Positions 1 through 56,171 of a DNA stretch of 56,171 nt are shown here, piece by piece (positions within the stretch are counted from its first letter, which is position 1; each line of letters starts with the position of its first letter). The position numbers were made by a program, and so were the translations under genes. Below the pieces are notes generated by a model, which was not told the origin of the DNA, searched no databases, and saw nothing but the letters and a program-made list of their open reading frames with translations. The stretch is from a virus: positions 1 to 56,171 of the IMG/VR virus record IMGVR_UViG_3300033143_006337; one strand, written 5' to 3'.

Positions 1-114
1 TATCTTATTTCCAAGTAAACTCTATACAGGGTTTTTTTGGAGTGGTTAGGGGAGCTTTGGGTTTGTTCACGCCTACCATAAAGCTCCTCTTTCACAATCT
101 TATTTTTGGTTTTC
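1..114. repeat. Direct terminal repeat, left copy (114 bp)
   Basis: The first 114 bases are identical to the last 114 bases of the window. This is what an assembler leaves when it walks around a circular or circularly permuted molecule, and it shows that the sequence is a complete unit of 56,057 bp. It could instead be a genuine short terminal redundancy, but the repeat holds only the 3' ends of two convergent genes and their terminator, so nothing in it resembles a packaging site. Confidence 0.95.
48..90. terminator. Bidirectional terminator between convergent genes
   Basis: An 8-bp perfect stem (GGAGCTTT at 51-58 with AAAGCTCC at 80-87) extends by three more pairs, one of them wobble, to 48/90, with a 21-nt loop. 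It lies between the rightward last gene of the late region (ending at 56075, equivalent to 18) and the leftward gene that ends at 92. A T-rich run follows a little downstream on the plus strand. The position between convergent genes supports a terminator; the long loop makes it less certain. Confidence 0.55.
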
Positions 115-283
115 CCGTAATAAAAAGCGAAGCACCCAGCTCTTTTTTCAACTCAACTTCATTAACATAGTACTTCCTCTTTCTTGGTCTGATAAATGAC
201 ACAAGATAAGTCAAGAACAAAACAAACCCAGCAACGAGCAAAATAAGAAGGATTCTACCTGGAGAAATTTCGTCTAAAAACAT
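92..283 (-). CDS. Small single-pass membrane protein
   Basis: A 63-residue protein. Residues about 10-30 form one strongly hydrophobic segment (GRILLILLVAGFVLFLTYLV), followed by a very basic stretch (RPRKRKYY), so by the positive-inside rule the C-terminal half should stay in the cytoplasm. A longer reading from an ATG at 322 is possible, but the ATG at 283 has a strong ribosome site (AAGGAGG, about 9 nt upstream) and the upstream one has none, so I chose 283. It is the last leftward gene and ends against the late-region terminator. No family recognised; membrane accessory or superinfection-exclusion roles are possible but unsupported. Confidence 0.7.
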   Translation of the reverse strand: MFLDEISPGRILLILLVAGFVLFLTYLVSFIRPRKRKYYVNEVELKKELGASLFITGKPKIRL

Positions 284-383
284 TTTATTTTTCCTCCTTT
301 TCACTTGCGTTTTTGCTTGCATGATTATAGATTACAAATTGTTTAACGATTAATCAATAGCAAAATAGTAAGGAGCTAATAAG
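284..383. promoter_or_regulatory. Divergent intergenic region with shared phage motifs
   Basis: This 100-bp gap separates a leftward gene from a rightward one. It holds TGCTTGCA (314-321) and GTTTAACGATT (341-351). The first also occurs in the divergent region before the primase and just before a leftward operon near 7.2 kb; the second also occurs at 18272-18282, with a close variant at 21291. On the minus strand a TATAAT (329-324) would suit a leftward -10 box but has no good -35. A regulatory region is inferred from the position and the repeated motifs. Confidence 0.45.
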
Positions 384-590
384 ATGGAAAATACTCAAGA
401 AGCAACTACAGAACTAACAAAGAAAAGAACCAAAAAAACTAAGTATTTTGTGACAACTTCTCCACAGGAGTTTGACAGTAAAAGAGATGTAGAGGCTTTT
501 CTTTCAGAAAACAGACCAAACGAGAACACCAGGGTTATTAAAGGGGCAACAGTTCAATCAAATGTTAAGGAGCATGTCATTCTCACCTAA
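384..590 (+). CDS. Hypothetical basic protein, lone rightward gene
   Basis: A 68-residue protein with a Lys/Thr-rich, flexible N-terminus (about 1-22) and a small C-terminal part that may fold as a short alpha/beta unit. AAGGAG precedes the ATG at good spacing. It is the only rightward gene within the first 15 kb and converges on the VRR-NUC gene, with a hairpin between them. Its separate promoter region suggests different timing from the leftward early operon. No family recognised. Confidence 0.7.
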   Translation: MENTQEATTELTKKRTKKTKYFVTTSPQEFDSKRDVEAFLSENRPNENTRVIKGATVQSNVKEHVILT

Positions 591-598
591 GCACACCA

Positions 599-910
599 CT
601 AAGGGGGATGACTTATCCCCCACTTTACAACTTGTTTTATTCTTTTTAGTTTCTCATCCCAGTTCTCAGGGCAGGCAGTCATACCGTAACCACCCGTTGT
701 GCGAATTTTTCTTAGGTTATACTTCTGTAATTCTGTAGGATCTTCACTAGCATCTCTTTTGATTTCAAGAGCAATGAAAATACCAGCTGCACAAATTAGA
801 AAATCGGGTATGCCCACGGTAGAGACTTCGTTGGTTTTGAGATACCAAAGTCTTTCAACTTTATCAAGATCTCTTTTTACTCTGAGTTTGAAAGTGGTTT
901 CTGGTTTCAT
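599..910 (-). CDS. VRR-NUC-type endonuclease
   Basis: A 103-residue protein with the marks of the VRR-NUC branch of the PD-(D/E)xK nucleases: GIPDFLI (the catalytic Asp in GxPD), then FIALEIKR (catalytic ExK) about 10 residues later, then a helix with LQKYNLRKI and a following GGYG. Phage members are thought to resolve branched DNA or help recombination and packaging. The ATG at 910 overlaps the upstream stop as ATGA, which decides the start over longer readings. It is the last gene of the polymerase operon. Nuclease class is confident; the exact substrate is unknown. Confidence 0.85.
   Translation of the reverse strand: MKPETTFKLRVKRDLDKVERLWYLKTNEVSTVGIPDFLICAAGIFIALEIKRDASEDPTELQKYNLRKIRTTGGYGMTACPENWDEKLKRIKQVVKWGISHPP
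603..621. terminator. Hairpin between convergent genes
   Basis: GGGGGAT at 603-609 pairs with ATCCCCC at 615-621 around a 5-nt loop. It lies where the rightward gene ending at 590 meets the leftward nuclease gene ending at 599 and overlaps the last codons of the latter. The stem is GC-rich but the following T-run is poor, so it may act as a weak bidirectional terminator. Confidence 0.4.
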
Positions 911-1215
911 CTTAACAAATATGCATCCTCTCCCCATTGTTGCTTTAGGGATTCCCACATATTTCCATAGTAAAAACCACATGAAAAAAGATCATCTCTG
1001 ATTGCTTTACATGTAAGACAGGTTACTATTTCAGTAGGTGCTATATCTTCAAAATTTCTTGTAATAGTTATCTCAACTTTCTCTTCAAAATCAATTTTAT
1101 TTTTGCATTCAATACACTCTGGCATTGCATCTTCATCTCCGTAGTAATGCCAAATTTCAGAGATACAATAAATCTGTTCATCGTTACAAGCATCTACGCA
1201 AATACAATCAAACAT
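907..1215 (-). CDS. Cys-rich zinc-binding phage protein
   Basis: A 102-residue protein with a PECIEC pair near residue 33 and CLTC plus a further Cys near residues 66-80, spaced like a two-knuckle zinc ribbon, and a C-terminal GNMWESL segment. AAGGAG sits just upstream of the ATG. It overlaps the VRR-NUC gene by ATGA, so the two are probably translationally coupled. Small proteins with PECxxC...CxxC are common in phage replication modules, but I know of no assigned function. Confidence 0.75.
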   Translation of the reverse strand: MFDCICVDACNDEQIYCISEIWHYYGDEDAMPECIECKNKIDFEEKVEITITRNFEDIAPTEIVTCLTCKAIRDDLFSCGFYYGNMWESLKQQWGEDAYLLR

Positions 1216-1238
1216 TTTGTTTCTCCTTTTACTTTGAG

Positions 1239-1589
1239 TTAGAAATTCTTTACTATCTCAAACTTAAACCTCTTAAATACTTCCGGAAAATATATCTTTG
1301 CTTTGAGTACTGCCTCATCAAAATCCAAAACACCTGGAAGTAAAAAGGCTGAATTGCTTTGACCTCTACTATCTACCGACCGATCCCAGAATGCTAAAAT
1401 CGTTGCGTATCCGTTCATATGAAAAAGATTTGCCCGCCCTTCAATCTCTTTACCCCAAGGTGCAAAAACCGTATCTTTATACGCAAACCAATTTTTAAGC
1501 TCACTTCTCCCTGAATATTGCATTCCACGTTTCCAAACGTTATGACCTGGAGTTCTATTACACCCAAAATATAGTGGCTCTATTTGCAT
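1239..1589 (-). CDS. Conserved phage protein of unknown function
   Basis: A 116-residue protein with features I associate with a phage family of unknown role: WDRSVDSRGQSNSAF followed by LPGVLDFDEAV and a terminal FPEVFKRFKFEI. Many aromatic residues and no signal or membrane segment suggest a small globular cytoplasmic protein. AAAGGAG lies 6 nt before the ATG. It follows the DNA polymerase gene by 11 nt in the same operon, which suggests a replication-linked or nucleotide-related role. Confidence 0.75.
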   Translation of the reverse strand: MQIEPLYFGCNRTPGHNVWKRGMQYSGRSELKNWFAYKDTVFAPWGKEIEGRANLFHMNGYATILAFWDRSVDSRGQSNSAFLLPGVLDFDEAVLKAKIYFPEVFKRFKFEIVKNF

Positions 1590-1600
1590 ATCTACTCCTT

Positions 1601-3418
1601 TTATTGTGGCAATCCCTTAACCTTATCTGCCCAGCTTTTCCAACTGTGGTCAACTCCACAAGTCAAAGGCAGGTGTTTATAGTTGTAAACTGTTTCCATG
1701 ATTTTCTTAATAGGTTCGATTTCCTCAAACTCATTTTTGTGAAAACGGAAAAGAATTTCATCGTGAATCTGAATCAGCATTTTAGACCGAGCTTTTTTCG
1801 ATTCTAAAAGATCATCAATTCTATTCATAGCTATCTTAACGATATCCGCGCATCCACCTTGAATAAGATAGTTAGGGGCTTTGTAAGCAAAGTTAGAATC
1901 AGGGAAGTAGTAAATTCTTCCAAACCAATTGAAGATTTCTTTTCGGTACTTGGCTTTATTCATAACCTTGCTGATAAAATCAGAAATCTTAGGGAGTGTG
2001 TCAAAGTAGTGTTGCTTAAGCCTCTTGGCTTCTGCAACTGATATACCTAATTTTCCTGCAAGTATTACTGCTCCTCCACCATAGATAAGTAGAAAGTTAA
2101 TTGTCTTTGCAAACTCACGAACAATCTTAAGAAGCTCTGCAGTAGAGGTATGGACATCCAATCCTTCATCCAAAATCTTCCTAATGATTTTCATCTCACC
2201 GGCATAATCCAGCATGAGCCTGTATTCCATCTGATCATAATCAATCATGATAAAACAATAATCAGGATCTCCAGGAACAAAAGAACGTCTTACCAAAAAC
2301 TCTTTTTCAGGATCAAACTTCTTATTCAGGTTTTGAAGGTTGGGGTTACTATAGGAAAACCGACCTGGTGCTGTTCCTCCTTGCCGAATGTTTGCATGTA
2401 TCAAACCGTTGGTATCAGAATAGTCTAAGAAATTTCTGTAGTAAGTATTTGCTTTCTTATAGCTGGATCTGTAGTCTCTAACGACTTGAGCCATTGGTGT
2501 TGTAAAGTTTTCGAGCACTTCATCCCTGAAACTAGGATTACCCTTCTCGGTGGTAGGATACTTTTCACCCACTGCTCCAAATGCCTGGGCAAGCGTTTTA
2601 TTGGAGTCCTTGAACGGGATCGAAGAAATCTTAGTAAACTTTTTCTCACACGTCTTGAAAATATTTGTCTCAAAAGCCAGAGCACGAGTGGTGTAGTCAT
2701 AATCGATTGCTGCACCGTGCCTCTCCATCTTAAAACACGTCTTTGTAACTTTTCTTTCATTAGCATATAGCTCCATAATAGAAGGAATACCAACAGAGAT
2801 TTGCTTTTTCTCGATTTCTTCCAACCTGGCAATTTGCCATAACCCCAGTTTTCTTGTGATGTCTCCATCAGTGCATCCATAACCTGAAATAATCTCAAAA
2901 GGAACATCTATAAAGTGTGGAACTTTCGTGCGCTTTTTCTTCCCTGGTATTTCTTCCCAGTGGTAAAGCTTGTTTTTTGCAATATGCTCGTCAACAGCTT
3001 TTGATTTTTTCTCCCCGCAATCGGGAGCCCTTTTGTCAAGCTGATAGCTCATGTGGGTATTGTTGACAAGCCTTCCAATGGCTTCTGTACAGTGGATCTG
3101 CCCATCCACAAATAATCCCTCATTCGCCAACATGCTCATATCGAACTTAGCATTATGCATAAACCATAGGGATAGTTTAACCGATAAGATCTCTTCAAAC
3201 AGAGCAAGATTCTTTCTGTCAAGAATCAAGTCTGAATCTATATCATCATAATGCTGGAAGTTGAAATAGTAGGAATCAATTTCGTTTGTGAGAATGACAG
3301 AGAATAATTTATCGCCAAGGTAAGATTTTAGCCCCGTTGTTTCTGTATCCAATGCATACTGCCCTGGAAGACAAAACAAACTTAGAACTTTTCTAACTTC
3401 TCCTTCTCTTACTAGCAT
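1601..3418 (-). CDS. Family A DNA polymerase with 3'-5' exonuclease domain
   Basis: A 605-residue replicative polymerase. The N-terminal proofreading domain shows motif I (LDTETTG, about residue 23), motif II (HNAKFDMS) and an exo III-like GYGCTDGD. The polymerase domain shows motif A (IDYDQMEYRL), motif B helix (REFAKTINFLLIYGG, with the Phe that favours normal dNTP discrimination), QGGCADIVK, and motif C (IQIHDEILF). There is no 5' nuclease domain, as is usual for phage enzymes. AAGGA precedes the ATG. Together with the primase-helicase on the other arm and the SNF2 helicase it forms a self-sufficient replisome. Confidence 0.97.
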   Translation of the reverse strand: MLVREGEVRKVLSLFCLPGQYALDTETTGLKSYLGDKLFSVILTNEIDSYYFNFQHYDDIDSDLILDRKNLALFEEILSVKLSLWFMHNAKFDMSMLANEGLFVDGQIHCTEAIGRLVNNTHMSYQLDKRAPDCGEKKSKAVDEHIAKNKLYHWEEIPGKKKRTKVPHFIDVPFEIISGYGCTDGDITRKLGLWQIARLEEIEKKQISVGIPSIMELYANERKVTKTCFKMERHGAAIDYDYTTRALAFETNIFKTCEKKFTKISSIPFKDSNKTLAQAFGAVGEKYPTTEKGNPSFRDEVLENFTTPMAQVVRDYRSSYKKANTYYRNFLDYSDTNGLIHANIRQGGTAPGRFSYSNPNLQNLNKKFDPEKEFLVRRSFVPGDPDYCFIMIDYDQMEYRLMLDYAGEMKIIRKILDEGLDVHTSTAELLKIVREFAKTINFLLIYGGGAVILAGKLGISVAEAKRLKQHYFDTLPKISDFISKVMNKAKYRKEIFNWFGRIYYFPDSNFAYKAPNYLIQGGCADIVKIAMNRIDDLLESKKARSKMLIQIHDEILFRFHKNEFEEIEPIKKIMETVYNYKHLPLTCGVDHSWKSWADKVKGLPQ

Positions 3419-3653
3419 GGGATTCCTTATAGCAATCTATAATGTAATCAGCAAACGCAGAAGCTGATACACCTTCTTTTTCTGCCTGTGTCTCTATATA
3501 TTCTTTGTTCTCTTCTTTTACTCTCACATACAAAACAGCTGGGCGTTTTTTTGGTAACGCTCCTACACTGGAAGTATTGCTGCTTGGATTCCTGCTTCTT
3601 CTGCTTTTTGTAGCTCCTTTGGCACCTGGCTGCTTTTTACTTGTTTTAGCCAT
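3393..3653 (-). CDS. Ribbon-helix-helix-like DNA-binding protein
   Basis: An 86-residue protein. The N-terminal third is a basic, Ser/Lys/Arg-rich tail; the C-terminal half (RPAVLYVRVKEENKEYIETQ, then a helix with VSASAFADYIIDCY) has the strand-helix-helix pattern of the RHH/CopG superfamily. The gene starts inside the 3' end of the exonuclease gene in another frame (about 91 nt of overlap) and ends 26 nt inside the polymerase gene. I chose the ATG at 3653, preceded by GGAAGGA; a GTG at 3674 would add seven residues. It is probably a small transcriptional regulator. Confidence 0.7.
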   Translation of the reverse strand: MAKTSKKQPGAKGATKSRRSRNPSSNTSSVGALPKKRPAVLYVRVKEENKEYIETQAEKEGVSASAFADYIIDCYKESHASKRRRS

Positions 3654-4297
3654 AGCTTTCTTTTTCCTTCCCACTTGTAGCCTAGCTCCTTGGCTACGCC
3701 TGTTTGTTTCCCTTCATCGTGCCAGGGCTTCATTACAACTGCTCTGACTGACACATTAGGCTCCTTAGAGAGTTTCACAATCTCTTCTATATCATAGTTG
3801 GATATAACTTTCATCATTGTAAGCACATCAAATACAGCTCTGTGAGCAAAGGGATTGAGAAAATTATGCTCCGTAGCCAAATAGGTTAGCTTTCTTGTAC
3901 CGATAGATTCATGATAGGGAACATCAACATAAGTATCAATCCAGTCTATGTTCTTTCCAATAAACTCTTTATGCCTAGCTTTTTCAGCATCATAAAAAGC
4001 TTTATCGAAAGGAGCATTATGAGCTACAAAATACTCAGCCTTGCTTGCGAGTTCGTCTAACCCCAGGAATGCTTGCTTTTCATTGATTCCAAATTCCTGC
4101 AACATATTAAAATCAATCCCCGTTATCCGAGTAATCTCATCTGAGACTTCTTTGATATCAGAATGGTTCACCAATACACTGTAGATTTCCATAGGAGATC
4201 TTTTTTCTGTACACCAGAGAACAGCACCTATTTCTGTAACTCTGTTTTCTTCTGAACAAAGCCCTGTTGTTTCAAAATCTAATCCGCAAAGTAACAT
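3563..4297 (-). CDS. DnaQ-like 3'-5' exonuclease
   Basis: A 244-residue protein. Residues 1-170 are a DEDDh exonuclease of the DNA polymerase III epsilon type: GLDFETTG (motif I), FVAHNAPFDKAFYD (motif II) and, around AHRAVFDVL, motif III with its His and Asp. A small C-terminal module (about 180-244) with ELGYKWEGKRKLWLK follows, a pattern seen behind some phage exonuclease domains. GGAAGGG precedes the ATG. It is a second proofreading or DNA-end processing enzyme beside the polymerase, which already has an exonuclease domain. Its 3' end is shared with the RHH-like gene. Confidence 0.9.
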   Translation of the reverse strand: MLLCGLDFETTGLCSEENRVTEIGAVLWCTEKRSPMEIYSVLVNHSDIKEVSDEITRITGIDFNMLQEFGINEKQAFLGLDELASKAEYFVAHNAPFDKAFYDAEKARHKEFIGKNIDWIDTYVDVPYHESIGTRKLTYLATEHNFLNPFAHRAVFDVLTMMKVISNYDIEEIVKLSKEPNVSVRAVVMKPWHDEGKQTGVAKELGYKWEGKRKLWLKQVKSSQVPKELQKAEEAGIQAAILPV

Positions 4298-4300
4298 AGT

Positions 4301-4672
4301 TTACCCTTCCTTGGTTTTTGGTTCCTCAATCTGCACGTTTCTTTTCACTTCATAAGCTGGTTTCTTGAGAACAGCGATGAAGTCTATATCAGGTGGCATA
4401 TAGATACCAGCGATTCCTCTATGCTGTAACCACTGATCAAAATTCTTTATGAGGTTATCTCTTATCTTGTGCGGCAATTTTTCTCTAAGCTGAAAAACAA
4501 GCATGTCTCCTTTGTCACATTCAAGAGAAGTTAGCTTCTCAACTTCTGCAGGTATGTAACCTTTCTCAAGCATATCCAGCACAACTTTCTCAGCCAGGTG
4601 CGAAAACTCATCTACTCTTTCTTGTTTCATTTCTACCTTGTTTTCTTTCTTGGCTTCTGCTTCATTTTCCAT
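4301..4672 (-). CDS. Hypothetical protein of the replication operon
   Basis: A 123-residue protein with a charged, coiled-coil-like N-terminus (about 1-35) and a mixed C-terminal domain ending in the acidic EEPKTKEG. No catalytic motif or membrane segment is visible. It lies 3 nt upstream of the exonuclease gene with an AAGGGG site, so it is co-translated with it and may be an accessory or partner protein. Family not recognised. Confidence 0.7.
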   Translation of the reverse strand: MENEAEAKKENKVEMKQERVDEFSHLAEKVVLDMLEKGYIPAEVEKLTSLECDKGDMLVFQLREKLPHKIRDNLIKNFDQWLQHRGIAGIYMPPDIDFIAVLKKPAYEVKRNVQIEEPKTKEG

Positions 4673-4705
4673 ACTTTACTTACCCCTTAAAATTCTTATA
4701 AGTGT

Positions 4706-4885
4706 TCAGCAATTCGGGTTTTTTGAATTTTTACGAGTTTTAAATTCAATAACACACTTTTGTTCTATAAAAAATTCTTCACCACAATAAAAACAATCTT
4801 GATCATCATAGCCTTCCCATGCAGGCTGGATACGATAACAATACGGGCATTTTAATTGTTCTTTACTTATGTCTGGTGTCGGCAT
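4706..4885 (-). CDS. Small zinc-ribbon protein
   Basis: A 59-residue reading frame. It has CPYC near residue 13, CFYC near residue 31 and two further Cys near 44 and 59, a classic two-knuckle zinc ribbon. The ribosome site is weak. It fills what would otherwise be a 260-bp gap in a dense operon, which supports its being real. It belongs to the large set of tiny CxxC proteins in this arm. Function unknown. Confidence 0.65.
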   Translation of the reverse strand: MPTPDISKEQLKCPYCYRIQPAWEGYDDQDCFYCGEEFFIEQKCVIEFKTRKNSKNPNC

Positions 4886-4939
4886 AGCTCACTCATCTCT
4901 TATAAATTCCCTGCAAAGTGTTCAAAAATCATTTCTTTT

Positions 4940-5140
4940 TTAAAATCTTTTTTCCTCACATTTTTTACACTTTGAAGCTGGGTTGTGGTGGTTTTCGCAG
5001 TCTATCTTTTTAAACTTCCGCCTCTTGTGTTGACACAAAGGGCTATCTCCTTCTTGTGCATCCTCATAAAAACAATGCCAGTACAAAGTAACGGTCATTC
5101 CTTTACGGCCTCTTTGCCAAATAAATTTCGACTTTGTCAT
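4940..5140 (-). CDS. Small Cys/His-rich protein
   Basis: A 66-residue basic protein. Its C-terminal half has Cys and His residues (CQHKRRKFKKIDCENHH, then CKKCEE) arranged like a zinc-binding site. The ATG at 5140 has only a weak purine-rich site, and an internal ATG at residue 15 could be used instead. It sits downstream of a large stem-loop, apart from its neighbours. Function unknown; a nucleic-acid-binding role fits its charge. Confidence 0.55.
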   Translation of the reverse strand: MTKSKFIWQRGRKGMTVTLYWHCFYEDAQEGDSPLCQHKRRKFKKIDCENHHNPASKCKKCEEKRF

Positions 5141-5168
5141 AGTACTCTTTTTCTTTACTGAATAATGA

Positions 5169-5233
5169 ATTTGGGAGCAAGCTACGTTTTTACCAGGTAT
5201 TCAACAAAGTTAATAAAAAGCCTGCCCCCAAAT
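5169..5233 (-). other. 15-bp intergenic stem-loop
   Basis: Bases 5169-5183 and 5219-5233 pair over 15 positions with a 35-nt loop. Read as minus-strand RNA, the two imperfect positions become G-U wobbles, so the stem is unbroken; read as plus-strand RNA they are mismatches. The structure therefore belongs to the leftward transcript. It fills the gap after the putative ssDNA-binding protein gene. It could be an RNA stabiliser, a processing site, an attenuator or a protein-binding hairpin; the long loop and lack of a T-run at the base argue against a simple terminator. Confidence 0.6.
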
Positions 5234-5240
5234 ATGTTAG

Positions 5241-5990
5241 TTAGAATTTATCCCCTTCCTTGTACTCACCAGCTGTCTCTGTATGCCCTGTTTCCTGCTC
5301 AAGATCCGAATGATCAACTTCCACGTTTGTTGTCCTGATGATGTTCTCCCAACGCTTAATAGCCTGCTTTTCCTTGTCGGTAGTCTTACGGTTCTCGACA
5401 ACATCATAAACGTAAAATTTTCCGTGGTCGTTTTCCTTTGCCAGTGAACTTAGGTTATACGTTTTATGATATACCGGAAGACCAAAAGCACCATACTTAG
5501 CCCGAGCAGTCTCCAGCTTTTTACCTGCCATATGGGAAGTACGACGAAAAGAAATAAGATAAGGAAAATATACGTCTTCATTTTCAATCTCAATAGGAAG
5601 AAGACAGAAATAATTAATAGCATGATCTCTTCTGATGTTCACACCATCCTCAACACCTGTCCAATCCCAGTCAACATTCTCTGGGGTTTGCGGGACTTGC
5701 TTTTTAAACTTGAGCTTATCGCCAATCTGCTCATAGATAACCCAGGTTTCTGTTACAAAAAAAGGAAGGATCTCTAAAGGCTCTTCCTTTGTGCCAAGCT
5801 TAACGCAGTTCATTGAATCGCGCATTTCACCAAGTCTTGCTTTTTCTTCCTGTACAAACTGGGAAGGAGGCTGCATTAAAAGAATTTTCGGCACAATTAA
5901 ATTCTTGGGGTTAATCGCTCCTGCAGGATCTTGGTAAGCTGCCACTACTCCAGGTGCTTCTGTTGTCGCTACTTTTGTTTCTTCAGTCAT
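5241..5990 (-). CDS. Putative single-stranded DNA-binding protein
   Basis: A 249-residue soluble protein with a flexible N-terminus, a beta-rich core (PKILLMQ near residue 37, repeated aromatic and basic positions, LISFRRTSHMAGKKL near 155) and a strongly acidic C-terminal tail (EQETGHTETAGEYKEGDKF). Abundant phage proteins starting with this kind of PKILLMQ segment are found in replication modules, and the OB-like core plus acidic tail is typical of phage SSBs. AAAGGAG precedes the ATG. The function is inferred from context and shape, not from a motif I can name with certainty. Confidence 0.55.
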   Translation of the reverse strand: MTEETKVATTEAPGVVAAYQDPAGAINPKNLIVPKILLMQPPSQFVQEEKARLGEMRDSMNCVKLGTKEEPLEILPFFVTETWVIYEQIGDKLKFKKQVPQTPENVDWDWTGVEDGVNIRRDHAINYFCLLPIEIENEDVYFPYLISFRRTSHMAGKKLETARAKYGAFGLPVYHKTYNLSSLAKENDHGKFYVYDVVENRKTTDKEKQAIKRWENIIRTTNVEVDHSDLEQETGHTETAGEYKEGDKF

Positions 5991-6205
5991 GATTCATTTT
6001 CTCCTTTAAATTTACATTCCGATTCTTCTTCAGGAAAATGCTTCCCTGTAAATCTATACTTTAAATGCTGAGCTAATTTTTCATAATCATACCCTTCAAT
6101 TACTGTAAAATTATCAAAAGGTAGCAAATCCTTACTATTCCCCCCAGGACAAGAACAAATAATAAAACCATTTCTTACCTGCTCAACATGAAATGACATA
6201 CCCAT
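5987..6205 (-). CDS. Hypothetical small phage protein
   Basis: A 72-residue protein starting GMSFHVEQ with an IICSCPGG segment near residue 17 and a C-terminal helix (YEKLAQHLKYRF). The ATG at 6205 overlaps the previous stop as TAATG, which fixes the start, and its own end overlaps the SSB-like gene by ATGA. The tight coupling on both sides suggests action with the recombination/SSB group. Family not recognised. Confidence 0.7.
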   Translation of the reverse strand: MGMSFHVEQVRNGFIICSCPGGNSKDLLPFDNFTVIEGYDYEKLAQHLKYRFTGKHFPEEESECKFKGENES

Positions 6206-6720
6206 TATGCTTTCTTCCAAGTTACTGTGTCGTAATGTTTAGGCTCCTCAATCCCAGGAATTGAGAAATCTGGATTTTGCTCTTCTACTGCTTTTGCAAA
6301 TGCTTCCTTGTAATATGCATTGAGGCTTTGGCTGTTCACTGTCCAAAGGCTATCAAAAACTTCTTCACACTCAAAATATTTCCTCAAGGCATTTCTTTCC
6401 ACTTCTGTCTTTGGCACCTTCACAGAGAAGTTATCTTTTCTTCCAAAGGTTCCAAATTCACTTTTGAAACTTTTTAGCTCAGCTACTTGCAAATGCTTAA
6501 GCCCCTTTTTCTTCATTGCTTCAAGCTTTGAGGTTTCATTTGCAATAATTCTTTTGTAAGAATCAACAACTTCCTTTTGCTCCGCATACTCTTTACAAAA
6601 AGAATTCATCTGCTCAAGCGTAGCTGTTTGAGATTCTTCTGCAGCTGGTGCATCTGAAACAGAAGCCCCACAAGCTTCCTGAAGTGGTTGTCCTTCGTGA
6701 GTTACGTTTTCTTTTTCCAT
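6205..6720 (-). CDS. Coiled-coil protein of the recombination/replication group
   Basis: A 171-residue protein: a low-complexity N-terminus, a long helical coiled coil (about 35-75), then a compact domain (KSEFGTFGRKDNFSVKVP, near residues 87-104) and the ending IPGIEEPKHYDTVTWKKA. That ending, 'GI-x-x-P-x-x-Y-x-x-(V/I)', occurs in phage proteins encoded next to SSB and recombinase genes, some resembling nuclease-inhibiting Gam-like proteins. AAGGAG precedes the ATG. The Gam comparison is only a suggestion; residues alone do not prove it. Confidence 0.6.
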   Translation of the reverse strand: MEKENVTHEGQPLQEACGASVSDAPAAEESQTATLEQMNSFCKEYAEQKEVVDSYKRIIANETSKLEAMKKKGLKHLQVAELKSFKSEFGTFGRKDNFSVKVPKTEVERNALRKYFECEEVFDSLWTVNSQSLNAYYKEAFAKAVEEQNPDFSIPGIEEPKHYDTVTWKKA

Positions 6721-6731
6721 TTCTGTTCTCC

Positions 6732-6905
6732 TTAGCTTGGATAATATTTTGTATAAATATCTATAATCTTGTCTCTTTGATTTCTAGTAAACCATTGACT
6801 ATGGTACATATCGTTAAGAAAGGTGTTTTCCCAAGTTGAGTAATTTTCACCTACCCAATCCTCAACCATTTCTCTCACCATCTCTGTGCAGTCTACATTA
6901 GTCAT
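6732..6905 (-). CDS. Small acidic hypothetical protein
   Basis: A 57-residue protein with an N-terminal acidic helix and a C-terminal segment WFTRNQRDKIIDIYTKYY, a pattern (aromatic, Q, then an amphipathic helix) common in tiny phage proteins. It fills the gap between two well-supported leftward genes with only 2 nt to its upstream neighbour, which supports coding. The ribosome site is weak. No function known. Confidence 0.6.
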   Translation of the reverse strand: MTNVDCTEMVREMVEDWVGENYSTWENTFLNDMYHSQWFTRNQRDKIIDIYTKYYPS

Positions 6906-6907
6906 GC

Positions 6908-7168
6908 TTAACCATTCATGCTTACATGTTTAACGCCAAGTTTCTTTGCAGCATCTCTGTTTGCTTTACTGAATACTTTTAGCTCATCTTTGTTTTCTTC
7001 TACAGATGTAACTATAAAAGCAGCTCTTGCAAATCCAGCAAAGTAAGCCTGCATTATTAAAATCCTAGTATCCTCTGGCAGCATCTCAGGATTATCAGAA
7101 GTTACTTTTTTCTCAAACTCACCAAAACTATTCATGATTATAGGTTCTCTAATCTCAATATCTTTCAC
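6908..7168 (-). CDS. Hypothetical protein, GTG start
   Basis: An 86-residue, mainly helical protein with a central hydrophobic helix (LIMQAYFAGFARAAFIVTSV) that looks more like a buried helix than a membrane span. It begins at GTG with AAGGAG 6-7 nt upstream. The upstream gap contains a 20-nt element also found before the leftward gene at 15117, so this may be the first gene of an internal operon. Family not recognised. Confidence 0.7.
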   Translation of the reverse strand: MKDIEIREPIIMNSFGEFEKKVTSDNPEMLPEDTRILIMQAYFAGFARAAFIVTSVEENKDELKVFSKANRDAAKKLGVKHVSMNG

Positions 7169-7196
7169 TTTTCTCTCCTTGCGAATTGATTAGGCT

Positions 7197-7228
7197 AAGT
7201 TACTACCCTGCTTTCTAAAGTGCAAGCA
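7197..7228 (-). promoter_or_regulatory. Repeated 20-nt element before a leftward operon
   Basis: Bases 7209-7228 (read on plus: TGCTTTCTAAAGTGCAAGCA) match 15154-15173 at 19 of 20 positions. Both copies lie 40-60 bp upstream of a leftward start (7168 and 15117). The element contains TGCAAGCA, the reverse complement of TGCTTGCA seen in both divergent regions. Weak -35/-10-like boxes can be drawn over each copy. A promoter or operator is inferred. Confidence 0.45.
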
Positions 7229-7496
7229 ATTTCTTTCTCTTTTTAATGCTGCGAATATTCCTCAAACGATTCCTAACTTCTCTTCTATAACTCTTGTAAG
7301 CTACTCTTTCCAGTTTGCTTTTTTTGTTAGGTTTTTCCCCTAATTTAAATTCTTTAAGCTTAGCTTTTATAAGATTAAATGCCCCAAATTTTACACAAGC
7401 AGGGCATAGAAATAAACCACACTCATGAGATCTCAGATCTACATCATGAAAAAATTCGTGGCAAATCTGACAAGGTTGAGAAACTTCAAATCTCAT
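7215..7496 (-). CDS. Zinc-finger protein with basic tail
   Basis: A 93-residue protein. The N-terminus has CQIC, then H/C near residues 24-26 and CPAC near 32, a likely zinc-binding knuckle pair. The C-terminal half is strongly basic (RREVRNRLRNIRSIKKRKK), suggesting nucleic-acid contact. Its ATG overlaps the stop of the SNF2 helicase gene (TAATG), so it is coupled to the helicase and may be its partner. Family not recognised. Confidence 0.7.
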   Translation of the reverse strand: MRFEVSQPCQICHEFFHDVDLRSHECGLFLCPACVKFGAFNLIKAKLKEFKLGEKPNKKSKLERVAYKSYRREVRNRLRNIRSIKKRKKLLAL

Positions 7497-8926
7497 TAAA
7501 GCCTATCCTTTATCTGCAAAATATTGTTGGCAATATTCTCTTTGCGAAGAAGAGCTTCCAAGATAACCTCATCAATAGTATTAGGTGCAACTATATCTAT
7601 GCGAGTTATCTTTTCATGTTGTTCACTTCCTGATCTATGACAACGAGATTCAGACTGCAAATCAAACTCAAGAGAGAAGTTGCGCGAGAAGTAAACAGCA
7701 TAACTTGCTGCAGTAAGATTGACTCCTACTCCACCAGCTCCCTGGTTTGCAATCATAGTGTTATAGGTTTCATTATTCTGAAAGTTGTCAATAGATTCTT
7801 GTCTTTGCTTCTCGGTCATTCCCCCATACAGCATACAGACATCACCAGCCATTAAATCAGCTATCATTTTGTAATTCTGCCTGAAGCAACTCCAGATAAT
7901 AACTTTCTTTTTCTCATCCATAATCTCCTGCAGAATATCTTTCAGCGCATCAATCCTGGGGTTTTGCTTATAAATGATTTCTTCACCATCATCTGTTTTA
8001 AAATATCCTGAGAGAATTTGTTGGAGACGAAGCCCTTTAGTTAGTGCCATTGACGCAACACATGTCTTATCACCAAGGTAAGCTATAAACTCCTTTTTCA
8101 TTTGTTCGTACATTCGAGACTGCTCCGCCCCCAACTCAACAAAGATTTGCTTTTTGACTAACGGTGGTAAGTCTAAGCAATCTTTTTTTAAAACCCTAAC
8201 CGCTCTTTTGTAAATCAGTTTATTGAATTCTGTATTCACAGAAGGTTTAGGCTGCCAGTCAGGGAAATATCTTTGCTTTGGCATTCCTGCATTTTTATCC
8301 TCAAACCACCTTAAGCGAAACTGCTGGAACTTTTGTCCGAATGATTGCCCCCCATCTAATACTCGATACTGAGAAAAAATATCCATCGGAGTGTTAAGAA
8401 TAGGAGTACCAGTGAGAATATATTTATACCTAGCGCGATCGGCAAGTATAATACAGCTTTTAGTGCGCTTGCTTTTATGGTTTTTAATTTTGTGAGATTC
8501 ATCAATTATTAACACTTCAGGTTGCCAATCATAAATAGACTGATAAAGTTCCTTCATGTTGAGCGTTTCATAATTCGTTACGAAGATAGCGTTTTTCGTT
8601 CTCGGTACTCCTTCAACAGTAAACCAAGCATTATTCATAAATTTATCAAGACGTTTTTTCCCTGTTCCTGTTAACGTAGTTACCTTGTCTCCTACTCGGG
8701 AGAACTTTATAAACTCGCGTCTCCACTGCTCCACTACGACAACAGGGCAAAGCACCAGGGTTTTGAGGATACGATTGTTTTCATGATACTTATAACGAAG
8801 GGTAGATATAGCCATACCCGTCTTGCCACATCCCATTTCCGCAAAGAATGCAAAACCATGTAAGGGAATAGCTTTCATGACTGAATCTTTTTGGTGCTGC
8901 CATAGGACAGGGATTTCTTTTTTCAT
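7496..8926 (-). CDS. SNF2/DEAD-box superfamily 2 helicase
   Basis: A 476-residue ATPase. The first RecA-like lobe has motif I (AEMGCGKTGMA, about residue 30), motif II (IDESHKIKN) and motif III (LTGTP); the second lobe has the SNF2 motif V (QGAGGVGVNL) and motif VI (SESRCHRSGS with its arginines). This is the length and order of phage SNF2-type helicases. It probably moves along duplex DNA or clears proteins during phage replication or recombination. GGAG precedes the ATG, and it is coupled by ATGA to the small gene upstream. Confidence 0.95.
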   Translation of the reverse strand: MKKEIPVLWQHQKDSVMKAIPLHGFAFFAEMGCGKTGMAISTLRYKYHENNRILKTLVLCPVVVVEQWRREFIKFSRVGDKVTTLTGTGKKRLDKFMNNAWFTVEGVPRTKNAIFVTNYETLNMKELYQSIYDWQPEVLIIDESHKIKNHKSKRTKSCIILADRARYKYILTGTPILNTPMDIFSQYRVLDGGQSFGQKFQQFRLRWFEDKNAGMPKQRYFPDWQPKPSVNTEFNKLIYKRAVRVLKKDCLDLPPLVKKQIFVELGAEQSRMYEQMKKEFIAYLGDKTCVASMALTKGLRLQQILSGYFKTDDGEEIIYKQNPRIDALKDILQEIMDEKKKVIIWSCFRQNYKMIADLMAGDVCMLYGGMTEKQRQESIDNFQNNETYNTMIANQGAGGVGVNLTAASYAVYFSRNFSLEFDLQSESRCHRSGSEQHEKITRIDIVAPNTIDEVILEALLRKENIANNILQIKDRL

Positions 8927-9099
8927 TCGTCTATCTCCGAAATTTCCGTAGGATCTTCAAAGCTCCATTCTATAAGCTGATCAGAACCATCCTCTATGTC
9001 TATACATGTTGCCTTATCTATAGCTTTTCTTTCAGAGTTTGCTTTCACGATTGCTGTAGCTATCCCAGAGATTTTGTAAGTAACTTGATATGATTTCAT
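8923..9099 (-). CDS. Small acidic protein upstream of the helicase
   Basis: A 58-residue protein predicted as a beta-beta-alpha-beta unit (SYQVTYKISGIATAIVKANS, then an acidic tail). It overlaps the helicase by ATGA at its end and the upstream zinc protein by ATGA at its start, so it is locked into the operon. Its shape resembles tiny phage proteins of the 'YxVxYxVxGxxxxxVxAxS' type seen in many genomes, whose role is unknown. Confidence 0.7.
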   Translation of the reverse strand: MKSYQVTYKISGIATAIVKANSERKAIDKATCIDIEDGSDQLIEWSFEDPTEISEIDE

Positions 9100-9275
9100 T
9101 CGCTACGCTCCTTTAAATATTTCGGTATTTCTCCGGATTTAATACAGCTTTCTAAAAAACCTATCTGCTTATAGCAAAGACGTAATTCTTCTTTCATTTT
9201 TGCTACTTGGATCTCGGCTTTGCAATGTGGACACACAACTTTCTCAAGATCTTTTTTACAAAACTTGCAATGCAT
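9096..9275 (-). CDS. Small zinc-ribbon protein
   Basis: A 59-residue protein with CKFC near residue 3 and CPHC near residue 15, followed by a helix with two more Cys. The ATG at 9275 has AAAGG 7 nt upstream; the earlier ATG at 9290 has no site and contains that AAAGG in its own codons, so I chose 9275. It overlaps the next gene by ATGA. A typical rubredoxin-knuckle zinc ribbon plus a helical tail; function unknown. Confidence 0.7.
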   Translation of the reverse strand: MHCKFCKKDLEKVVCPHCKAEIQVAKMKEELRLCYKQIGFLESCIKSGEIPKYLKERSE

Positions 9276-9329
9276 TATTTTGCCTTTCATCTCAGTAAGA
9301 TAACGCTAACTTCTAGCAGCGCAGATGCA

Positions 9330-9554
9330 TTAACTTCTAGCAAGCCAGCCTTTTTCTTTTGCTTCCTGAATATCCAAACAACTTTTTTCACAACTATCTT
9401 CAGGCTCACAGCCTTGGCAAAGAAAAATCAAACCTCTAAGCCCCTTAACAACTTCTACTAACCAATCTATACTATTAATCAGTTCTTCTCTTGAAGTAGT
9501 TAAGGGGTTACCCCCGTGAACTAGCTTAACTATTTCTTCTAATTTATCTGTCAT
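9330..9554 (-). CDS. Hypothetical protein, paralogue of the adjacent gene
   Basis: A 74-residue helical protein that begins MTDKLEEIVKL and ends with a Cys group (CQGC, C, C) and AKEKGWLARS. It aligns over its whole length with the gene just upstream: the same start, a shared WLVE-V-GLR core, a Cys cluster and the GWL ending. The pair looks like a tandem duplication. AAAAGG lies before the ATG, which overlaps the upstream stop (ATGA). Function unknown. Confidence 0.7.
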   Translation of the reverse strand: MTDKLEEIVKLVHGGNPLTTSREELINSIDWLVEVVKGLRGLIFLCQGCEPEDSCEKSCLDIQEAKEKGWLARS

Positions 9555-9754
9555 TTCAACCAACCTTTTTCTTCTGCTTTAGCTTTTAATTCACAAGGAG
9601 CGCATTCTTTGCAAACACAACGAAAAGCCATATCTGTTAAATTAGATATTTCTCTTAGCCCCTCAACAGCTTCAACCAACCAATTTACTTCGGTAGTAGC
9701 TAATGGGCATCTACTAGAGGTAAGTTTTTTAATTTTTTCTAATTGATCTGTCAT
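9551..9754 (-). CDS. Hypothetical protein, paralogue of the adjacent gene
   Basis: A 67-residue helical protein beginning MTDQLEKIKKL, with WLVEAVEGLRE in the middle, a Cys cluster (CVCKECAPC) and the ending EEKGWLK. It is the upstream member of the duplicated pair and has the tighter Cys cluster, which could bind one zinc. AAAGG precedes the ATG. Function unknown. Confidence 0.7.
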   Translation of the reverse strand: MTDQLEKIKKLTSSRCPLATTEVNWLVEAVEGLREISNLTDMAFRCVCKECAPCELKAKAEEKGWLK

Positions 9755-9755
9755 T

Positions 9756-9962
9756 TTAGTCAGCCTTTTTCAATTTTCTATTTGCTTCGCTTAACTCAGC
9801 ATTAAACAAAAAAAGAATTTTATCCCCTTCATCTGTTTTAAAAACTTCTTTTGTGCTTTTAATTGCTATGCCCTTAAGCCCTTGGGAGTTACCAAACGCT
9901 ACAGCCTCCTTGATTGCTTCTAGCATTGATTTTGATATTTCTATTACAAAGGGAATTTCCAT
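9756..9962 (-). CDS. Hypothetical small protein
   Basis: A 68-residue mixed alpha/beta protein with a helix (SMLEAIKEAVAFG), a strand (IAIKS) and a C-terminal helix. A GAGGAA site precedes the ATG. It lies 1 nt from each neighbour in the leftward operon. No motif or family recognised. Confidence 0.65.
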   Translation of the reverse strand: MEIPFVIEISKSMLEAIKEAVAFGNSQGLKGIAIKSTKEVFKTDEGDKILFLFNAELSEANRKLKKAD

Positions 9963-9963
9963 T

Positions 9964-10185
9964 TTAATTCCTCAATAAAGATTCAACATCAATCCCAAAA
10001 AAATCTGTCTTTTTATTGTTCTTCATGTTTTGAGTTATCAGAAGGATGTACATGTTAAGCGCAGTTTGAGCCAAGACTTCAGGAGACGCTACAACTTCTG
10101 CTTTCGTGTAAGCTACTTTAGCAATCTCAATGAATCCTTCAATAAGATTAAAAGTCTCTTTTGTTGCAAATAGGTTCTCGGTCAT
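9964..10185 (-). CDS. Hypothetical helical protein
   Basis: A 73-residue, mostly helical protein beginning MTENLFATKET and having a hydrophobic helix (ALNMYILLITQNM) that seems too short and polar for a membrane span. AAGGTGAG precedes the ATG, which overlaps the upstream stop. No family recognised. Confidence 0.65.
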   Translation of the reverse strand: MTENLFATKETFNLIEGFIEIAKVAYTKAEVVASPEVLAQTALNMYILLITQNMKNNKKTDFFGIDVESLLRN

Positions 10186-10484
10186 ATACTCACCTTAGCT
10201 TTCTCAATTTGTAATAGTTCTTTTTGTTTCAGGCGTAAACAATTGTGGCAAAGATGATACTCTCTTGACATTAATTGCTTTTTCAATCCTTCACATAGCT
10301 CCTTAAATTTCCAATACGCTTTGCTTTCTTTACTTTCCCTTTTTGGATTGTAAGTAGGGCTTTCAGGATAATTCACTCTAAGTTGTGGTCTTACTGTACC
10401 CCAACCAACAGGAGCTTTTGCTTTTCCATCTGTTCTCACAAAAAACTCTCCGCAAAGATTACAAGTAAATTTAATGTCAATCAT
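10182..10484 (-). CDS. Zinc-binding protein with split CxxC pairs
   Basis: A 100-residue protein with CNLC at residue 8 and CHNC near residue 80, separated by a basic Pro/Tyr-rich stretch (LRVNYPESPTYNPKRESK). The two pairs could close one zinc site at the base of a long insertion. It is coupled by ATGA overlaps to both neighbours. Function unknown. Confidence 0.7.
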   Translation of the reverse strand: MIDIKFTCNLCGEFFVRTDGKAKAPVGWGTVRPQLRVNYPESPTYNPKRESKESKAYWKFKELCEGLKKQLMSREYHLCHNCLRLKQKELLQIEKAKVSI

Positions 10485-10741
10485 TTCTTGTAAACCTCAA
10501 AGCTAGGATCTCCTTCGGTAGCTACTCTCATTGCCATAGCAGCAACTTGCACAGCTTCCTGAAGGATTGTATTCTTCTGTAGTGGGCTACCTGTCTTTCC
10601 TTTGAGAAGAGCTTCAGCAAGTTCTCCTACTTCCTCAACCAATGCAACAAAATTCATATTAGGCTGTGGAAAATGTTTTCTTGCCCAATCTATCTCTCCT
10701 TCAACAGCTATCAAAAAACTTTTGTCAGATATTGTTTTCAT
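10481..10741 (-). CDS. MazG-like nucleotide pyrophosphohydrolase
   Basis: An 86-residue, all-helical protein with the signature of the MazG/all-alpha NTP-PPase fold: FVALVEEVGELAEALL (the EExxE metal-binding helix) and, about 20 residues later, EAVQVAAMAMRVATEGD (second helix with E and D). Such phage enzymes hydrolyse dNTPs or the alarmone ppGpp, protecting replication from non-standard nucleotides or host starvation signals. I chose the ATG at 10741; a GTG at 10753 would add four residues. Its start overlaps the upstream gene by 17 nt. Confidence 0.8.
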   Translation of the reverse strand: MKTISDKSFLIAVEGEIDWARKHFPQPNMNFVALVEEVGELAEALLKGKTGSPLQKNTILQEAVQVAAMAMRVATEGDPSFEVYKK

Positions 10742-11081
10742 TTTCCTTCTCACCTTTCTCTAATTCAGCTACATCATTTGAGTTAAGAATTTTTCCGTAC
10801 TTAACGATTGTACTCACCATCCAGTTATAGCCACAAAACCCATCTGATTTTCTTCTCAATCTTCTCGATTCATTGCCATCTACTTCTTTCGTTGAGATTG
10901 ACGCGGACCAACCATCCCCGAAGGAATAATGATAGTTACCTCTTTTCAAAATAGGATTTGCAACAGCAACTTTTAAACTTTGCACCAGTACATAGTTGCG
11001 CTCTGATCCAGACCATCTTCCATCCCAAGACCCAACATTAGGCATTGATAATGTGAAAGATACAAATTTATTTCGTTTCAT
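10725..11081 (-). CDS. Conserved phage protein of unknown function
   Basis: A 118-residue protein with a start I recognise from many phages: SFTLSMPNVGSWDGRWSG, followed by NYHYSFGDGWSASI and a C-terminal FCGYNWMV. It is probably a small beta-rich soluble protein. AGGGGAG precedes the ATG. Found widely in replication/early modules without an assigned function. Confidence 0.75.
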   Translation of the reverse strand: MKRNKFVSFTLSMPNVGSWDGRWSGSERNYVLVQSLKVAVANPILKRGNYHYSFGDGWSASISTKEVDGNESRRLRRKSDGFCGYNWMVSTIVKYGKILNSNDVAELEKGEKENENNI

Positions 11082-11089
11082 TTTCTCCC

Positions 11090-11350
11090 CTAATATTTTT
11101 TAGGTTTCCCCTTGCATATTGCTCTATTTTCATTGCATCCATCACAAGGGCATTCACCTTTATTCACTAACCCAAAAACCATCATTCCAGGAAGTGTGCA
11201 TCCTACAGGAACATACCCTTGCTCAATGCATATTTCTCTCATATTATCTTCTGGTTTGCTCAACAGAGCAGGTATTTTATCTTCACCTTTAGGAATATTT
11301 GCACCCGGCATAAAAGCGTTAAATGGTCTTCTTTTAAACTTCTTTCTCAC
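11090..11350 (-). CDS. Cys-cluster protein, GTG start
   Basis: An 86-residue basic protein with an ordinary N-terminus and a terminal cluster CPCDGCNENRAICKG (C-x-C-x2-C-x6-C), able to bind zinc or an iron-sulfur cluster. It starts at GTG with AAAGG 6 nt upstream and overlaps the upstream stop (GTGA). Function unknown; a redox or DNA-binding role is possible. Confidence 0.7.
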   Translation of the reverse strand: MRKKFKRRPFNAFMPGANIPKGEDKIPALLSKPEDNMREICIEQGYVPVGCTLPGMMVFGLVNKGECPCDGCNENRAICKGKPKKY

Positions 11351-11595
11351 AACAAACCTTTCTGTTCTGCCTGCTTCACTTTCTCAGCCAAAAGCTTTGT
11401 AGTGTTAAACTGAGCCTGCTTTGTTGCTACGTGAGCCCAGAGATGCTTTTTAGCTGCTTCTGCCAGCTCGGTAAGAATTTTATAATCAGCGATAAGCTCA
11501 AGAATTTGTTTCCTGGTGCTTTCGTCATAATCCCAGATTCCTTTTTGGCAGTAGCTGTTAAGAACATCGAGACTGTATTTTTTCTTTTCGCTCAT
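11347..11595 (-). CDS. Hypothetical helical protein
   Basis: An 82-residue, largely helical protein ending in AEKVKQAEQKGLL, which resembles the Gly-Trp-Leu ends of the duplicated pair near 9.5 kb. No membrane segment. It is 1 nt from the next gene and overlaps the downstream GTG. Family not recognised. Confidence 0.65.
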   Translation of the reverse strand: MSEKKKYSLDVLNSYCQKGIWDYDESTRKQILELIADYKILTELAEAAKKHLWAHVATKQAQFNTTKLLAEKVKQAEQKGLL

Positions 11596-11596
11596 T

Positions 11597-11800
11597 TTAG
11601 TTCACTTCCGATCTTAAGAATTTCTGAGCTTCCTCAACATTTCCAAACATTTCAATAATTACTTCTTCTGCAGCTTCTTTCAAACTTTCGTAATCTATTT
11701 TCTCTTCATAAATTGATAACAATATTTCCATTGCCATACCATAAGCCAAGCCACAAAAACAATAGCCTTCTTCTATCTGTTTGCAATCATGCTGCCTCAT
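11597..11800 (-). CDS. Hypothetical small acidic protein
   Basis: A 67-residue acidic protein with CFCG near residue 14 and a helical remainder. A GAGAGG site precedes the ATG, which overlaps the upstream stop by ATGA. No function recognised. Confidence 0.65.
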   Translation of the reverse strand: MRQHDCKQIEEGYCFCGLAYGMAMEILLSIYEEKIDYESLKEAAEEVIIEMFGNVEEAQKFLRSEVN

Positions 11801-11952
11801 TCGCTAACCTCTCCAATTTCAAATTCTTTGCCACATCCTTCACAAACATATGTTGTTAGAACGTCCGATGTGGTTCCAACTGAGGCAAATTCGGAACAGT
11901 ATGGACATTCGCATTCAATGTCTTCGCTTCTCCATGTTTCAGCCTTTTTCAT
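11797..11952 (-). CDS. Small zinc-ribbon protein
   Basis: A 51-residue reading frame. It shows CECPYC near residue 14 and CEGCGKEF near residue 37, the normal spacing of a zinc ribbon. AGAGGT lies 6 nt before the ATG, and the stop overlaps the next gene by ATGA, so it is a well-supported gene despite its size. Function unknown. Confidence 0.75.
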   Translation of the reverse strand: MKKAETWRSEDIECECPYCSEFASVGTTSDVLTTYVCEGCGKEFEIGEVSE

Positions 11953-12223
11953 TTTTACCTCTTGCCTGCATCTTCACTGCAGCTACCCAGTCTGCAACAG
12001 CTTCAGGAGATCCCCAACAGCCTGCAGGAATATAGTTATGGCAGAATGCCACATAATCCCAGATTGTGTACTTCCTGATATGGTCTGCTCTACCACAAGC
12101 TTCTCTCAGATCATTCTTAAGGACAGCCTGCAGAAAACTCCCTGGGAGTATGCCGTGATGTACGTAACGCTTTAATGCTGCTACAAACTCACTGGGGATC
12201 ATTTCTTTATGTATCTCTGTCAT
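11939..12223 (-). CDS. Conserved small phage protein of unknown function
   Basis: A 94-residue helical protein with a pattern known from many phages: a helix with ALKRYVHHGILPGSFLQAVL, NDLREACGRAD, and a C-terminal WGSPEAVADWV. I chose the ATG at 12223, which has GAGGC upstream. Phage proteins of this type are common in early modules but have no assigned role. Confidence 0.75.
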   Translation of the reverse strand: MTEIHKEMIPSEFVAALKRYVHHGILPGSFLQAVLKNDLREACGRADHIRKYTIWDYVAFCHNYIPAGCWGSPEAVADWVAAVKMQARGKNEKG

Positions 12224-12225
12224 TT

Positions 12226-12396
12226 CTAACAAGCCTCATAAGTAAAAAGATTTTCAAAACCATCTTCTTCATTTAAAATAGCAATAAGATTTTCTTTAAT
12301 TTCACCACACTTTTCATCTATCTCATCATATTCATAATGAAGAGTACTTTTATAACTTCTCTCAGTGTGTAAACTCTCTCTCTCTAACGGTAACAC
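12226..12396 (-). CDS. Small acidic protein with GTG start
   Basis: A 56-residue frame with no ATG; the GTG at 12396 is the only reasonable start. The sequence (YDEIDEKCGEIKENLIAIL and an acidic end) looks like real coding rather than chance, and the frame fills the only gap here while overlapping the upstream gene by 35 nt. The ribosome site is poor. Function unknown. Confidence 0.45.
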   Translation of the reverse strand: MLPLERESLHTERSYKSTLHYEYDEIDEKCGEIKENLIAILNEEDGFENLFTYEAC

Positions 12397-12676
12397 TCAT
12401 CCATTGCACGTAAGAAGATAAGTCTAAATCACACTGCCAGATCCCAGCTGCATTTATCTTCATAATAATTCGAAACAACTCAGTTAGTTTAGGAATTCTT
12501 TTTTCCATCTTTTCTTTTTTAGCTAGGCGCTCTTTTTTCTCCAGCTCCTTTTTTTCCTCTCTTAGAAGCTCAAGGCCCCCAAGGTAAGGCTCCTTTGCCT
12601 TTCGGGTAGCTTCACAAATCTCTTTGTTTGTCTCTCTAATTTTGTTGCTAATTTCGTTGATTCTCGTTTCGCTCAT
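12362..12676 (-). CDS. Coiled-coil hypothetical protein
   Basis: A 104-residue protein with a long charged coiled coil (about 1-65, with KKELEKKERLAKKEK) followed by a short globular end with WQCDLDLSSYVQW. It overlaps the upstream gene by 29 nt. The ribosome site is weak. No family recognised. Confidence 0.65.
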   Translation of the reverse strand: MSETRINEISNKIRETNKEICEATRKAKEPYLGGLELLREEKKELEKKERLAKKEKMEKRIPKLTELFRIIMKINAAGIWQCDLDLSSYVQWMSVTVREREFTH

Positions 12677-13190
12677 TTTCTTTTCTCATTTCTGTTAATG
12701 CGTTAATTACAAGTTTCTCAATCCTAGCTATATCTTTATCGGCTTCTTTAGTTGTGTAGTTTGACTCAATTCCACATTTTGTTAACCAATCAGAAATTAA
12801 AAACTCCAACGATTTGGTAGACCCATCTGAAAGGGTTACTTCCCCCCAAGATCCATTATGATAAAGCTTCCAATATATTTGCTGTTTGCAGCGTATGTTC
12901 TTTAATTCTTGGCAAATCTCGCTCCAAGCAGTCCAAGAATGTCTCGGGCCTTCTGATAGTTGTTTATGCTCAATGCGTTGGAGTATGCTCATTCTGTACT
13001 CGGCATCCATAGAAGTCCAACACCCATCCTCATCATCACCACAAATATAATCTATTACGTAAGATATGACAGATTCTTGGATACTGAATGTTTTTATAAA
13101 GTGCTTTGTATCCTCCTCATTCATGGCTTCTAAAATACCACCAATATCAATGCACAACTTACTATTTTTATAATCAACCGATGGGCGCAT
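12648..13190 (-). CDS. Hypothetical protein
   Basis: A 180-residue protein, the largest of the small-gene block. It has helical segments (HFIKTFSIQESVISYVIDYI), a central Trp/Cys-containing part and a charged C-terminal helix. The ATG at 13190 has GAGGAG 8 nt upstream and is preferred over an upstream in-frame codon. No motif I can name. Confidence 0.65.
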   Translation of the reverse strand: MRPSVDYKNSKLCIDIGGILEAMNEEDTKHFIKTFSIQESVISYVIDYICGDDEDGCWTSMDAEYRMSILQRIEHKQLSEGPRHSWTAWSEICQELKNIRCKQQIYWKLYHNGSWGEVTLSDGSTKSLEFLISDWLTKCGIESNYTTKEADKDIARIEKLVINALTEMRKENERNENQRN

Positions 13191-13216
13191 TTTTATTCTC
13201 CTCAAAATTTCTAAGG

Positions 13217-13546
13217 TTAAAAATCTTCTTTCCTAAATCGAAAACCATCGGAGCTTATGAAATTATATTTATGCCCCTCTGAGCTAAAGTAATTTAACCA
13301 ATGCTCTGCTTCTAAAGATTCTTGCTTTCCTTTCACAAAAGCAATAAACTCACTATGAATTTGCACCTTCCCGTACTCATCATATACAACATGCTGCCTA
13401 ACTAAATCTTCCCACTCCTCAAAAGTCTTAGTTCCAACTCCAATACACATAAACGGCCAGCCAATAGCACTATGACCAATCTCTTTTTCTTCGTAGCGAC
13501 CACATCTAGCACAACAATTTATACGGATATAATAATCACAGCTCAT
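13217..13546 (-). CDS. Conserved Cys-containing phage protein
   Basis: A 109-residue protein with a start typical of a widespread phage family: CDYYIRINCCARCGRYEE, then a short IGHSAIGWPFM and FEEWEDLVRQ. The Cys pairs probably bind zinc. It overlaps the upstream gene by ATGA. Family function unknown. Confidence 0.75.
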   Translation of the reverse strand: MSCDYYIRINCCARCGRYEEKEIGHSAIGWPFMCIGVGTKTFEEWEDLVRQHVVYDEYGKVQIHSEFIAFVKGKQESLEAEHWLNYFSSEGHKYNFISSDGFRFRKEDF

Positions 13547-13830
13547 CCCTTAGCAATCCTTTCTAGCGCGTCCAGTCTTTCGTTAAACTTATCTACAATG
13601 AGTTCCAAGGTAGCAGCCAATGTAGCATATGAATAATTGATATGAGCAACACTTGCCATTGTTAAATGCTCTGGACTTTCAAACTTTTTATCATCCAAAA
13701 CACTTCTCTTAAAATCTGAAGAGATTGCATCATAATGCTTCTCGGCTACTTTTTTAAGCTCCACCATCCTTTTTTCTTTTTTGTCTTTCTCACTCAGAAA
13801 ACCAAAAGCATCAATTAAATTATCTGTCAT
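13543..13830 (-). CDS. Hypothetical helical protein
   Basis: A 95-residue protein made of three or four helices, with a charged N-terminus (SEKDKKEKRMVELKK) and a C-terminal leucine-rich helix (ATLELIVDKFNERLDALERI). It is coupled by ATGA overlaps on both sides. No function recognised. Confidence 0.65.
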   Translation of the reverse strand: MTDNLIDAFGFLSEKDKKEKRMVELKKVAEKHYDAISSDFKRSVLDDKKFESPEHLTMASVAHINYSYATLAATLELIVDKFNERLDALERIAKG

Positions 13831-14093
13831 TCCTCAATCTCCTTAAGAGCTTTTCTAGCCACAACACCAGTTTGTGTGTAGATATGATCCCCATGAATTT
13901 CCTTTTGATGGTAAAACTCAATAGCAACTAAAGCTTTTTTCATTATTTTCTCTTTTTTGGTTTCTGCTCTTTTGTTCCACCATTCTACAGGATGCTCATC
14001 ATCACTTAAGGGACAAGATGAGTTCAAACATTTTGTGTAGCCTCCTATGGAAGCTCCTGCTGTACCACCACAAAAAGGGCAATCTAAATTCAT
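13827..14093 (-). CDS. Lar-like zinc-ribbon protein (possible restriction alleviation)
   Basis: An 88-residue protein. Its first 45 residues have the Lar-family pattern: LDCPFCGG near residue 4, a pair of Cys further on (KCLNSSCP) and then WWNKR. The Rac-prophage Lar protein relieves type I restriction, and phages often carry homologues in early modules. The remaining half is a helical extension (KKALVAIEF onward). Assignment rests on the ribbon and WWNKR pattern; anti-restriction activity is an inference. Confidence 0.65.
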   Translation of the reverse strand: MNLDCPFCGGTAGASIGGYTKCLNSSCPLSDDEHPVEWWNKRAETKKEKIMKKALVAIEFYHQKEIHGDHIYTQTGVVARKALKEIEE

Positions 14094-14524
14094 TTCTCAC
14101 CTTCCTCAAGCATCCTTAAATCTTGCACAAGTTCATTTGCGCAGCGCTCAATAAAATTAACGTCAACACGTCTGCACACAACCTGAAGCTCAGTATTCAT
14201 TGCTGCTAAGAGATCTTTGCTCCTTCGGTAAATCCATATTTCTCTAGGCATAACCCCAAGTGGAGGTTTTTTTGTTGCTGCCATTTCTTCTCTGGTTACT
14301 TTTTCTTCTGCTTCTTTAGCAATAATGCATTCTTGCTCAGCGCAATCCTCAAAGTTTTCCAGACCACAGCAAGATTTTTTAGCGGATGGGGCTCCATATT
14401 CTCTTGCTAACTTTGCATCAAGTTTTTGTTTTTCTTCTTTGCTCACGTAAAATTCTCCTCTAAGTAAAGGCTCAACATTCTTTTTACCACCTGGGATTAT
14501 CCCGCCTTTTTTAAATCCGAACAT
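14090..14524 (-). CDS. Conserved phage protein with LGVMPREIW motif
   Basis: A 144-residue protein. A basic N-terminus with Gly-rich segments leads to a Cys-containing linker (SCCGLENFEDCAEQEC) and then PPLGVMPREIWIYRRSKDL, a segment found in many phage proteins of unknown role, followed by a helical end. The coupling to its neighbours (ATGA and a one-base overlap) shows it belongs to the early operon. Confidence 0.7.
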   Translation of the reverse strand: MFGFKKGGIIPGGKKNVEPLLRGEFYVSKEEKQKLDAKLAREYGAPSAKKSCCGLENFEDCAEQECIIAKEAEEKVTREEMAATKKPPLGVMPREIWIYRRSKDLLAAMNTELQVVCRRVDVNFIERCANELVQDLRMLEEGEK

Positions 14525-14724
14525 TATTCTATTTTCTCCGGTGTAAAAGCCCAGCCTATTTTATTTCTTCTAGCAAATTCACTCGCAGATTTTTCACTCT
14601 CAAAAATCTTTGCTAAAGATTCTTCCCAGGAACATCTTTCTTTTGAAATTACATACAATATAATTTCCTCTGGGCAAGCAACATTATTCCCCCCATAACA
14701 TTTCAAAACCCATTTCTCATTCAC
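14524..14724 (-). CDS. Hypothetical small protein, GTG start
   Basis: A 66-residue protein with a strand-rich first half (WVLKCYGGNN) and a helix (SLAKIFESEKSASEFARRN). I chose GTG at 14724 because GGAGAG lies 8 nt upstream and it overlaps the upstream stop as GTGA; a TTG at 14739 would add five residues. Function unknown. Confidence 0.6.
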   Translation of the reverse strand: MNEKWVLKCYGGNNVACPEEIILYVISKERCSWEESLAKIFESEKSASEFARRNKIGWAFTPEKIE

Positions 14725-14918
14725 TCGATTCTCTCCCAAAAATAAATAGGATCTCCATAATAGTAAGATATGATCCTTCGGAATCTTTCTGATTCAGTAT
14801 CGTTTTTCTTCCTGATGAAAAAATCCTTTGCATATGTCGCAGGATTAGGAAGAGTTTCGTCAATCTCAAAAAGAGCTTCAAGAACTTTTTTGTCATGCAC
14901 CAGGATTTTGTTTTTCAT
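14721..14918 (-). CDS. Hypothetical small protein
   Basis: A 65-residue charged protein with an aromatic end (YYYGDPIYFWERIE). AAAGGGA precedes the ATG, which lies 26 nt inside the upstream gene. No family recognised. Confidence 0.65.
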   Translation of the reverse strand: MKNKILVHDKKVLEALFEIDETLPNPATYAKDFFIRKKNDTESERFRRIISYYYGDPIYFWERIE

Positions 14919-15117
14919 CTTTTATCCCTTTCAATTCCTCTGCAACATCAGTGAGCTTTTCAATCGCTCTTCTCACAAAGCTTTCTGGATCTGGCTTTAC
15001 TTCAATATGAGTGACAAATTTAAAAGCATAAGCATGCTCTAAAAAATGACTTATAGCGTAATCACTCTCCTCAAACTCAACAACAAACATTGCTTTTATT
15101 CTTTTTTCTGTACTCAT
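14893..15117 (-). CDS. Hypothetical protein, first gene of the leftward arm
   Basis: A 74-residue protein with a beta-alpha-beta look (KAMFVVEFEESDYAISHFL), then a helix with FVRRAIEKLTDVAEEL. A strong AAGGAGG site lies before the ATG. It is the first leftward gene after the divergent region and so is likely among the earliest expressed proteins. Function unknown. Confidence 0.7.
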   Translation of the reverse strand: MSTEKRIKAMFVVEFEESDYAISHFLEHAYAFKFVTHIEVKPDPESFVRRAIEKLTDVAEELKGIKDEKQNPGA

Positions 15118-15252
15118 CGGTTCCTCCTTAGTCGTTTATCTTGTGTAGCAAGGTGCTTTCCAAAGTGCAAGCACTAAAAAATCTTTTTTGTAAGCAAGCG
15201 AAAAGAAAAAAATTATGCTTGCATTTTTGCACTTGACACAGGCAGGAGTTAT
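15118..15252. promoter_or_regulatory. Divergent regulatory region between early arms
   Basis: This 135-bp gap lies between the start of the leftward operon and the rightward primase-helicase. It contains GTGCAAGCAC (15165-15174, inverted repeat), a related GTAAGCAAGCG near 15190, TGCTTGCA (15216-15223) and TTGACA (15233-15238). The left part (15154-15173) is the 20-nt element also found near 7.2 kb. Clustered copies of one 8-mer in a divergent gap suggest binding sites for a phage regulator or promoter elements for both arms. Confidence 0.55.
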
Positions 15253-17697
15253 ATGGAGAATTCTTTCAATAGCAAACCTTACCACTCTCCAGGAGTACAA
15301 TCTGTGAGCAAAATTCAGATCATTGCCCTTCGCTCTTTTACGAATGAAGACAGCAAGTTAATAGTATATGACAAAATTTTAACCCTCAAAAATAACCCCA
15401 AAACCGTAGCCGAGGTTTTTGCAAACTACAAGCAAATATGCGAGCAAATCCCAAAGGATAATCGGTGGAATATTTTCTACACCATCTCAACTTGTGGTGA
15501 GAAAAAACGTGAGTTCGAAAGCTGCTCTACACTCGCTTTTGACATCGACAAAATAAACTTGGAAGAGATTCCAAAAGTCATAGATGTAGTGCTTTCAGTT
15601 CTGCAAACCCCAAGGGATAGCGTAGGTATCGCCTGCAGTGGAAACGGAATACATATCCTAGTTGGTCTGAAAGTACCAATCAAAAAGAAAGACTACTACA
15701 AAAAGAACAGGGCTCATTACAGAGCTGTTGTGACAAAGATAAATATAGCTCTACAAAAAGCTGGGGTATCCGGCAATGCAGATACAGTTGTGTTTGATGC
15801 CAGAAGAATTCTAAGACTTCCAGGAACCATAAACCGCAAACCAGACCGACCAGAAAAAACTTCCTACATGATCCAACCTCACATCCTTCCACTATCCTTC
15901 GATATCACAGAACTCTCAGGACTTCCGATTGTTGAAGAAAAAGACCAGATACCCCAGGCTTTTCTTAAGAAGTATCCAAAGACAGATAAAGAAGCCATCT
16001 TAAGCGAATGTAACTTTATAAAATGGGCAGGCGAAAATCAGAGCAAAGTAAGTGAGCCCGAGTGGTACTCATTACTCTCTATACTGGCAAGGGTAGAAGA
16101 TGGGCCAAAACTCTGTCATGAGTACAGCAATAAACATAAAGGCTATAACGAAGAAGAAACCAACATGAAAATAGAGCAAAGTCTTGAGGCTTCTGGCCCA
16201 AGAACTTGCGGCAACATAAATGATCTCTGGGGTAAATGCCCTAAGTGTAAACATTTCCAGAAAGTAAACTCTCCTATTTTATTGGTTGGTGAAGATCATA
16301 TAGCAACGGAGAACACTGGTTTTCATAGCCAACATTTTAGTGGTAATACTATGAAGACAAAGCCTAACTATGAAGATCTTAGAAAATTCTTTAACCAACA
16401 ACATGCTTACATTAATGTTGGCGATTCTCGTATGACTCATATTTGGGATAAAAAACATTATAAGTTTATTGGTAATGCTTCATTAGAACAGTTTGCACAA
16501 GAACATTTTGAGCCCAAGGCTAATAGTTCTATGGTAAGAGAGTTTAGAGAGTTAGTAAGCAGAACACATATCAAAGATACTGAATGGTTTTCTGAAACTA
16601 CTCAAAATTCTATTAACTTTGAGAACGGAACTTTAGAAATACCATCAATGGATTTTTTCCCGCATACTTCGGACCGCGGTTTTCGGTACGTGCTTCCCTA
16701 CTCCTATGATCGTTCGGCAACTTCCCCAGTGTTTTCTGCCATGCTCGAAAGAATTACTGGAGGAGCAGTAGATCTTCAGCAAGTCATCCTGGAGTTTATG
16801 GGGTATTGCTTGGCGGGAAGTGAGCCCTGGGCGCAAAAATCTGCAGTTTTGGTAGGAGAGGGGGCTAATGGAAAATCAACGCTCATGGATGTAATGAGGG
16901 CTCTTGCTGGGGATGGTAATTATTGTAGCTTCACTATGGAAGATATCCATAAAAGTGAATACAATCGCCAAGTGTTAGATGGTAAATTGTTTAACGTGAG
17001 TGAAGAAACACCAGACAAGGCTCTTGTCGCAAGCTCCTACTTTAAAACCCTGGTGACTGGTGGAGAAATTCAGGCAAGAAGCCCTTACAAAGATACCTAT
17101 TTTGTGAAGAATAAAGCAAAGTTGGTTTTCACTTGTAACAGATTACCTTCAAGCATAGATACATCCTATGGTTTTTACAGAAGGCTTTTAATAATTCCTT
17201 TTCATCAACGATTTACAAAAAAAGATAAGAGCTTTGATCCGAGAATCTTAAATAAAATTATGCAGGAACTCCCAGGTGTTTTTAATTTAGTGATTGCTGG
17301 GTATCAAAGGCTTCTCAAAAATGAAGAGTTTACAGAGAGTAGTACTATAAACAATGAGCTTGAGGAATACAAAGAGCTTACCGATAACGTTTTAAGGTTC
17401 TATAAAGAATGCGTAGTTGTTTACGAAAATGGAGAAGGTAACGGGCATTTTGTAGAGATTGCAGATTTATATGATAAGTATAAACTGTATGCTCAAAGCG
17501 AAGGTGAGGAGAAATCAGTCATAACGAAAAAAATGTTTTGTAAACAAATGAGCAAACTTGTTTCTGATTACAAAATAAGGGTTAAGCAGAAGAAGGTTAA
17601 CGGGTACAATTACAAAGTGCTTACCGGAATGCAATATATTGAGCCAAGAAATGTTGATAGAAAAGATGCAGAACTAATCAAAAATTTGCTCAATTAA
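15253..17697 (+). CDS. Primase-helicase (AEP primase fused to SF3 D5-like helicase)
   Basis: An 814-residue replication protein. The N-terminal third is an archaeo-eukaryotic-type primase (TLAFDIDK with metal-binding Asp residues near 100, SGNGIHILVGL, and FDARRILRLPGTINRK). A Cys-containing linker (CPKCKHF) precedes the C-terminal D5-type helicase: Walker A GEGANGKST (about residue 537), Walker B-like LFNVSEETP, the sensor NRLPS and arginine pair YRRLLIIPF. AGGAG precedes the ATG. It primes and unwinds the origin for the family A polymerase of the left arm. It is the first rightward gene after the divergent region. Confidence 0.95.
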   Translation: MENSFNSKPYHSPGVQSVSKIQIIALRSFTNEDSKLIVYDKILTLKNNPKTVAEVFANYKQICEQIPKDNRWNIFYTISTCGEKKREFESCSTLAFDIDKINLEEIPKVIDVVLSVLQTPRDSVGIACSGNGIHILVGLKVPIKKKDYYKKNRAHYRAVVTKINIALQKAGVSGNADTVVFDARRILRLPGTINRKPDRPEKTSYMIQPHILPLSFDITELSGLPIVEEKDQIPQAFLKKYPKTDKEAILSECNFIKWAGENQSKVSEPEWYSLLSILARVEDGPKLCHEYSNKHKGYNEEETNMKIEQSLEASGPRTCGNINDLWGKCPKCKHFQKVNSPILLVGEDHIATENTGFHSQHFSGNTMKTKPNYEDLRKFFNQQHAYINVGDSRMTHIWDKKHYKFIGNASLEQFAQEHFEPKANSSMVREFRELVSRTHIKDTEWFSETTQNSINFENGTLEIPSMDFFPHTSDRGFRYVLPYSYDRSATSPVFSAMLERITGGAVDLQQVILEFMGYCLAGSEPWAQKSAVLVGEGANGKSTLMDVMRALAGDGNYCSFTMEDIHKSEYNRQVLDGKLFNVSEETPDKALVASSYFKTLVTGGEIQARSPYKDTYFVKNKAKLVFTCNRLPSSIDTSYGFYRRLLIIPFHQRFTKKDKSFDPRILNKIMQELPGVFNLVIAGYQRLLKNEEFTESSTINNELEEYKELTDNVLRFYKECVVVYENGEGNGHFVEIADLYDKYKLYAQSEGEEKSVITKKMFCKQMSKLVSDYKIRVKQKKVNGYNYKVLTGMQYIEPRNVDRKDAELIKNLLN

Positions 17698-18090
17698 AAA
17701 TCAAGTATCTTTTATGTTAGGAAATTTTATAATGGTTCTAGTGGTTTGTCTGAATAGTAGCTTATTAGTAACTTCGGTTCTCGGTTCTGGGCTACCCGAT
17801 TTTTTCTTTGATCCCAGTAGTTTAAATCCCAGTAACCCTAGTAACTCTTATTCTCTTATAGAGAAAGTATAGAAATAAATATAACGTAAAAATATATCCC
17901 TCCTGGGAATGGGGGTATTTGAGCTACCTTTGGCTGAAACCCTTGGGGCTCAAGGCTTAGATAGGTAACTTTTAGAGTTACCTGCGAAAATAAAAAACCA
18001 AATTGTTTTTGGCATAAGTACCAATTTTTTACTATAAGTTAAGTTTTTGTTTATAATTTCTTCAATGCACTTTTTATGAAAGGTAAAATT
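17698..18090. other. Non-coding region with iteron-like repeats (candidate origin)
   Basis: About 390 bp without a credible gene. It holds CGGTTCT twice in tandem (17775-17788), ATCCCAGTA twice (17811-17819 and 17826-17834) followed by ACCCTAGTAA (17835-17844), and a perfect 8-bp hairpin AGGTAACT/AGTTACCT (17963-17970 with 17976-17983) with no T-run after it. The position directly after the primase-helicase and the short repeats suit a replication origin or a regulatory leader for the small genes that follow. No function is proven. Confidence 0.4.
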
Positions 18091-18264
18091 ATGGGAGAGA
18101 AAGCAAAGTGGATTAAAGTTGTTGATGTGAAAACATGGGTAATGATTGTTCCTAGCGGTCTTGTTTTTCGTTCTTATTGTCAAGGTTGTGAGAATGCATC
18201 AATGGTGTTTGTACCAATGATTGAAAAAGTTGCAAAGGAATGGATCGAGAACAATAAATCTTGA
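18091..18264 (+). CDS. Hypothetical small protein
   Basis: A 57-residue protein with strands around a CQGCENAS segment and a C-terminal helix. GAAAGG lies 8 nt before the ATG at 18091; the ATG at 18076 overlaps that site, so the downstream one is preferred. First of a block of small rightward genes. Function unknown. Confidence 0.6.
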   Translation: MGEKAKWIKVVDVKTWVMIVPSGLVFRSYCQGCENASMVFVPMIEKVAKEWIENNKS

Positions 18265-18295
18265 TATCACTGTTTAACGATTGTACTGTAGAGCG

Positions 18296-18529
18296 ATGAG
18301 AGCTTGTAAACTTTTCAGATCTGGTAGCTGGTTTTCAATTTGTCCAACATGCGAAACGATTTTGATCATGGGGGACACAAGTGATTTGTTCTTTTACTAC
18401 GGTTCGAGCTTTCATTGTTCTGAGTGTGATGAGCATTTAGTTTTAGACATGAGGAGATTAGAGAATGCAAGAGAATTTGTCGGGGAGCAATCCGGTTTTC
18501 GCAGCAACGATATTGAGGAGCTTTGTTAG
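18296..18529 (+). CDS. Small zinc-ribbon protein
   Basis: A 77-residue protein with CPTC near residue 17 and CSEC near residue 45, separated by a beta hairpin-like stretch, as in zinc ribbons. The ATG at 18296 has no clear ribosome site, and a TTG further upstream is possible. The GTTTAACGATT motif lies just upstream. Function unknown. Confidence 0.55.
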   Translation: MRACKLFRSGSWFSICPTCETILIMGDTSDLFFYYGSSFHCSECDEHLVLDMRRLENAREFVGEQSGFRSNDIEELC

Positions 18530-18818
18530 CTGGGCAGAAAAGGATAAACTTTTTGAGAAAAGTTATGACAAGCTAAAGGATGAAGCCAAAGAAATGATAA
18601 AGGCTAGTCTTTCTGAAATTGGAGAGTTACAGCCAGCTGCTTTTGAGCATTGGTGGTTATTGAATCACATGAGATTCCAAAAAGTTCCACAAATGCAGCA
18701 ACGTCCAGCTTATGAAATGGTAAGGACTTTTCTTTGCAAACACGTTAGGGGTGAGTTGAGAGATGTTAGAACAAAGGAAAAGAACAGGAGCCCCAAAGGG
18801 GGGAAAGAAACCTCTTAG
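18465..18818 (+). CDS. Hypothetical helical protein
   Basis: A 117-residue helical protein (KDKLFEKSYDKLKDEAKEMI; then AAFEHWWLLNHMRF) with a basic C-terminus. GAGGAG... lies 8 nt before the ATG. It starts 65 nt inside the previous gene and its end overlaps the next gene by 56 nt. Function unknown. Confidence 0.6.
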   Translation: MQENLSGSNPVFAATILRSFVSWAEKDKLFEKSYDKLKDEAKEMIKASLSEIGELQPAAFEHWWLLNHMRFQKVPQMQQRPAYEMVRTFLCKHVRGELRDVRTKEKNRSPKGGKETS

Positions 18819-18975
18819 CGAAGTTGAAGAAACTGTCATCGTAGCTTTTAAAGTTCCTAAGAGTACAAAAGAGCGATTTAAAAGGGCTTCTCAAAACCTG
18901 GGGTTTCGTGAGTTTTCGGGGCTTCTCAGAGTGATTATGGATTCGTGGTTAAAAGAGTATGAGAAAACTGTTTAA
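18763..18975 (+). CDS. Ribbon-helix-helix-like regulator
   Basis: A 70-residue basic protein. After a Lys/Gly-rich N-terminal arm (about 1-18), VIVAFKVPKSTKERFKRASQ forms the strand and first helix and FREFSGLLRVIMDSWLKEY the second helix of an RHH fold. It is a likely dimeric DNA-binding repressor. Its first 56 nt overlap the upstream gene's end. Confidence 0.65.
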   Translation: MLEQRKRTGAPKGGKKPLSEVEETVIVAFKVPKSTKERFKRASQNLGFREFSGLLRVIMDSWLKEYEKTV

Positions 18976-19072
18976 ATGGTTGTGGGGTATTTTGTGGAAG
19001 TCTGAAAGCTGGCCGGATGAGCTTCCAGAGAAGGATGATTTTGAGCTTGATACAGATGAAGATGTTTATTAA
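18959..19072 (+). CDS. Very small Trp-rich acidic-tailed peptide
   Basis: A 37-residue frame with an amphipathic Trp-rich start (FKWLWGILWKSESW) and an acidic tail (DDFELDTDEDVY). It overlaps the RHH-like gene's end by 17 nt and is followed by a terminator. A membrane-associating peptide or a DNA-mimic tail is possible. The ribosome site is weak, so it is tentative. Confidence 0.45.
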   Translation: MRKLFKWLWGILWKSESWPDELPEKDDFELDTDEDVY

Positions 19073-19082
19073 ATAACTTATC

Positions 19083-19124
19083 TAGAAAAAACCCAATGAT
19101 TTCAGTCTCCGGGAGACTTTTCTA
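19083..19124 (+). terminator. Rho-independent terminator
   Basis: AGTCTC (19104-19109) pairs with GAGACT (19113-19118) around a 3-nt loop and is followed by TTTTCT; an outer TAGAAAA/TTTTCTA pair can extend the structure. It ends the first block of small rightward genes and is followed within 12 bp by a TTGACA promoter box. Confidence 0.6.
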
Positions 19125-19133
19125 AAAAATTCC

Positions 19134-19162
19134 TTGACATTAATTAATAGTTAACTTACCTT
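19134..19162 (+). promoter_or_regulatory. Sigma70-like promoter
   Basis: A perfect TTGACA (19134-19139) lies 17 nt before TACCTT (19157-19162), a weak -10. Directly downstream of a terminator and upstream of the next gene block, so a promoter is likely. Confidence 0.5.
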
Positions 19163-19220
19163 GTTTTCTTCATCGATGGTGGTATCGATGCGGTTAAGGA
19201 ATGAATGCCAAAAGGTTTTA

Positions 19221-19448
19221 ATGTTTGTAAACGTAACACATAAAAGACCAGTCAGATGCTTGATGCATTGCCACTTAGCAGATGTTTGGGATGACTTACC
19301 TAATAAAGTTAAAAATTATATTGCAGATATTGAGCAAAGAGCAGACCCAGCTGGAGAATGCCAGGACAGAGCTTTTTTGTTGGATTTAGTTGATTCTCTT
19401 ATGAGTAAGCTTAAAGAATTGGAGGAGGAAAGTGGAAGTAACAAGTAG
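19221..19448 (+). CDS. Hypothetical protein
   Basis: A 75-residue protein with a His/Cys-containing start (VTHKRPVRCLMHCHLADVW) and helical end. I chose the ATG at 19221 (AAAAGG 6 nt upstream); earlier in-frame codons lie too close to the promoter. Its 3' end overlaps the next gene. Function unknown. Confidence 0.55.
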   Translation: MFVNVTHKRPVRCLMHCHLADVWDDLPNKVKNYIADIEQRADPAGECQDRAFLLDLVDSLMSKLKELEEESGSNK

Positions 19449-19656
19449 AAAAATCGGAGCAAGAAGTTATAAGTGTAAGCAGCATAACGTTAGTATAGAT
19501 TTCTTTTCTCATGCAAGTATAGGCGTACCAACTAGGTTAGTAAATTTTGATATTGAGATAGATGATAGAAGATATGAATTTGAGTTAGAAAAGGAAGATG
19601 TTGATTATTTCTTAGTGATGTTTAAAAACTTAAAGGTTGAGTTTGATGGAAACTAA
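19432..19656 (+). CDS. Hypothetical beta-rich protein, GTG start
   Basis: A 74-residue protein with predicted strands (FDIEIDDRRYEFELE) and an acidic C-terminus. It starts at GTG with GGAGGAGG just upstream, inside the previous gene's end. Function unknown. Confidence 0.6.
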   Translation: MEVTSRKIGARSYKCKQHNVSIDFFSHASIGVPTRLVNFDIEIDDRRYEFELEKEDVDYFLVMFKNLKVEFDGN

Positions 19657-20029
19657 TAAGGGTATTGCTTGGAAGAAAAATTGTGTTTATTCACAGAGAT
19701 ATTCCAATGGCTATGTTGGAATAGATTGGGGGAGAGAAGTGAAACAAAAAGAGCATTGCGGTAAGTGTGATTTTATCTCTTTAGAAGTGCAGACTGAAGA
19801 AGGGAAAAATATTTATGAGTTTAGAGAGGTTTGGAAAGCTCTTGAGTTTATCGAGCATGTAAGGAACTTTTCTAAAGGTGAAATTATCAAAACAGATATC
19901 AAGGAGATTTGTGAAGATGGAAAAGAATGTTGGAGGCAGGCCATACCGGGACAAGTTACAGAAGACAGTAATAACGAGCATAAGCCTTCTGGAGAAAGAA
20001 CACCTGGAGCTAACGAAGAATGCTTATAG
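19646..20029 (+). CDS. Hypothetical protein
   Basis: A 127-residue protein with a beta-rich first half (aromatic residues and CGKCDF near residue 38) and a low-complexity C-terminus (DSNNEHKPSGERTPGANEE). The ATG at 19646 has AAAGG upstream. Its 3' third overlaps an RHH-like gene in another frame, which may explain the unusual composition of its tail. Confidence 0.55.
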   Translation: METNKGIAWKKNCVYSQRYSNGYVGIDWGREVKQKEHCGKCDFISLEVQTEEGKNIYEFREVWKALEFIEHVRNFSKGEIIKTDIKEICEDGKECWRQAIPGQVTEDSNNEHKPSGERTPGANEECL

Positions 20030-20114
20030 ATATAAGATGAGTATTTCTGAATTTGTGCGGTTTTTATTTAATTATTGGAAAGAAAAAATTGAACCATTGG
20101 AGCCAAAGAAATGA
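19917..20114 (+). CDS. Ribbon-helix-helix-like regulator
   Basis: A 65-residue basic protein. GGRPYRDKLQKTVITSISLL supplies the arm and strand and HLELTKNAYRYKMSISEFVRFLFNYW the two helices of an RHH fold. AAGGAG lies 10 nt before the ATG. It starts 113 nt inside the previous gene in another frame. A transcriptional regulator of this block or of late genes is plausible. Confidence 0.65.
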   Translation: MEKNVGGRPYRDKLQKTVITSISLLEKEHLELTKNAYRYKMSISEFVRFLFNYWKEKIEPLEPKK

Positions 20115-20359
20115 GTATCAAGGAAGAGCATAAGCAGAAAGTTCAAGCAGTTGGGGATAGAGTTGTAGGGTTAAGAGAAGAGCTTAGAAAAGCTTTAAGG
20201 GGAAGTCTAGTAAAGGAGAAGCTAAAAGCCAATCCAAGAGATCCTAATGATATTGTCATTGACTGGATTATAAGTGAGTTCGCTGTAGTGATCTATACTC
20301 AAGAACAATTAATCAACAACTGGAATAATTTAATGAAAGGAGGAGATACCCCACAATGA
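20111..20359 (+). CDS. Hypothetical helical protein
   Basis: An 82-residue helical protein with a basic N-terminal coiled coil (REELRKALRGSLVKEKLK) and a C-terminal helix (FAVVIYTQEQLINNW). It overlaps the RHH-like gene by ATGA and is probably translated with it. Function unknown. Confidence 0.65.
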   Translation: MSIKEEHKQKVQAVGDRVVGLREELRKALRGSLVKEKLKANPRDPNDIVIDWIISEFAVVIYTQEQLINNWNNLMKGGDTPQ

Positions 20360-20529
20360 ACAAGCTAATGTTAATGGATGCTGTAGAAAAAGCAAAGTTT
20401 TTGGAAGCGCAAAGGAAGAGAAAGATTAGACCATGCAGAAAACATGGAAAGAATTTTATGGAATGGAGCGAAGACTTGCAGGCTTTTCTTTGCATTTTGT
20501 GTGGATATAAAAAAGAGATAAGGGGGTAA
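20356..20529 (+). CDS. Small zinc-ribbon-like protein
   Basis: A 57-residue frame. A basic helix (KFLEAQRKRKIRPC) leads to CRKH near residue 27 and CILCGYKK near 46, which could form one zinc site. AGGAGG lies about 12 nt before the ATG, and the frame overlaps the previous stop by ATGA. Function unknown. Confidence 0.6.
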   Translation: MNKLMLMDAVEKAKFLEAQRKRKIRPCRKHGKNFMEWSEDLQAFLCILCGYKKEIRG

Positions 20530-20541
20530 AGGACATTGAAT

Positions 20542-20808
20542 ATGGGAACATGCCTACATGGAGAAAAAGATTGGTGTTACCAATGTTGGAATGAAAGAAA
20601 ATATGGATTTGGGGCTGAGCTTGGTAAGCCTAAGTTGTTAAAATATGAAATTATTACGATAAAGAAACAATTAGAACTGATTGCAAGTATTCATAAAGAA
20701 TACATCCTTAAGGATTTTGAAAATGCTTCTGAAGAGATGGAGTACTTGAGGGTACATTTAAGTTCAGCAAGTCTTATTGCAGAACATACTTTGAAAGGCA
20801 TTTTATAA
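20542..20808 (+). CDS. Hypothetical Cys-containing protein
   Basis: An 88-residue protein with a Cys/His/Trp-rich start (GTCLHGEKDWCYQCW) that could bind a metal and a helical remainder. The ATG at 20542 has AAAGGA 8 nt upstream. Function unknown. Confidence 0.6.
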   Translation: MGTCLHGEKDWCYQCWNERKYGFGAELGKPKLLKYEIITIKKQLELIASIHKEYILKDFENASEEMEYLRVHLSSASLIAEHTLKGIL

Positions 20809-20822
20809 ATTAAGGAACCAAA

Positions 20823-21044
20823 ATGATATTTCTATTAGGAGCAGGAAAGAGGTTTGAAATGATTACTAACTTGACAATTTACAACACTGCAGGACTTTTA
20901 CTTTTTGGTTATGCAGTCTTTGAAAAAGGTTTTTCGGGATGGTGGTTTTTAGCCTACATTGGGATTAGTATGATATTCTATGGCATGGTAAAAAAAGATG
21001 ATAGAAAAGAATGGAGTAAAAAATCCCCGCATTCCGATACTTAA
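20823..21044 (+). CDS. Two-pass membrane protein
   Basis: A 73-residue protein with two hydrophobic segments (about 18-34 and 39-55) and a basic C-terminal tail (KKDDRKEWSKK), so both ends should lie inside. AAGGAA precedes the ATG. Small phage membrane proteins of this form can act in superinfection exclusion or as holins, but the gene is far from the lysis cassette. Function unknown. Confidence 0.6.
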   Translation: MIFLLGAGKRFEMITNLTIYNTAGLLLFGYAVFEKGFSGWWFLAYIGISMIFYGMVKKDDRKEWSKKSPHSDT

Positions 21045-21088
21045 TTAAACCAATCTCCTGTACAAAATGCAAGGAAAGCCCACTATAC

Positions 21089-21286
21089 TTGATTTTTGAT
21101 ACTGAGCAATCTGAAAAGGTTCCTGTTTGCATCTTCAAAGCAACACCTGGGATCTTGACGGATTTAATAAGTTGGTTTAATCAATATAATATATCCATGT
21201 TCGATTGTAAGCTTTACCAGCCTGAAACAGTTACCAAAAAGCTGTTTAAGAAATATCTTCTTGCCGCTACAAAATTATCCATATAG
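21089..21286 (+). CDS. Hypothetical protein with uncertain start
   Basis: A 65-residue frame if TTG is used. The frame stays open upstream to about 21020 and would add CTKCKESPLYL before this start, which looks like part of the same protein. No ATG or GTG is available there. The real start may therefore be an unusual codon near 21023 (GGAG lies 7 nt before an ATC). Function unknown. Confidence 0.5.
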   Translation: MIFDTEQSEKVPVCIFKATPGILTDLISWFNQYNISMFDCKLYQPETVTKKLFKKYLLAATKLSI

Positions 21287-21292
21287 AATCGT

Positions 21293-21321
21293 TTAACAAT
21301 TGCCTTATTAAATGCTACAAT
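21293..21321 (+). promoter_or_regulatory. Sigma70-like promoter for the late genes
   Basis: TTAACA (21293-21298), a 17-nt spacer and TACAAT (21316-21321) match the sigma70 consensus at five of six bases in each box. It lies 50 bp before the small terminase gene and overlaps a GTTTAACAATT, a variant of the motif at 341 and 18272. It is the best promoter in the window and probably starts the late operon. Confidence 0.75.
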
Positions 21322-21373
21322 TTAAGTAGGTAAAAATATACTGGTTTTTATCAATCCATAAGTTAATAAGCAT

Positions 21374-22018
21374 ATGAAAACTAATAAACCAATAGAATCT
21401 AATAAATTTCATAAAATCAATTGGGAGCATTTGTTTGATGAGTGGATGATTGTGGGCATGCCCAACAAGTATACGTTTCTAGCCGAGAAAGGATTAAATC
21501 CTAAGAGTGAGATTTGTCAAAGACAGATGGCATTTTGGGAAAAAGGTATTGCAAAGGTTCTCGATAATGTAACTCTTTCTCATCGTGAGTATTTAGAGAT
21601 AGGTGGAAAAACTCCTGCTAATGCAACATCTTGGGAGATTATCCAGAGATTCCGAGAAGCGCAAGCCAGGGCAGATTTTCGTAGGGCGAATATGCTTGCT
21701 AAGCATGTTGAGAATCAGATAGCTCAAGGTTGGGAAGAAGTAACCACAAGAGATCCTGCTACTCTTAAAGAGGTTGTTGAGTACAGATCTACCATCCCTG
21801 CAGTTAAGCTAAATCATTTGGCAACTACAATTGAGAAGATTCAGAGGATACAGAGATTAGCTCTTGGATTGTCTACTGATAACCTTGGTGTTGCTGATCC
21901 TACGACAACAGAAACTCATGTAGAGCAGGATAAGAAGGAAAGTAAAGGACCAGTGTTTATTGTGGAGACAACAGAGAGTGGAAAATTTAAGGCACCTAAA
22001 CCTAAACGTGTAGAATAA
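21374..22018 (+). CDS. Putative terminase small subunit
   Basis: A 214-residue helical protein located just before the large terminase. The N-terminus could form a DNA-binding helix group (WEHLFDEWMIVGMPNKY with FLAEKGLNP), the centre a long oligomerising helix (AQARADFRRANMLAKHVENQ) and the C-terminus a flexible tail. This order suits small terminases, which bind the packaging site and load the motor. The assignment is mainly by position and shape. Confidence 0.6.
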   Translation: MKTNKPIESNKFHKINWEHLFDEWMIVGMPNKYTFLAEKGLNPKSEICQRQMAFWEKGIAKVLDNVTLSHREYLEIGGKTPANATSWEIIQRFREAQARADFRRANMLAKHVENQIAQGWEEVTTRDPATLKEVVEYRSTIPAVKLNHLATTIEKIQRIQRLALGLSTDNLGVADPTTTETHVEQDKKESKGPVFIVETTESGKFKAPKPKRVE

Positions 22019-22030
22019 GGAGTTTGATAA

Positions 22031-22258
22031 ATGAAGAAAGAACAATACCCAGCAAAGGCTTTTTTTTCTCAGAAAATGGATGTTGATGAGATTGAAAAAT
22101 CAAATAAGCATAGAGAGAAGTTTGCTGAACTTGCCGAGCTACTCCAACAAGATTTGCCGATGAATGCATATCTTGTGGAAGCTGTTGACCTGTTGGAGAA
22201 TGCCGCTATGTACGCAACTAAGGCGTTTAGCCATAAAGATTATAAATCAGAGTTATAG
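22031..22258 (+). CDS. Acb2/Tad1-hairpin-like small protein (candidate nucleotide sponge)
   Basis: A 75-residue helical protein. The C-terminal part is a helical hairpin with a conserved-looking pattern: a helix with REKFAELAELLQQDLP, a turn, then YLVEAVDLLENAAMYATKAF. This resembles the Acb2/Tad1 hairpin family, whose hexamers bind cyclic oligonucleotides and block CBASS or Thoeris defence. AAGGAG precedes the ATG, and a strong terminator follows. The likeness is judged by eye; other short helical hairpins are possible. Confidence 0.5.
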   Translation: MKKEQYPAKAFFSQKMDVDEIEKSNKHREKFAELAELLQQDLPMNAYLVEAVDLLENAAMYATKAFSHKDYKSEL

Positions 22259-22271
22259 TAGAAAGAATAGC

Positions 22272-22303
22272 AAAACCCTAGCAACAATTTGCTAGGGTTT
22301 TTT
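22272..22303 (+). terminator. Rho-independent terminator
   Basis: AAAACCCTAGCA (22272-22283) pairs perfectly with TGCTAGGGTTTT (22290-22301) around a 6-nt loop and runs into a T tract. It ends transcription after the Acb2-like gene or attenuates it before the large terminase. Confidence 0.9.
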
Positions 22304-22360
22304 AAACAGTTCATCTTTTACCATTCTTTTCATTCAAGGAAGTAATAAAAGTATTTTAGC

Positions 22361-22552
22361 ATGGATGCAAATAGAAAAAAAGAGCGAGAATTAGAAGTTC
22401 AGATCTGTAACTTAAAGCTTGAGCTTGGAAGGCTAAAGAGAGTATTGAGGCTAGCAAATGATTTTGTTGAAACTGGAGAAGATCTTTATTTATACAGACT
22501 TAAGCAGGAGATTAAAAGGCTTAAGATAATTGAGGGGGCATGGAAAGCCTGA
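22361..22552 (+). CDS. Small coiled-coil protein
   Basis: A 63-residue highly charged helical protein (CNLKLELGRLKRVLRL and LKQEIKRLKII). It overlaps the large terminase start by 13 nt. The ribosome site is weak. It may be a terminase accessory factor; no family recognised. Confidence 0.55.
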   Translation: MDANRKKERELEVQICNLKLELGRLKRVLRLANDFVETGEDLYLYRLKQEIKRLKIIEGAWKA

Positions 22553-23994
22553 TGTTTTTAGAGAATGCCCCAGAGCAAGTTACTATTATCCTACCAGAAC
22601 CACATGAAGAACAACGAATATTTTTTGATTGGCATTTGTTACATCCAGTTGCACAAGTTTTAGTTGCTCCTTGTGGTACGAAATTTGGTAAATCTTATGG
22701 CTGTTCTCTTTGGCTTGCTAGGGAAGCACTAGAGAATCCAGGCTCCTTCTGTGTTTGGATTGCACCAACTTATCTTAAAGCAAAAATTGGGTATAGATAT
22801 TTAAAAGCAATGCTCAACATTGGTGGGGATTTTGTTGAGTGTTTAGATGGGCTTCTTGAGATACGTTTTTGCAATTCATCTTTCATCAAGTTTCTTCATG
22901 GTAAAGATGCTGAAGTTACTGTTGAAGGTGAAGGAGTAGATAGATTTGTAATTGATGAAGGTGGAAAAACAGCGAAGCAGTTATGGTATTCCCTCTTTAC
23001 TACGATAACTCAAACAATGGGTAAGGGAATTATAACTGGAACTCCAAAAGGTTTTAATTGGTACTATGATGTTTTTAGGACTGCAAAGAGAGGAGATCCT
23101 TTTTATTGCTGGGCTCATTTAATGACAGAGGATTCTCCTTATGTGAAACCTAAAGCGATTGAGCAAGCCAAAAGATTATTGCCAAAGGCTCTTTTCGATC
23201 AATACTATCGAGCAATGTTTGTCTCATCGGGCTCAGTGTTCGGAGATCTTTCAGGAATATGGGAAGAAGGTTTAAAAATTCCTGAAGGTAGAGTTAGATT
23301 CTGGGTACATCCTGATGAGAAGGAAAGATTAAAAGACACAATACATGGAATTGACTTAGCCAAGATGCAAGATTGGACTATTTTTTATTCTGTTAATGTT
23401 GATGGGGCTTTGACTGGTTATTGTAGATTTAGGCATACTCCGTACACTCGGCAGGTGCAAAGAGTAGAAGAGTATTTGAAAAGATTTTATCCTAAGACAG
23501 ATAACCATATTCGTTATGATGCAACTGGGGTAGGTATTGCTGTTGGCGATATTTTGGCTGATTCTGAGGTAGATGCTTCTGTAACTCCAGTTACATTTAC
23601 AAATAAATCTAAGCAAGAGATGGTAACAAGAACCACTATTGCAATTGAGCAAGGTTGGCATAAAGCACCAAGGATCGAAGATATAGAGCATGAGTTTGCA
23701 TCTTATGAAGTTTCTGTAACTCGCTCTGGTCTGCATTCTTATGCTGCTCCAGACGGGGAGCATGATGATATCGTAAGTGCTGGAATGCTTGCTATCAGTG
23801 GAGCCTACCAATCTTGTCAGGCTGAAGAAGCTGAGAAGCTGTTAGAGGAAATAATGGGTGGTAAGATAGAAAAGGACGAAGATTCTTTGGGAGAGTATGC
23901 TAAAGAAGCAGGGCTCAAACCTGGGGATGATGATTTCTTTAATGATTCTGATGAAGTAGAAGATGACTTTGATTTCAATGAGGATACTGCGTAA
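22540..23994 (+). CDS. Terminase large subunit
   Basis: A 484-residue packaging motor. The ATPase half has a degenerate Walker A (GTKFGKSYG, about residue 46), a Walker B (RFVIDEGGK) and a coupling motif (ITGTPKG). The RNase H-like nuclease half has GIDLAKMQDWTIF (first Asp), IRYDATGVG (second) and DGEHDDIVSAG (third). The C-terminus is acidic. It translocates DNA into the prohead and cuts concatemers. The ATG lies in the end of the preceding small gene. Confidence 0.95.
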   Translation: MESLMFLENAPEQVTIILPEPHEEQRIFFDWHLLHPVAQVLVAPCGTKFGKSYGCSLWLAREALENPGSFCVWIAPTYLKAKIGYRYLKAMLNIGGDFVECLDGLLEIRFCNSSFIKFLHGKDAEVTVEGEGVDRFVIDEGGKTAKQLWYSLFTTITQTMGKGIITGTPKGFNWYYDVFRTAKRGDPFYCWAHLMTEDSPYVKPKAIEQAKRLLPKALFDQYYRAMFVSSGSVFGDLSGIWEEGLKIPEGRVRFWVHPDEKERLKDTIHGIDLAKMQDWTIFYSVNVDGALTGYCRFRHTPYTRQVQRVEEYLKRFYPKTDNHIRYDATGVGIAVGDILADSEVDASVTPVTFTNKSKQEMVTRTTIAIEQGWHKAPRIEDIEHEFASYEVSVTRSGLHSYAAPDGEHDDIVSAGMLAISGAYQSCQAEEAEKLLEEIMGGKIEKDEDSLGEYAKEAGLKPGDDDFFNDSDEVEDDFDFNEDTA

Positions 23995-24155
23995 TGACTA
24001 AAGCAAGTAAGAGAAGATTATTTAATAAGGGAAAACTGCGGAAAAATTCAGTTGAATCTGATAATGATATGATAGGTAATAAAAGGAAGCTGTCAAAGAG
24101 AAGAAAAAAGAATAAGATATCTGCTAAGTCTCGTAAGCAAAATAGAAAAGGATAA
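23994..24155 (+). CDS. Small, very basic protein
   Basis: A 53-residue frame with very many Lys/Arg residues and only two acidic clusters (KRRLFNKGKLRKN; RKLSKRRKKNKISAKSRK). It starts on the terminase stop (TAATG) and ends 4 nt before the portal gene, so it fits the operon. It may bind DNA or RNA during packaging or neutralise DNA in the head. No family recognised. Confidence 0.6.
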   Translation: MTKASKRRLFNKGKLRKNSVESDNDMIGNKRKLSKRRKKNKISAKSRKQNRKG

Positions 24156-24159
24156 TAGC

Positions 24160-26487
24160 ATGAAAAACCTATTTAGCAAACCAAAGGAAAATCCTGTTGA
24201 GTCAGTTATGGATGTTGTTGAGGAAAACTGGGATTTAAGCAAGCTAAATAGGCAAGCAGATGATGTACAAAAGAAAATAGAGAAAGCTTTAGACCTATTT
24301 CAATTTCAAATCCAGCCTGAAATGATGGGTGGTGAAGGTGGGCATTTTGGCCAGGAGTTTGAGTTAAGAGCAACGGTAGGAAGGCTCAAGAGCCTTTATA
24401 TAAAGGAGCCCTGGTGTTTTGCTACAGCTGCTCTTATCGCTAAGAAGCTAATCACAGTTCCCTTTCGTGTTCAAGATCCATTAACAGAAGAGTTTATAGA
24501 TAATCATCCACTAGAAAAAGTTTTGAATGCTGGCAACTCAATGCAGGACAGTAAATCAATGGACTGGGCAGGGTATGTTGATTTAGTGATGGGTGGGAAT
24601 TATTTTAGGGTTATGGATGAAAGATATCAAGTACCTTATCACCTTCCCGTTGAGTATGTTGGTTTGGATATGCGAGATCTAAAAACTCTTGAGGATAAAA
24701 AGAAATTCCAAGAGGTAGGACCAATTGAAAGTCTACAAATACAGCAAAACTTTATGCATGGTTTTGGCTTATATGAAAGCAAAATACCATACGAGCAAGT
24801 TATACATCATAAGTTTCCTAATCCTTTTAATCCTTTTTATGGGCTCAGTTTATACACTGCAGCTAGTAGGCCTATTCTTTTAGATAGGCACAAGAATGAA
24901 TTTGAGATGGCTTTCTATTTGAGGGGAGCTACTAACGCAGGAGTTATAGAAACCACTGAGGATATGACGAAAACCAGGATGGAAAGGCTCATGAAAACTT
25001 TTGAGCAGGCTTTCACTGGCAAGCGCAACTGGTGGAGAACTTTATTTCTCCCTAAAGGTGCTAAGTGGGTTAACTCAGGTCTTACTATGAATGAAATGCA
25101 GCATCTTGAGGGGCTTAGAGAGAATAGGCTTACTCTTCTTGCTGTTCTTGGAATTCCACCTTCTCAGGTGGGTATCGTGCAGGATGTTAACCGCTCAACT
25201 TCTGAGACAGAAGAAAGGGCACTTTGGTCTAACACTATCCAACCTATTGCAGATTTCATTGCTGCAGGCTGGAATAACTCTTATCTTGTACGGGTAATCT
25301 ATGGTGGAAAAGTTCAGGTAGTTCCGGACTATACAGGGATAACTGCAGTTGAGGGATCTTTAGCGAGTAAGCAGCCAGATATCCAGGCAGTTGAGAAAGT
25401 TGCAACTGTCAATGAGATTAGAGAGAAAGTTTTAGGTTGGGTTAAGCTTAAGGAAACAGATCCAAGAGGAAACATGTTCCCTATAGAAATTGGCCCAACA
25501 TTTTCTAATCCTTTTGGGGAACCAGCCGACGAAGGAAAACCTGGGGATTTGGGGCCAGATGATCCTGAGCCTGATAAAGTTCCTGATGATGGAGATCCTG
25601 AAGATAAGGCAAAAGAACGCGAGCGAGTTAAGTCAACCATATCCGAGAATCAAGAACGAATTGAAAAGAAACAGGGAAGTGTTTTCATGAAGGTTTTTGA
25701 TTCCTATGTTAAGCTTCTTGTATCCCAGGCAAAGAAAGCTTTGATTGGTGGTAACGATATAAGAGCCCATCTTGAAGCGCAGCGAAATGTAAGAGCTGAG
25801 CTTTATTCTAAGTCAGGGATTCCTGTTCTTATCGATACCCAGGAGAAAGGTTTTATCTTAGGTAATACCAGTGCTAAGAGCTTTACTCTGCTTGTCTCTA
25901 AAAAGCAATTTGCTGAGATAGATGAAATTGCTATAGAAATCATTCGAGATAAAACAAGAGATAACAAAAGAACACTTCTTGCTGAAAGAAGCTTAACGCA
26001 TTTTCTTGGTTTTGATGAGCATAAGACAGAGCAGATAATGAGAATCATTGAAAACGGATTGGAAGCTGGAAAGACTACTGAGCAAATTGCAAAGAATATG
26101 GAGAAAGATTTTGTAGAAAGATATGGGGATCAATTCTTCACAATTTCCAGGACTGAAATTTTGCATGCTGTTTCTCAAGGATTACAATGGAATCAGGAAA
26201 CATTAGGAACAGTTTTTTCTGAAGTTCATAAACAATGGTTTCATGTTGGGGATGTTAGTAGCAATCCAGATGCAAGAGAAGGTCATGCTGCTTTTGAAGA
26301 TGCTGGCAAAAATGGAGTGGTTCCTGCTGATCATGTTTGGGTAAATGAAAACACAGGTGGACGTTTGCGGTATCCAAGAGACTTTCAGGCGGGTGCAGAA
26401 GACGTTATAAACTGCAGGTGTTCAATGGCTAATGTTATTCCTTCTGGTGCTGTAAGCAATGCAGAAGCAATCATAGCAACAGAATAA
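24160..26487 (+). CDS. Portal protein fused to MuF-like head morphogenesis domain
   Basis: A 775-residue protein. Residues about 60-430 are a portal of the SPP1/HK97 kind (WCFATAALIAKKL; GGNYFRVM; LRENRLTLLAVLGIPPSQVG). An acidic Pro/Asp linker (about 445-490) leads to a C-terminal MuF-like domain with SRTEILHAVSQG and the closing REGHAAFEDAG...NCRCSM. An in-frame ATG at 25687, preceded by AGGGA, marks the domain boundary and could give the MuF part on its own. The portal forms the DNA entry ring; MuF proteins are minor head proteins. Confidence 0.9.
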   Translation: MKNLFSKPKENPVESVMDVVEENWDLSKLNRQADDVQKKIEKALDLFQFQIQPEMMGGEGGHFGQEFELRATVGRLKSLYIKEPWCFATAALIAKKLITVPFRVQDPLTEEFIDNHPLEKVLNAGNSMQDSKSMDWAGYVDLVMGGNYFRVMDERYQVPYHLPVEYVGLDMRDLKTLEDKKKFQEVGPIESLQIQQNFMHGFGLYESKIPYEQVIHHKFPNPFNPFYGLSLYTAASRPILLDRHKNEFEMAFYLRGATNAGVIETTEDMTKTRMERLMKTFEQAFTGKRNWWRTLFLPKGAKWVNSGLTMNEMQHLEGLRENRLTLLAVLGIPPSQVGIVQDVNRSTSETEERALWSNTIQPIADFIAAGWNNSYLVRVIYGGKVQVVPDYTGITAVEGSLASKQPDIQAVEKVATVNEIREKVLGWVKLKETDPRGNMFPIEIGPTFSNPFGEPADEGKPGDLGPDDPEPDKVPDDGDPEDKAKERERVKSTISENQERIEKKQGSVFMKVFDSYVKLLVSQAKKALIGGNDIRAHLEAQRNVRAELYSKSGIPVLIDTQEKGFILGNTSAKSFTLLVSKKQFAEIDEIAIEIIRDKTRDNKRTLLAERSLTHFLGFDEHKTEQIMRIIENGLEAGKTTEQIAKNMEKDFVERYGDQFFTISRTEILHAVSQGLQWNQETLGTVFSEVHKQWFHVGDVSSNPDAREGHAAFEDAGKNGVVPADHVWVNENTGGRLRYPRDFQAGAEDVINCRCSMANVIPSGAVSNAEAIIATE

Positions 26488-26503
26488 AATTAAGGAGTTA
26501 GTG

Positions 26504-27559
26504 ATGATTAAGATTATAGGCAATCCCAAAGATGTTCAGAAGTGGCTTCAACTTAAAGAAACACCACTAACAAAGTATATTAATAAAGCTTTGAAAGCTG
26601 GAGAAAAAGGTGAAGAGCCTGATAGAGAAGATGTTCCTACTTTTCTTGGGCAGATTACTGAGGTTAAAGGAGTAGATGGAAAAAACCTAACAGACTACGA
26701 ATTTAACACCACTAAGCGTATGTATCTTAAGGGGATTGCTAATGAGCATACGATGGACAGAATGAATGAAATCGTTAAGCCTGTTGGTCTTGATGCAAGA
26801 AACTATTTAAAGAATCCTATTATGTTAGCTGACCACATGTATATGGCAAGGGCTTCTATAGGTAGAGTTGAAGAGCTTAGGCCAGAAGATGATGGTGTTC
26901 ATTTTGATGGTTGGGTAGGAGATCCTGAAAAAGCTCCACTAACTGATATGCAAAAAGACATTAGAAGCCTTATAGCTCAAGGGATTCTGAGAACTGTATC
27001 TATTGGATTCATTCCCAAGAAAATCAAATCACCACTGTTTAACGATGAAGGAGAAATGGTTGAGCCTGCTATCATTGAAGAGTGGGAAATGTTAGAATTA
27101 AGTGTCATACCAGTTCCCGCTAATGCTGGTTCAACATTCGAAATGAAGAAAATTCAGCAAACTTACGTTAAGCATCTTAATGAGTTTGCATCTTTATGGA
27201 ATAATGATAATGTAACGATTACTAGCAACGGTAAATCGTTTAACAAAGATAATGATAAAGGAGCCTATGAAATGAACGAAAAGCAAGCTCAAGAATTAAT
27301 TGATAGTATGAAAAATCTTGTGACTCTTTCTTCTTCAAGTAACGAGATGCTTAAGAAAAGCCTTGAGCTTCATGAAACTACTCTGAGTACACTTGAGGCT
27401 AAAGGAAAGAAACCAAAAGATGATGACGATGATGACGACAAAAAAGCCTTCGAAAAGAGACTTAAAACTCTTGAAGATGGTTTGGCAGGAATGACTGAGC
27501 AACTCGGAAAACTCTCCGAAAGTGTTCTCTCACTCGTTGAAGGCAAAAAAGAAGACTAA
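26504..27559 (+). CDS. Prohead protease with C-terminal scaffold-like domain
   Basis: A 351-residue protein. Residues about 60-220 have the HK97/U35-type prohead protease features: NPIMLADHMY (catalytic His region), LRTVSIGFIP (catalytic Ser) and LELSVIPVPANAGS. The C-terminal 95 residues form a coiled-coil, acidic scaffold-like segment (KKPKDDDDDDDKK). It starts with ATG at 26504 (AAGGAG 6 nt upstream). The protease digests scaffold and cleaves capsid proteins during maturation. The scaffold part also has its own start. Confidence 0.88.
   Translation: MIKIIGNPKDVQKWLQLKETPLTKYINKALKAGEKGEEPDREDVPTFLGQITEVKGVDGKNLTDYEFNTTKRMYLKGIANEHTMDRMNEIVKPVGLDARNYLKNPIMLADHMYMARASIGRVEELRPEDDGVHFDGWVGDPEKAPLTDMQKDIRSLIAQGILRTVSIGFIPKKIKSPLFNDEGEMVEPAIIEEWEMLELSVIPVPANAGSTFEMKKIQQTYVKHLNEFASLWNNDNVTITSNGKSFNKDNDKGAYEMNEKQAQELIDSMKNLVTLSSSSNEMLKKSLELHETTLSTLEAKGKKPKDDDDDDDKKAFEKRLKTLEDGLAGMTEQLGKLSESVLSLVEGKKED
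27272..27559 (+). CDS. Nested in-frame scaffold protein
   Basis: A 95-residue product of the same frame as the protease, from ATG at 27272. A consensus AAAGGAG lies exactly 8 nt upstream, so independent initiation is likely. The product begins MNEKQAQELIDSMKNL and holds the whole coiled-coil part. This matches the nested C/Nu3 arrangement of lambda, in which the scaffold is made in excess over the protease. Proof would be a separate band in expression. Confidence 0.7.
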   Translation: MNEKQAQELIDSMKNLVTLSSSSNEMLKKSLELHETTLSTLEAKGKKPKDDDDDDDKKAFEKRLKTLEDGLAGMTEQLGKLSESVLSLVEGKKED

Positions 27560-27626
27560 TTGCAGTCTTAATTTTATTAAATACTATACATAATTTACTT
27601 TTTGTTGTTTGAAAAAGGAGAGTCAA

Positions 27627-28997
27627 ATGAACGATAAGGCAAAACCAGAAGACACTATCAGCAAAATTTATGAGCTTCTTGCTGCTAAGAAAGCTCCAGA
27701 CCAGATCGGAAAACCTATCTATGCAAAAGACATAGAGATGGCTAAGATGCTTGGCGCAAAGAACATGGTGCAGCTCATCGGTAAAAAAATCGATGATAAT
27801 GATAACAAAACTAAATCTATTCCTTTGAACTTCGGTTCAAAAGCTTCAACGGGTATGCTTCCCGATGATGTTCGTATGAGATTGTTTTTTCTCAAGAAAG
27901 CAATCAGTGATGTTGAGATTCAGGCGCAGTACAAGTGCAATAAAAAGCACGTAACTGTTGCTGAAATGAAATCAACGCCACTGTATAAGGATACTCTTGA
28001 GCCCATGCTTAGGGCTTTTGATGTAACGGATTTTAGTGATTGGGCAGATACTCAAGCCCAAGCGCGTTTCTTTTTTGAAGAGTATGAGCTTCCTTTGCTT
28101 CTCGCGGATCAGTTCGACCAAATGCCGATGGATGCTTCTTTCATAAGGGTACCGGGAGCGTTAGGGAAGTTGATGGGTCAGTTAGAAGCTGATAATGCAA
28201 CATTTACTCCTCAATTCAACACAGATGCAAACTATATTGTTGAAGCCAAAAACAATGTGGTACATACTGTTATCACTCAAGATTTAATGGATGATGCTGC
28301 TCCTTCCATCATTGATAAACTTCGTAAAGAAGTTTTGAAAGGTGTTGGAAGAAGTTACGAAAGAACGCTTATTGATGGTGATGTAACCAATCCTCATCAA
28401 GATGCTGATGTAGCTTTTGGCTCAACTGACTTTAGAACAGCATGGAATGGTTTGAGAAAACTTGCCATTGCTAACGAAGTTACGGTTGGTGGTGGAGCAA
28501 TCGTTTATAATCATGGTGGAGACACTGCATCCAAAACTTTGTTTGCAACTCTACTGAGAATGCTCAAATCTCAAAACTCCAACAAAGCAGATCTTGCTTG
28601 GATCTTCCCAAATTCCATCTCAACTGATCTTGTAACTGGTGCAATTCCTGAACTCTTCACGGCATTTGCTTTTGGTGGTTTGGCATCAAACGTAACTGGC
28701 CAGGTTCCTCCAGTGTTTGGTGTTAATGGTGTTGAGAGTGAATGGATGAGAGAAGATCTTCATGAAAGTGGAGTTTACACCATCGCTGATCAAACAAAGA
28801 CGACTATGCTTCTTGTGCAAAAGTCTCGTTTCATGAACTGGACGCGCCAAGCAACGAGAGTATGGGCAGCTCCTTCGCTTCCTTCGAGCGATCAAATGCT
28901 TATGAGTTCCAAGGCACGTCATGCATGGGCAGGAACTCCTCAAAGCGAAACAGAGCGCAGTGTTGTGATGGCAAGAAACGTCGAAACTCAAGGTTAG
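27627..28997 (+). CDS. Major capsid protein (HK97 fold)
   Basis: A 456-residue protein. The first about 100 residues form a charged, helical N-terminal part (a likely delta-like domain or cleaved leader). Later segments fit an HK97-type capsid: FEEYELPLLLADQFDQMP (N-arm/E-loop side), a spine helix around KLRKEVLKGVGRSYERTLIDG, and a C-terminal WTRQATRVWAAP. AAGGAG lies 6 nt before the ATG at 27627. The position after protease/scaffold and a strong terminator after the gene agree with a highly expressed capsid gene. Confidence 0.88.
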   Translation: MNDKAKPEDTISKIYELLAAKKAPDQIGKPIYAKDIEMAKMLGAKNMVQLIGKKIDDNDNKTKSIPLNFGSKASTGMLPDDVRMRLFFLKKAISDVEIQAQYKCNKKHVTVAEMKSTPLYKDTLEPMLRAFDVTDFSDWADTQAQARFFFEEYELPLLLADQFDQMPMDASFIRVPGALGKLMGQLEADNATFTPQFNTDANYIVEAKNNVVHTVITQDLMDDAAPSIIDKLRKEVLKGVGRSYERTLIDGDVTNPHQDADVAFGSTDFRTAWNGLRKLAIANEVTVGGGAIVYNHGGDTASKTLFATLLRMLKSQNSNKADLAWIFPNSISTDLVTGAIPELFTAFAFGGLASNVTGQVPPVFGVNGVESEWMREDLHESGVYTIADQTKTTMLLVQKSRFMNWTRQATRVWAAPSLPSSDQMLMSSKARHAWAGTPQSETERSVVMARNVETQG

Positions 28998-29042
28998 TAG
29001 CCTTTTAGTTCTTGTTTCTGTTTTTGTTCTCTATATTTCTTG

Positions 29043-29078
29043 AAGCCCCTTCCCCAATATAGGGGTAGGGGTTTTTTT
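29043..29078 (+). terminator. Terminator after the capsid gene
   Basis: AAGCCCCTTCCCC (29043-29055) pairs with GGGGTAGGGGTTT (29062-29074), one mismatch, 6-nt loop, and runs into seven T. It lies 46 bp after the capsid stop and probably sharpens high capsid expression relative to downstream genes. Confidence 0.85.
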
Positions 29079-29095
29079 CTCTAAAGGAGAAAGTA

Positions 29096-29413
29096 ATGAA
29101 GTGTGTTGAGTTAAAAGTAGTGAATAGAAAAGAAGCGCTTTGTATATTGGAATGTGGTGGAGTTTATGTTGAAGCTGGTGGAAGTGTTATTGTGGATGCA
29201 GAAGTAGCTCCTAGAATCCTTCAAACCTACATCATGTTTATGGATAAGGGAGAAGTGTTCGAAAGAGAAAAGAAGCTTGCTAATGGTCACTATGAGCTTG
29301 TTGGTGCAAAGAAAAAAGAAGCTCCTAAGCCTGCACCAAAAGAGCCAGAAAAAGTTAAGGATGTAGCCGAGAATCGCTCAATGGAAGGTAGCTCCGAAGT
29401 CAAAACAAAATAA
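29096..29413 (+). CDS. Hypothetical head or connector protein
   Basis: A 105-residue protein with a short beta-rich domain (about 1-75; VYVEAGGSVIVDAEVAP) and a Lys/Pro/Glu-rich tail. AAAGGAG precedes the ATG. It lies between the capsid and the connector gene, the place of head-decoration or head-tail joining proteins. No family recognised. Confidence 0.6.
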   Translation: MKCVELKVVNRKEALCILECGGVYVEAGGSVIVDAEVAPRILQTYIMFMDKGEVFEREKKLANGHYELVGAKKKEAPKPAPKEPEKVKDVAENRSMEGSSEVKTK

Positions 29414-29437
29414 ACCTGGGGTTAAGGAGCTTTTGAG

Positions 29438-30052
29438 ATGGTTGTAATAGCTACATTAGATGAAGTTAAAACTTGGATTGGTATTCCTCTTTCTAATACC
29501 GATCATGATGATAACTTAACTCTCATTATGAATTCTACAACAAAAGCAATCTACAATTATGTAGATACCCCTTTCGAATTGACTCCTATAACTAACGAAG
29601 TAAAAGATGGGATAAGGGCAGATATTCTTGTACCTAAGTTTTTTCCTACTGCTAGTGTTCAAGAAATTCGGTTTGGAATTGGAACAGATGGAACAGGTGG
29701 AACTGTTGTAGATCCTACGGAATATATTGTAGCTCCAGATTCTATTACTTTTCGTTGGCTTCATACTCCGTTTTACCGTGGGAGTGTTGGTCTTGATTAC
29801 ACTTACGGGTACGATGGTGTTCCTGATGATGTTAAGCTTGCATTTATTCAGGCAGTGGAAGCTCAATTTAGGCGTAAGGGACGTAAAAGCATAGGTATGG
29901 CTTCAAGATCCAAGAAGGATGAATCAGAAGCTTACAGTGGCGATTTGAACGCTTGGGATGGTTTAACAGGGCTACCAAAGGAAATTGTGGCAATGCTTAA
30001 GCCTTACAAGTCTTTCGAGTTTCCAACGGATAATGCACAAAGGAATCTTTAG
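29438..30052 (+). CDS. Head-tail connector (gp6-like)
   Basis: A 204-residue protein. The helical start ATLDEVKTWIGIP and the following 'DHDDNLTLIMNSTTKAIYNY' are typical of HK97 gp6/SPP1 gp15-type connectors; the C-terminal half includes YTYGYDGVPDDVKLAFIQ. Such proteins form the ring below the portal. AAGGAG precedes the ATG. Confidence 0.8.
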   Translation: MVVIATLDEVKTWIGIPLSNTDHDDNLTLIMNSTTKAIYNYVDTPFELTPITNEVKDGIRADILVPKFFPTASVQEIRFGIGTDGTGGTVVDPTEYIVAPDSITFRWLHTPFYRGSVGLDYTYGYDGVPDDVKLAFIQAVEAQFRRKGRKSIGMASRSKKDESEAYSGDLNAWDGLTGLPKEIVAMLKPYKSFEFPTDNAQRNL

Positions 30053-30054
30053 AA

Positions 30055-30678
30055 GTGGCTAGAGTAAGAAGCATATTTGAAATGGTTGACTATATTAAAG
30101 GTATGAATAATGCTTTTACTCGCGGTTATTCTTTAGCTCTTCTGCAGGCTACTATTGATGCAGAAAGACTTGCAAAACGGAATGCAACAAGACAGTTTAC
30201 TGGAAGGCGCAACAGAAAGCTTTCTGGAAGGCTGCTTAATTCTATCTACAGTGGCTTCACAGAAGCAGGGGGTATGCCGCAAAGCTTTATAGGTACAAAA
30301 GGAATTCCTTACGGAGCTGTTCATGAATATGGGCATGATGGAATTAAACCTGTGAAAGCGCAACATCTTTGGGTAAAAATGTGGGGGGGAGCTGCAGACA
30401 AATTTAGGCGAATGACTCCTACAGATTTTATTAAAGAAATGAGAAACAGCAAAGCATTCCAAATCTTCAGAAGTAAAGCTGGTAATTTGCTTGCTTTTCA
30501 TGTTGTAAAAATATCAGGGAAAAAGGTTAAATATAAGCTTACTCCTCTTTTTCATTTGCGCGATGAAGTGAAAATTAAGGAACGGCCGTACTTACGGCCA
30601 GCGATTGAAGAAGCCTTTGAGGATTTTGGTGGAATCGCTGCAAAGCGCATAGCTCAAGAGCTTGTGGGGATACGTTAA
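30055..30678 (+). CDS. Head-closure/neck protein (HK97 gp10-like)
   Basis: A 207-residue basic protein starting at GTG (AAGGA upstream). It has the features of the gp10/neck family: a helix with ERLAKRNATRQFTGRRNRK, SGRLLNSIYSG, and a central GAVHEYGHDG. The C-terminal ERPYLRPAIEEAFEDF is also typical ('RPFLxPAxxxxxxx'). It joins the connector to the tail. Its end overlaps the next gene's earliest possible start. Confidence 0.75.
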   Translation: MARVRSIFEMVDYIKGMNNAFTRGYSLALLQATIDAERLAKRNATRQFTGRRNRKLSGRLLNSIYSGFTEAGGMPQSFIGTKGIPYGAVHEYGHDGIKPVKAQHLWVKMWGGAADKFRRMTPTDFIKEMRNSKAFQIFRSKAGNLLAFHVVKISGKKVKYKLTPLFHLRDEVKIKERPYLRPAIEEAFEDFGGIAAKRIAQELVGIR

Positions 30679-30682
30679 ACAA

Positions 30683-31147
30683 ATGAGTAGTATTAAAGCT
30701 CAAATTTTTGCAAATTTTGTCGATAGGCTTAAGACAATAAAAGAAAGTAATGGTTACTCTTTTACTGTGCAGAAAGTTTTTGCTGATGATATTCCTACTG
30801 GTCTTTCTTTAGAAGCTTATGAGCTTCCTGCTATATTGGCTTTAGAAGCGCAAGACAAAATTAAAATGCAGCATCAATGCTTGGATGGAATGTGGACAAT
30901 TGAACTGCAACTTATTCATGGGGATGTTAGTGATACGGTTATGATGGAATTTGTGAGGGATGTTTTCAAAGCAATTTATGCAAACTCACCAGTTGCAGAA
31001 AGAAATGATGCTTTTAGAGAGATTCATCCTAGCATTTATCAGATTAGCCCATTGTCAATATCGCCTGATTTGAATATGATTGAGGCTAATAGGTTTTATG
31101 GTATTTCTTTAGCAATTCATTATCGTGCAAGACTTTATAACTTATAA
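30683..31147 (+). CDS. Putative tail terminator protein
   Basis: A 154-residue protein with an N-terminal helix, a central strand region (GMWTIELQLIHGDVSD) and a long alpha helix (MMEFVRDVFKAIYAN), the order seen in tail terminator proteins of the lambda gpU kind. It lies just before the tube module. I chose the ATG at 30683; an earlier GTG lies inside the previous gene. Moderate confidence. Confidence 0.6.
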   Translation: MSSIKAQIFANFVDRLKTIKESNGYSFTVQKVFADDIPTGLSLEAYELPAILALEAQDKIKMQHQCLDGMWTIELQLIHGDVSDTVMMEFVRDVFKAIYANSPVAERNDAFREIHPSIYQISPLSISPDLNMIEANRFYGISLAIHYRARLYNL

Positions 31148-31158
31148 GGAGACAAGTC

Positions 31159-31542
31159 ATGGGTAACTTTCTGAAACTTCTTTTAACGATTTCTGTTTTT
31201 CTTTTCATCTCGTCAGTGGCGAGTGCAGATTGGTTTGGTGAAAATACCAGGATTAAATCTGTAACTCCGTACCATACAACTGTTGGTACGAGTACCGCTC
31301 TTGCAATTCCTTCTGCTGATGTTACTGGAAATATTTATCGTTTTGAGATTTGTAATGATGCTGTAAATACTTCTACTTATCTTGCTGTTGGGATGGATAC
31401 AGACGTTTCAGATGATGGCATTAGGCTTGATAAAGGAGCTTGCTGGGCTTGTGAAAACTGCAAACCATCTATTCTGAAGTTGATAAAGGTAGAGGGGCAG
31501 GCAGCAACTAACGGCTACTCAGTTTTTCAGTACAAACGATAA
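31159..31542 (+). CDS. Signal-peptide-bearing beta protein with C-x2-C-x2-C (copy 1)
   Basis: A 127-residue protein. Residues 1-23 form a Sec signal peptide (FLKLLLTISVFLFISSVASA, cleavage after ASA). The mature part is a beta-rich domain (VTPYHTTVGTSTALAIPSAD ... FEICNDAVNTSTYLAVGM) with CWACENC near residue 94. It is paralogous to the next two genes. The domain follows the pattern of phage decoration-like beta sandwiches. AAGGAG precedes the ATG. A signal peptide is unexpected in a virion protein; export to the envelope or decoration after lysis are possible. Confidence 0.7.
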   Translation: MGNFLKLLLTISVFLFISSVASADWFGENTRIKSVTPYHTTVGTSTALAIPSADVTGNIYRFEICNDAVNTSTYLAVGMDTDVSDDGIRLDKGACWACENCKPSILKLIKVEGQAATNGYSVFQYKR

Positions 31543-31569
31543 CCAAATTTACTTATAAGGAGTTAGACT

Positions 31570-32307
31570 ATGAAATATTTAGCATTGTTTTCAATTCTTC
31601 TGTTTTCCTTCACTGCTTTTGCAGCGATGAACGATTCAAACAATAGAGCTTCCCAGGTAAGTTTTGTGCGAGGCTCAACAGATCTTGAAGTTAAAGAAAT
31701 CTCAAGTGTACAGTGCAGAGCAGATGTTGCAGGAAATTTAGGAGGTAAATACTTCCTGATTTATTCAGCATTGGATGCTGTGAAATATGGTATCTGGTAC
31801 GATGTTGATGATGGTTCAAGCGCACCAACAGTAGCGGGAGCAACGCTTGTAGAAGTTGATATTTCTTCAGGTGATTTAGGAGATCCTGTTTGTGCGGCAA
31901 CTGAAACTGCAATGGATGCTGTAACCGGAACACCCTGGGATATTGGGAGAGTTACAGATACACTTACCATTACAAGTTCTGACTTTGGAGCTGTAACGGA
32001 TATAGCCGATGTTGACACAACGCACACCGATATTTCAAAGACTACAGACGGGGTGAGCGCAGAAGCTGCAATTGGTGCTTCTGATATCATTGCGAATATA
32101 AGAGGATTCCAGGTTTGCAATGATGCTGTGAATACGTCAACTTACTTACTGATAGGTTGGTCGGCTACAGTTCAGGATACTGGCATAAGGATTGGGAAAG
32201 GGATTTGCTATTCTTGCGAAGAATGCTCAAGGAGTATTCTCTCAAATATGTATGTTTCTGGGCAGGCTGATGCAAACGCTTATGGAATTGTACAATGGAG
32301 AAAGTAA
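31570..32307 (+). CDS. Signal-peptide-bearing beta protein with C-x2-C-x2-C (copy 2, two domains)
   Basis: A 245-residue protein. Residues 1-18 form a signal peptide (KYLALFSILLFSFTAFA). A first domain (about 30-150) shows a VKYGIWYDVDDGS segment as seen in phage tail/fibre domains; the C-terminal domain (about 160-245) is the paralogue of copy 1, with FQVCNDAVNTSTYLLIG and CYSCEEC. AAGGAG precedes the ATG; the stop overlaps the third copy (ATGA-type). The extra domain suggests a fusion or gain. Confidence 0.7.
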   Translation: MKYLALFSILLFSFTAFAAMNDSNNRASQVSFVRGSTDLEVKEISSVQCRADVAGNLGGKYFLIYSALDAVKYGIWYDVDDGSSAPTVAGATLVEVDISSGDLGDPVCAATETAMDAVTGTPWDIGRVTDTLTITSSDFGAVTDIADVDTTHTDISKTTDGVSAEAAIGASDIIANIRGFQVCNDAVNTSTYLLIGWSATVQDTGIRIGKGICYSCEECSRSILSNMYVSGQADANAYGIVQWRK

Positions 32308-32678
32308 TGATTAAATATCTAAGCTTACTTCTTTTACTGTTTTCTTTTACTTCATTCTCTGATGTTGTATTCAATTCTAATACGATGATGAATCAGATTG
32401 AGGTAGAGCATTCAACTGTTGGAGTAGCTGCGCAGCTTGCGATTGCTTCAGCTGATGTTAAGGCTGATTTGCATGGGTTTAGCATTTGTGTGGATAAAGA
32501 AGCAACGGCTACTTACTTTGCTATTGGTGAAGCAGTAGATCCTTTAACTGATGGGGTAAGAATTGGTGCAGGGCAATGCTTTATGTGTAATTTTTGCTCT
32601 GGTAAAATCTTAAGGCTTTTACGTGTTGTTGCTCAAGCAGCATCAACAGGTTACTCAGTAACGCAATTTAGGCAATGA
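32307..32678 (+). CDS. Signal-peptide-bearing beta protein with C-x2-C-x2-C (copy 3)
   Basis: A 123-residue protein. Residues 1-18 form a signal peptide (IKYLSLLLLLFSFTSFS). The mature part matches the other copies: HSTVGVAAQLAIASADV, FSICVDKEATATYFAIG and CFMCNFC, ending GYSVTQFRQ. ATG overlaps the previous stop. The 3' end is part of a 34-bp tandem duplication. Function as for copy 1. Confidence 0.68.
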   Translation: MIKYLSLLLLLFSFTSFSDVVFNSNTMMNQIEVEHSTVGVAAQLAIASADVKADLHGFSICVDKEATATYFAIGEAVDPLTDGVRIGAGQCFMCNFCSGKILRLLRVVAQAASTGYSVTQFRQ

Positions 32679-32723
32679 CGCGAGCATATAGGTAACGCAA
32701 TTTAAGCAGTGATGTAAACATAT
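32658..32723 (+). repeat. Imperfect 34-bp tandem duplication
   Basis: GTAACGCAATTTA begins both units (32658 and 32692), and the remaining bases of the units agree at most positions. The first unit contains the end and stop of the third paralogue; the second is non-coding and runs to the tail-tube ribosome site. It looks like a recent local duplication of a gene end, consistent with the copying that produced the paralogues. Confidence 0.75.
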
Positions 32724-32740
32724 GGTAAAGGAGTACCGTT

Positions 32741-34342
32741 ATGAAATATCGTTCTAAAACAGATTATGCAGCAATCTATGCTGGTGATAAAGAAGGATAC
32801 AACATTGGTTTAGATGGGAGTATCTTTCTAAGAAAAGAAACTACCCCCAGGACTTTTAACGCTCCCAGGATCGGAACACAGGGACTTTCAGAAGGAGATA
32901 CAGCTGCTTCAACAGATATCTCAGGTGGAACTGATGATAATGTAGATGTTGCTGTTGATGGTGGAAGTGTTGTGACTGCGAATATCGCTTCTCTTGTTGG
33001 TCTTAGTACTGGGGCTTTGATTGCAGCTGCTCTTGAAGTAGCTATTAATGCTGCTCTTGCTGCAGATAGCCAAGATGCAAGGGTATGGGTAGATTTCGAT
33101 GGTGGTGATGATCATTACGAGATTTACAGTCAATTCACTGGACTTTCTTCTGCTGTTGTTATCACTGACTCTGCAGGCGACAACTTAGCAGACGATTTGA
33201 AAATTGGTGTTGCAAATGCCGGTACTGAAACTGCTGGAACTGATGATCAAGATTTCTTGCTCTATACAACAGGTGGTCCTACGTATTCTCAGCCAGTGGA
33301 ATCCAATGCCCATAGAAACGGACGTTTCCACACTGGGATTATACGAAAAAAGAAGGTTGCAGAGTTTGATATTGACACAATGATCAATATGAGCGGCAAT
33401 GCAGGGGATTCCTTGGATACAGCTATCAGGCTGCTCCTGGAGAACGTCTTTGGTCTTGAGACTGTTGTTGCGGCAACTTCAATTGATTATGAGCAAGGAC
33501 TTCCTAACTTTTATTTCTCAATGGTCCGAGTATCGACTATCTTTGGTGAGTACTTCACAGGTGCTTATGCCAAAGATATGACAATGACTCTTCCAGGTGA
33601 TAACCCAGGAACTTTCAAGTTTACTGGAAAAGCTGAGAAAGCTTCTATTGCTGGGCTTGCTCAATTAGATGGTGATGTTATTGCTTCTGCTGATGTTATC
33701 CTGAATGTTGATGAATCTGAAAGGTATACTGCTAACTCGAGAGTTATGCTTGTCGGTTTAGACGGTAGAACAATTCTTGCTGGTGCAGATGGAAGTCTTT
33801 ACGTAGCAAGTTTAGATCATGCTTTAGAAAAGGTGGTTTTAAGTGCTGCAGTGGATGCTGAAGATGATGGTTACTTAGTTCCTTGGAATCCAGGGGCAGT
33901 ACAACAGACAGGTAGAGATAATATCTACACTGATCTTGAGGGGAGCATCAAGCTTAACTCTACTGGTCAGGAGATTTGCACAACAAACATCGTTCTTTCA
34001 GCTACGAACGACCATATAGACAAAGACAACTGCTTTGGTGCAGATGCTAACAGAGGTTTTGTTGCAGGCAATCGCTTAACACTAAATCTTGCTGTTACTT
34101 TTGATCTAAGTAATGAAAACTTTGCAGATGTTGTGCAGGCAAGAGAGTTCGCAGGATTTGCACCAGAGATTGTTGTAGGGGATACTTCAGGACGTTATCT
34201 AAAAGTAACCGCTCCTAAGTGGATTCCGAGTGTTCCAGCTTTGGAAGTTCCAGAAAACGGAACTACCCCAACTACGCTGGAAGGAACTCTTTATCAGTCT
34301 GATTCAGGTGCAAAAGATCCTATAAAATTGCGTTTTCTGTAA
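32741..34342 (+). CDS. Major tail tube protein (large form)
   Basis: A 533-residue protein, placed just before the tail assembly chaperones, where tube proteins lie. It has an N-terminal tube-like region (GLDGSIFLRKETTPRT), an inserted Ala/Gly/Asp-rich domain (about 60-160, with VDVAVDGGSVVTANIAS, a typical fibre/DUF-like insertion), and a long beta-rich C-terminus (YAKDMTMTLPG, KFTGKAEKA). It is longer than most tubes, so it probably carries surface domains. AAAGGAG precedes the ATG. Confidence 0.7.
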   Translation: MKYRSKTDYAAIYAGDKEGYNIGLDGSIFLRKETTPRTFNAPRIGTQGLSEGDTAASTDISGGTDDNVDVAVDGGSVVTANIASLVGLSTGALIAAALEVAINAALAADSQDARVWVDFDGGDDHYEIYSQFTGLSSAVVITDSAGDNLADDLKIGVANAGTETAGTDDQDFLLYTTGGPTYSQPVESNAHRNGRFHTGIIRKKKVAEFDIDTMINMSGNAGDSLDTAIRLLLENVFGLETVVAATSIDYEQGLPNFYFSMVRVSTIFGEYFTGAYAKDMTMTLPGDNPGTFKFTGKAEKASIAGLAQLDGDVIASADVILNVDESERYTANSRVMLVGLDGRTILAGADGSLYVASLDHALEKVVLSAAVDAEDDGYLVPWNPGAVQQTGRDNIYTDLEGSIKLNSTGQEICTTNIVLSATNDHIDKDNCFGADANRGFVAGNRLTLNLAVTFDLSNENFADVVQAREFAGFAPEIVVGDTSGRYLKVTAPKWIPSVPALEVPENGTTPTTLEGTLYQSDSGAKDPIKLRFL

Positions 34343-34373
34343 GTTAGTTTTTGTGTACTCCTTTCTACTTATA

Positions 34374-34407
34374 AAATCTGCCTGGGCTCTAGCGCCCAGG
34401 TGGATTT
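34374..34407 (+). terminator. Terminator-like hairpin after the tail tube gene
   Basis: CCTGGGC pairs with GCCCAGG around a short loop and can extend with AAATC/GATTT on both sides. A run TTTTCT follows. It lies 32 bp after the tube gene stop and would reduce read-through from the abundant tube gene. Confidence 0.65.
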
Positions 34408-34420
34408 TCTGCTAAATATA

Positions 34421-34440
34421 ATTAAGTACTAATACTTAAT
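34421..34440 (+). promoter_or_regulatory. Perfect palindrome upstream of the tail chaperone gene
   Basis: ATTAAGTA and TACTTAAT flank a 4-nt centre (8-bp inverted repeat), 25 bp before the ATG at 34465 and just before the ribosome site region. It could bind a dimeric regulator (for example one of the RHH-like proteins) or fold in the mRNA leader. Function unknown. Confidence 0.35.
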
Positions 34441-34464
34441 TTACTTCATAGAAAGGCGTGAGCA

Positions 34465-34959
34465 ATGGCACTATCAGTAACACAGACCAAGAGACTAAAT
34501 GCAGTAAGAATCATCTCTAAGAAAGATCCCTCAATTGACTGGGATCAAACCTCTGAAGAAGATTGGAAAACTTATTGCGAAGATCCAACCAAAAATGAAG
34601 CTTTGATAAAGCTTAAACCAGATCAAGCCCCCACAATTTTCCTTTGCAACTTTGAGCTTTCCGGTAGAGAAAGAGCAACCGGAAAAGATTCAATGGTGAA
34701 GGGGATTGATGATGAGAAAAACGTGCAGGTATCCTATGGGTATTGGTCCTATACGATTGTGAGAATGATCCTGAAGGAGATTCAAAACCCACCAGGTACC
34801 AAAGATGGTATCGTGCTTAAAAAAGATCCTAAAGGCTATGTGGATGACTACACGATGAGTATTCTGGACAGGCCAAACCTGGGGTTAGTGGCAGAAATTT
34901 TTAACCACTATATGACATTATCAGAAGAAGATGAGACAAAGGCTGAATCAAAAAACTGA
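34465..34959 (+). CDS. Tail assembly chaperone (G-type)
   Basis: A 164-residue soluble protein with many charged helices, located between the tube and the tape measure, the place of gpG-type chaperones. It ends in ESKN followed by TGA, with a -1 slippery heptamer A AAA AAC on its last two sense codons. It would make the short chaperone; a fraction of ribosomes would read into the next frame. The role is to hold the tape measure and recruit tube subunits. Confidence 0.75.
   Translation: MALSVTQTKRLNAVRIISKKDPSIDWDQTSEEDWKTYCEDPTKNEALIKLKPDQAPTIFLCNFELSGRERATGKDSMVKGIDDEKNVQVSYGYWSYTIVRMILKEIQNPPGTKDGIVLKKDPKGYVDDYTMSILDRPNLGLVAEIFNHYMTLSEEDETKAESKN
34950..34956 (+). promoter_or_regulatory. 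-1 programmed frameshift site A AAA AAC
   Basis: Six A and a C lie in the correct register (TCA AAA AAC TGA) directly before the stop codon. A -1 slip puts ribosomes in the frame AAA AAA CTG ATA, which stays open into the downstream chaperone-extension frame. The downstream frame has no ATG of its own. This fits the G/GT mechanism of siphoviral tails. Confidence 0.8.
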
Positions 34960-35378
34960 TAGGCGCATTGGTAGATCTTTATTTTGCCAGTGCGGGAAAC
35001 AAAAAACTTTGCTCCTGTAGTATTTGCCCGAAGGAGCAAAAGAAACTTAGAAATTGTGAGCAGAAAGGTTTTCGTAATGTTAAGAAACCAAGAAGAGTTG
35101 ACGGTATGGGGATGGAATTTTATTTCTGCCCAGGTAAAGCTCAGTGGTATCCAAACATTGCGGAAACTTTTGAGCAGTGCAGGATAGCTCTTGAGACTGG
35201 CATTATGCCAGAGACAGGAAGCTTCTTAGATCAAAATGAACTTTTTGTAGAAGCTTTTCCTTTGTTTGTTGAGAGATGGAAGTACAGGAAGTACTTAGCG
35301 ATTTGGCAAGATGTAATGGAGTACACACCGAAGGTTTTGGAAGCTGTTGGAAGAATGTTCGGTGGAAAGGCTAAATAG
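34956..35378 (+). CDS. Tail assembly chaperone extension (T part of GT fusion)
   Basis: The -1 frame continues for 140 residues: LIGALVDLYFASAGNKKLC at the start, then a Cys-containing part (CSCSICPKEQKKL, CEQKG) and a helical end. It would give a fusion of about 304 residues with the G part. It runs up to the tape measure start (stop overlaps GTG). The four or more Cys could bind zinc, an unusual feature for a T domain. A TTG at 34968 is the only alternative start. Confidence 0.75.
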   Translation: MIGALVDLYFASAGNKKLCSCSICPKEQKKLRNCEQKGFRNVKKPRRVDGMGMEFYFCPGKAQWYPNIAETFEQCRIALETGIMPETGSFLDQNELFVEAFPLFVERWKYRKYLAIWQDVMEYTPKVLEAVGRMFGGKAK

Positions 35379-38300
35379 TGGCGATCAAAACAACAGATGA
35401 ATTCAGAATTCCCATTAGTGTTGAGAATGAAACTGATGCTGATTTCAAGAAAATGGAAGTTACGGTAGCCAAAACCCTCGGTACTTTAAAAAATTACCAA
35501 AGGGCTAAAGCTCAGCTTGATAAAACCTCTCAATCTTTAAGTGCTTCTCTTGAGGTCACTAATCAACAGGTTCAGACAATTTCGGCAAGCTATATGCATG
35601 CTTCAAAAACTAGTGGAAAATTTACAGAAGCAATAACTAAGCAAACATCTGCTGTCCAACAACTATCAAGTACTTTTGCAACAATAGGAAATGTAGTTTC
35701 TCAGACAACTCAGTTCTTTAGTAATCTCATAAATATTATTGATGTTCTTACTGATCCTGAAAAGCTTAGGCGTTTCTCACAGCTGCTTTCTATTTTATCC
35801 ATTATTATGAGACTAAAAGGACAAAAAGAATTTTCGCAAAGACTTAGAGGCATGTCTAAAAACCTCGATTCGTTTGCAGATAGAATGGAGGTAATACGGG
35901 AAAGAGGTACTGATTTTCAGCAACTTGCGGATAGGGCAGAGATTGCTCAAACAGCTTTGGATGTAATGGAAGGTACTGTTAAAGGTCTTGCTGTTACTTT
36001 TGTAGGTCTTGGTCTTTCAACTCTTATACGTGGATTTGACCGTACAAGAGATTCAGTATTTCAGACAGCTAAAGTGTTTACTGGATTTGGAGGAACAGTA
36101 GCAAAAACTGGTTTTCTTATGGCTAATAAATTCAGACCATCTTTGCTTAAAGCTACAGAAGCTGGTCTTTTACTTTCACCAGTGCTTTTAGGTCTTGGAG
36201 CATTGATGAAAAATACTGATAATCAATTTATTAGATTTGCTGGAACTCTTGCAAGTATTGCTGCGATTATCTTGGGAAGTTTTGCAACTGCTATGCTTTT
36301 TGCACTACGTATTGTTGGAGATTTATTTATAGCTATAGGAGATAAACTTGTAGGGGCTATGGCTTCCTTTCAAAAGAAATCTATAATAATGGAAGAAAGT
36401 ATTAGAAGTCTTACTTTTACCATTCAAGGTTTTTCAAGGGAGCTTGGAGTAGGTGCTGTAGGATCTGTTGAGCTTTGGACAGAAGAAATTGAAAAGCTTA
36501 ATGATACTACTAAAGCGACAAGAAAAGAACTCACTAAATCTGCAAAGCTTATGATTTCTGAAGGAATTGCAATAGGCTTGACACTTGAGCAAAATATAAA
36601 ATTATTTCAAGCTGTTTCAGATATTGCTGCTGATACTGGGAAAAAACATGACGACGTAACGCAAAGAATTATAAGTGCATTGGCTGGGCAATCACAGTCT
36701 GTTCTTGCTCTTGGTATTAATACAAGAGAAACAGCTTTAGAACATAGCAAATTTGTGCAAGAGCTTGAGACAACTACAGATGCGCTTTCTGAAGAAGGAA
36801 AAGTGCTTGCTAGGCTCAGTATTATTTTTGACAGAGCTAATAAAGTAACTGGAGCAGCTGTTGCTGAAGCACAAAGTATTGCAGGAGCTACTGAGATTTA
36901 TGATAAAAGACTTGTACAGCTTCAGGAAAGACTTGGTAAACAAGGGGAGCTTACTAGGATTTTAATTTCTTTACAGACAAGACTTGTTAACGTATTTCTA
37001 AAATTCCCAGAACCAATAATATCAATAGTTGGAAATTTACAGGATTTTCTCGGTGTATCTCTCAAGATTGTTGGTGTTGTTATAAAGTACGCTGTTATTA
37101 TCTCAACTCTTACAACTGTCTACTTACTTCTAAATGCTGCTCTTGTAAAAAATGGGATTATACAGGGCTTTGTACAAAGAGCTTTTGTCATAACTGCAGC
37201 TGCAATAAATACTTCTACAGGGGCAGCTACAACAAATGTGATAGCTACTAACAGTATGTCAGCTGCTCTTTTGAATTTGTCTAATATTATTAGAGGATCT
37301 TTAGTAGTTGCTCTTACTAAATTGAGGTCTGCACTAACTATCACAGCTGTCTTTGGTACTCTTACAGCAGTGATAGGTAAAGTAACTATTGCTGTTGGGC
37401 TTATGTCTAAAGCTGTTATTGCTTTTTTACTTCATCCTGTTGTCCTAGCCGTTACTGCAATAACTGTTACTTTTCTTGCAGCTAAAGAAGCGATTGCAGG
37501 AGTGGTGGAGGAAACAGAATTTCTTAATAAGGCTTTTGCAGAGAATATAGAGCATACAAAAAAAGCAACAAAAGAAATCGATATCTTTGGAAAACTCTGG
37601 GAACTTGCTGTAAAAGCTGGCCATAAATTTTGGAAGCTTATGGTAGATATCATAAAATTTGCAATTCTTGGATACATTGGGGCAACGGTAAAAGCTGTTA
37701 TTGCAATTAAGCAATTACGAATTGCTTGGAATGAATTCACTGGGGATGATGATGAAGCCGAGGGGCTTAGAGAACAAGTTGTGATGCTTGAACAGGCTTT
37801 TAATGATTTAAGACTTACAGCCAATCTTACTAAGCTTGATATTGGTGGGGCTTTTTCATTAGAGATGAGATTAGCTGCAAAAAATATGCGGAGAAAAATT
37901 GATGAAGCTAAAGACAGTGTTATTAAATTTGATACCTCTCTAAGAACTTTAGCAGAGCTAGGAAGAGCTGCTTTTGATCCTAAGAAGCTTAGGCTTGAGA
38001 TATTTGCAGATGAATTTAAACGTGCTGAAATTGCTATGAGTGAACTATCTTTAGCTCATGCAAAAGTTACAGATCAATTTGCAAAAGATAGGTCAAACGA
38101 AGAACTTAGGGAACAGTTTATAAAAACAAAAAGAGATGCTGCTAGAGCTTTTATTGAGCTTGGAAAACTTCGTATTGATACTGTTAATAACTGGGCAGAT
38201 CAGGAAAGAAGACTTGTAATTGATAGGCTTAAGAATGAAGAGAAATTTGTAGAAGCTATAAGGATGGAGAACACTGCTAGGTTAAAAGCTATTGATGAGC

Positions 38301-40426
38301 AAGTAAGAAATTTTCAACGAATATTTGGAAGAAGATCAAAAGAAGTTGAGCAGGTGCAAAGGCTTAGAAAAGAACTTGAAAAGGTAAATGCAGAGGAGCT
38401 TAAGCGAGCAAAAGAAAAAGCTGGACAAACACCATTAGAAGCAGCCGGGGAGGCGTTTTTAGCTGCCTTTGGACAAATTGACAGCCTACAAAAAATTATG
38501 ACTTCAGATGAGCCAGGAGAAAAAATCTGGGATGCTTTCAAAAAAGGCTCCACACTTGCTAAAGAAGCAATCAAAGCAGGTTGGGATGCTGCATCTAGCG
38601 CTGTTGTTATGATTGCCTCTGGTGTTGCAAAAGGAATTAGAGCAGGAGTTGATTTTCTGGAGAATCTTTTTGGTGGTAAATATATAAATGAGATTACAAA
38701 AGTATTCTCATTCATTGGCGATGTTCCCACTATGCTGCTGAAAGCTTTTTCTAATCTCGATGTTGCTCTTGAAAAATTCATAGATACTTTCCCAAGGGCA
38801 GTAGAGCGGATTTTCAAAAAATTACCTTCGATCCTGGAGAATATTCTTAGAGCAATTCCAATTGTGATCGAACAATTTGTAAGATCTTTCCCAAAACTCA
38901 CAGAAGCTTTGCTGGCTGCTATACCGCAACTTGTTGATATTCTTAGCAAAAATCTACCAAAGCTGGTTTCTTCCATTGCTTCTCAACTTCCAGCCATAGC
39001 AGATGCATTGCTTGAAAAAATGCCGGAATTTATCGAAGCAATTTCATTTGCGATGGTCGCATTAATTGAGCGAGTACCGGAATTTTTGGAAGTAATTTTG
39101 CAAAGACTTCCAGCCATCATAACTATGCTCCTGGAAGAAGCTCTACCAAGGGTAGGTAGAGCCATCATGGAAATTATCCCAGCGGTTTTTGAGATCATTA
39201 TGAGGGAATTAGTACCCATCACCAGAGTGTTAACTGAGGGACTTGTAGCAGCTGCAGGAGATCTTGCAGTAGCTTTCATAGACGTGTTTTTGGTACGTGG
39301 GGGATTAGAGCGCATAGTTATGGCACTTATAAAATATCTCCCGGTCATTGCTTGGCAACTTGTCGTAGGGATTATTGAGGGGCTTAAGAAAGCAATAAAA
39401 GCAGTTGGGGAAGCATTTTTTAGTGGTGTTTCAATGAAAGGCTTCTCAGATAAATTTAGTGAAGTTGTGGATGAAGGTGTTTCAGCTGTAGGAGAAAGCA
39501 TAGCTCGCTCAACTAGTGAGCTTTTCCAAGTACAGGAATTAGCGTTAAGAGCAAGAGGAGCTACGATTGGTGATGATATTCGTAATGCTATCTTAAGCTC
39601 AATTGAAATTGCTGGGATAAAAGTTGCTGGCTGGTGGGAAGCTTTTAGAATGTTGTGGCAGAAGTTTATCAATAACTTAAAAGCAGCATGGAACTGGGTA
39701 GCGGAGAAGATCATCAATCCAATCTGGGATCTTATTACTAAGCCTTGGATTTGGATTTGGGATAATATTTTATCTGTTATTCCTAAGCTTATTAGAAAAG
39801 CATGGGAACCAGTAGCAGCATTGCTTGATCTTTTCAAAATAGAAATCCCTGTACCAGAATGGTTGTCAAAATTCGAAAATATTGTTGATGCTTTGCTTGA
39901 TTGGGATTGGCCGTCGTTTGCAATGGGTGGTCTTGCTACTGGAGCGCAAAAAAGAATAGCTGCAGCTGGCTCAGAGATTTCTGATAGGTGGAAACGCTCT
40001 GATGCTGGTAAAGCAGTTTCTTCTGTAGGAAGTGCAGCTGAATCTGTAGGAATTAGTACGCCAAGGTTTGCAGAAGGTGGGCTTGCTTATGAAATGGGAG
40101 AAATCGTTAAGGGTATTACCTATGCTCAGCGTGGTTCAAAAGCAATCGGAACTGATACTATCCCCGCAATGCTAACACCAGGGGAATTTATTGTTAACCG
40201 AGAAGCCACAAGAGCAAACCTGGGGTTACTGAGCTTTATTAACCAATCAAAAGGAGCGGTTACTCCTGTACAGGCTTCTACAAATATTTCCGTAGTTATA
40301 AATGCAAAAACTGATCTTAGCGCAGCGCAAATTAGAAGGGAAGTTGTACCGGCATTGGAAAAACATCTTAGACGTAAATCACAGGAAGGCGGTTTTGTCC
40401 TTGCTGCAGCTGGAGTAAGAGCCTAA
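35378..40426 (+). CDS. Tape measure protein
   Basis: A 1682-residue protein, the longest in the window. It has long coiled-coil stretches, hydrophobic helices in the middle (about 560-700) that can enter the host membrane, and the C-terminal GTDTIPAMLTPGEFIVNREA, a pattern common at the ends of phage tape measures. GTG start overlaps the chaperone stop. Its length would set a tail of roughly 250 nm by the usual 1.5 angstrom per residue rule. It may also help DNA pass the envelope. Confidence 0.95.
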   Translation: MAIKTTDEFRIPISVENETDADFKKMEVTVAKTLGTLKNYQRAKAQLDKTSQSLSASLEVTNQQVQTISASYMHASKTSGKFTEAITKQTSAVQQLSSTFATIGNVVSQTTQFFSNLINIIDVLTDPEKLRRFSQLLSILSIIMRLKGQKEFSQRLRGMSKNLDSFADRMEVIRERGTDFQQLADRAEIAQTALDVMEGTVKGLAVTFVGLGLSTLIRGFDRTRDSVFQTAKVFTGFGGTVAKTGFLMANKFRPSLLKATEAGLLLSPVLLGLGALMKNTDNQFIRFAGTLASIAAIILGSFATAMLFALRIVGDLFIAIGDKLVGAMASFQKKSIIMEESIRSLTFTIQGFSRELGVGAVGSVELWTEEIEKLNDTTKATRKELTKSAKLMISEGIAIGLTLEQNIKLFQAVSDIAADTGKKHDDVTQRIISALAGQSQSVLALGINTRETALEHSKFVQELETTTDALSEEGKVLARLSIIFDRANKVTGAAVAEAQSIAGATEIYDKRLVQLQERLGKQGELTRILISLQTRLVNVFLKFPEPIISIVGNLQDFLGVSLKIVGVVIKYAVIISTLTTVYLLLNAALVKNGIIQGFVQRAFVITAAAINTSTGAATTNVIATNSMSAALLNLSNIIRGSLVVALTKLRSALTITAVFGTLTAVIGKVTIAVGLMSKAVIAFLLHPVVLAVTAITVTFLAAKEAIAGVVEETEFLNKAFAENIEHTKKATKEIDIFGKLWELAVKAGHKFWKLMVDIIKFAILGYIGATVKAVIAIKQLRIAWNEFTGDDDEAEGLREQVVMLEQAFNDLRLTANLTKLDIGGAFSLEMRLAAKNMRRKIDEAKDSVIKFDTSLRTLAELGRAAFDPKKLRLEIFADEFKRAEIAMSELSLAHAKVTDQFAKDRSNEELREQFIKTKRDAARAFIELGKLRIDTVNNWADQERRLVIDRLKNEEKFVEAIRMENTARLKAIDEQVRNFQRIFGRRSKEVEQVQRLRKELEKVNAEELKRAKEKAGQTPLEAAGEAFLAAFGQIDSLQKIMTSDEPGEKIWDAFKKGSTLAKEAIKAGWDAASSAVVMIASGVAKGIRAGVDFLENLFGGKYINEITKVFSFIGDVPTMLLKAFSNLDVALEKFIDTFPRAVERIFKKLPSILENILRAIPIVIEQFVRSFPKLTEALLAAIPQLVDILSKNLPKLVSSIASQLPAIADALLEKMPEFIEAISFAMVALIERVPEFLEVILQRLPAIITMLLEEALPRVGRAIMEIIPAVFEIIMRELVPITRVLTEGLVAAAGDLAVAFIDVFLVRGGLERIVMALIKYLPVIAWQLVVGIIEGLKKAIKAVGEAFFSGVSMKGFSDKFSEVVDEGVSAVGESIARSTSELFQVQELALRARGATIGDDIRNAILSSIEIAGIKVAGWWEAFRMLWQKFINNLKAAWNWVAEKIINPIWDLITKPWIWIWDNILSVIPKLIRKAWEPVAALLDLFKIEIPVPEWLSKFENIVDALLDWDWPSFAMGGLATGAQKRIAAAGSEISDRWKRSDAGKAVSSVGSAAESVGISTPRFAEGGLAYEMGEIVKGITYAQRGSKAIGTDTIPAMLTPGEFIVNREATRANLGLLSFINQSKGAVTPVQASTNISVVINAKTDLSAAQIRREVVPALEKHLRRKSQEGGFVLAAAGVRA

Positions 40427-41718
40427 TGACGACAACAGAAAAAGGTTATCTTGAGCAGGATTATTTAGACCAACCTTACTTGTCTGGTCTTAAGCAAAAT
40501 GGTGGTGGTTTCCAGGCTGAGATGAAGATTGTTGACAAGCAGGAAGCCACTGGCTTTCAATCTGATATTCTTATCGTTACTCCTAGTAGTGGCATACTTG
40601 GAATGCAGGCTAAATTTGGAAAGCTTGCACATTATATTTGTGGAGAAGGATATTTAGAAAGAGAATATCTGGAAGAATCTTATCTAACTGAATGCATGTA
40701 CGCAACACAGGGCTTTCAGGCTGAGATGCTTATTGTTGGCCCAAGTGATGATTATCATTTGGGTATGCAAGCCGATATGAAAATTGAAGATGGTGGTGAT
40801 GACTATCATTTAGGTATGCAAGCCGAGATGAAAGTACTTACAGATACCCCTGTAGGTATGCAGGCTGAGATGCTGCGAGCAGTTGCTACTGGTTTCCAAG
40901 GTACCTTTGTAATTTATAATACAGAGCAGCTAAGGATTATGTGTGAGTTTCCTTCTCGCGGGGATGGTACAAACTGGACTTCGACAAGTACAAAATCAGG
41001 AGACTTCTCACCTAATAATCTGAACACAGATATTTTAGAGCAAAGGTGGCAATCAGACGGAGTTATTGCACTTGTAGAGCTTCGCTGCGACGTAGGGGCA
41101 GGACTGACAGCTTTCAATGATACTACTGCAATCCTAAACCACAACTTTTCTATTGGTGCAAGAGTAGAGCTGCAAGGAACTTCAGATCCTACTTACGGTT
41201 CAATTGAGTTTAGTACTGTTATGACTACTGAGCTTGAGAATATGTATTACATTGCACCAAGTCTACCAACTTCCGGGTATCGTTATTGGCGTTTCATTAT
41301 TCAAGATGTCAGTAACGCAGATGGATTTTTGTCCGTTGGAACTATTGTCTTTGGATCTTCACAGATCTTTTCACTTAATGAATGCTTTCAGCTTCCTGTA
41401 ACATTCGGTAAGCGTCATTTTAAGGATTCAATGGAAACTGAAGGCTTCACAAACGTATCTAATGATAGGGCAATGAGAAAATTTTTAGGGCTTTCTTTTG
41501 CTCAGCTTAGTTTTGACGGTGGGAATTATAGGTTGTTACAAAACTACTTTTCTTTTGCAAAAACAGATCTTAAGTGTTTGGTCATACCGCGGCCAACTAG
41601 ACCAAGCTCCCTAGCAGTGTTTGCTAAGCTTAACCAACTTCCAGAAGAGAATCATAATGCTCTTGAGGATAATGATTGGCATGTTGATTTGGCTTTAGAC
41701 TGGGATGAAAGTTTATAA
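40426..41718 (+). CDS. Tail tip protein with short Gly-Phe/Met-Gln repeats
   Basis: A 430-residue protein next to the tape measure. The first about 170 residues are built from repeats: GYLEQDYLDQPYL and GYLEREYLEESYL, and at least eight copies of G(F/M)Q-A-(E/D/K)-(M/F) (for example GFQAEMKIV, GMQADMKIE, GMQAEMLRA). The rest is beta-rich. It is probably the distal tail or a tip-associated adaptor. The start overlaps the previous stop (TAATG). Repeats suggest a modular platform for fibres. Confidence 0.65.
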   Translation: MTTTEKGYLEQDYLDQPYLSGLKQNGGGFQAEMKIVDKQEATGFQSDILIVTPSSGILGMQAKFGKLAHYICGEGYLEREYLEESYLTECMYATQGFQAEMLIVGPSDDYHLGMQADMKIEDGGDDYHLGMQAEMKVLTDTPVGMQAEMLRAVATGFQGTFVIYNTEQLRIMCEFPSRGDGTNWTSTSTKSGDFSPNNLNTDILEQRWQSDGVIALVELRCDVGAGLTAFNDTTAILNHNFSIGARVELQGTSDPTYGSIEFSTVMTTELENMYYIAPSLPTSGYRYWRFIIQDVSNADGFLSVGTIVFGSSQIFSLNECFQLPVTFGKRHFKDSMETEGFTNVSNDRAMRKFLGLSFAQLSFDGGNYRLLQNYFSFAKTDLKCLVIPRPTRPSSLAVFAKLNQLPEENHNALEDNDWHVDLALDWDESL

Positions 41719-43430
41719 TGAGTAGCAGGGACAGAAGACCATACCTTACAGCTGCTTCCTTAACACAGGATGTTTTGGATAACAGCCAAGATAATCTTAC
41801 GCAACAGCTTGAGATGATCGCTGAGATTACTGCACCCGATAGCTCAATTATAAAAGTTTCAGATAGAGCTAAGTATGTTGGTTCTTCTTTCTATGCTCCT
41901 AGAGTAAAATTTCCGATTATCTCAAGGACTGTTGGCGATTGGCTTAGTGGTGAGCTTGAGTTTTCCAGTCTCGATTTAATTTTGAACAATACGGACAAGA
42001 CTTACTCCCCTTATCTTCCTGGGGGAGCTTCTTATGATGGATGGATAGGAAGAAAAGTTGTGGTAAAGGTTGGTCTTTTCGAGCAGGCAGCAACATACAC
42101 AACAATTTTTGAAGGATTTGTAACTGATGTTGGTGGTTTCAGAAGAGACGCTATTACTTTTACGCTCATATGCCGTAATAAGTTTGATTCTGTTAATGCT
42201 TCCTTACCACAAGAAGTACTTGTTCCGGATTCCTATACAGATCTGGAGGATAGTTTTGTTGGTCGGGGTGTTCCTGTTATTTATGGTGACTGGACAACAG
42301 ACTTAAGAGAAGAAGCTCCAAGTGTACCTGCTCTTCCTGTTAACGGAGCAAACGCAGGAGTTTTGGCCGGTACAACTGACTTGAGGCTGGTGCTTGCCTC
42401 AACTCCTATCAGTGTTTTTGACGATACCAGCGTAACTCTTTACCGCGGGGATACTTACTACACGTTTGATGCTGCAGATATTACGATTGTTCCCGCTACG
42501 GATAACACTGAGTTCGATATTGAGCAGCAAAATCTAACTGTTGAGGGATCTCCTTGGATCTATGCACCAGGGGATGAGTTTTATTTGAAGGTTAAGGGAG
42601 TGGATCTTGGGGCTTATGATGATAACATTGTTTCCCAGGCTAAAGATATTCTCAAACGCTTTGGTGGGCTTGTAGACGGGGATTTTGACGCTAACTGGGC
42701 AACTTACCGGGATAAGGCAACTCCTGCACAAAGCAACATTGCTGCTTTCAAATCCCGTGTATGGATCGGAGACGACCAAAAAGCCCTTGCCTATGCCCTG
42801 TCAATGCTTGAGCAGGTACGCTTAGAGGCTTTTGTAGACCGAGACAGCAACTTCAAGCTCCTTGCCCTTCACTTTGAGGATTTTGTAGCTTCCCCCACCT
42901 TCGCAATAAAAAACTGGGATCTCGAGCGCAGGGGGTTTAACCCACAAATCGATGAGCGCAACAATTGGAATAGGGCAAAAGCTGATTTTTCTTATGATCC
43001 TTCAAAGCGGGAAAGTCTTTTCTCAACTGCGATCTACAAAAATTCTGCAGCGATAACGCAGGCAGGAAAAGAGATTTCTAAACTTATAACTTTCCCGAAT
43101 CTCTATGATGAAGATGATGTAGTTTACAATCTTAAGGAAATGATTCGTCTTGCAAGTGCTTACTCTGAGATGATCCCACAAACTCTGTCATCCAGAGCGT
43201 TTCTAAAAGACATTGGAGATTTTGTAGATTTGCAGGTGAAAATAGGGAGTGTTGAATTTGGAAACGGTACTGGTGTACCTTGTATGATAAGAGAAATTGG
43301 TTATGATCCAGATGGTTTAGCGATACCTTCGAAGCTTTGGAGCTTCCAGATGGTTCCTTTCCCCGGCTATGCGCCTGGGTATGCTGGCATAACTGGTGGT
43401 TATAATGCTACGATAACGAAAGAAACTTAA
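41718..43430 (+). CDS. Tail hub/baseplate protein
   Basis: A 570-residue protein with features of tail-associated hub proteins: YAPRVKFPIISR at the N-terminus, long beta-rich stretches with VVVKVGLFEQAATYTTIFEG, and a GFRRDAITFTLICRNKF segment of the kind seen in siphoviral hub/Tal-like proteins. The start overlaps the previous stop (TAATG). It connects the tube to the fibres and probably opens for DNA exit. Confidence 0.65.
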   Translation: MSSRDRRPYLTAASLTQDVLDNSQDNLTQQLEMIAEITAPDSSIIKVSDRAKYVGSSFYAPRVKFPIISRTVGDWLSGELEFSSLDLILNNTDKTYSPYLPGGASYDGWIGRKVVVKVGLFEQAATYTTIFEGFVTDVGGFRRDAITFTLICRNKFDSVNASLPQEVLVPDSYTDLEDSFVGRGVPVIYGDWTTDLREEAPSVPALPVNGANAGVLAGTTDLRLVLASTPISVFDDTSVTLYRGDTYYTFDAADITIVPATDNTEFDIEQQNLTVEGSPWIYAPGDEFYLKVKGVDLGAYDDNIVSQAKDILKRFGGLVDGDFDANWATYRDKATPAQSNIAAFKSRVWIGDDQKALAYALSMLEQVRLEAFVDRDSNFKLLALHFEDFVASPTFAIKNWDLERRGFNPQIDERNNWNRAKADFSYDPSKRESLFSTAIYKNSAAITQAGKEISKLITFPNLYDEDDVVYNLKEMIRLASAYSEMIPQTLSSRAFLKDIGDFVDLQVKIGSVEFGNGTGVPCMIREIGYDPDGLAIPSKLWSFQMVPFPGYAPGYAGITGGYNATITKET

Positions 43431-43442
43431 GGAGGCTTTCAA

Positions 43443-44108
43443 ATGACTGTCAATTTAGTGATATCGAAAACATTTTTAGGAGCGCAAGTCTCCGATGTAC
43501 TGGCAGGAGCAGGTGTTGGTGTTGACATTGGGCAAGTAGTCAATGGAAAATATGTTCCCATCATAAACCAAGTTGCGAATACAGGGCATCAGGATATTTA
43601 TGTTCGGCATGATGCTGCTGTAGACCAAATCACTGATGTTAAGACACATATTGCAGAGTATTCTGCAGGTGCTTATGGTGGTGCAGACAGTGCAGCTAAT
43701 GACTATGCAACATTAATCACAAAAGGAACTGCTGATACTGAAGACACTGCCAACAACTCTAACGGTACAGCTTCTGGTTTTCGTATTGAGCATAATGGTC
43801 TTGGTATCGCTGGGCTTGGTGCAAGTGCTTTCTTACCGTCAAGAGGACAGGTTGATATTTATGGCAATAGTGGAACAGACGGGATTGACTTAGCCAGTGC
43901 TTTTGACGCGCATGTTGACGCTATGGTTTATGATTCAGGTGGTGAGACTGATGCTATTGCTCCTGTTACGGGCCAAATCGGCAAAGCAGCTGATGCAAAC
44001 CTTGGTGAAGCAATGCACGTAGGTTTGAGGTTATACCTCGAACAAGCCGCAACGAATGGTGGTATTATACAGTGGGATTGGGTAGTAGCTTACTCCTTTA
44101 CTGCTTGA
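43443..44108 (+). CDS. Putative virion protein
   Basis: A 221-residue Gly/Ala/Asp-rich protein (VTGQIGKAADANLGEAMHVG) with beta-rich character and no signal peptide, following the hub gene. AAGGAGG precedes the ATG. It resembles small tail-fibre or baseplate accessory proteins; no family recognised. Confidence 0.6.
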   Translation: MTVNLVISKTFLGAQVSDVLAGAGVGVDIGQVVNGKYVPIINQVANTGHQDIYVRHDAAVDQITDVKTHIAEYSAGAYGGADSAANDYATLITKGTADTEDTANNSNGTASGFRIEHNGLGIAGLGASAFLPSRGQVDIYGNSGTDGIDLASAFDAHVDAMVYDSGGETDAIAPVTGQIGKAADANLGEAMHVGLRLYLEQAATNGGIIQWDWVVAYSFTA

Positions 44109-44115
44109 GGTTTTT

Positions 44116-44571
44116 GTGAATTTAATTGTGAGAAAAGAAAATTCACCTGCTAAAAAAATGATAATGCCTCTTTGGCGTTTGAGATGGAGATTTGATTTTA
44201 TCGACAAAGCCCCCAGGATTGGTATCTGGAATGGTACAAGTGGCAGTGAAAAAGATTCTGCATGGGCAGTAGATAAAAGAGGTTTGAAGTCTGCATCGAT
44301 ACAAGGTGAATTTCACAGAGACTACATCGTAAAAACATTTTGGTTCTGTCCTGGTGAAGATTATGCAACGATGAAATGGGAAGGAGCAGTCAATATTCCT
44401 GGTGTTTTGGGATTTCAAGGGGAAGTTAAGTTAGCTCCGAGAATCATTGGTTTAAGCCTTCTTTCAAGATCAGAGCGAATAACGGTTTTTGTTAATGGTG
44501 AAATAACTAAAAGACCAATTAACGAAGACGAAGCAAAATTTAAAATTTATGAACATAGTAGAGGAGTTTAG
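44116..44571 (+). CDS. Putative baseplate/tail protein, GTG start
   Basis: A 151-residue protein with beta segments (GIWNGTSGSE; FHRDYIVKTFWFCPG) and a GVLGFQGEV turn. A purine-rich AGG site is seen upstream of GTG. It lies between two tail genes. Function unknown. Confidence 0.5.
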   Translation: MNLIVRKENSPAKKMIMPLWRLRWRFDFIDKAPRIGIWNGTSGSEKDSAWAVDKRGLKSASIQGEFHRDYIVKTFWFCPGEDYATMKWEGAVNIPGVLGFQGEVKLAPRIIGLSLLSRSERITVFVNGEITKRPINEDEAKFKIYEHSRGV

Positions 44572-44573
44572 TC

Positions 44574-47258
44574 ATGAGAGTTTTTAGGTTTGTTATATTA
44601 GCTACACTTTTAACTTTTGTTTTTGGCCATACGCTTGACACAGATGTTGGTAGAGTTCCCCTAGCTCATCCCGATTTAGGGCATGATGGTGGAGCGGGAT
44701 TGCATACGAAAGTTCGCAATGCATGGACAACTATTGGGGATATTATAAGCTCACGCTATGAAGAGTTTACAAGTATTGCAGACTCAACTCTATCTACTCA
44801 TACTCACAATTTTAACATTCCCTTCGCAGATCTGAATGTAATCCTTTGGGATGATGTTGGGGCAGCTAAGACCAGGATTGCAGATCCAGCTGGAGCGGGG
44901 TGGATAATTGCCGCTAACGGTGGGGATGCTAAGAATAAAATAGATGTAACTACCCCTGGAAGTGGTGGACCACATGATTTTTCTGTAGAAGTGCATTCTG
45001 GTTTAAAAGATATGTCAGTGCAATCTTCTGCAGCTGTTTCTATTACTGGTGGGGATATTGATGATATAGATCTAACAGATCCTGTTCATGATGCTTCTGC
45101 AATCTTTGCCGAGATTGCAACACCAGCAAATCCAGCAGCTGGTAAGCATAAGATTTATTTTAAATCAACCGACAATAAACCCTATCGGTTAGATGAGAAC
45201 GGGGTAGAGCTTGAGCTTGGTTCTGGTGCAGGAGCAGGGGCTATTAACTACATCGCAAACTCAGATATAGAATCAAATGCAGATGATTATGATGAGTTTA
45301 AGGAAACAAAAACCGTAGCCACTGATGTTAGCGACAATGAGATTGATTTAACAGCTCATGGTTTACAAGTAGATGATTTAGTAAGTTTCACAGGGCTATC
45401 AAATACAACAACTCCAGCCAATAGCACAGATTATTACGTGCAGGCTGTGACTGATGCAGATCATTTTAAGCTTTCTACTACGAAAGGTGGATCAGCATTA
45501 ACCTTTGTAGGAACTGATGATACAGGTGTAACACAAACTCAGTCACGCGCAATTACGGGAACAGGTGGAAGCCCTACATTAGCAGTAGCTAGAACAACAA
45601 CAGGAGGAGAAATATTAAGAGGGACAGCTTCTTTAGAAATTACAAAGGACGCTGCCTCAAGATTGGGGGAAGGATTCGCTGTTGATTATACCGTTGATAG
45701 AGCAGACTTTTCTAAACGTCTTGAGTGGTCTTTTGATTGGATGACTTCAGCTAATTATGTTTCCGGTGATATGGGAATGTACTTATACCGGGTAACGGCA
45801 ACAGCTAAGCTTATTCCTGTTAGTTATGTAAACTTACCAGCACACCAAACAGTTGCTACTCCTATTCAGATTTATGCAAATCATGAGGAAGCTGGAGATT
45901 ATAGGATAATCTGGCAAGTACAAACCTCAAATGCATCTGCCTATACAGCTTATGTGGATAATGTTTCTGTTGGTCCAATGAATACAGCGCAAGGCCCACC
46001 AGTAAGTGAATTTATTTCCTGGACGCCAATATTTGAGAATGATTCAACGCATGCTCCAGATCAAGCAGATTTTTATTATCAACGTGTTGGTAGTAAAATA
46101 TTCATACATTTTATTTACAATGTTACTGCTACAGGTACAGACGCAAGCCCTTGGAGGTTTACTCTTCCTGATGGTATATCTCCTTCAACGCTTAGTTCCG
46201 GTGATAGTGCTGGTATTATCAAAGTATGGAAACGAACTGTAGGCTATGTTGCAATAGATGCGGTATATCAAACGGGTAATAAAATAGGACTAATAAAACA
46301 CCAAAGTACTGCATTAATGAATGGCAATGACATAGGAATTACTGGCTCAGAGTTTGATGTTATTGAATCACCTGGTACTATTTCTTTTGAAGTTGCAGCC
46401 TGGTCAGGATCGGCTGTGGGTTTAACAAATAGTCGCGTCGAATATTCTTGCAACACAACAACGACAGATGCAGACGATACTGCTAATTTTTCAAATAGTC
46501 CCAATGGTTGCTTAATGCCAAACATTACGGCAACAACTGCTGGATCAGCTGATTTGTCAAAAAGAGTTCGCTTTTTAACAACTATCCAATCTACCGACGT
46601 AAAAGGAATAGAAATTCTAAGAAACGGAGAAACAATTTGGGAACTTGTAGAAGTATCTGATGCATATGCAATGCATACAAATCAAAGTATTGAATCGTAT
46701 GGTATCGGATATAAACCAGTTACAGGCAGCACTACTGATCTTGACGTTAGATTTGGAAGAGCTGGTAGACTAACCAATGGTTCATATGCTGGCACAGGAT
46801 CTAACTATCCTCAAACATCAGGGGATCGCTACCGAGTATTTAAATCGAGTAATCCTTTAAGTATAGGGCAAGCAGTTACAGAATATTTTGAAGTAAAAAA
46901 ATTAACAGCTGATGTAGCTTCTGATACTGCTTCAATTGCTGATTTTGCTACTACTCTTACACCAGGCAAAGAGTATCGCTTCACAATGAATTATAAAATT
47001 GTTATTGGAGCAGGCGCTCCTCAAGCAGCGACATTGAGACTTCTCGATGGTGGAACAATCATAGGAACTGTTTTTCATTCTTCTGGGTCAAACGTAACTT
47101 ACCAAGATAGTTTTTCTACAGTGCGAACGATGCAAAGCTCAGCATTTACTGTTTCATGGGATGAAAATACAAACTGTGATCTTAACGGGGATAATACTCT
47201 AAATGAAACCCACTTGATAATTGAAGAAGTTGATTTAGTAGAAGGGACTGTAAATTGA
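44574..47258 (+). CDS. Putative tail fibre / receptor-binding protein with N-terminal signal-like segment
   Basis: An 894-residue beta-rich protein. Residues 1-18 look like a signal peptide (VFRFVILATLLTFVFG), followed by GHTLDTDVGRVPLAHPDLG and a region rich in DH, Gly and Asp, then repeated beta-sandwich segments (DFSVEVHSG; NYIANSDIESNADDYDEF; DLDVRFGRAGRLTNGS). AGAGGAG precedes the ATG. It is the largest fibre gene and is likely to bind the receptor. The hydrophobic start is unusual for a fibre and may be an anchor or an export signal. Confidence 0.6.
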   Translation: MRVFRFVILATLLTFVFGHTLDTDVGRVPLAHPDLGHDGGAGLHTKVRNAWTTIGDIISSRYEEFTSIADSTLSTHTHNFNIPFADLNVILWDDVGAAKTRIADPAGAGWIIAANGGDAKNKIDVTTPGSGGPHDFSVEVHSGLKDMSVQSSAAVSITGGDIDDIDLTDPVHDASAIFAEIATPANPAAGKHKIYFKSTDNKPYRLDENGVELELGSGAGAGAINYIANSDIESNADDYDEFKETKTVATDVSDNEIDLTAHGLQVDDLVSFTGLSNTTTPANSTDYYVQAVTDADHFKLSTTKGGSALTFVGTDDTGVTQTQSRAITGTGGSPTLAVARTTTGGEILRGTASLEITKDAASRLGEGFAVDYTVDRADFSKRLEWSFDWMTSANYVSGDMGMYLYRVTATAKLIPVSYVNLPAHQTVATPIQIYANHEEAGDYRIIWQVQTSNASAYTAYVDNVSVGPMNTAQGPPVSEFISWTPIFENDSTHAPDQADFYYQRVGSKIFIHFIYNVTATGTDASPWRFTLPDGISPSTLSSGDSAGIIKVWKRTVGYVAIDAVYQTGNKIGLIKHQSTALMNGNDIGITGSEFDVIESPGTISFEVAAWSGSAVGLTNSRVEYSCNTTTTDADDTANFSNSPNGCLMPNITATTAGSADLSKRVRFLTTIQSTDVKGIEILRNGETIWELVEVSDAYAMHTNQSIESYGIGYKPVTGSTTDLDVRFGRAGRLTNGSYAGTGSNYPQTSGDRYRVFKSSNPLSIGQAVTEYFEVKKLTADVASDTASIADFATTLTPGKEYRFTMNYKIVIGAGAPQAATLRLLDGGTIIGTVFHSSGSNVTYQDSFSTVRTMQSSAFTVSWDENTNCDLNGDNTLNETHLIIEEVDLVEGTVN

Positions 47259-47449
47259 AACGATATATCTGTATAACAATTTCAATTTGGTTTATCTGTA
47301 TAACAAACTGCAGATGTGTTTCTACTCATCACGTAGCAGATAAAAATGGTTGTGTCAAAAAAGAAGCTTCCTACGGTACGCAAGCATATGGTAAAGAAAA
47401 AGAAATCGAAAAATGTGGTTATACCCCAGGGGGGAAAGTCAAAAAATGA
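47255..47449 (+). CDS. Small Cys-rich exported protein, TTG start
   Basis: A 64-residue protein with a hydrophobic start (CITISIWFICITNC, residues 5-18), possible lipobox (TNC), and three further Cys. AAGGG lies 9 nt before TTG, which overlaps the fibre stop. It overlaps the next gene by ATGA. A small lipoprotein or periplasmic peptide; role unknown. Confidence 0.5.
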   Translation: MKRYICITISIWFICITNCRCVSTHHVADKNGCVKKEASYGTQAYGKEKEIEKCGYTPGGKVKK

Positions 47450-47826
47450 CAGATATTGTTAGAGCAAGAAATACTCATAGAGCCCAGGTGCTTGTTGATG
47501 GTGACATGAGCCAGGATCTTGTATCCAAGACTATTGACTTTAGAGAAATGGCGATAGGTTCTATACAATCTCATTGGGAAGGCAACGATGAGTTTGATGG
47601 TGAGCTTCATTTTTACGGGAGCAATTATCCAGACCAGTTTTTCTCTAAGCTTTCTTGCGGTTACCACGTTATGGATGAGGATGGTTCTGATGCTTATGAT
47701 AATGCAAAATGCCACATCCCAAACCTGGGGGTTATCGGGTATCGTTATATGAGGGTGCTTTACAAAAAAGGCTCAAATACTGCAGGAACACTAAACATCA
47801 TTTGTATAGGTAAGAAAAATGGGTAA
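47446..47826 (+). CDS. Putative tail fibre-associated protein
   Basis: A 126-residue protein. It has beta segments with Asp/Gly and a terminal stretch YRYMRVLYKKGSNTAGTLNI, a pattern seen in carbohydrate-binding or fibre-tip domains. ATG at 47446 overlaps the previous stop and has GGGGGA upstream. Function inferred from position. Confidence 0.55.
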   Translation: MTDIVRARNTHRAQVLVDGDMSQDLVSKTIDFREMAIGSIQSHWEGNDEFDGELHFYGSNYPDQFFSKLSCGYHVMDEDGSDAYDNAKCHIPNLGVIGYRYMRVLYKKGSNTAGTLNIICIGKKNG

Positions 47827-48262
47827 CATCAAAGATCTTCCTGCACAAATCGTTAAGAATTGCCCCGAAGGTGGAGCCCTGGATGTTTCGTTCTCTCCTA
47901 TCGATAGCACGACGAAAATTGCAGCTGCTTCGAATGGTTGGGTGGATGTTCCTGATGAAAGTTGGAAAGAGCTTTTCAAGCATACCCTGCTTGCCGTTGA
48001 CGGTACGCTCTATATTTTAGGAATGCTTACGTCTTTAGTCGGCATGAGCGGGGATTTTAGAATTGATGTTTATGATGGTGCAAGCTCAACATACCACGAA
48101 GAGCATAATTTGAATTCACAAAAACCATCTCTTTCTCATGGGTTAAAAAAAGCAATTAACGTGCCTTTCGTAGCTGGAGCTTACATAGCTGTACAGGCTA
48201 GGATGAACGTACAAAACCAGTCAGGACGTGCATTTGCATCGCTGAGTATCGTTAAACAATAG
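47819..48262 (+). CDS. Putative tail/receptor-binding accessory protein
   Basis: A 147-residue beta-rich protein (ALDVSFSPIDSTTKI; GTLYILGMLTS). An AGG site lies before the ATG, which sits inside the end of the preceding gene. Located in the fibre block. No family recognised. Confidence 0.55.
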   Translation: MGNIKDLPAQIVKNCPEGGALDVSFSPIDSTTKIAAASNGWVDVPDESWKELFKHTLLAVDGTLYILGMLTSLVGMSGDFRIDVYDGASSTYHEEHNLNSQKPSLSHGLKKAINVPFVAGAYIAVQARMNVQNQSGRAFASLSIVKQ

Positions 48263-48284
48263 ATTTTTAGGAAAGGTTTAACTA

Positions 48285-48548
48285 ATGCCTATACTTATTT
48301 TTGACGATAAGGAGTTCAAGTTTTATGTTAGGGCTCGACCTAACGAGACTTTTACTCCTGATGAAGAGATCCAAAAACTTAACGATGAACTTGCTGTTAT
48401 TCGTGGTGAGTATCAGCAAGTTTATAAAAAGTTAAGTAACTTCCTTCCAAAGTTGACACTATGGAGCAGAAAACACGATGTTGATTTGGAAAAAAAGTTA
48501 AGGGCTAAGGAGGAAAAGCAGAAAGAGGCTGAGCCTAAAGAAAGTTAA
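48285..48548 (+). CDS. Coiled-coil virion-associated protein
   Basis: An 87-residue protein with an N-terminal beta part (PILIFDDKEFKFYVRARP) and a charged coiled coil (residues 28-75). AAAGG precedes the ATG. Such small coiled coils often assist fibre assembly or act as linkers. Function unknown. Confidence 0.55.
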   Translation: MPILIFDDKEFKFYVRARPNETFTPDEEIQKLNDELAVIRGEYQQVYKKLSNFLPKLTLWSRKHDVDLEKKLRAKEEKQKEAEPKES

Positions 48549-48568
48549 TCTTTATTTAGGAGTAAGAC

Positions 48569-49588
48569 ATGATAGCTTTCACAACTCTTATTGGTCAATA
48601 CAATGCAGCTCTTTTAACCCTTGCCGATGGTGATTTCGGTCATCCAGCAATCGACGTTAAATCTCGTCTTATCTTGGATCATACAACGTCTTCAATGAAA
48701 ATTGGAGATGGTACGGATATCCTGGATGTACTGGTTTGGGATGCAGCAAGTGCGGGAACTGAAAAAGGTTTCATGCCTCTTGGTGTTTACAAAGCAAATC
48801 CCACCAATCTTGCCGATACAGATGGTGACTGGGTGCCTTTTCAGTTTAACGGTGCTGGAGCATTACGTGTTGATGCAGAAGTTTCTGTAACTACAGGTGC
48901 AGATAAAGCAGAAGATTCCGCTCATGTTACTGCTGATATCGGTTCTTATGTTCTCTCAGTAAGAGAAGACGCGCTTGCTTCAAGCACAAGTGCAGATGGT
49001 GACTATCAGTCTTTCAAAACTGATTCACTTGGCGCATTGTGGGTAAGAAGCAGAGCAGCTTACGCAGAAGATGCTGCCCATACAACTGGTGATATGGGGA
49101 ATTTTGTTCTTGCTGTTGCTAATGAAGCAAAATCTGATCTTGTCAGCGCAGATGGTGACTACACTCCTTTTGCAGTTAGTAAAAAAGGTGAGCTTTACAC
49201 CATAACAGAAATTGCAGAAAACGGAACAGAAGCAGATATTGGTGTTGATGAAGCTGGTGATGGTGAAATTGATGTTGCTTATCACGCTACGAACTTTATT
49301 GATCTTGCAACTATTGCTGTTGGTGCTGGTGAAACTCTCACCATCAAAGGTTTTGATTGCTCAAGTGATGTTCTTGTTGCTGCTCGTCTTGTTGTCGATG
49401 ATGATGGTACGCCTACCAAAATCATCAGAAAACTTCCTGTTACGGAAAACAACGGTTACTCTGCTCTTGAATTCCTAAGAGGAATTGAAGTTGCTGGTAG
49501 CGCAACAATTTCCGTTATACTGCAGGCAAGATGCATGCGCCCAGGAAAAACCGCGCATTGTGGTGGTGGAATCAACGCTTATAAATAA
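48569..49588 (+). CDS. Repeat-containing virion protein
   Basis: A 339-residue protein with at least three repeats of the kind DGDW-VPF / DGDY-QSF / DGDY-TPF, each followed by a beta hairpin (for example GALRVDAEV, GALWVRSRA, GELYTI). This pattern is seen in many phage tail and head fibre proteins. The C-terminal part is a different beta domain (GETLTIKGFDCSS) ending with Cys and Gly. It is a likely exposed fibre or decoration protein. Confidence 0.65.
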   Translation: MIAFTTLIGQYNAALLTLADGDFGHPAIDVKSRLILDHTTSSMKIGDGTDILDVLVWDAASAGTEKGFMPLGVYKANPTNLADTDGDWVPFQFNGAGALRVDAEVSVTTGADKAEDSAHVTADIGSYVLSVREDALASSTSADGDYQSFKTDSLGALWVRSRAAYAEDAAHTTGDMGNFVLAVANEAKSDLVSADGDYTPFAVSKKGELYTITEIAENGTEADIGVDEAGDGEIDVAYHATNFIDLATIAVGAGETLTIKGFDCSSDVLVAARLVVDDDGTPTKIIRKLPVTENNGYSALEFLRGIEVAGSATISVILQARCMRPGKTAHCGGGINAYK

Positions 49589-49613
49589 TCTCTAAGAAAG
49601 GGGATAAGGGAAG

Positions 49614-49979
49614 ATGAAAAGATTAATATTACTGTTGTTCTTGATTCTTCCCTTTCTTTTTTCCTTCGATGAGATTAGAGATCCTGATAGGATAGATGTT
49701 AATGATGTTGGTTACTATTCATCAGTAATCACTGTTGGAACTTCCCAGGTGGAAGTTAAGACTGATACCACAAAAAGACGATACCGCCAAAGAATCCTAA
49801 TCTACAATGACTCAGGCTCAACTGTTTATGTTGGTCCTACAGGAGTTACCACAACAGGCTCCACAAAAGGAGTTCCTTTATACAAAAAACAAACTATGGT
49901 TATCCCGCTAGGGAATGTTGGGATATTTTTGATAGCTGGATCTGCCAGCAATGACGTTATAGTACAGGTGCTTGAGTGA
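49614..49979 (+). CDS. Signal-peptide-bearing beta protein (decoration-like)
   Basis: A 121-residue protein. Residues 1-17 form a signal peptide (RLILLLFLILPFLFS). The mature part (ITVGTSQVEVKTDTTKR ... RILIYNDSGSTVYVGPTGV ... GVPL) follows a beta-sandwich pattern typical of phage decoration/fibre domains and resembles the mature domains of the three paralogues near 31-32 kb but lacks their Cys motif. A GGGGATAAGGGA run precedes the ATG. Confidence 0.65.
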   Translation: MKRLILLLFLILPFLFSFDEIRDPDRIDVNDVGYYSSVITVGTSQVEVKTDTTKRRYRQRILIYNDSGSTVYVGPTGVTTTGSTKGVPLYKKQTMVIPLGNVGIFLIAGSASNDVIVQVLE

Positions 49980-50518
49980 GAAAACTTCTATTCATACTGC
50001 TATGCCTTCTTTTTATCCAGGCTCCAGGTACTACTGATTTTTGGATTAGTCCTGAAGCAGAATCCATTCCTTTTGATCCCCTTACAAGTGGTTTAACGAG
50101 TACAGAAGTTGGGCCAGCAATAAGAGAAGCTGCAGATAGTGTAGCCGTTTCAGCTTCACCAGGATTCACCTGGGGTAAGAGCGGAAATATCACTAACTCT
50201 TATTTACTGAATGATACTGTACCGTCTAATCTGGCCGGTAGAATTGTTCCCATTACAGCTGGATATATAGCAGAGATTTTTGTATCAGCTGAAGTTGCTG
50301 CTACCTGTACAATTACTATTTATAAAAGAACTGATCCTGGTCCGGTATTTACACCCCTGGATTCTATTTCCCTGATAGCTGTAAGAACAATGGTAGCTGC
50401 ATCTACAGCAAGTGTTGCTCGCGGTGATGAGATTGCTGTAAAAGTTACTGCTGGGAGTGTTAAGAATCCTGTTGTTGGTTTGGTTATCAAAGGAGAGGTT
50501 TCTGGATCTCCACCATAA
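49976..50518 (+). CDS. Signal-peptide-bearing virion-like protein
   Basis: A 180-residue protein with a hydrophobic start (RKLLFILLCLLFIQAPG, residues 2-18). The mature part has TSTEVGPAIREAAD, a segment seen in phage collagen-like or fibre stalks, then a beta-sandwich with YIAEIFVSAEVAATC. It starts at GTG, overlapping the previous gene. Likely a fibre domain protein carrying an export signal. Confidence 0.6.
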   Translation: MRKLLFILLCLLFIQAPGTTDFWISPEAESIPFDPLTSGLTSTEVGPAIREAADSVAVSASPGFTWGKSGNITNSYLLNDTVPSNLAGRIVPITAGYIAEIFVSAEVAATCTITIYKRTDPGPVFTPLDSISLIAVRTMVAASTASVARGDEIAVKVTAGSVKNPVVGLVIKGEVSGSPP

Positions 50519-50527
50519 GGGCTAATT

Positions 50528-52183
50528 ATGTCTCTTTATGTTCAACCAATTAAATATGTAAAAAATCTCACTGGTGGGGATTTAGAGCATACTAATACTG
50601 GTACAACTTTTTCTGCAGGTGAGTATCAGGAAGTTGACGAACTGATTCTTTATCGTTTGAATGATTCTCAGTTTCAGACTTGGTGGGATGCTGGTAGCCT
50701 TATGTACGCAGAAGCTAATGATAGCTCAGCAGATTTTACGAACAAATATGAAGGTTGGCATAGACTTTTTAACTATTCTATGAATACTCCTTTCATATCT
50801 TCCACAAACAGAAGCAATAATTTTGACGCTGAGAGTATGCAGGAAGCTGCAGAAGAAATAGACTTTCGACAAATCATTAAAGAGCCCACTGGATTTCTGA
50901 ACAACACAGATTCAGAGATCTCTTTTAACGATGGTACGCTTACCTTTTCAATTGAGCCTGTTGGAGATAGTTTTAGCTTCTGGAATCGAGGGAAAAGGTT
51001 TGATAGAGATTCTGCAGATACAGTAGCCATAACAGATACAGAGGGAACTTGGTTTATTTACTACAATTCCTCTGGAGTTTTAACGGCAAGCCAAACCATA
51101 TGGGATTTTGAAACTGATGTTTTTGTTTCTGTTCTTTACTGGGACGCTACGAACAACAAAGCTATCTGGATGCTTGATGAGCGGCATGGTGTTGCTATGG
51201 ACTGGTCTACCCATCAATATTTGCATCGCACCAGGTTTACTCAGATTGATGATCCTTATGAAGATTTTCCTTTAGGTGATTATATTTCTCAGGGAGATGG
51301 TAGCCTGGATACTCATGCTCAGTTCTCATTGGGAAATGGAACTATCCATGATGAAGATTTAGCTCACGCTATTACAAACTCAGCTACGCCAACAAATCCT
51401 TTTGAGCAGAAGCTAAGTACAGTAGCTTACATTCCTCTTTACTATGTTTCAGGCGCAAGTGATGTTCGCAAGATTTCTGCTACTGCTTTTCCTGTTTCTT
51501 ATGATGGGGTAAACCCAATTGATTATAACTATTTCAATACATCCACTGAGCTTTTCTCTTTAGAAAATGCTGCTGATGGTGAGTATCTGAATATGTTTTA
51601 TTTTGCTACAAACAATATCGATGAGCCAATAGTAGGCATTCTCGGTAGAGTAGCAAGTACTAATGTAGCTTCTGTTCTTAACGAACAAGCAACCGATGTT
51701 CTTGAGCAGTTTCCATTTCAGGAGTATACACTTCTTTACCGAATTATTTACAAAACTGACTCAAACTATACGAACACTCCAAAGGCTGCTCTTTATCTAT
51801 TTAACGATCTTCGTTATCTTTCTGAAACCCAAGACAGATACCTCTGGGAATGTGGGTACAATGCAAACGCAGGTGTGAGAAGATATATGGAAAGGCTTGG
51901 GCTTGGAATGGATGAAGCTCCTTTTCCTATGCCTGAAGATGGGTACGTAAGAACCATAACTCTGCAGACTACAGCAATCAACACAGGAACAATCGGAGTT
52001 TTTCTGGATACAGATCTTGTAACCCCTGTTTTTTCTATTACTATGACTGCAAAATCCTATGAGCGTTTCGACGTTACGAGATTTTTTAACCAGGATGATA
52101 AACTTGTATTCAAAGTAACCTCTGGAACTTTCAGTAAACCTCAGTTAACGGTTATTAACCAAACCAACATAGATACGGATTAA
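50528..52183 (+). CDS. Putative tail fibre protein
   Basis: A 551-residue protein. The N-terminal about 70 residues (VKNLTGGDLEHTNTGTTFSA...GEYQEVDELILYRLNDS) look like an attachment module shared with the next gene. The centre is beta-rich, and the C-terminal about 100 residues (PMPEDGYVRTITLQTTA) form a carbohydrate-binding-type sandwich. No signal peptide. A likely adsorption protein. Confidence 0.65.
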   Translation: MSLYVQPIKYVKNLTGGDLEHTNTGTTFSAGEYQEVDELILYRLNDSQFQTWWDAGSLMYAEANDSSADFTNKYEGWHRLFNYSMNTPFISSTNRSNNFDAESMQEAAEEIDFRQIIKEPTGFLNNTDSEISFNDGTLTFSIEPVGDSFSFWNRGKRFDRDSADTVAITDTEGTWFIYYNSSGVLTASQTIWDFETDVFVSVLYWDATNNKAIWMLDERHGVAMDWSTHQYLHRTRFTQIDDPYEDFPLGDYISQGDGSLDTHAQFSLGNGTIHDEDLAHAITNSATPTNPFEQKLSTVAYIPLYYVSGASDVRKISATAFPVSYDGVNPIDYNYFNTSTELFSLENAADGEYLNMFYFATNNIDEPIVGILGRVASTNVASVLNEQATDVLEQFPFQEYTLLYRIIYKTDSNYTNTPKAALYLFNDLRYLSETQDRYLWECGYNANAGVRRYMERLGLGMDEAPFPMPEDGYVRTITLQTTAINTGTIGVFLDTDLVTPVFSITMTAKSYERFDVTRFFNQDDKLVFKVTSGTFSKPQLTVINQTNIDTD

Positions 52184-52185
52184 TT

Positions 52186-52944
52186 ATGTTTACAACTTGC
52201 TGGGTAAAAAACATTAAAGGTTCTGCAGTAACAGGGCTTGGTACTGGTAAAGATTTAACAACTGGTGAAACTTACCAGATTACAGATTCAGAGCGTTTGA
52301 AATGGTCTAAAAATTCAGCTGTTGATGATGCTATCAGTGATGATCATATTCAGATAGGTGATGGTACACAGTACTTTTCAGATCATGATGACTCCATAAA
52401 TCATTTGAAAATGATTGGTGAGCCTACAGATACAGATGGTTCTAAGCTGGCAAGAGTGAAAATTACAAAAACAGGCTGGGGTTTGCAGTGCCATGCTATT
52501 AATTTTGAGACAAGTAAACTTGCTTCTGTTCATGAGAAAAAAGCAGACGGTACAAACTATGCTTATTGCACAATGAAATTTTATGATGATGAAGATACTG
52601 AGCTGACTACTCAGGCAACAATAGACACAGATTGTGTAAGAACAGATATATTCATTGAGCCTACTCATGATTATGAAATGATAGGTGGTGAGTTCTGGCC
52701 AATTACACTATTCTCTGAAGACTGCTTTGTTCATTTTTTTCATGTTCTTACAGGACACGAGTTTTGTTCTGATTTTAATGCCAGAGCTGTCGGTGCAGGG
52801 CATTGCAAACGAATGGATGGGAGAGCCCCTAAGCTTATGCCTCATGATGATCCTGTTGATCACACAAACCAACTTTGCTTAAGACTAAGACATTCAGCTG
52901 GTTTCAAACATAAAACACAAATCATAATGGAGTTTTTCAAATAA
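52186..52944 (+). CDS. Putative second tail fibre or tip protein
   Basis: A 252-residue protein with an N-terminal module similar to the preceding gene (VKNIKGSAVTGLGTGKDLTT...GETYQITDSERLKWS) and a different C-terminal part with acidic beta segments and several Cys. The shared module suggests that both proteins attach to the same tail site and present different binding heads. Confidence 0.6.
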   Translation: MFTTCWVKNIKGSAVTGLGTGKDLTTGETYQITDSERLKWSKNSAVDDAISDDHIQIGDGTQYFSDHDDSINHLKMIGEPTDTDGSKLARVKITKTGWGLQCHAINFETSKLASVHEKKADGTNYAYCTMKFYDDEDTELTTQATIDTDCVRTDIFIEPTHDYEMIGGEFWPITLFSEDCFVHFFHVLTGHEFCSDFNARAVGAGHCKRMDGRAPKLMPHDDPVDHTNQLCLRLRHSAGFKHKTQIIMEFFK

Positions 52945-53453
52945 TGGAAATTATTTTAGCGCAGGGTAAGCAGCCTTTAGCAAGAGCAATACAGCAGGCA
53001 GTTGGTTATAAATATTCTCATGCTGCTTTGCGCTACACTCACTCTCAATGGATGATCCATAGCTCAATTGGTGGAGTTCAGCCTGAGTGGTGGTATCATT
53101 TCCAGAAACGATATGGGAACATCAGACGTTATAATTGTTTGTTTGATTGCGCAGATAAAGCTGCAGAGAATCTTGTGAAACAAATAGGCCACAAACAATA
53201 TGCCTATACAACTCTTATTGGTTCTGGTTTGGTTCTTGCTTTCGATACTCTTGGAATCCATATCAAAAACCCTTTCAAATCCAATAATGCTTTTTTCTGT
53301 ACAAAAGTTATTCTCCATTTTTTCAAAAAATGCAATGAGCTTGACTCTTCGTTGAAGCTCAAAGAATATATCAGTGAAGCCCTTACACCAAAAGATATAG
53401 GAGAATATCTCGATGAAAATCCTAACTTTGTGCTTATCAATCCTTCTGTTTAG
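52944..53453 (+). CDS. Permuted papain-like hydrolase (YiiX/C92-type)
   Basis: A 169-residue enzyme. YSHAALRY (about residue 24) supplies the catalytic His, an Ile-His-Ser-Ser strand follows, and AFFCTKVILHFF (about residue 117) supplies the Cys, the order of permuted NlpC/P60 or YaeF/YiiX proteins. Such enzymes cut amide or ester bonds in peptidoglycan peptides or lipids. It overlaps the fibre stop and lies next to the lipoprotein and lysis genes. It may act in cell-wall opening during infection or exit. Confidence 0.65.
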   Translation: MEIILAQGKQPLARAIQQAVGYKYSHAALRYTHSQWMIHSSIGGVQPEWWYHFQKRYGNIRRYNCLFDCADKAAENLVKQIGHKQYAYTTLIGSGLVLAFDTLGIHIKNPFKSNNAFFCTKVILHFFKKCNELDSSLKLKEYISEALTPKDIGEYLDENPNFVLINPSV

Positions 53454-54297
53454 CTGCAACAATAAAGAAGCGATACCCCCAACTTTTACAGAGAATACAG
53501 AGGCACTAAAATTCAATTACGCAGTTGATCTTGAAAGAGCAAAGCAGCTTAGAGACAGCAACGGAATGCTTTCTCATGATTGCGACGGTATGATTTGGAA
53601 TGGTAAGTATGCAAGCTCTAAAGGTGTAAGCAAAGTAAAGATCGAAAAAATGGAAAGAGAGAATGGTAGGTACGGAAGACGTGTTGAGCCCTGCTGGACT
53701 GAGGAAGATGGAAACCTGGGAGCAGATACAACCTGGTCAAGAGATATGGCTATCTGTGGATTGTTTCCTTATGCATGGAAAAAAGAGAAATTAGATCTAC
53801 TGGTTAGGCACAAAGATTATGGTGTGGATAACCTGTGGAAAATGGGAGATCCATTAGACGATGGACGTACACTTTACACACCTGGGATTATCGGACTTTT
53901 ATACAGCATGATTTTTGCATTAGGAGGGGATGATAATAAGCTTCGCCATACCCCAGATGTTTATCCAAAAGGGTTAGATGATTATGAGGCTCATCTTCAG
54001 ATCTGTAAAATTTGGCTCAGAGGTGAGATCGACGAAAAGCTTGAGAGTAAGAGCCTTTTTAGCGTCTCTGCTAAAATGTATGCTCGAATTGAGGAGCATT
54101 TTGAGAGAGAACCAGCAAATCCTTTTTACAGCTTCTTATGGGCAAAATATGAAACAGGAGACTTTGCGCATGTCGTAGCATTACTTCTCGATTTATCGCG
54201 TCCTATGGGCTCGTATGTTCGCTGCGAAAATGAGGAAAGATGTTTTTTGGCTGAGAGAATTTTTGTAAGTTCCTTGGTACTCGAATATTTGGAATAG
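53413..54297 (+). CDS. Predicted phage lipoprotein
   Basis: A 294-residue protein. Residues 1-15 are a lipoprotein signal with lipobox LLFSC; the mature part begins NNKEAIPP. The domain includes TTWSRDMAICGLFPYAW, GDPLDDGRTLYTPGIIGLLYSMIF and several Cys, a soluble alpha/beta-type fold I do not recognise. AGGAG lies before the ATG, 41 nt inside the hydrolase gene. It should be anchored in the inner or outer membrane and could alter the host surface, block superinfection or form part of the virion. Confidence 0.65.
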   Translation: MKILTLCLSILLFSCNNKEAIPPTFTENTEALKFNYAVDLERAKQLRDSNGMLSHDCDGMIWNGKYASSKGVSKVKIEKMERENGRYGRRVEPCWTEEDGNLGADTTWSRDMAICGLFPYAWKKEKLDLLVRHKDYGVDNLWKMGDPLDDGRTLYTPGIIGLLYSMIFALGGDDNKLRHTPDVYPKGLDDYEAHLQICKIWLRGEIDEKLESKSLFSVSAKMYARIEEHFEREPANPFYSFLWAKYETGDFAHVVALLLDLSRPMGSYVRCENEERCFLAERIFVSSLVLEYLE

Positions 54298-54301
54298 AAT
54301 C

Positions 54302-54601
54302 ATGGATATCCTAAAAGAATTTATAGCACAAGTACCTTTCTTTGCGCTTTTAATAATATTCTTTACTTTCTGGGTAAGAAATGTTAACGGTTCTATTAAA
54401 GAACTTAAGAAAACAAGTTCCGATAATCATGATGCTATTCTAAATTTAAAAAAAGATATGGAATTTCATCAGACTAATAGAAATGATCTCAAAATAGATC
54501 TTGCCCAATGTCTCAAGGATAATAAGGATCTTAATAACTGGTATGATAGAGTTAGAAAAATCGAGCTGAAAAATGGAATCTCTCCTAAAGAAAAATCTTG
54601 A
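54302..54601 (+). CDS. Membrane-anchored coiled-coil protein (spanin-like)
   Basis: A 99-residue protein with an N-terminal membrane segment (AQVPFFALLIIFFTFWV, residues 9-25) and a long charged coiled coil with a Cys. This form fits inner-membrane spanins (Rz) or holin-associated proteins. It lies between the lipoprotein and the endolysin. Its function is inferred from context. Confidence 0.55.
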   Translation: MDILKEFIAQVPFFALLIIFFTFWVRNVNGSIKELKKTSSDNHDAILNLKKDMEFHQTNRNDLKIDLAQCLKDNKDLNNWYDRVRKIELKNGISPKEKS

Positions 54602-54671
54602 AACTCCGATAGTAAAAGCATAGCTCATATCGAGTTCCCAAATAATTGAATTACAACTCCAAAGGTTTTAT

Positions 54672-55229
54672 GTGAATCCTCCTGAGAAAAAAAGTGAAGA
54701 TTTTCGGTATCGACCAACGGGGCATCGCTGGTCAGGAATTGTGGTTCATCATACAGGGCTTGGAGCAAATAAGCCTCAAGCCCAATCTCCTAAGTTTTGG
54801 AAAAAACTTTTTACTGCAGTTGTATCCTGGCTCACAAAAAAAGATACTGTTTATGTATCGTCTCATTTTGTCATTGGAAGAGAGGGGGAACTTGCAATGC
54901 TAGTCGATCCTGAAACGGGGATTGCTTGGCATGCTGGGCGATCTCGGTGGTGGAATCCTCTTACGAGAAAGATGCAAAAATCCTGCAACAATTATATGAT
55001 AGGAATTGAGCTTGTAGGAGATGGTAACAGCCTTAGCTTCTCGGATGAACAATACAAAGAGCTTGCCATTTTATCAAGAAGTTTGATGGATGCTTATAGC
55101 ATTTTGCCGATAGGAATTGTTGGGCATGAGATGGTTTCACCAGGCAGGAAAGTAGATCCTGGTAAGTTTTTTGATTGGAAAAGATTCTTCGAAGATCTTC
55201 ATTTTCATAAGGAGCGACGTTATGAGTAA
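54672..55229 (+). CDS. N-acetylmuramoyl-L-alanine amidase endolysin
   Basis: A 185-residue Amidase_2-type enzyme. Zinc ligands are visible: VVHHTGLG (His, about residue 26), then WHAG and GHEMVSPGRKVDPG (second His and the catalytic region), with MIGIELVGDG between. No signal peptide, so a holin is needed. GTG start with AAAGG upstream. It cuts the glycan-peptide bond to burst the cell. Confidence 0.95.
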   Translation: MNPPEKKSEDFRYRPTGHRWSGIVVHHTGLGANKPQAQSPKFWKKLFTAVVSWLTKKDTVYVSSHFVIGREGELAMLVDPETGIAWHAGRSRWWNPLTRKMQKSCNNYMIGIELVGDGNSLSFSDEQYKELAILSRSLMDAYSILPIGIVGHEMVSPGRKVDPGKFFDWKRFFEDLHFHKERRYE

Positions 55230-55557
55230 ATTGTTATTTTGTTTAGCTTTATTTGTGTTTTTTGCAATGTTCCATGTGGAACAGTTGCTTGCAGGGGGGC
55301 AAGCACCAGATATCGCGGGATGGTTTGAAATCGTGAAAACCTGGCTGGACGTTTTAGCCCAGGCTACTTTTTCTCTTATGATTTTTGCAACAATCCTGGT
55401 TCGAGTTATCCCGAATAAAAAATACGCTGAGAACGTTTACAGCTGGTCTGCTAAGATCCAAAAATGGTTAGGTTGGCTTCCTACCATCGGAGTCAATCCA
55501 AACACCAAGAAGCTTAAGGCAGCTCTTGAGGAGCTGAAGAAAAATGAACCAAGTTAA
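55222..55557 (+). CDS. Putative holin
   Basis: A 111-residue protein. AAGGAG lies 7 nt before the ATG at 55222. It has a hydrophobic N-terminus (KLLFCLALFVFFAMFHV, possibly a signal-anchor) and a second membrane segment (WLDVLAQATFSLMIFATILVRV), then a basic C-terminal part (KKLKAALEELKK). Two spans and a basic tail beside the endolysin suit a holin. A signal-anchor-release role is also possible. Confidence 0.6.
   Translation: MSKLLFCLALFVFFAMFHVEQLLAGGQAPDIAGWFEIVKTWLDVLAQATFSLMIFATILVRVIPNKKYAENVYSWSAKIQKWLGWLPTIGVNPNTKKLKAALEELKKNEPS
55268..55283 (+). other. parS-like palindrome
   Basis: TGTTCCATGTGGAACA differs at one base from TGTTCCACGTGGAACA, a variant of the ParB-binding parS site (consensus TGTTTCACGTGAAACA). 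It lies in the holin gene and encodes MFHVEQ. It may be chance in coding sequence; if real, host ParB might bind there. Confidence 0.3.
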
Positions 55558-55810
55558 GGATGCAATAAGCTGGGCAACGCTTGGAGCAAAGCTTCTCGGC
55601 TTTCTCCAGGCTATTATTCCTGCTTTCCTGGTAGCTTGGGTGGAAGTTCTCAGATCCCAAAAGAATCGCGGTGAAAATCTCTTGGATTATGAACGTTTAA
55701 AACGTAAAACAGAGAAGAAACGTTATAAACAAGAAGGAGAATTTCATGGTAAAACAGATAGCGATATCCTTAACGATGTTCTTTCTAACGATGACTCTTC
55801 AAGCGAGTGA
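55544..55810 (+). CDS. Small membrane protein of the lysis cassette
   Basis: An 88-residue protein with one membrane segment (LLGFLQAIIPAFLVAWVEVL, residues 17-36), followed by a long basic and acidic coiled-coil-like tail. It overlaps the holin stop. It may be an antiholin or inner spanin. Its 3' end overlaps the last gene. Confidence 0.55.
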   Translation: MNQVKDAISWATLGAKLLGFLQAIIPAFLVAWVEVLRSQKNRGENLLDYERLKRKTEKKRYKQEGEFHGKTDSDILNDVLSNDDSSSE

Positions 55811-56075
55811 CTACAAACTTCTTACCTCGAAACACTGTATAGATAATAATCTTCATTGTCACTGTTTAACAGACAAAGCCTTAACGAAAGTTGCAAATGA
55901 AGTGAAAGCCTCAAAGTATTGTCGCTCAGAGCTTTCAGCTGCTAATAAGTGGATTGAAGACCACAAAGCAGATGATATTAAACTCCCCTGGTATAAGGAC
56001 GGTTATTTTATAGTTGGTGGTATGATGGTATCATTTAGCTTTGGTGGTTTGGCTTATTATCTTATTTCCAAGTAA
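55746..56075 (+). CDS. Exported membrane protein of the lysis cassette
   Basis: A 109-residue protein with a signal peptide (KQIAISLTMFFLTMTLQA, residues 3-20), a small periplasmic Cys-containing domain (four Cys at about 30-60; CIDNNLHCHC), and a C-terminal membrane segment (FIVGGMMVSFSFGGLAYYLI). AAGGAG lies 6 nt before the ATG. It could be a unimolecular spanin-like protein or a lysis regulator. Last gene of the late operon, ending at the terminator. Confidence 0.55.
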   Translation: MVKQIAISLTMFFLTMTLQASDYKLLTSKHCIDNNLHCHCLTDKALTKVANEVKASKYCRSELSAANKWIEDHKADDIKLPWYKDGYFIVGGMMVSFSFGGLAYYLISK

Positions 56076-56171
56076 ACTCTATACAGGGTTTTTTTGGAGT
56101 GGTTAGGGGAGCTTTGGGTTTGTTCACGCCTACCATAAAGCTCCTCTTTCACAATCTTATTTTTGGTTTTC
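56058..56171. repeat. Direct terminal repeat, right copy (114 bp)
   Basis: Identical to bases 1-114. It carries the end of the last late gene, the shared terminator hairpin (56105-56147) and the last codons of the leftward membrane-protein gene. See the left copy. Confidence 0.95.

Follow-up and report, generated by a model that had tools for sequence, protein, structure and literature searches.

Signal peptides on a tail fibre and appendage-type proteins of an uncultured tailed phage suggest late addition of virion parts made outside the cytoplasm

The assembly of tailed phages is taught as a wholly cytoplasmic process. Among tailed-phage proteins, signal peptides are known on endolysins, on spanins and on exclusion or conversion proteins; on virion proteins they are known from inoviruses, whose particles assemble in the membrane. 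What, then, are proteins with export leaders doing among the structural genes of a tailed phage? The question is raised by the IMG/VR virus record IMGVR_UViG_3300033143_006337, all 56,171 bases of which were analysed (the window). Its layout is siphovirus-like, with replication genes running leftward and a late block running rightward (Table 1), and it contains no tRNA genes. A first-pass annotation had noted leaders on at least five genes of this block and also on a possible tail fibre and a small cysteine-rich protein, and had read them as a means either of dressing virions with secreted proteins at lysis or of changing the host surface. Genes are named here by their start positions.

Table 1. 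Features of the late block discussed in the text (a slash in a leader marks the predicted cleavage site).
Feature	Position	Strand	Remarks
Terminase	22540		First gene named in the rightward late block
Portal	24160		Rightward late block
Head-tail adaptor	29438		Rightward late block
Tail terminator	30683..31147	+	Weak PHROG tail-terminator match, E=0.058; left flank of the 4-Cys cassette
Predicted exported 4-Cys protein 1, 127 aa	31159..31542	+	Leader approximately residues 1-23 (..SSVASA/DWFGEN); AAGGAG 7 nt upstream
Predicted exported paralog 2, 245 aa	31570..32307	+	Leader ..FTAFA/AMNDSN; AAGGAG 7 nt upstream
Predicted exported paralog 3, 123 aa	32307..32678	+	Leader ..SFTSFS/DVVFNS; 4-Cys domain; GGAG 6 nt upstream
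Major tail protein	32741..34342	+	Role by position; right flank of the 4-Cys cassette
Tape measure	35378		Rightward late block
Tail-tip genes	40426, 41718		Rightward late block; fibre region after
Tail fibre, 894 aa	44574..47258	+	Leader ..LTFVFG/HTLDTD; AGGAG 7 nt upstream
Small Cys-rich ORF	47255..47449	+	TTG start, odd leader; outside the supported set
Small appendage beta-sandwich protein, 121 aa	49614..49979	+	Signal peptide
Appendage protein, 180 aa	49976..50518	+	Signal peptide; GTG start; overlaps 49614
Endolysin, Amidase_2	54672		End of the rightward late block

Signal peptides were called with our own set of rules for the n, h and c regions and the -3/-1 cleavage site. By these rules 6 of the 30 late genes (31159, 31570, 32307, 44574, 49614 and 49976) encode a signal peptide, as against none of the 44 early genes (Fisher test, p=0.003), so that six of the seven leaders noted by the first-pass annotation were recovered. 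Each of the six combines a positive n-region, a hydrophobic h-region and small residues at -3 and -1, the cleavage sites of 49614 and 49976 being weaker. The same rules called none of 29 antisense ORFs and 0.7% of residue-shuffled late proteins. The frequency was also compared with that in structural regions of other phages, as the first-pass annotation had proposed, and these gave at most one call each: lambda 1/22, N15 1/24, T1 1/9 and Thermus phage P23-45 0/24, the three positives being the envelope genes lom of lambda and cor of N15 and T1. In the window, the core virion genes (capsid, tail tube, tape measure and tail tip) are all devoid of signal peptides. The small cysteine-rich ORF 47255 did not join the exported set: it failed the strict call and has no relatives in the seven genomes G001-G007.

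Shine-Dalgarno sequences are strong before 31159, 31570 and 44574 and weaker before 32307, 49614 and 49976, and no internal start that would convincingly give a cytoplasmic form was found. None of the six proteins has a lipobox with a cysteine at +1. PHROG and Pfam searches with the exported window proteins returned nothing significant, and no lytic domain. Their relatives are metagenomic contigs, whose genes were called with a simple ORF caller; tblastn with 31159, the major tail protein, the fibre N-terminus and 49614 found no cultured relatives. Likewise, a scan of conserved peptides of two proteins against 84,980 bacterial and archaeal genomes, which covered possible hosts and prophages, found none.

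The most telling comparison is that of the tail fibre 44574 with its orthologs, which, in the records that were read, occupy the matching place behind the same tail genes and are most clearly similar in the N-terminal domain, less so elsewhere. The alignment of this domain is too variable for a scan of the collection. Orthologs in G003, G007 and L053 carry a signal peptide, and those in G001, G002, G004, G005, G006, L056, L057 and L069 do not. The signal-less fibres begin where the mature protein is predicted to begin: that of L069 starts with MAETTTTVGRSELEHPD, to be set against HTTTTTISRSNLAHPD directly after the predicted cut behind ..LLTA in G007. Ahead of the signal-less fibre starts there is an in-frame stop at a distance of 0-11 codons, or of 0-18 codons when the appendage orthologs described below are included, which rules out that leaders were missed in the signal-less orthologs. 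On the tail-protein tree, the fibre signal peptide has changed state at least three times. The window, G003 and the partial G007 yielded no further fibre homolog that lacks a signal, and the genome apparently has no copy of the fibre gene other than the exported one.

A virion-type nature of these proteins is suggested by their relatives. The signal-bearing fibre of G003 (G003:22613) has matches among the PHROGs for virion structural protein, head decoration and tail fiber; the window fibre, which has no PHROG match of its own, is linked to it through the N-terminal domain. Another signal-bearing protein, G006:26046, matches the PHROG tail fiber profile (E=2.7e-42), and its cultured homologs in HMO-2011, Venkman, MEP402 and HTVC115P are without a signal peptide. 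Such matches, together with orthologs that do and do not carry a leader, agree with the earlier assignment of the exported set to virion-type proteins.

The two appendage proteins repeat the pattern of the fibre. Protein 49614 is 57% identical to a signal-less protein of G006 (31178), which in the alignment begins where mature 49614 is predicted to begin, and the homolog of 49614 in G002 bears a signal. At the position of 49976, the proteins of the window and of G002 (L032:14273-14809) have a signal peptide and those of L082, L043 and L074 have none; the G002 protein matches that of L082 with E=2e-21. As 49976 itself is only 19-24% identical to the proteins at the same position, its orthology rests mainly on position.

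The three remaining signal-bearing genes, 31159, 31570 and 32307, are paralogs that share a domain with four near-invariant cysteines (C and CxxCxxC) and form a cassette between the genes for the tail terminator and the major tail protein. The start of 32307 overlaps the stop of 31570, an arrangement of translational coupling. Both flanking genes are conserved: the tail terminator has orthologs at the matching place in relatives, and the major tail protein, which lacks a signal peptide and precedes tail-chaperone-like and tape-measure genes, has orthologs 52-66% identical to it, though PHROG and Pfam searches gave it no match. The family was found in about 20 IMG/VR contigs, where 1-3 copies immediately precede the gene for the major tail protein. 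All 31 distinct members have a signal peptide (called from a later start in L012/G005, by eye in L026 and by rule in the others). The best-scoring cleavage site has alanine at -3 in 24/31 and at -1 in 25/31, often with glutamine next, and in most of the family an Ala-x-Ala pattern precedes Q, D or G. Mean identity is 25% in the signal region and 52% in the mature part; the feature is thus conserved rather than its sequence, as is usual for a working leader. Taken together, these comparisons show signal peptides of a predicted cleavable type that are conserved as a feature and, on the fibre and appendage proteins, modular on orthologs of one mature protein. The leader-bearing proteins are very probably exported through the Sec pathway, since homologs with and without a leader stand in matching positions and the signal-less ones start at the predicted mature start.

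The cysteines of the cassette proteins fit such an export. The mature part contains exactly four in 20/20 short members, while the long members have 4, 6 or 8 and one has 5, so that the number is even in 30/31. In 31570, whose relatives are 32-61% identical and all signal-bearing, the mature part consists of an extra N-terminal domain and the C-terminal 4-Cys domain and has 6 cysteines. The additional cysteines of the family mostly come in pairs at lineage-specific columns (54+128, the pair of 31570; 77+97; 70+77 with 146+156), as would be expected of disulfide-bonded proteins and in keeping with a fold acquired outside the cytoplasm. The C and CxxCxxC set could also suit a metal site, but export and the mostly paired extra cysteines make disulfides the preferred reading.

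AlphaFold (AF2) predicts 31159 as a confident beta-sandwich of jelly-roll type that carries the C and CxxCxxC set (mean pLDDT 86.5), beta-rich after the leader and without a second hydrophobic helix; the other mature proteins were judged from sequence only, and the model of 31570 is of low confidence (pLDDT 46). A fold search with 31159 against BFVD gave 143 matches at E<=1e-3. The best are uncharacterised phage proteins, and phage proteins of about 90 aa are numerous in the set, which bore out the earlier view that the mature domains are beta-sandwiches. In the PDB, only weak, generic jelly-roll matches were obtained (plant-virus coats, cupins, Ena spore appendages).

The cassette is accessory: in eight sister contigs it is absent, and the tail terminator joins the major tail protein directly or nearly so. 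On the tail-protein tree, the cassette must have changed state at least 3-4 times. In L069, the cassette bears a domain related to the major tail protein. No signal-less ortholog of the 4-Cys family was found, and its virion role hence rests on position and fold only. Promoter-like signals in the cassette number 6 against 6.1 expected, by a consensus of sigma-70 type only, and terminator-like signals 1 against 1.7 expected.

Sec signals on fibre and appendage proteins suggest that some parts of this virus are produced outside the cytoplasm and attached to the particle at a late stage. We lean, with modest confidence, towards an account in which terminal virion parts are exported, fold outside the cytoplasm and join the virions at or after lysis. 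The lineage would send its terminal appendage-type proteins (the tail fibre, the beta-sandwich proteins and the 4-Cys cassette) through the host Sec pathway, and signal peptidase I would cut off the leader. The exported proteins would then acquire their fold outside the cytoplasm, where those of the 4-Cys family would form at least two disulfides; the core of the virion, with capsid, tail tube, tape measure and tail tip, would assemble inside it. Lysis would mix the compartments, and binding of the pre-folded proteins to the particle would be the last assembly step. Long tail fibres of T4 and tailspikes of P22 attach in vitro to finished particles, which makes late attachment chemically plausible. 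That the arrangement amounts to a two-compartment assembly, with head and tail cytoplasmic and fibres and disulfide-bonded decorations exported, and with the signal peptide as a modular compartment switch, we regard as an evenly balanced proposition.

The host-surface reading offered earlier leads to a different account, in which the secreted soluble virion domains act in the envelope, blocking receptors or incoming tails (superinfection exclusion) or keeping progeny from sticking to debris. The signal-bearing tail-region genes of the control phages are indeed envelope genes, the 4-Cys cassette is an accessory insertion between two core genes, and the tail-protein-related domain in the L069 cassette could make a decoy. 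However, the window proteins lack the lipobox or retained membrane segment of Cor, Llp and Lom, and a late operon without its own promoter signal would act late for exclusion. An envelope role also leaves unexplained why the genome's fibre gene is exported and why the leader comes and goes on the same fibre, and we consider it unlikely, though it is the strongest of the alternatives. Of the earlier reading, export is supported, and of its two outcomes the dressing of virions at lysis is favoured over a change of the host surface, because the fibre is apparently the only copy, the late operon has no promoter signal above chance and the proteins are predicted to be soluble, with no anchor. Alternatively, the leaders might stay uncleaved, the hydrophobic N-termini serving as plugs or anchors in the tail tip or tethering assembling tails to the membrane. 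In an ordinary fibre, the N-terminus is what fastens it to the tail, and the weaker cleavage sites of 49614 and 49976 would suit this, but it is improbable given the Ala-x-Ala pattern before Q, D or G in most of the 4-Cys family and the signal-less orthologs, which begin at the mature start and need no anchor.

Repeated gain and loss of an accessory cassette between conserved genes is also what ordinary morons would produce, that is, bacterial genes for secreted proteins picked up by the phage and without a link to the virion. We think this very unlikely: in structure, the cassette protein is best matched by beta-sandwich proteins of phages, the conserved-peptide scan of bacterial and archaeal genomes yielded no relatives, signal-less orthologs of the fibre and appendage proteins stand at the corresponding places in other phages, and the cassette has no promoter or terminator signals of its own beyond expectation. 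Least credible is that chance or annotation produced the leaders, as hydrophobic N-termini from wrong starts; the calls do come from a rule-based predictor, but several of the genes have strong ribosome-binding sites, every one of the 31 cassette homologs has a leader and none of the early genes does.

If the late addition of exported parts holds, the repeated acquisition of Sec signals by fibre and decoration genes would mean that the last assembly steps can shift to the periplasm or the exterior. Disulfide bonds would then become available, and virions could be dressed with parts for which the cytoplasm is a poor place to fold. Since the signal is modular, this is testable by deleting or adding it. 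For annotators, a signal peptide in a tail region would not automatically denote a moron or an envelope gene. In this uncultured group of tailed phages, Sec signals occur on appendage-type proteins that other phages keep intracellular, and we found no report in the open-access literature of a tailed phage exporting fibres or decoration proteins, although subscription papers may hold a precedent.

Several known systems share single traits with this one. Small phage beta-sandwich appendage or decoration proteins (about 90-110 aa, of the PHROG 30212 type) have the same fold and domain pattern; unlike the window proteins, they have neither a signal peptide nor the C/CxxCxxC set. Exported endolysins, such as Lys44 of fOg44 and the SAR endolysins, are tailed-phage proteins that use the host Sec pathway and signal peptidase, the fOg44 endolysin being a signal-bearing protein (PMC4640515), but they are lytic enzymes, and the exported window proteins show no lytic domain. 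The coat proteins pVIII and pIII of inoviruses are virion proteins with cleavable signal peptides; they stay anchored in the membrane and assemble there during extrusion, whereas the window encodes a tailed particle with leaderless core genes and exported proteins whose mature parts show no membrane segment. Similar in gene position are Lom of lambda, Cor of N15 and T1 and Llp of T5, likewise encoded by signal-bearing genes inside or beside the tail gene cluster. These, however, are lipoproteins or proteins of the outer membrane and have no relationship to parts of the virion, whereas the window set consists of fibre and beta-sandwich proteins of virion type that are predicted to be soluble and have orthologs without a signal.

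At the right end of the cassette of signal-bearing 4-Cys paralogs, a 34-bp tandem duplication (32658-32728) runs from the 3' end of gene 32307 into the intergenic stretch preceding the major tail protein gene, and is a possible footprint of cassette rearrangement. In the hybrid cassette protein of the related contig L069, the insert is a homolog of the major tail protein, whose gene adjoins that of the hybrid.

Signal-bearing proteins were also observed in the fibre regions of related phages. One of the two such proteins of G006 matched a tail-fibre PHROG, and, unlike both of them, the main fibre of this phage has no signal peptide. The fibre-like protein of L082 matched a tail-fibre PHROG weakly, and its apparent leader failed the rule-based call; leaders on fibre-type proteins may extend past the lineage of the window.

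Proteins with predicted or apparent leaders in the window and in related contigs
Protein	Coordinates	Features
Hybrid cassette protein	L069:9791-10537	signal peptide, part of 4-Cys domain, inserted domain
Fibre-region protein	L043:9046-10281 (G006 26046)	clear signal peptide
Fibre-region protein	L043:10301-11143 (G006 27301)	clear signal peptide
Fibre-like protein, 457 aa	L082:7976-9349	apparent leader MRLVFKLLFLMLTVSGIVYAQ; more distant phage
Predicted lipoprotein, 294 aa	53413-54297	leader ending ..LLFSC; lysis region
Late protein	55746-56075	signal peptide, Cys-rich exported part, C-terminal membrane segment

The late protein, the gene of which adjoins the endolysin and holin-like genes, is possibly a unimolecular spanin-like lysis protein; its short relatives in G001, G002 and G005 carry a signal peptide. 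The predicted lipoprotein is too large to be an Rz1-type spanin of the usual kind. It has relatives in G001-G005, and in several of these a Cys follows the leader.
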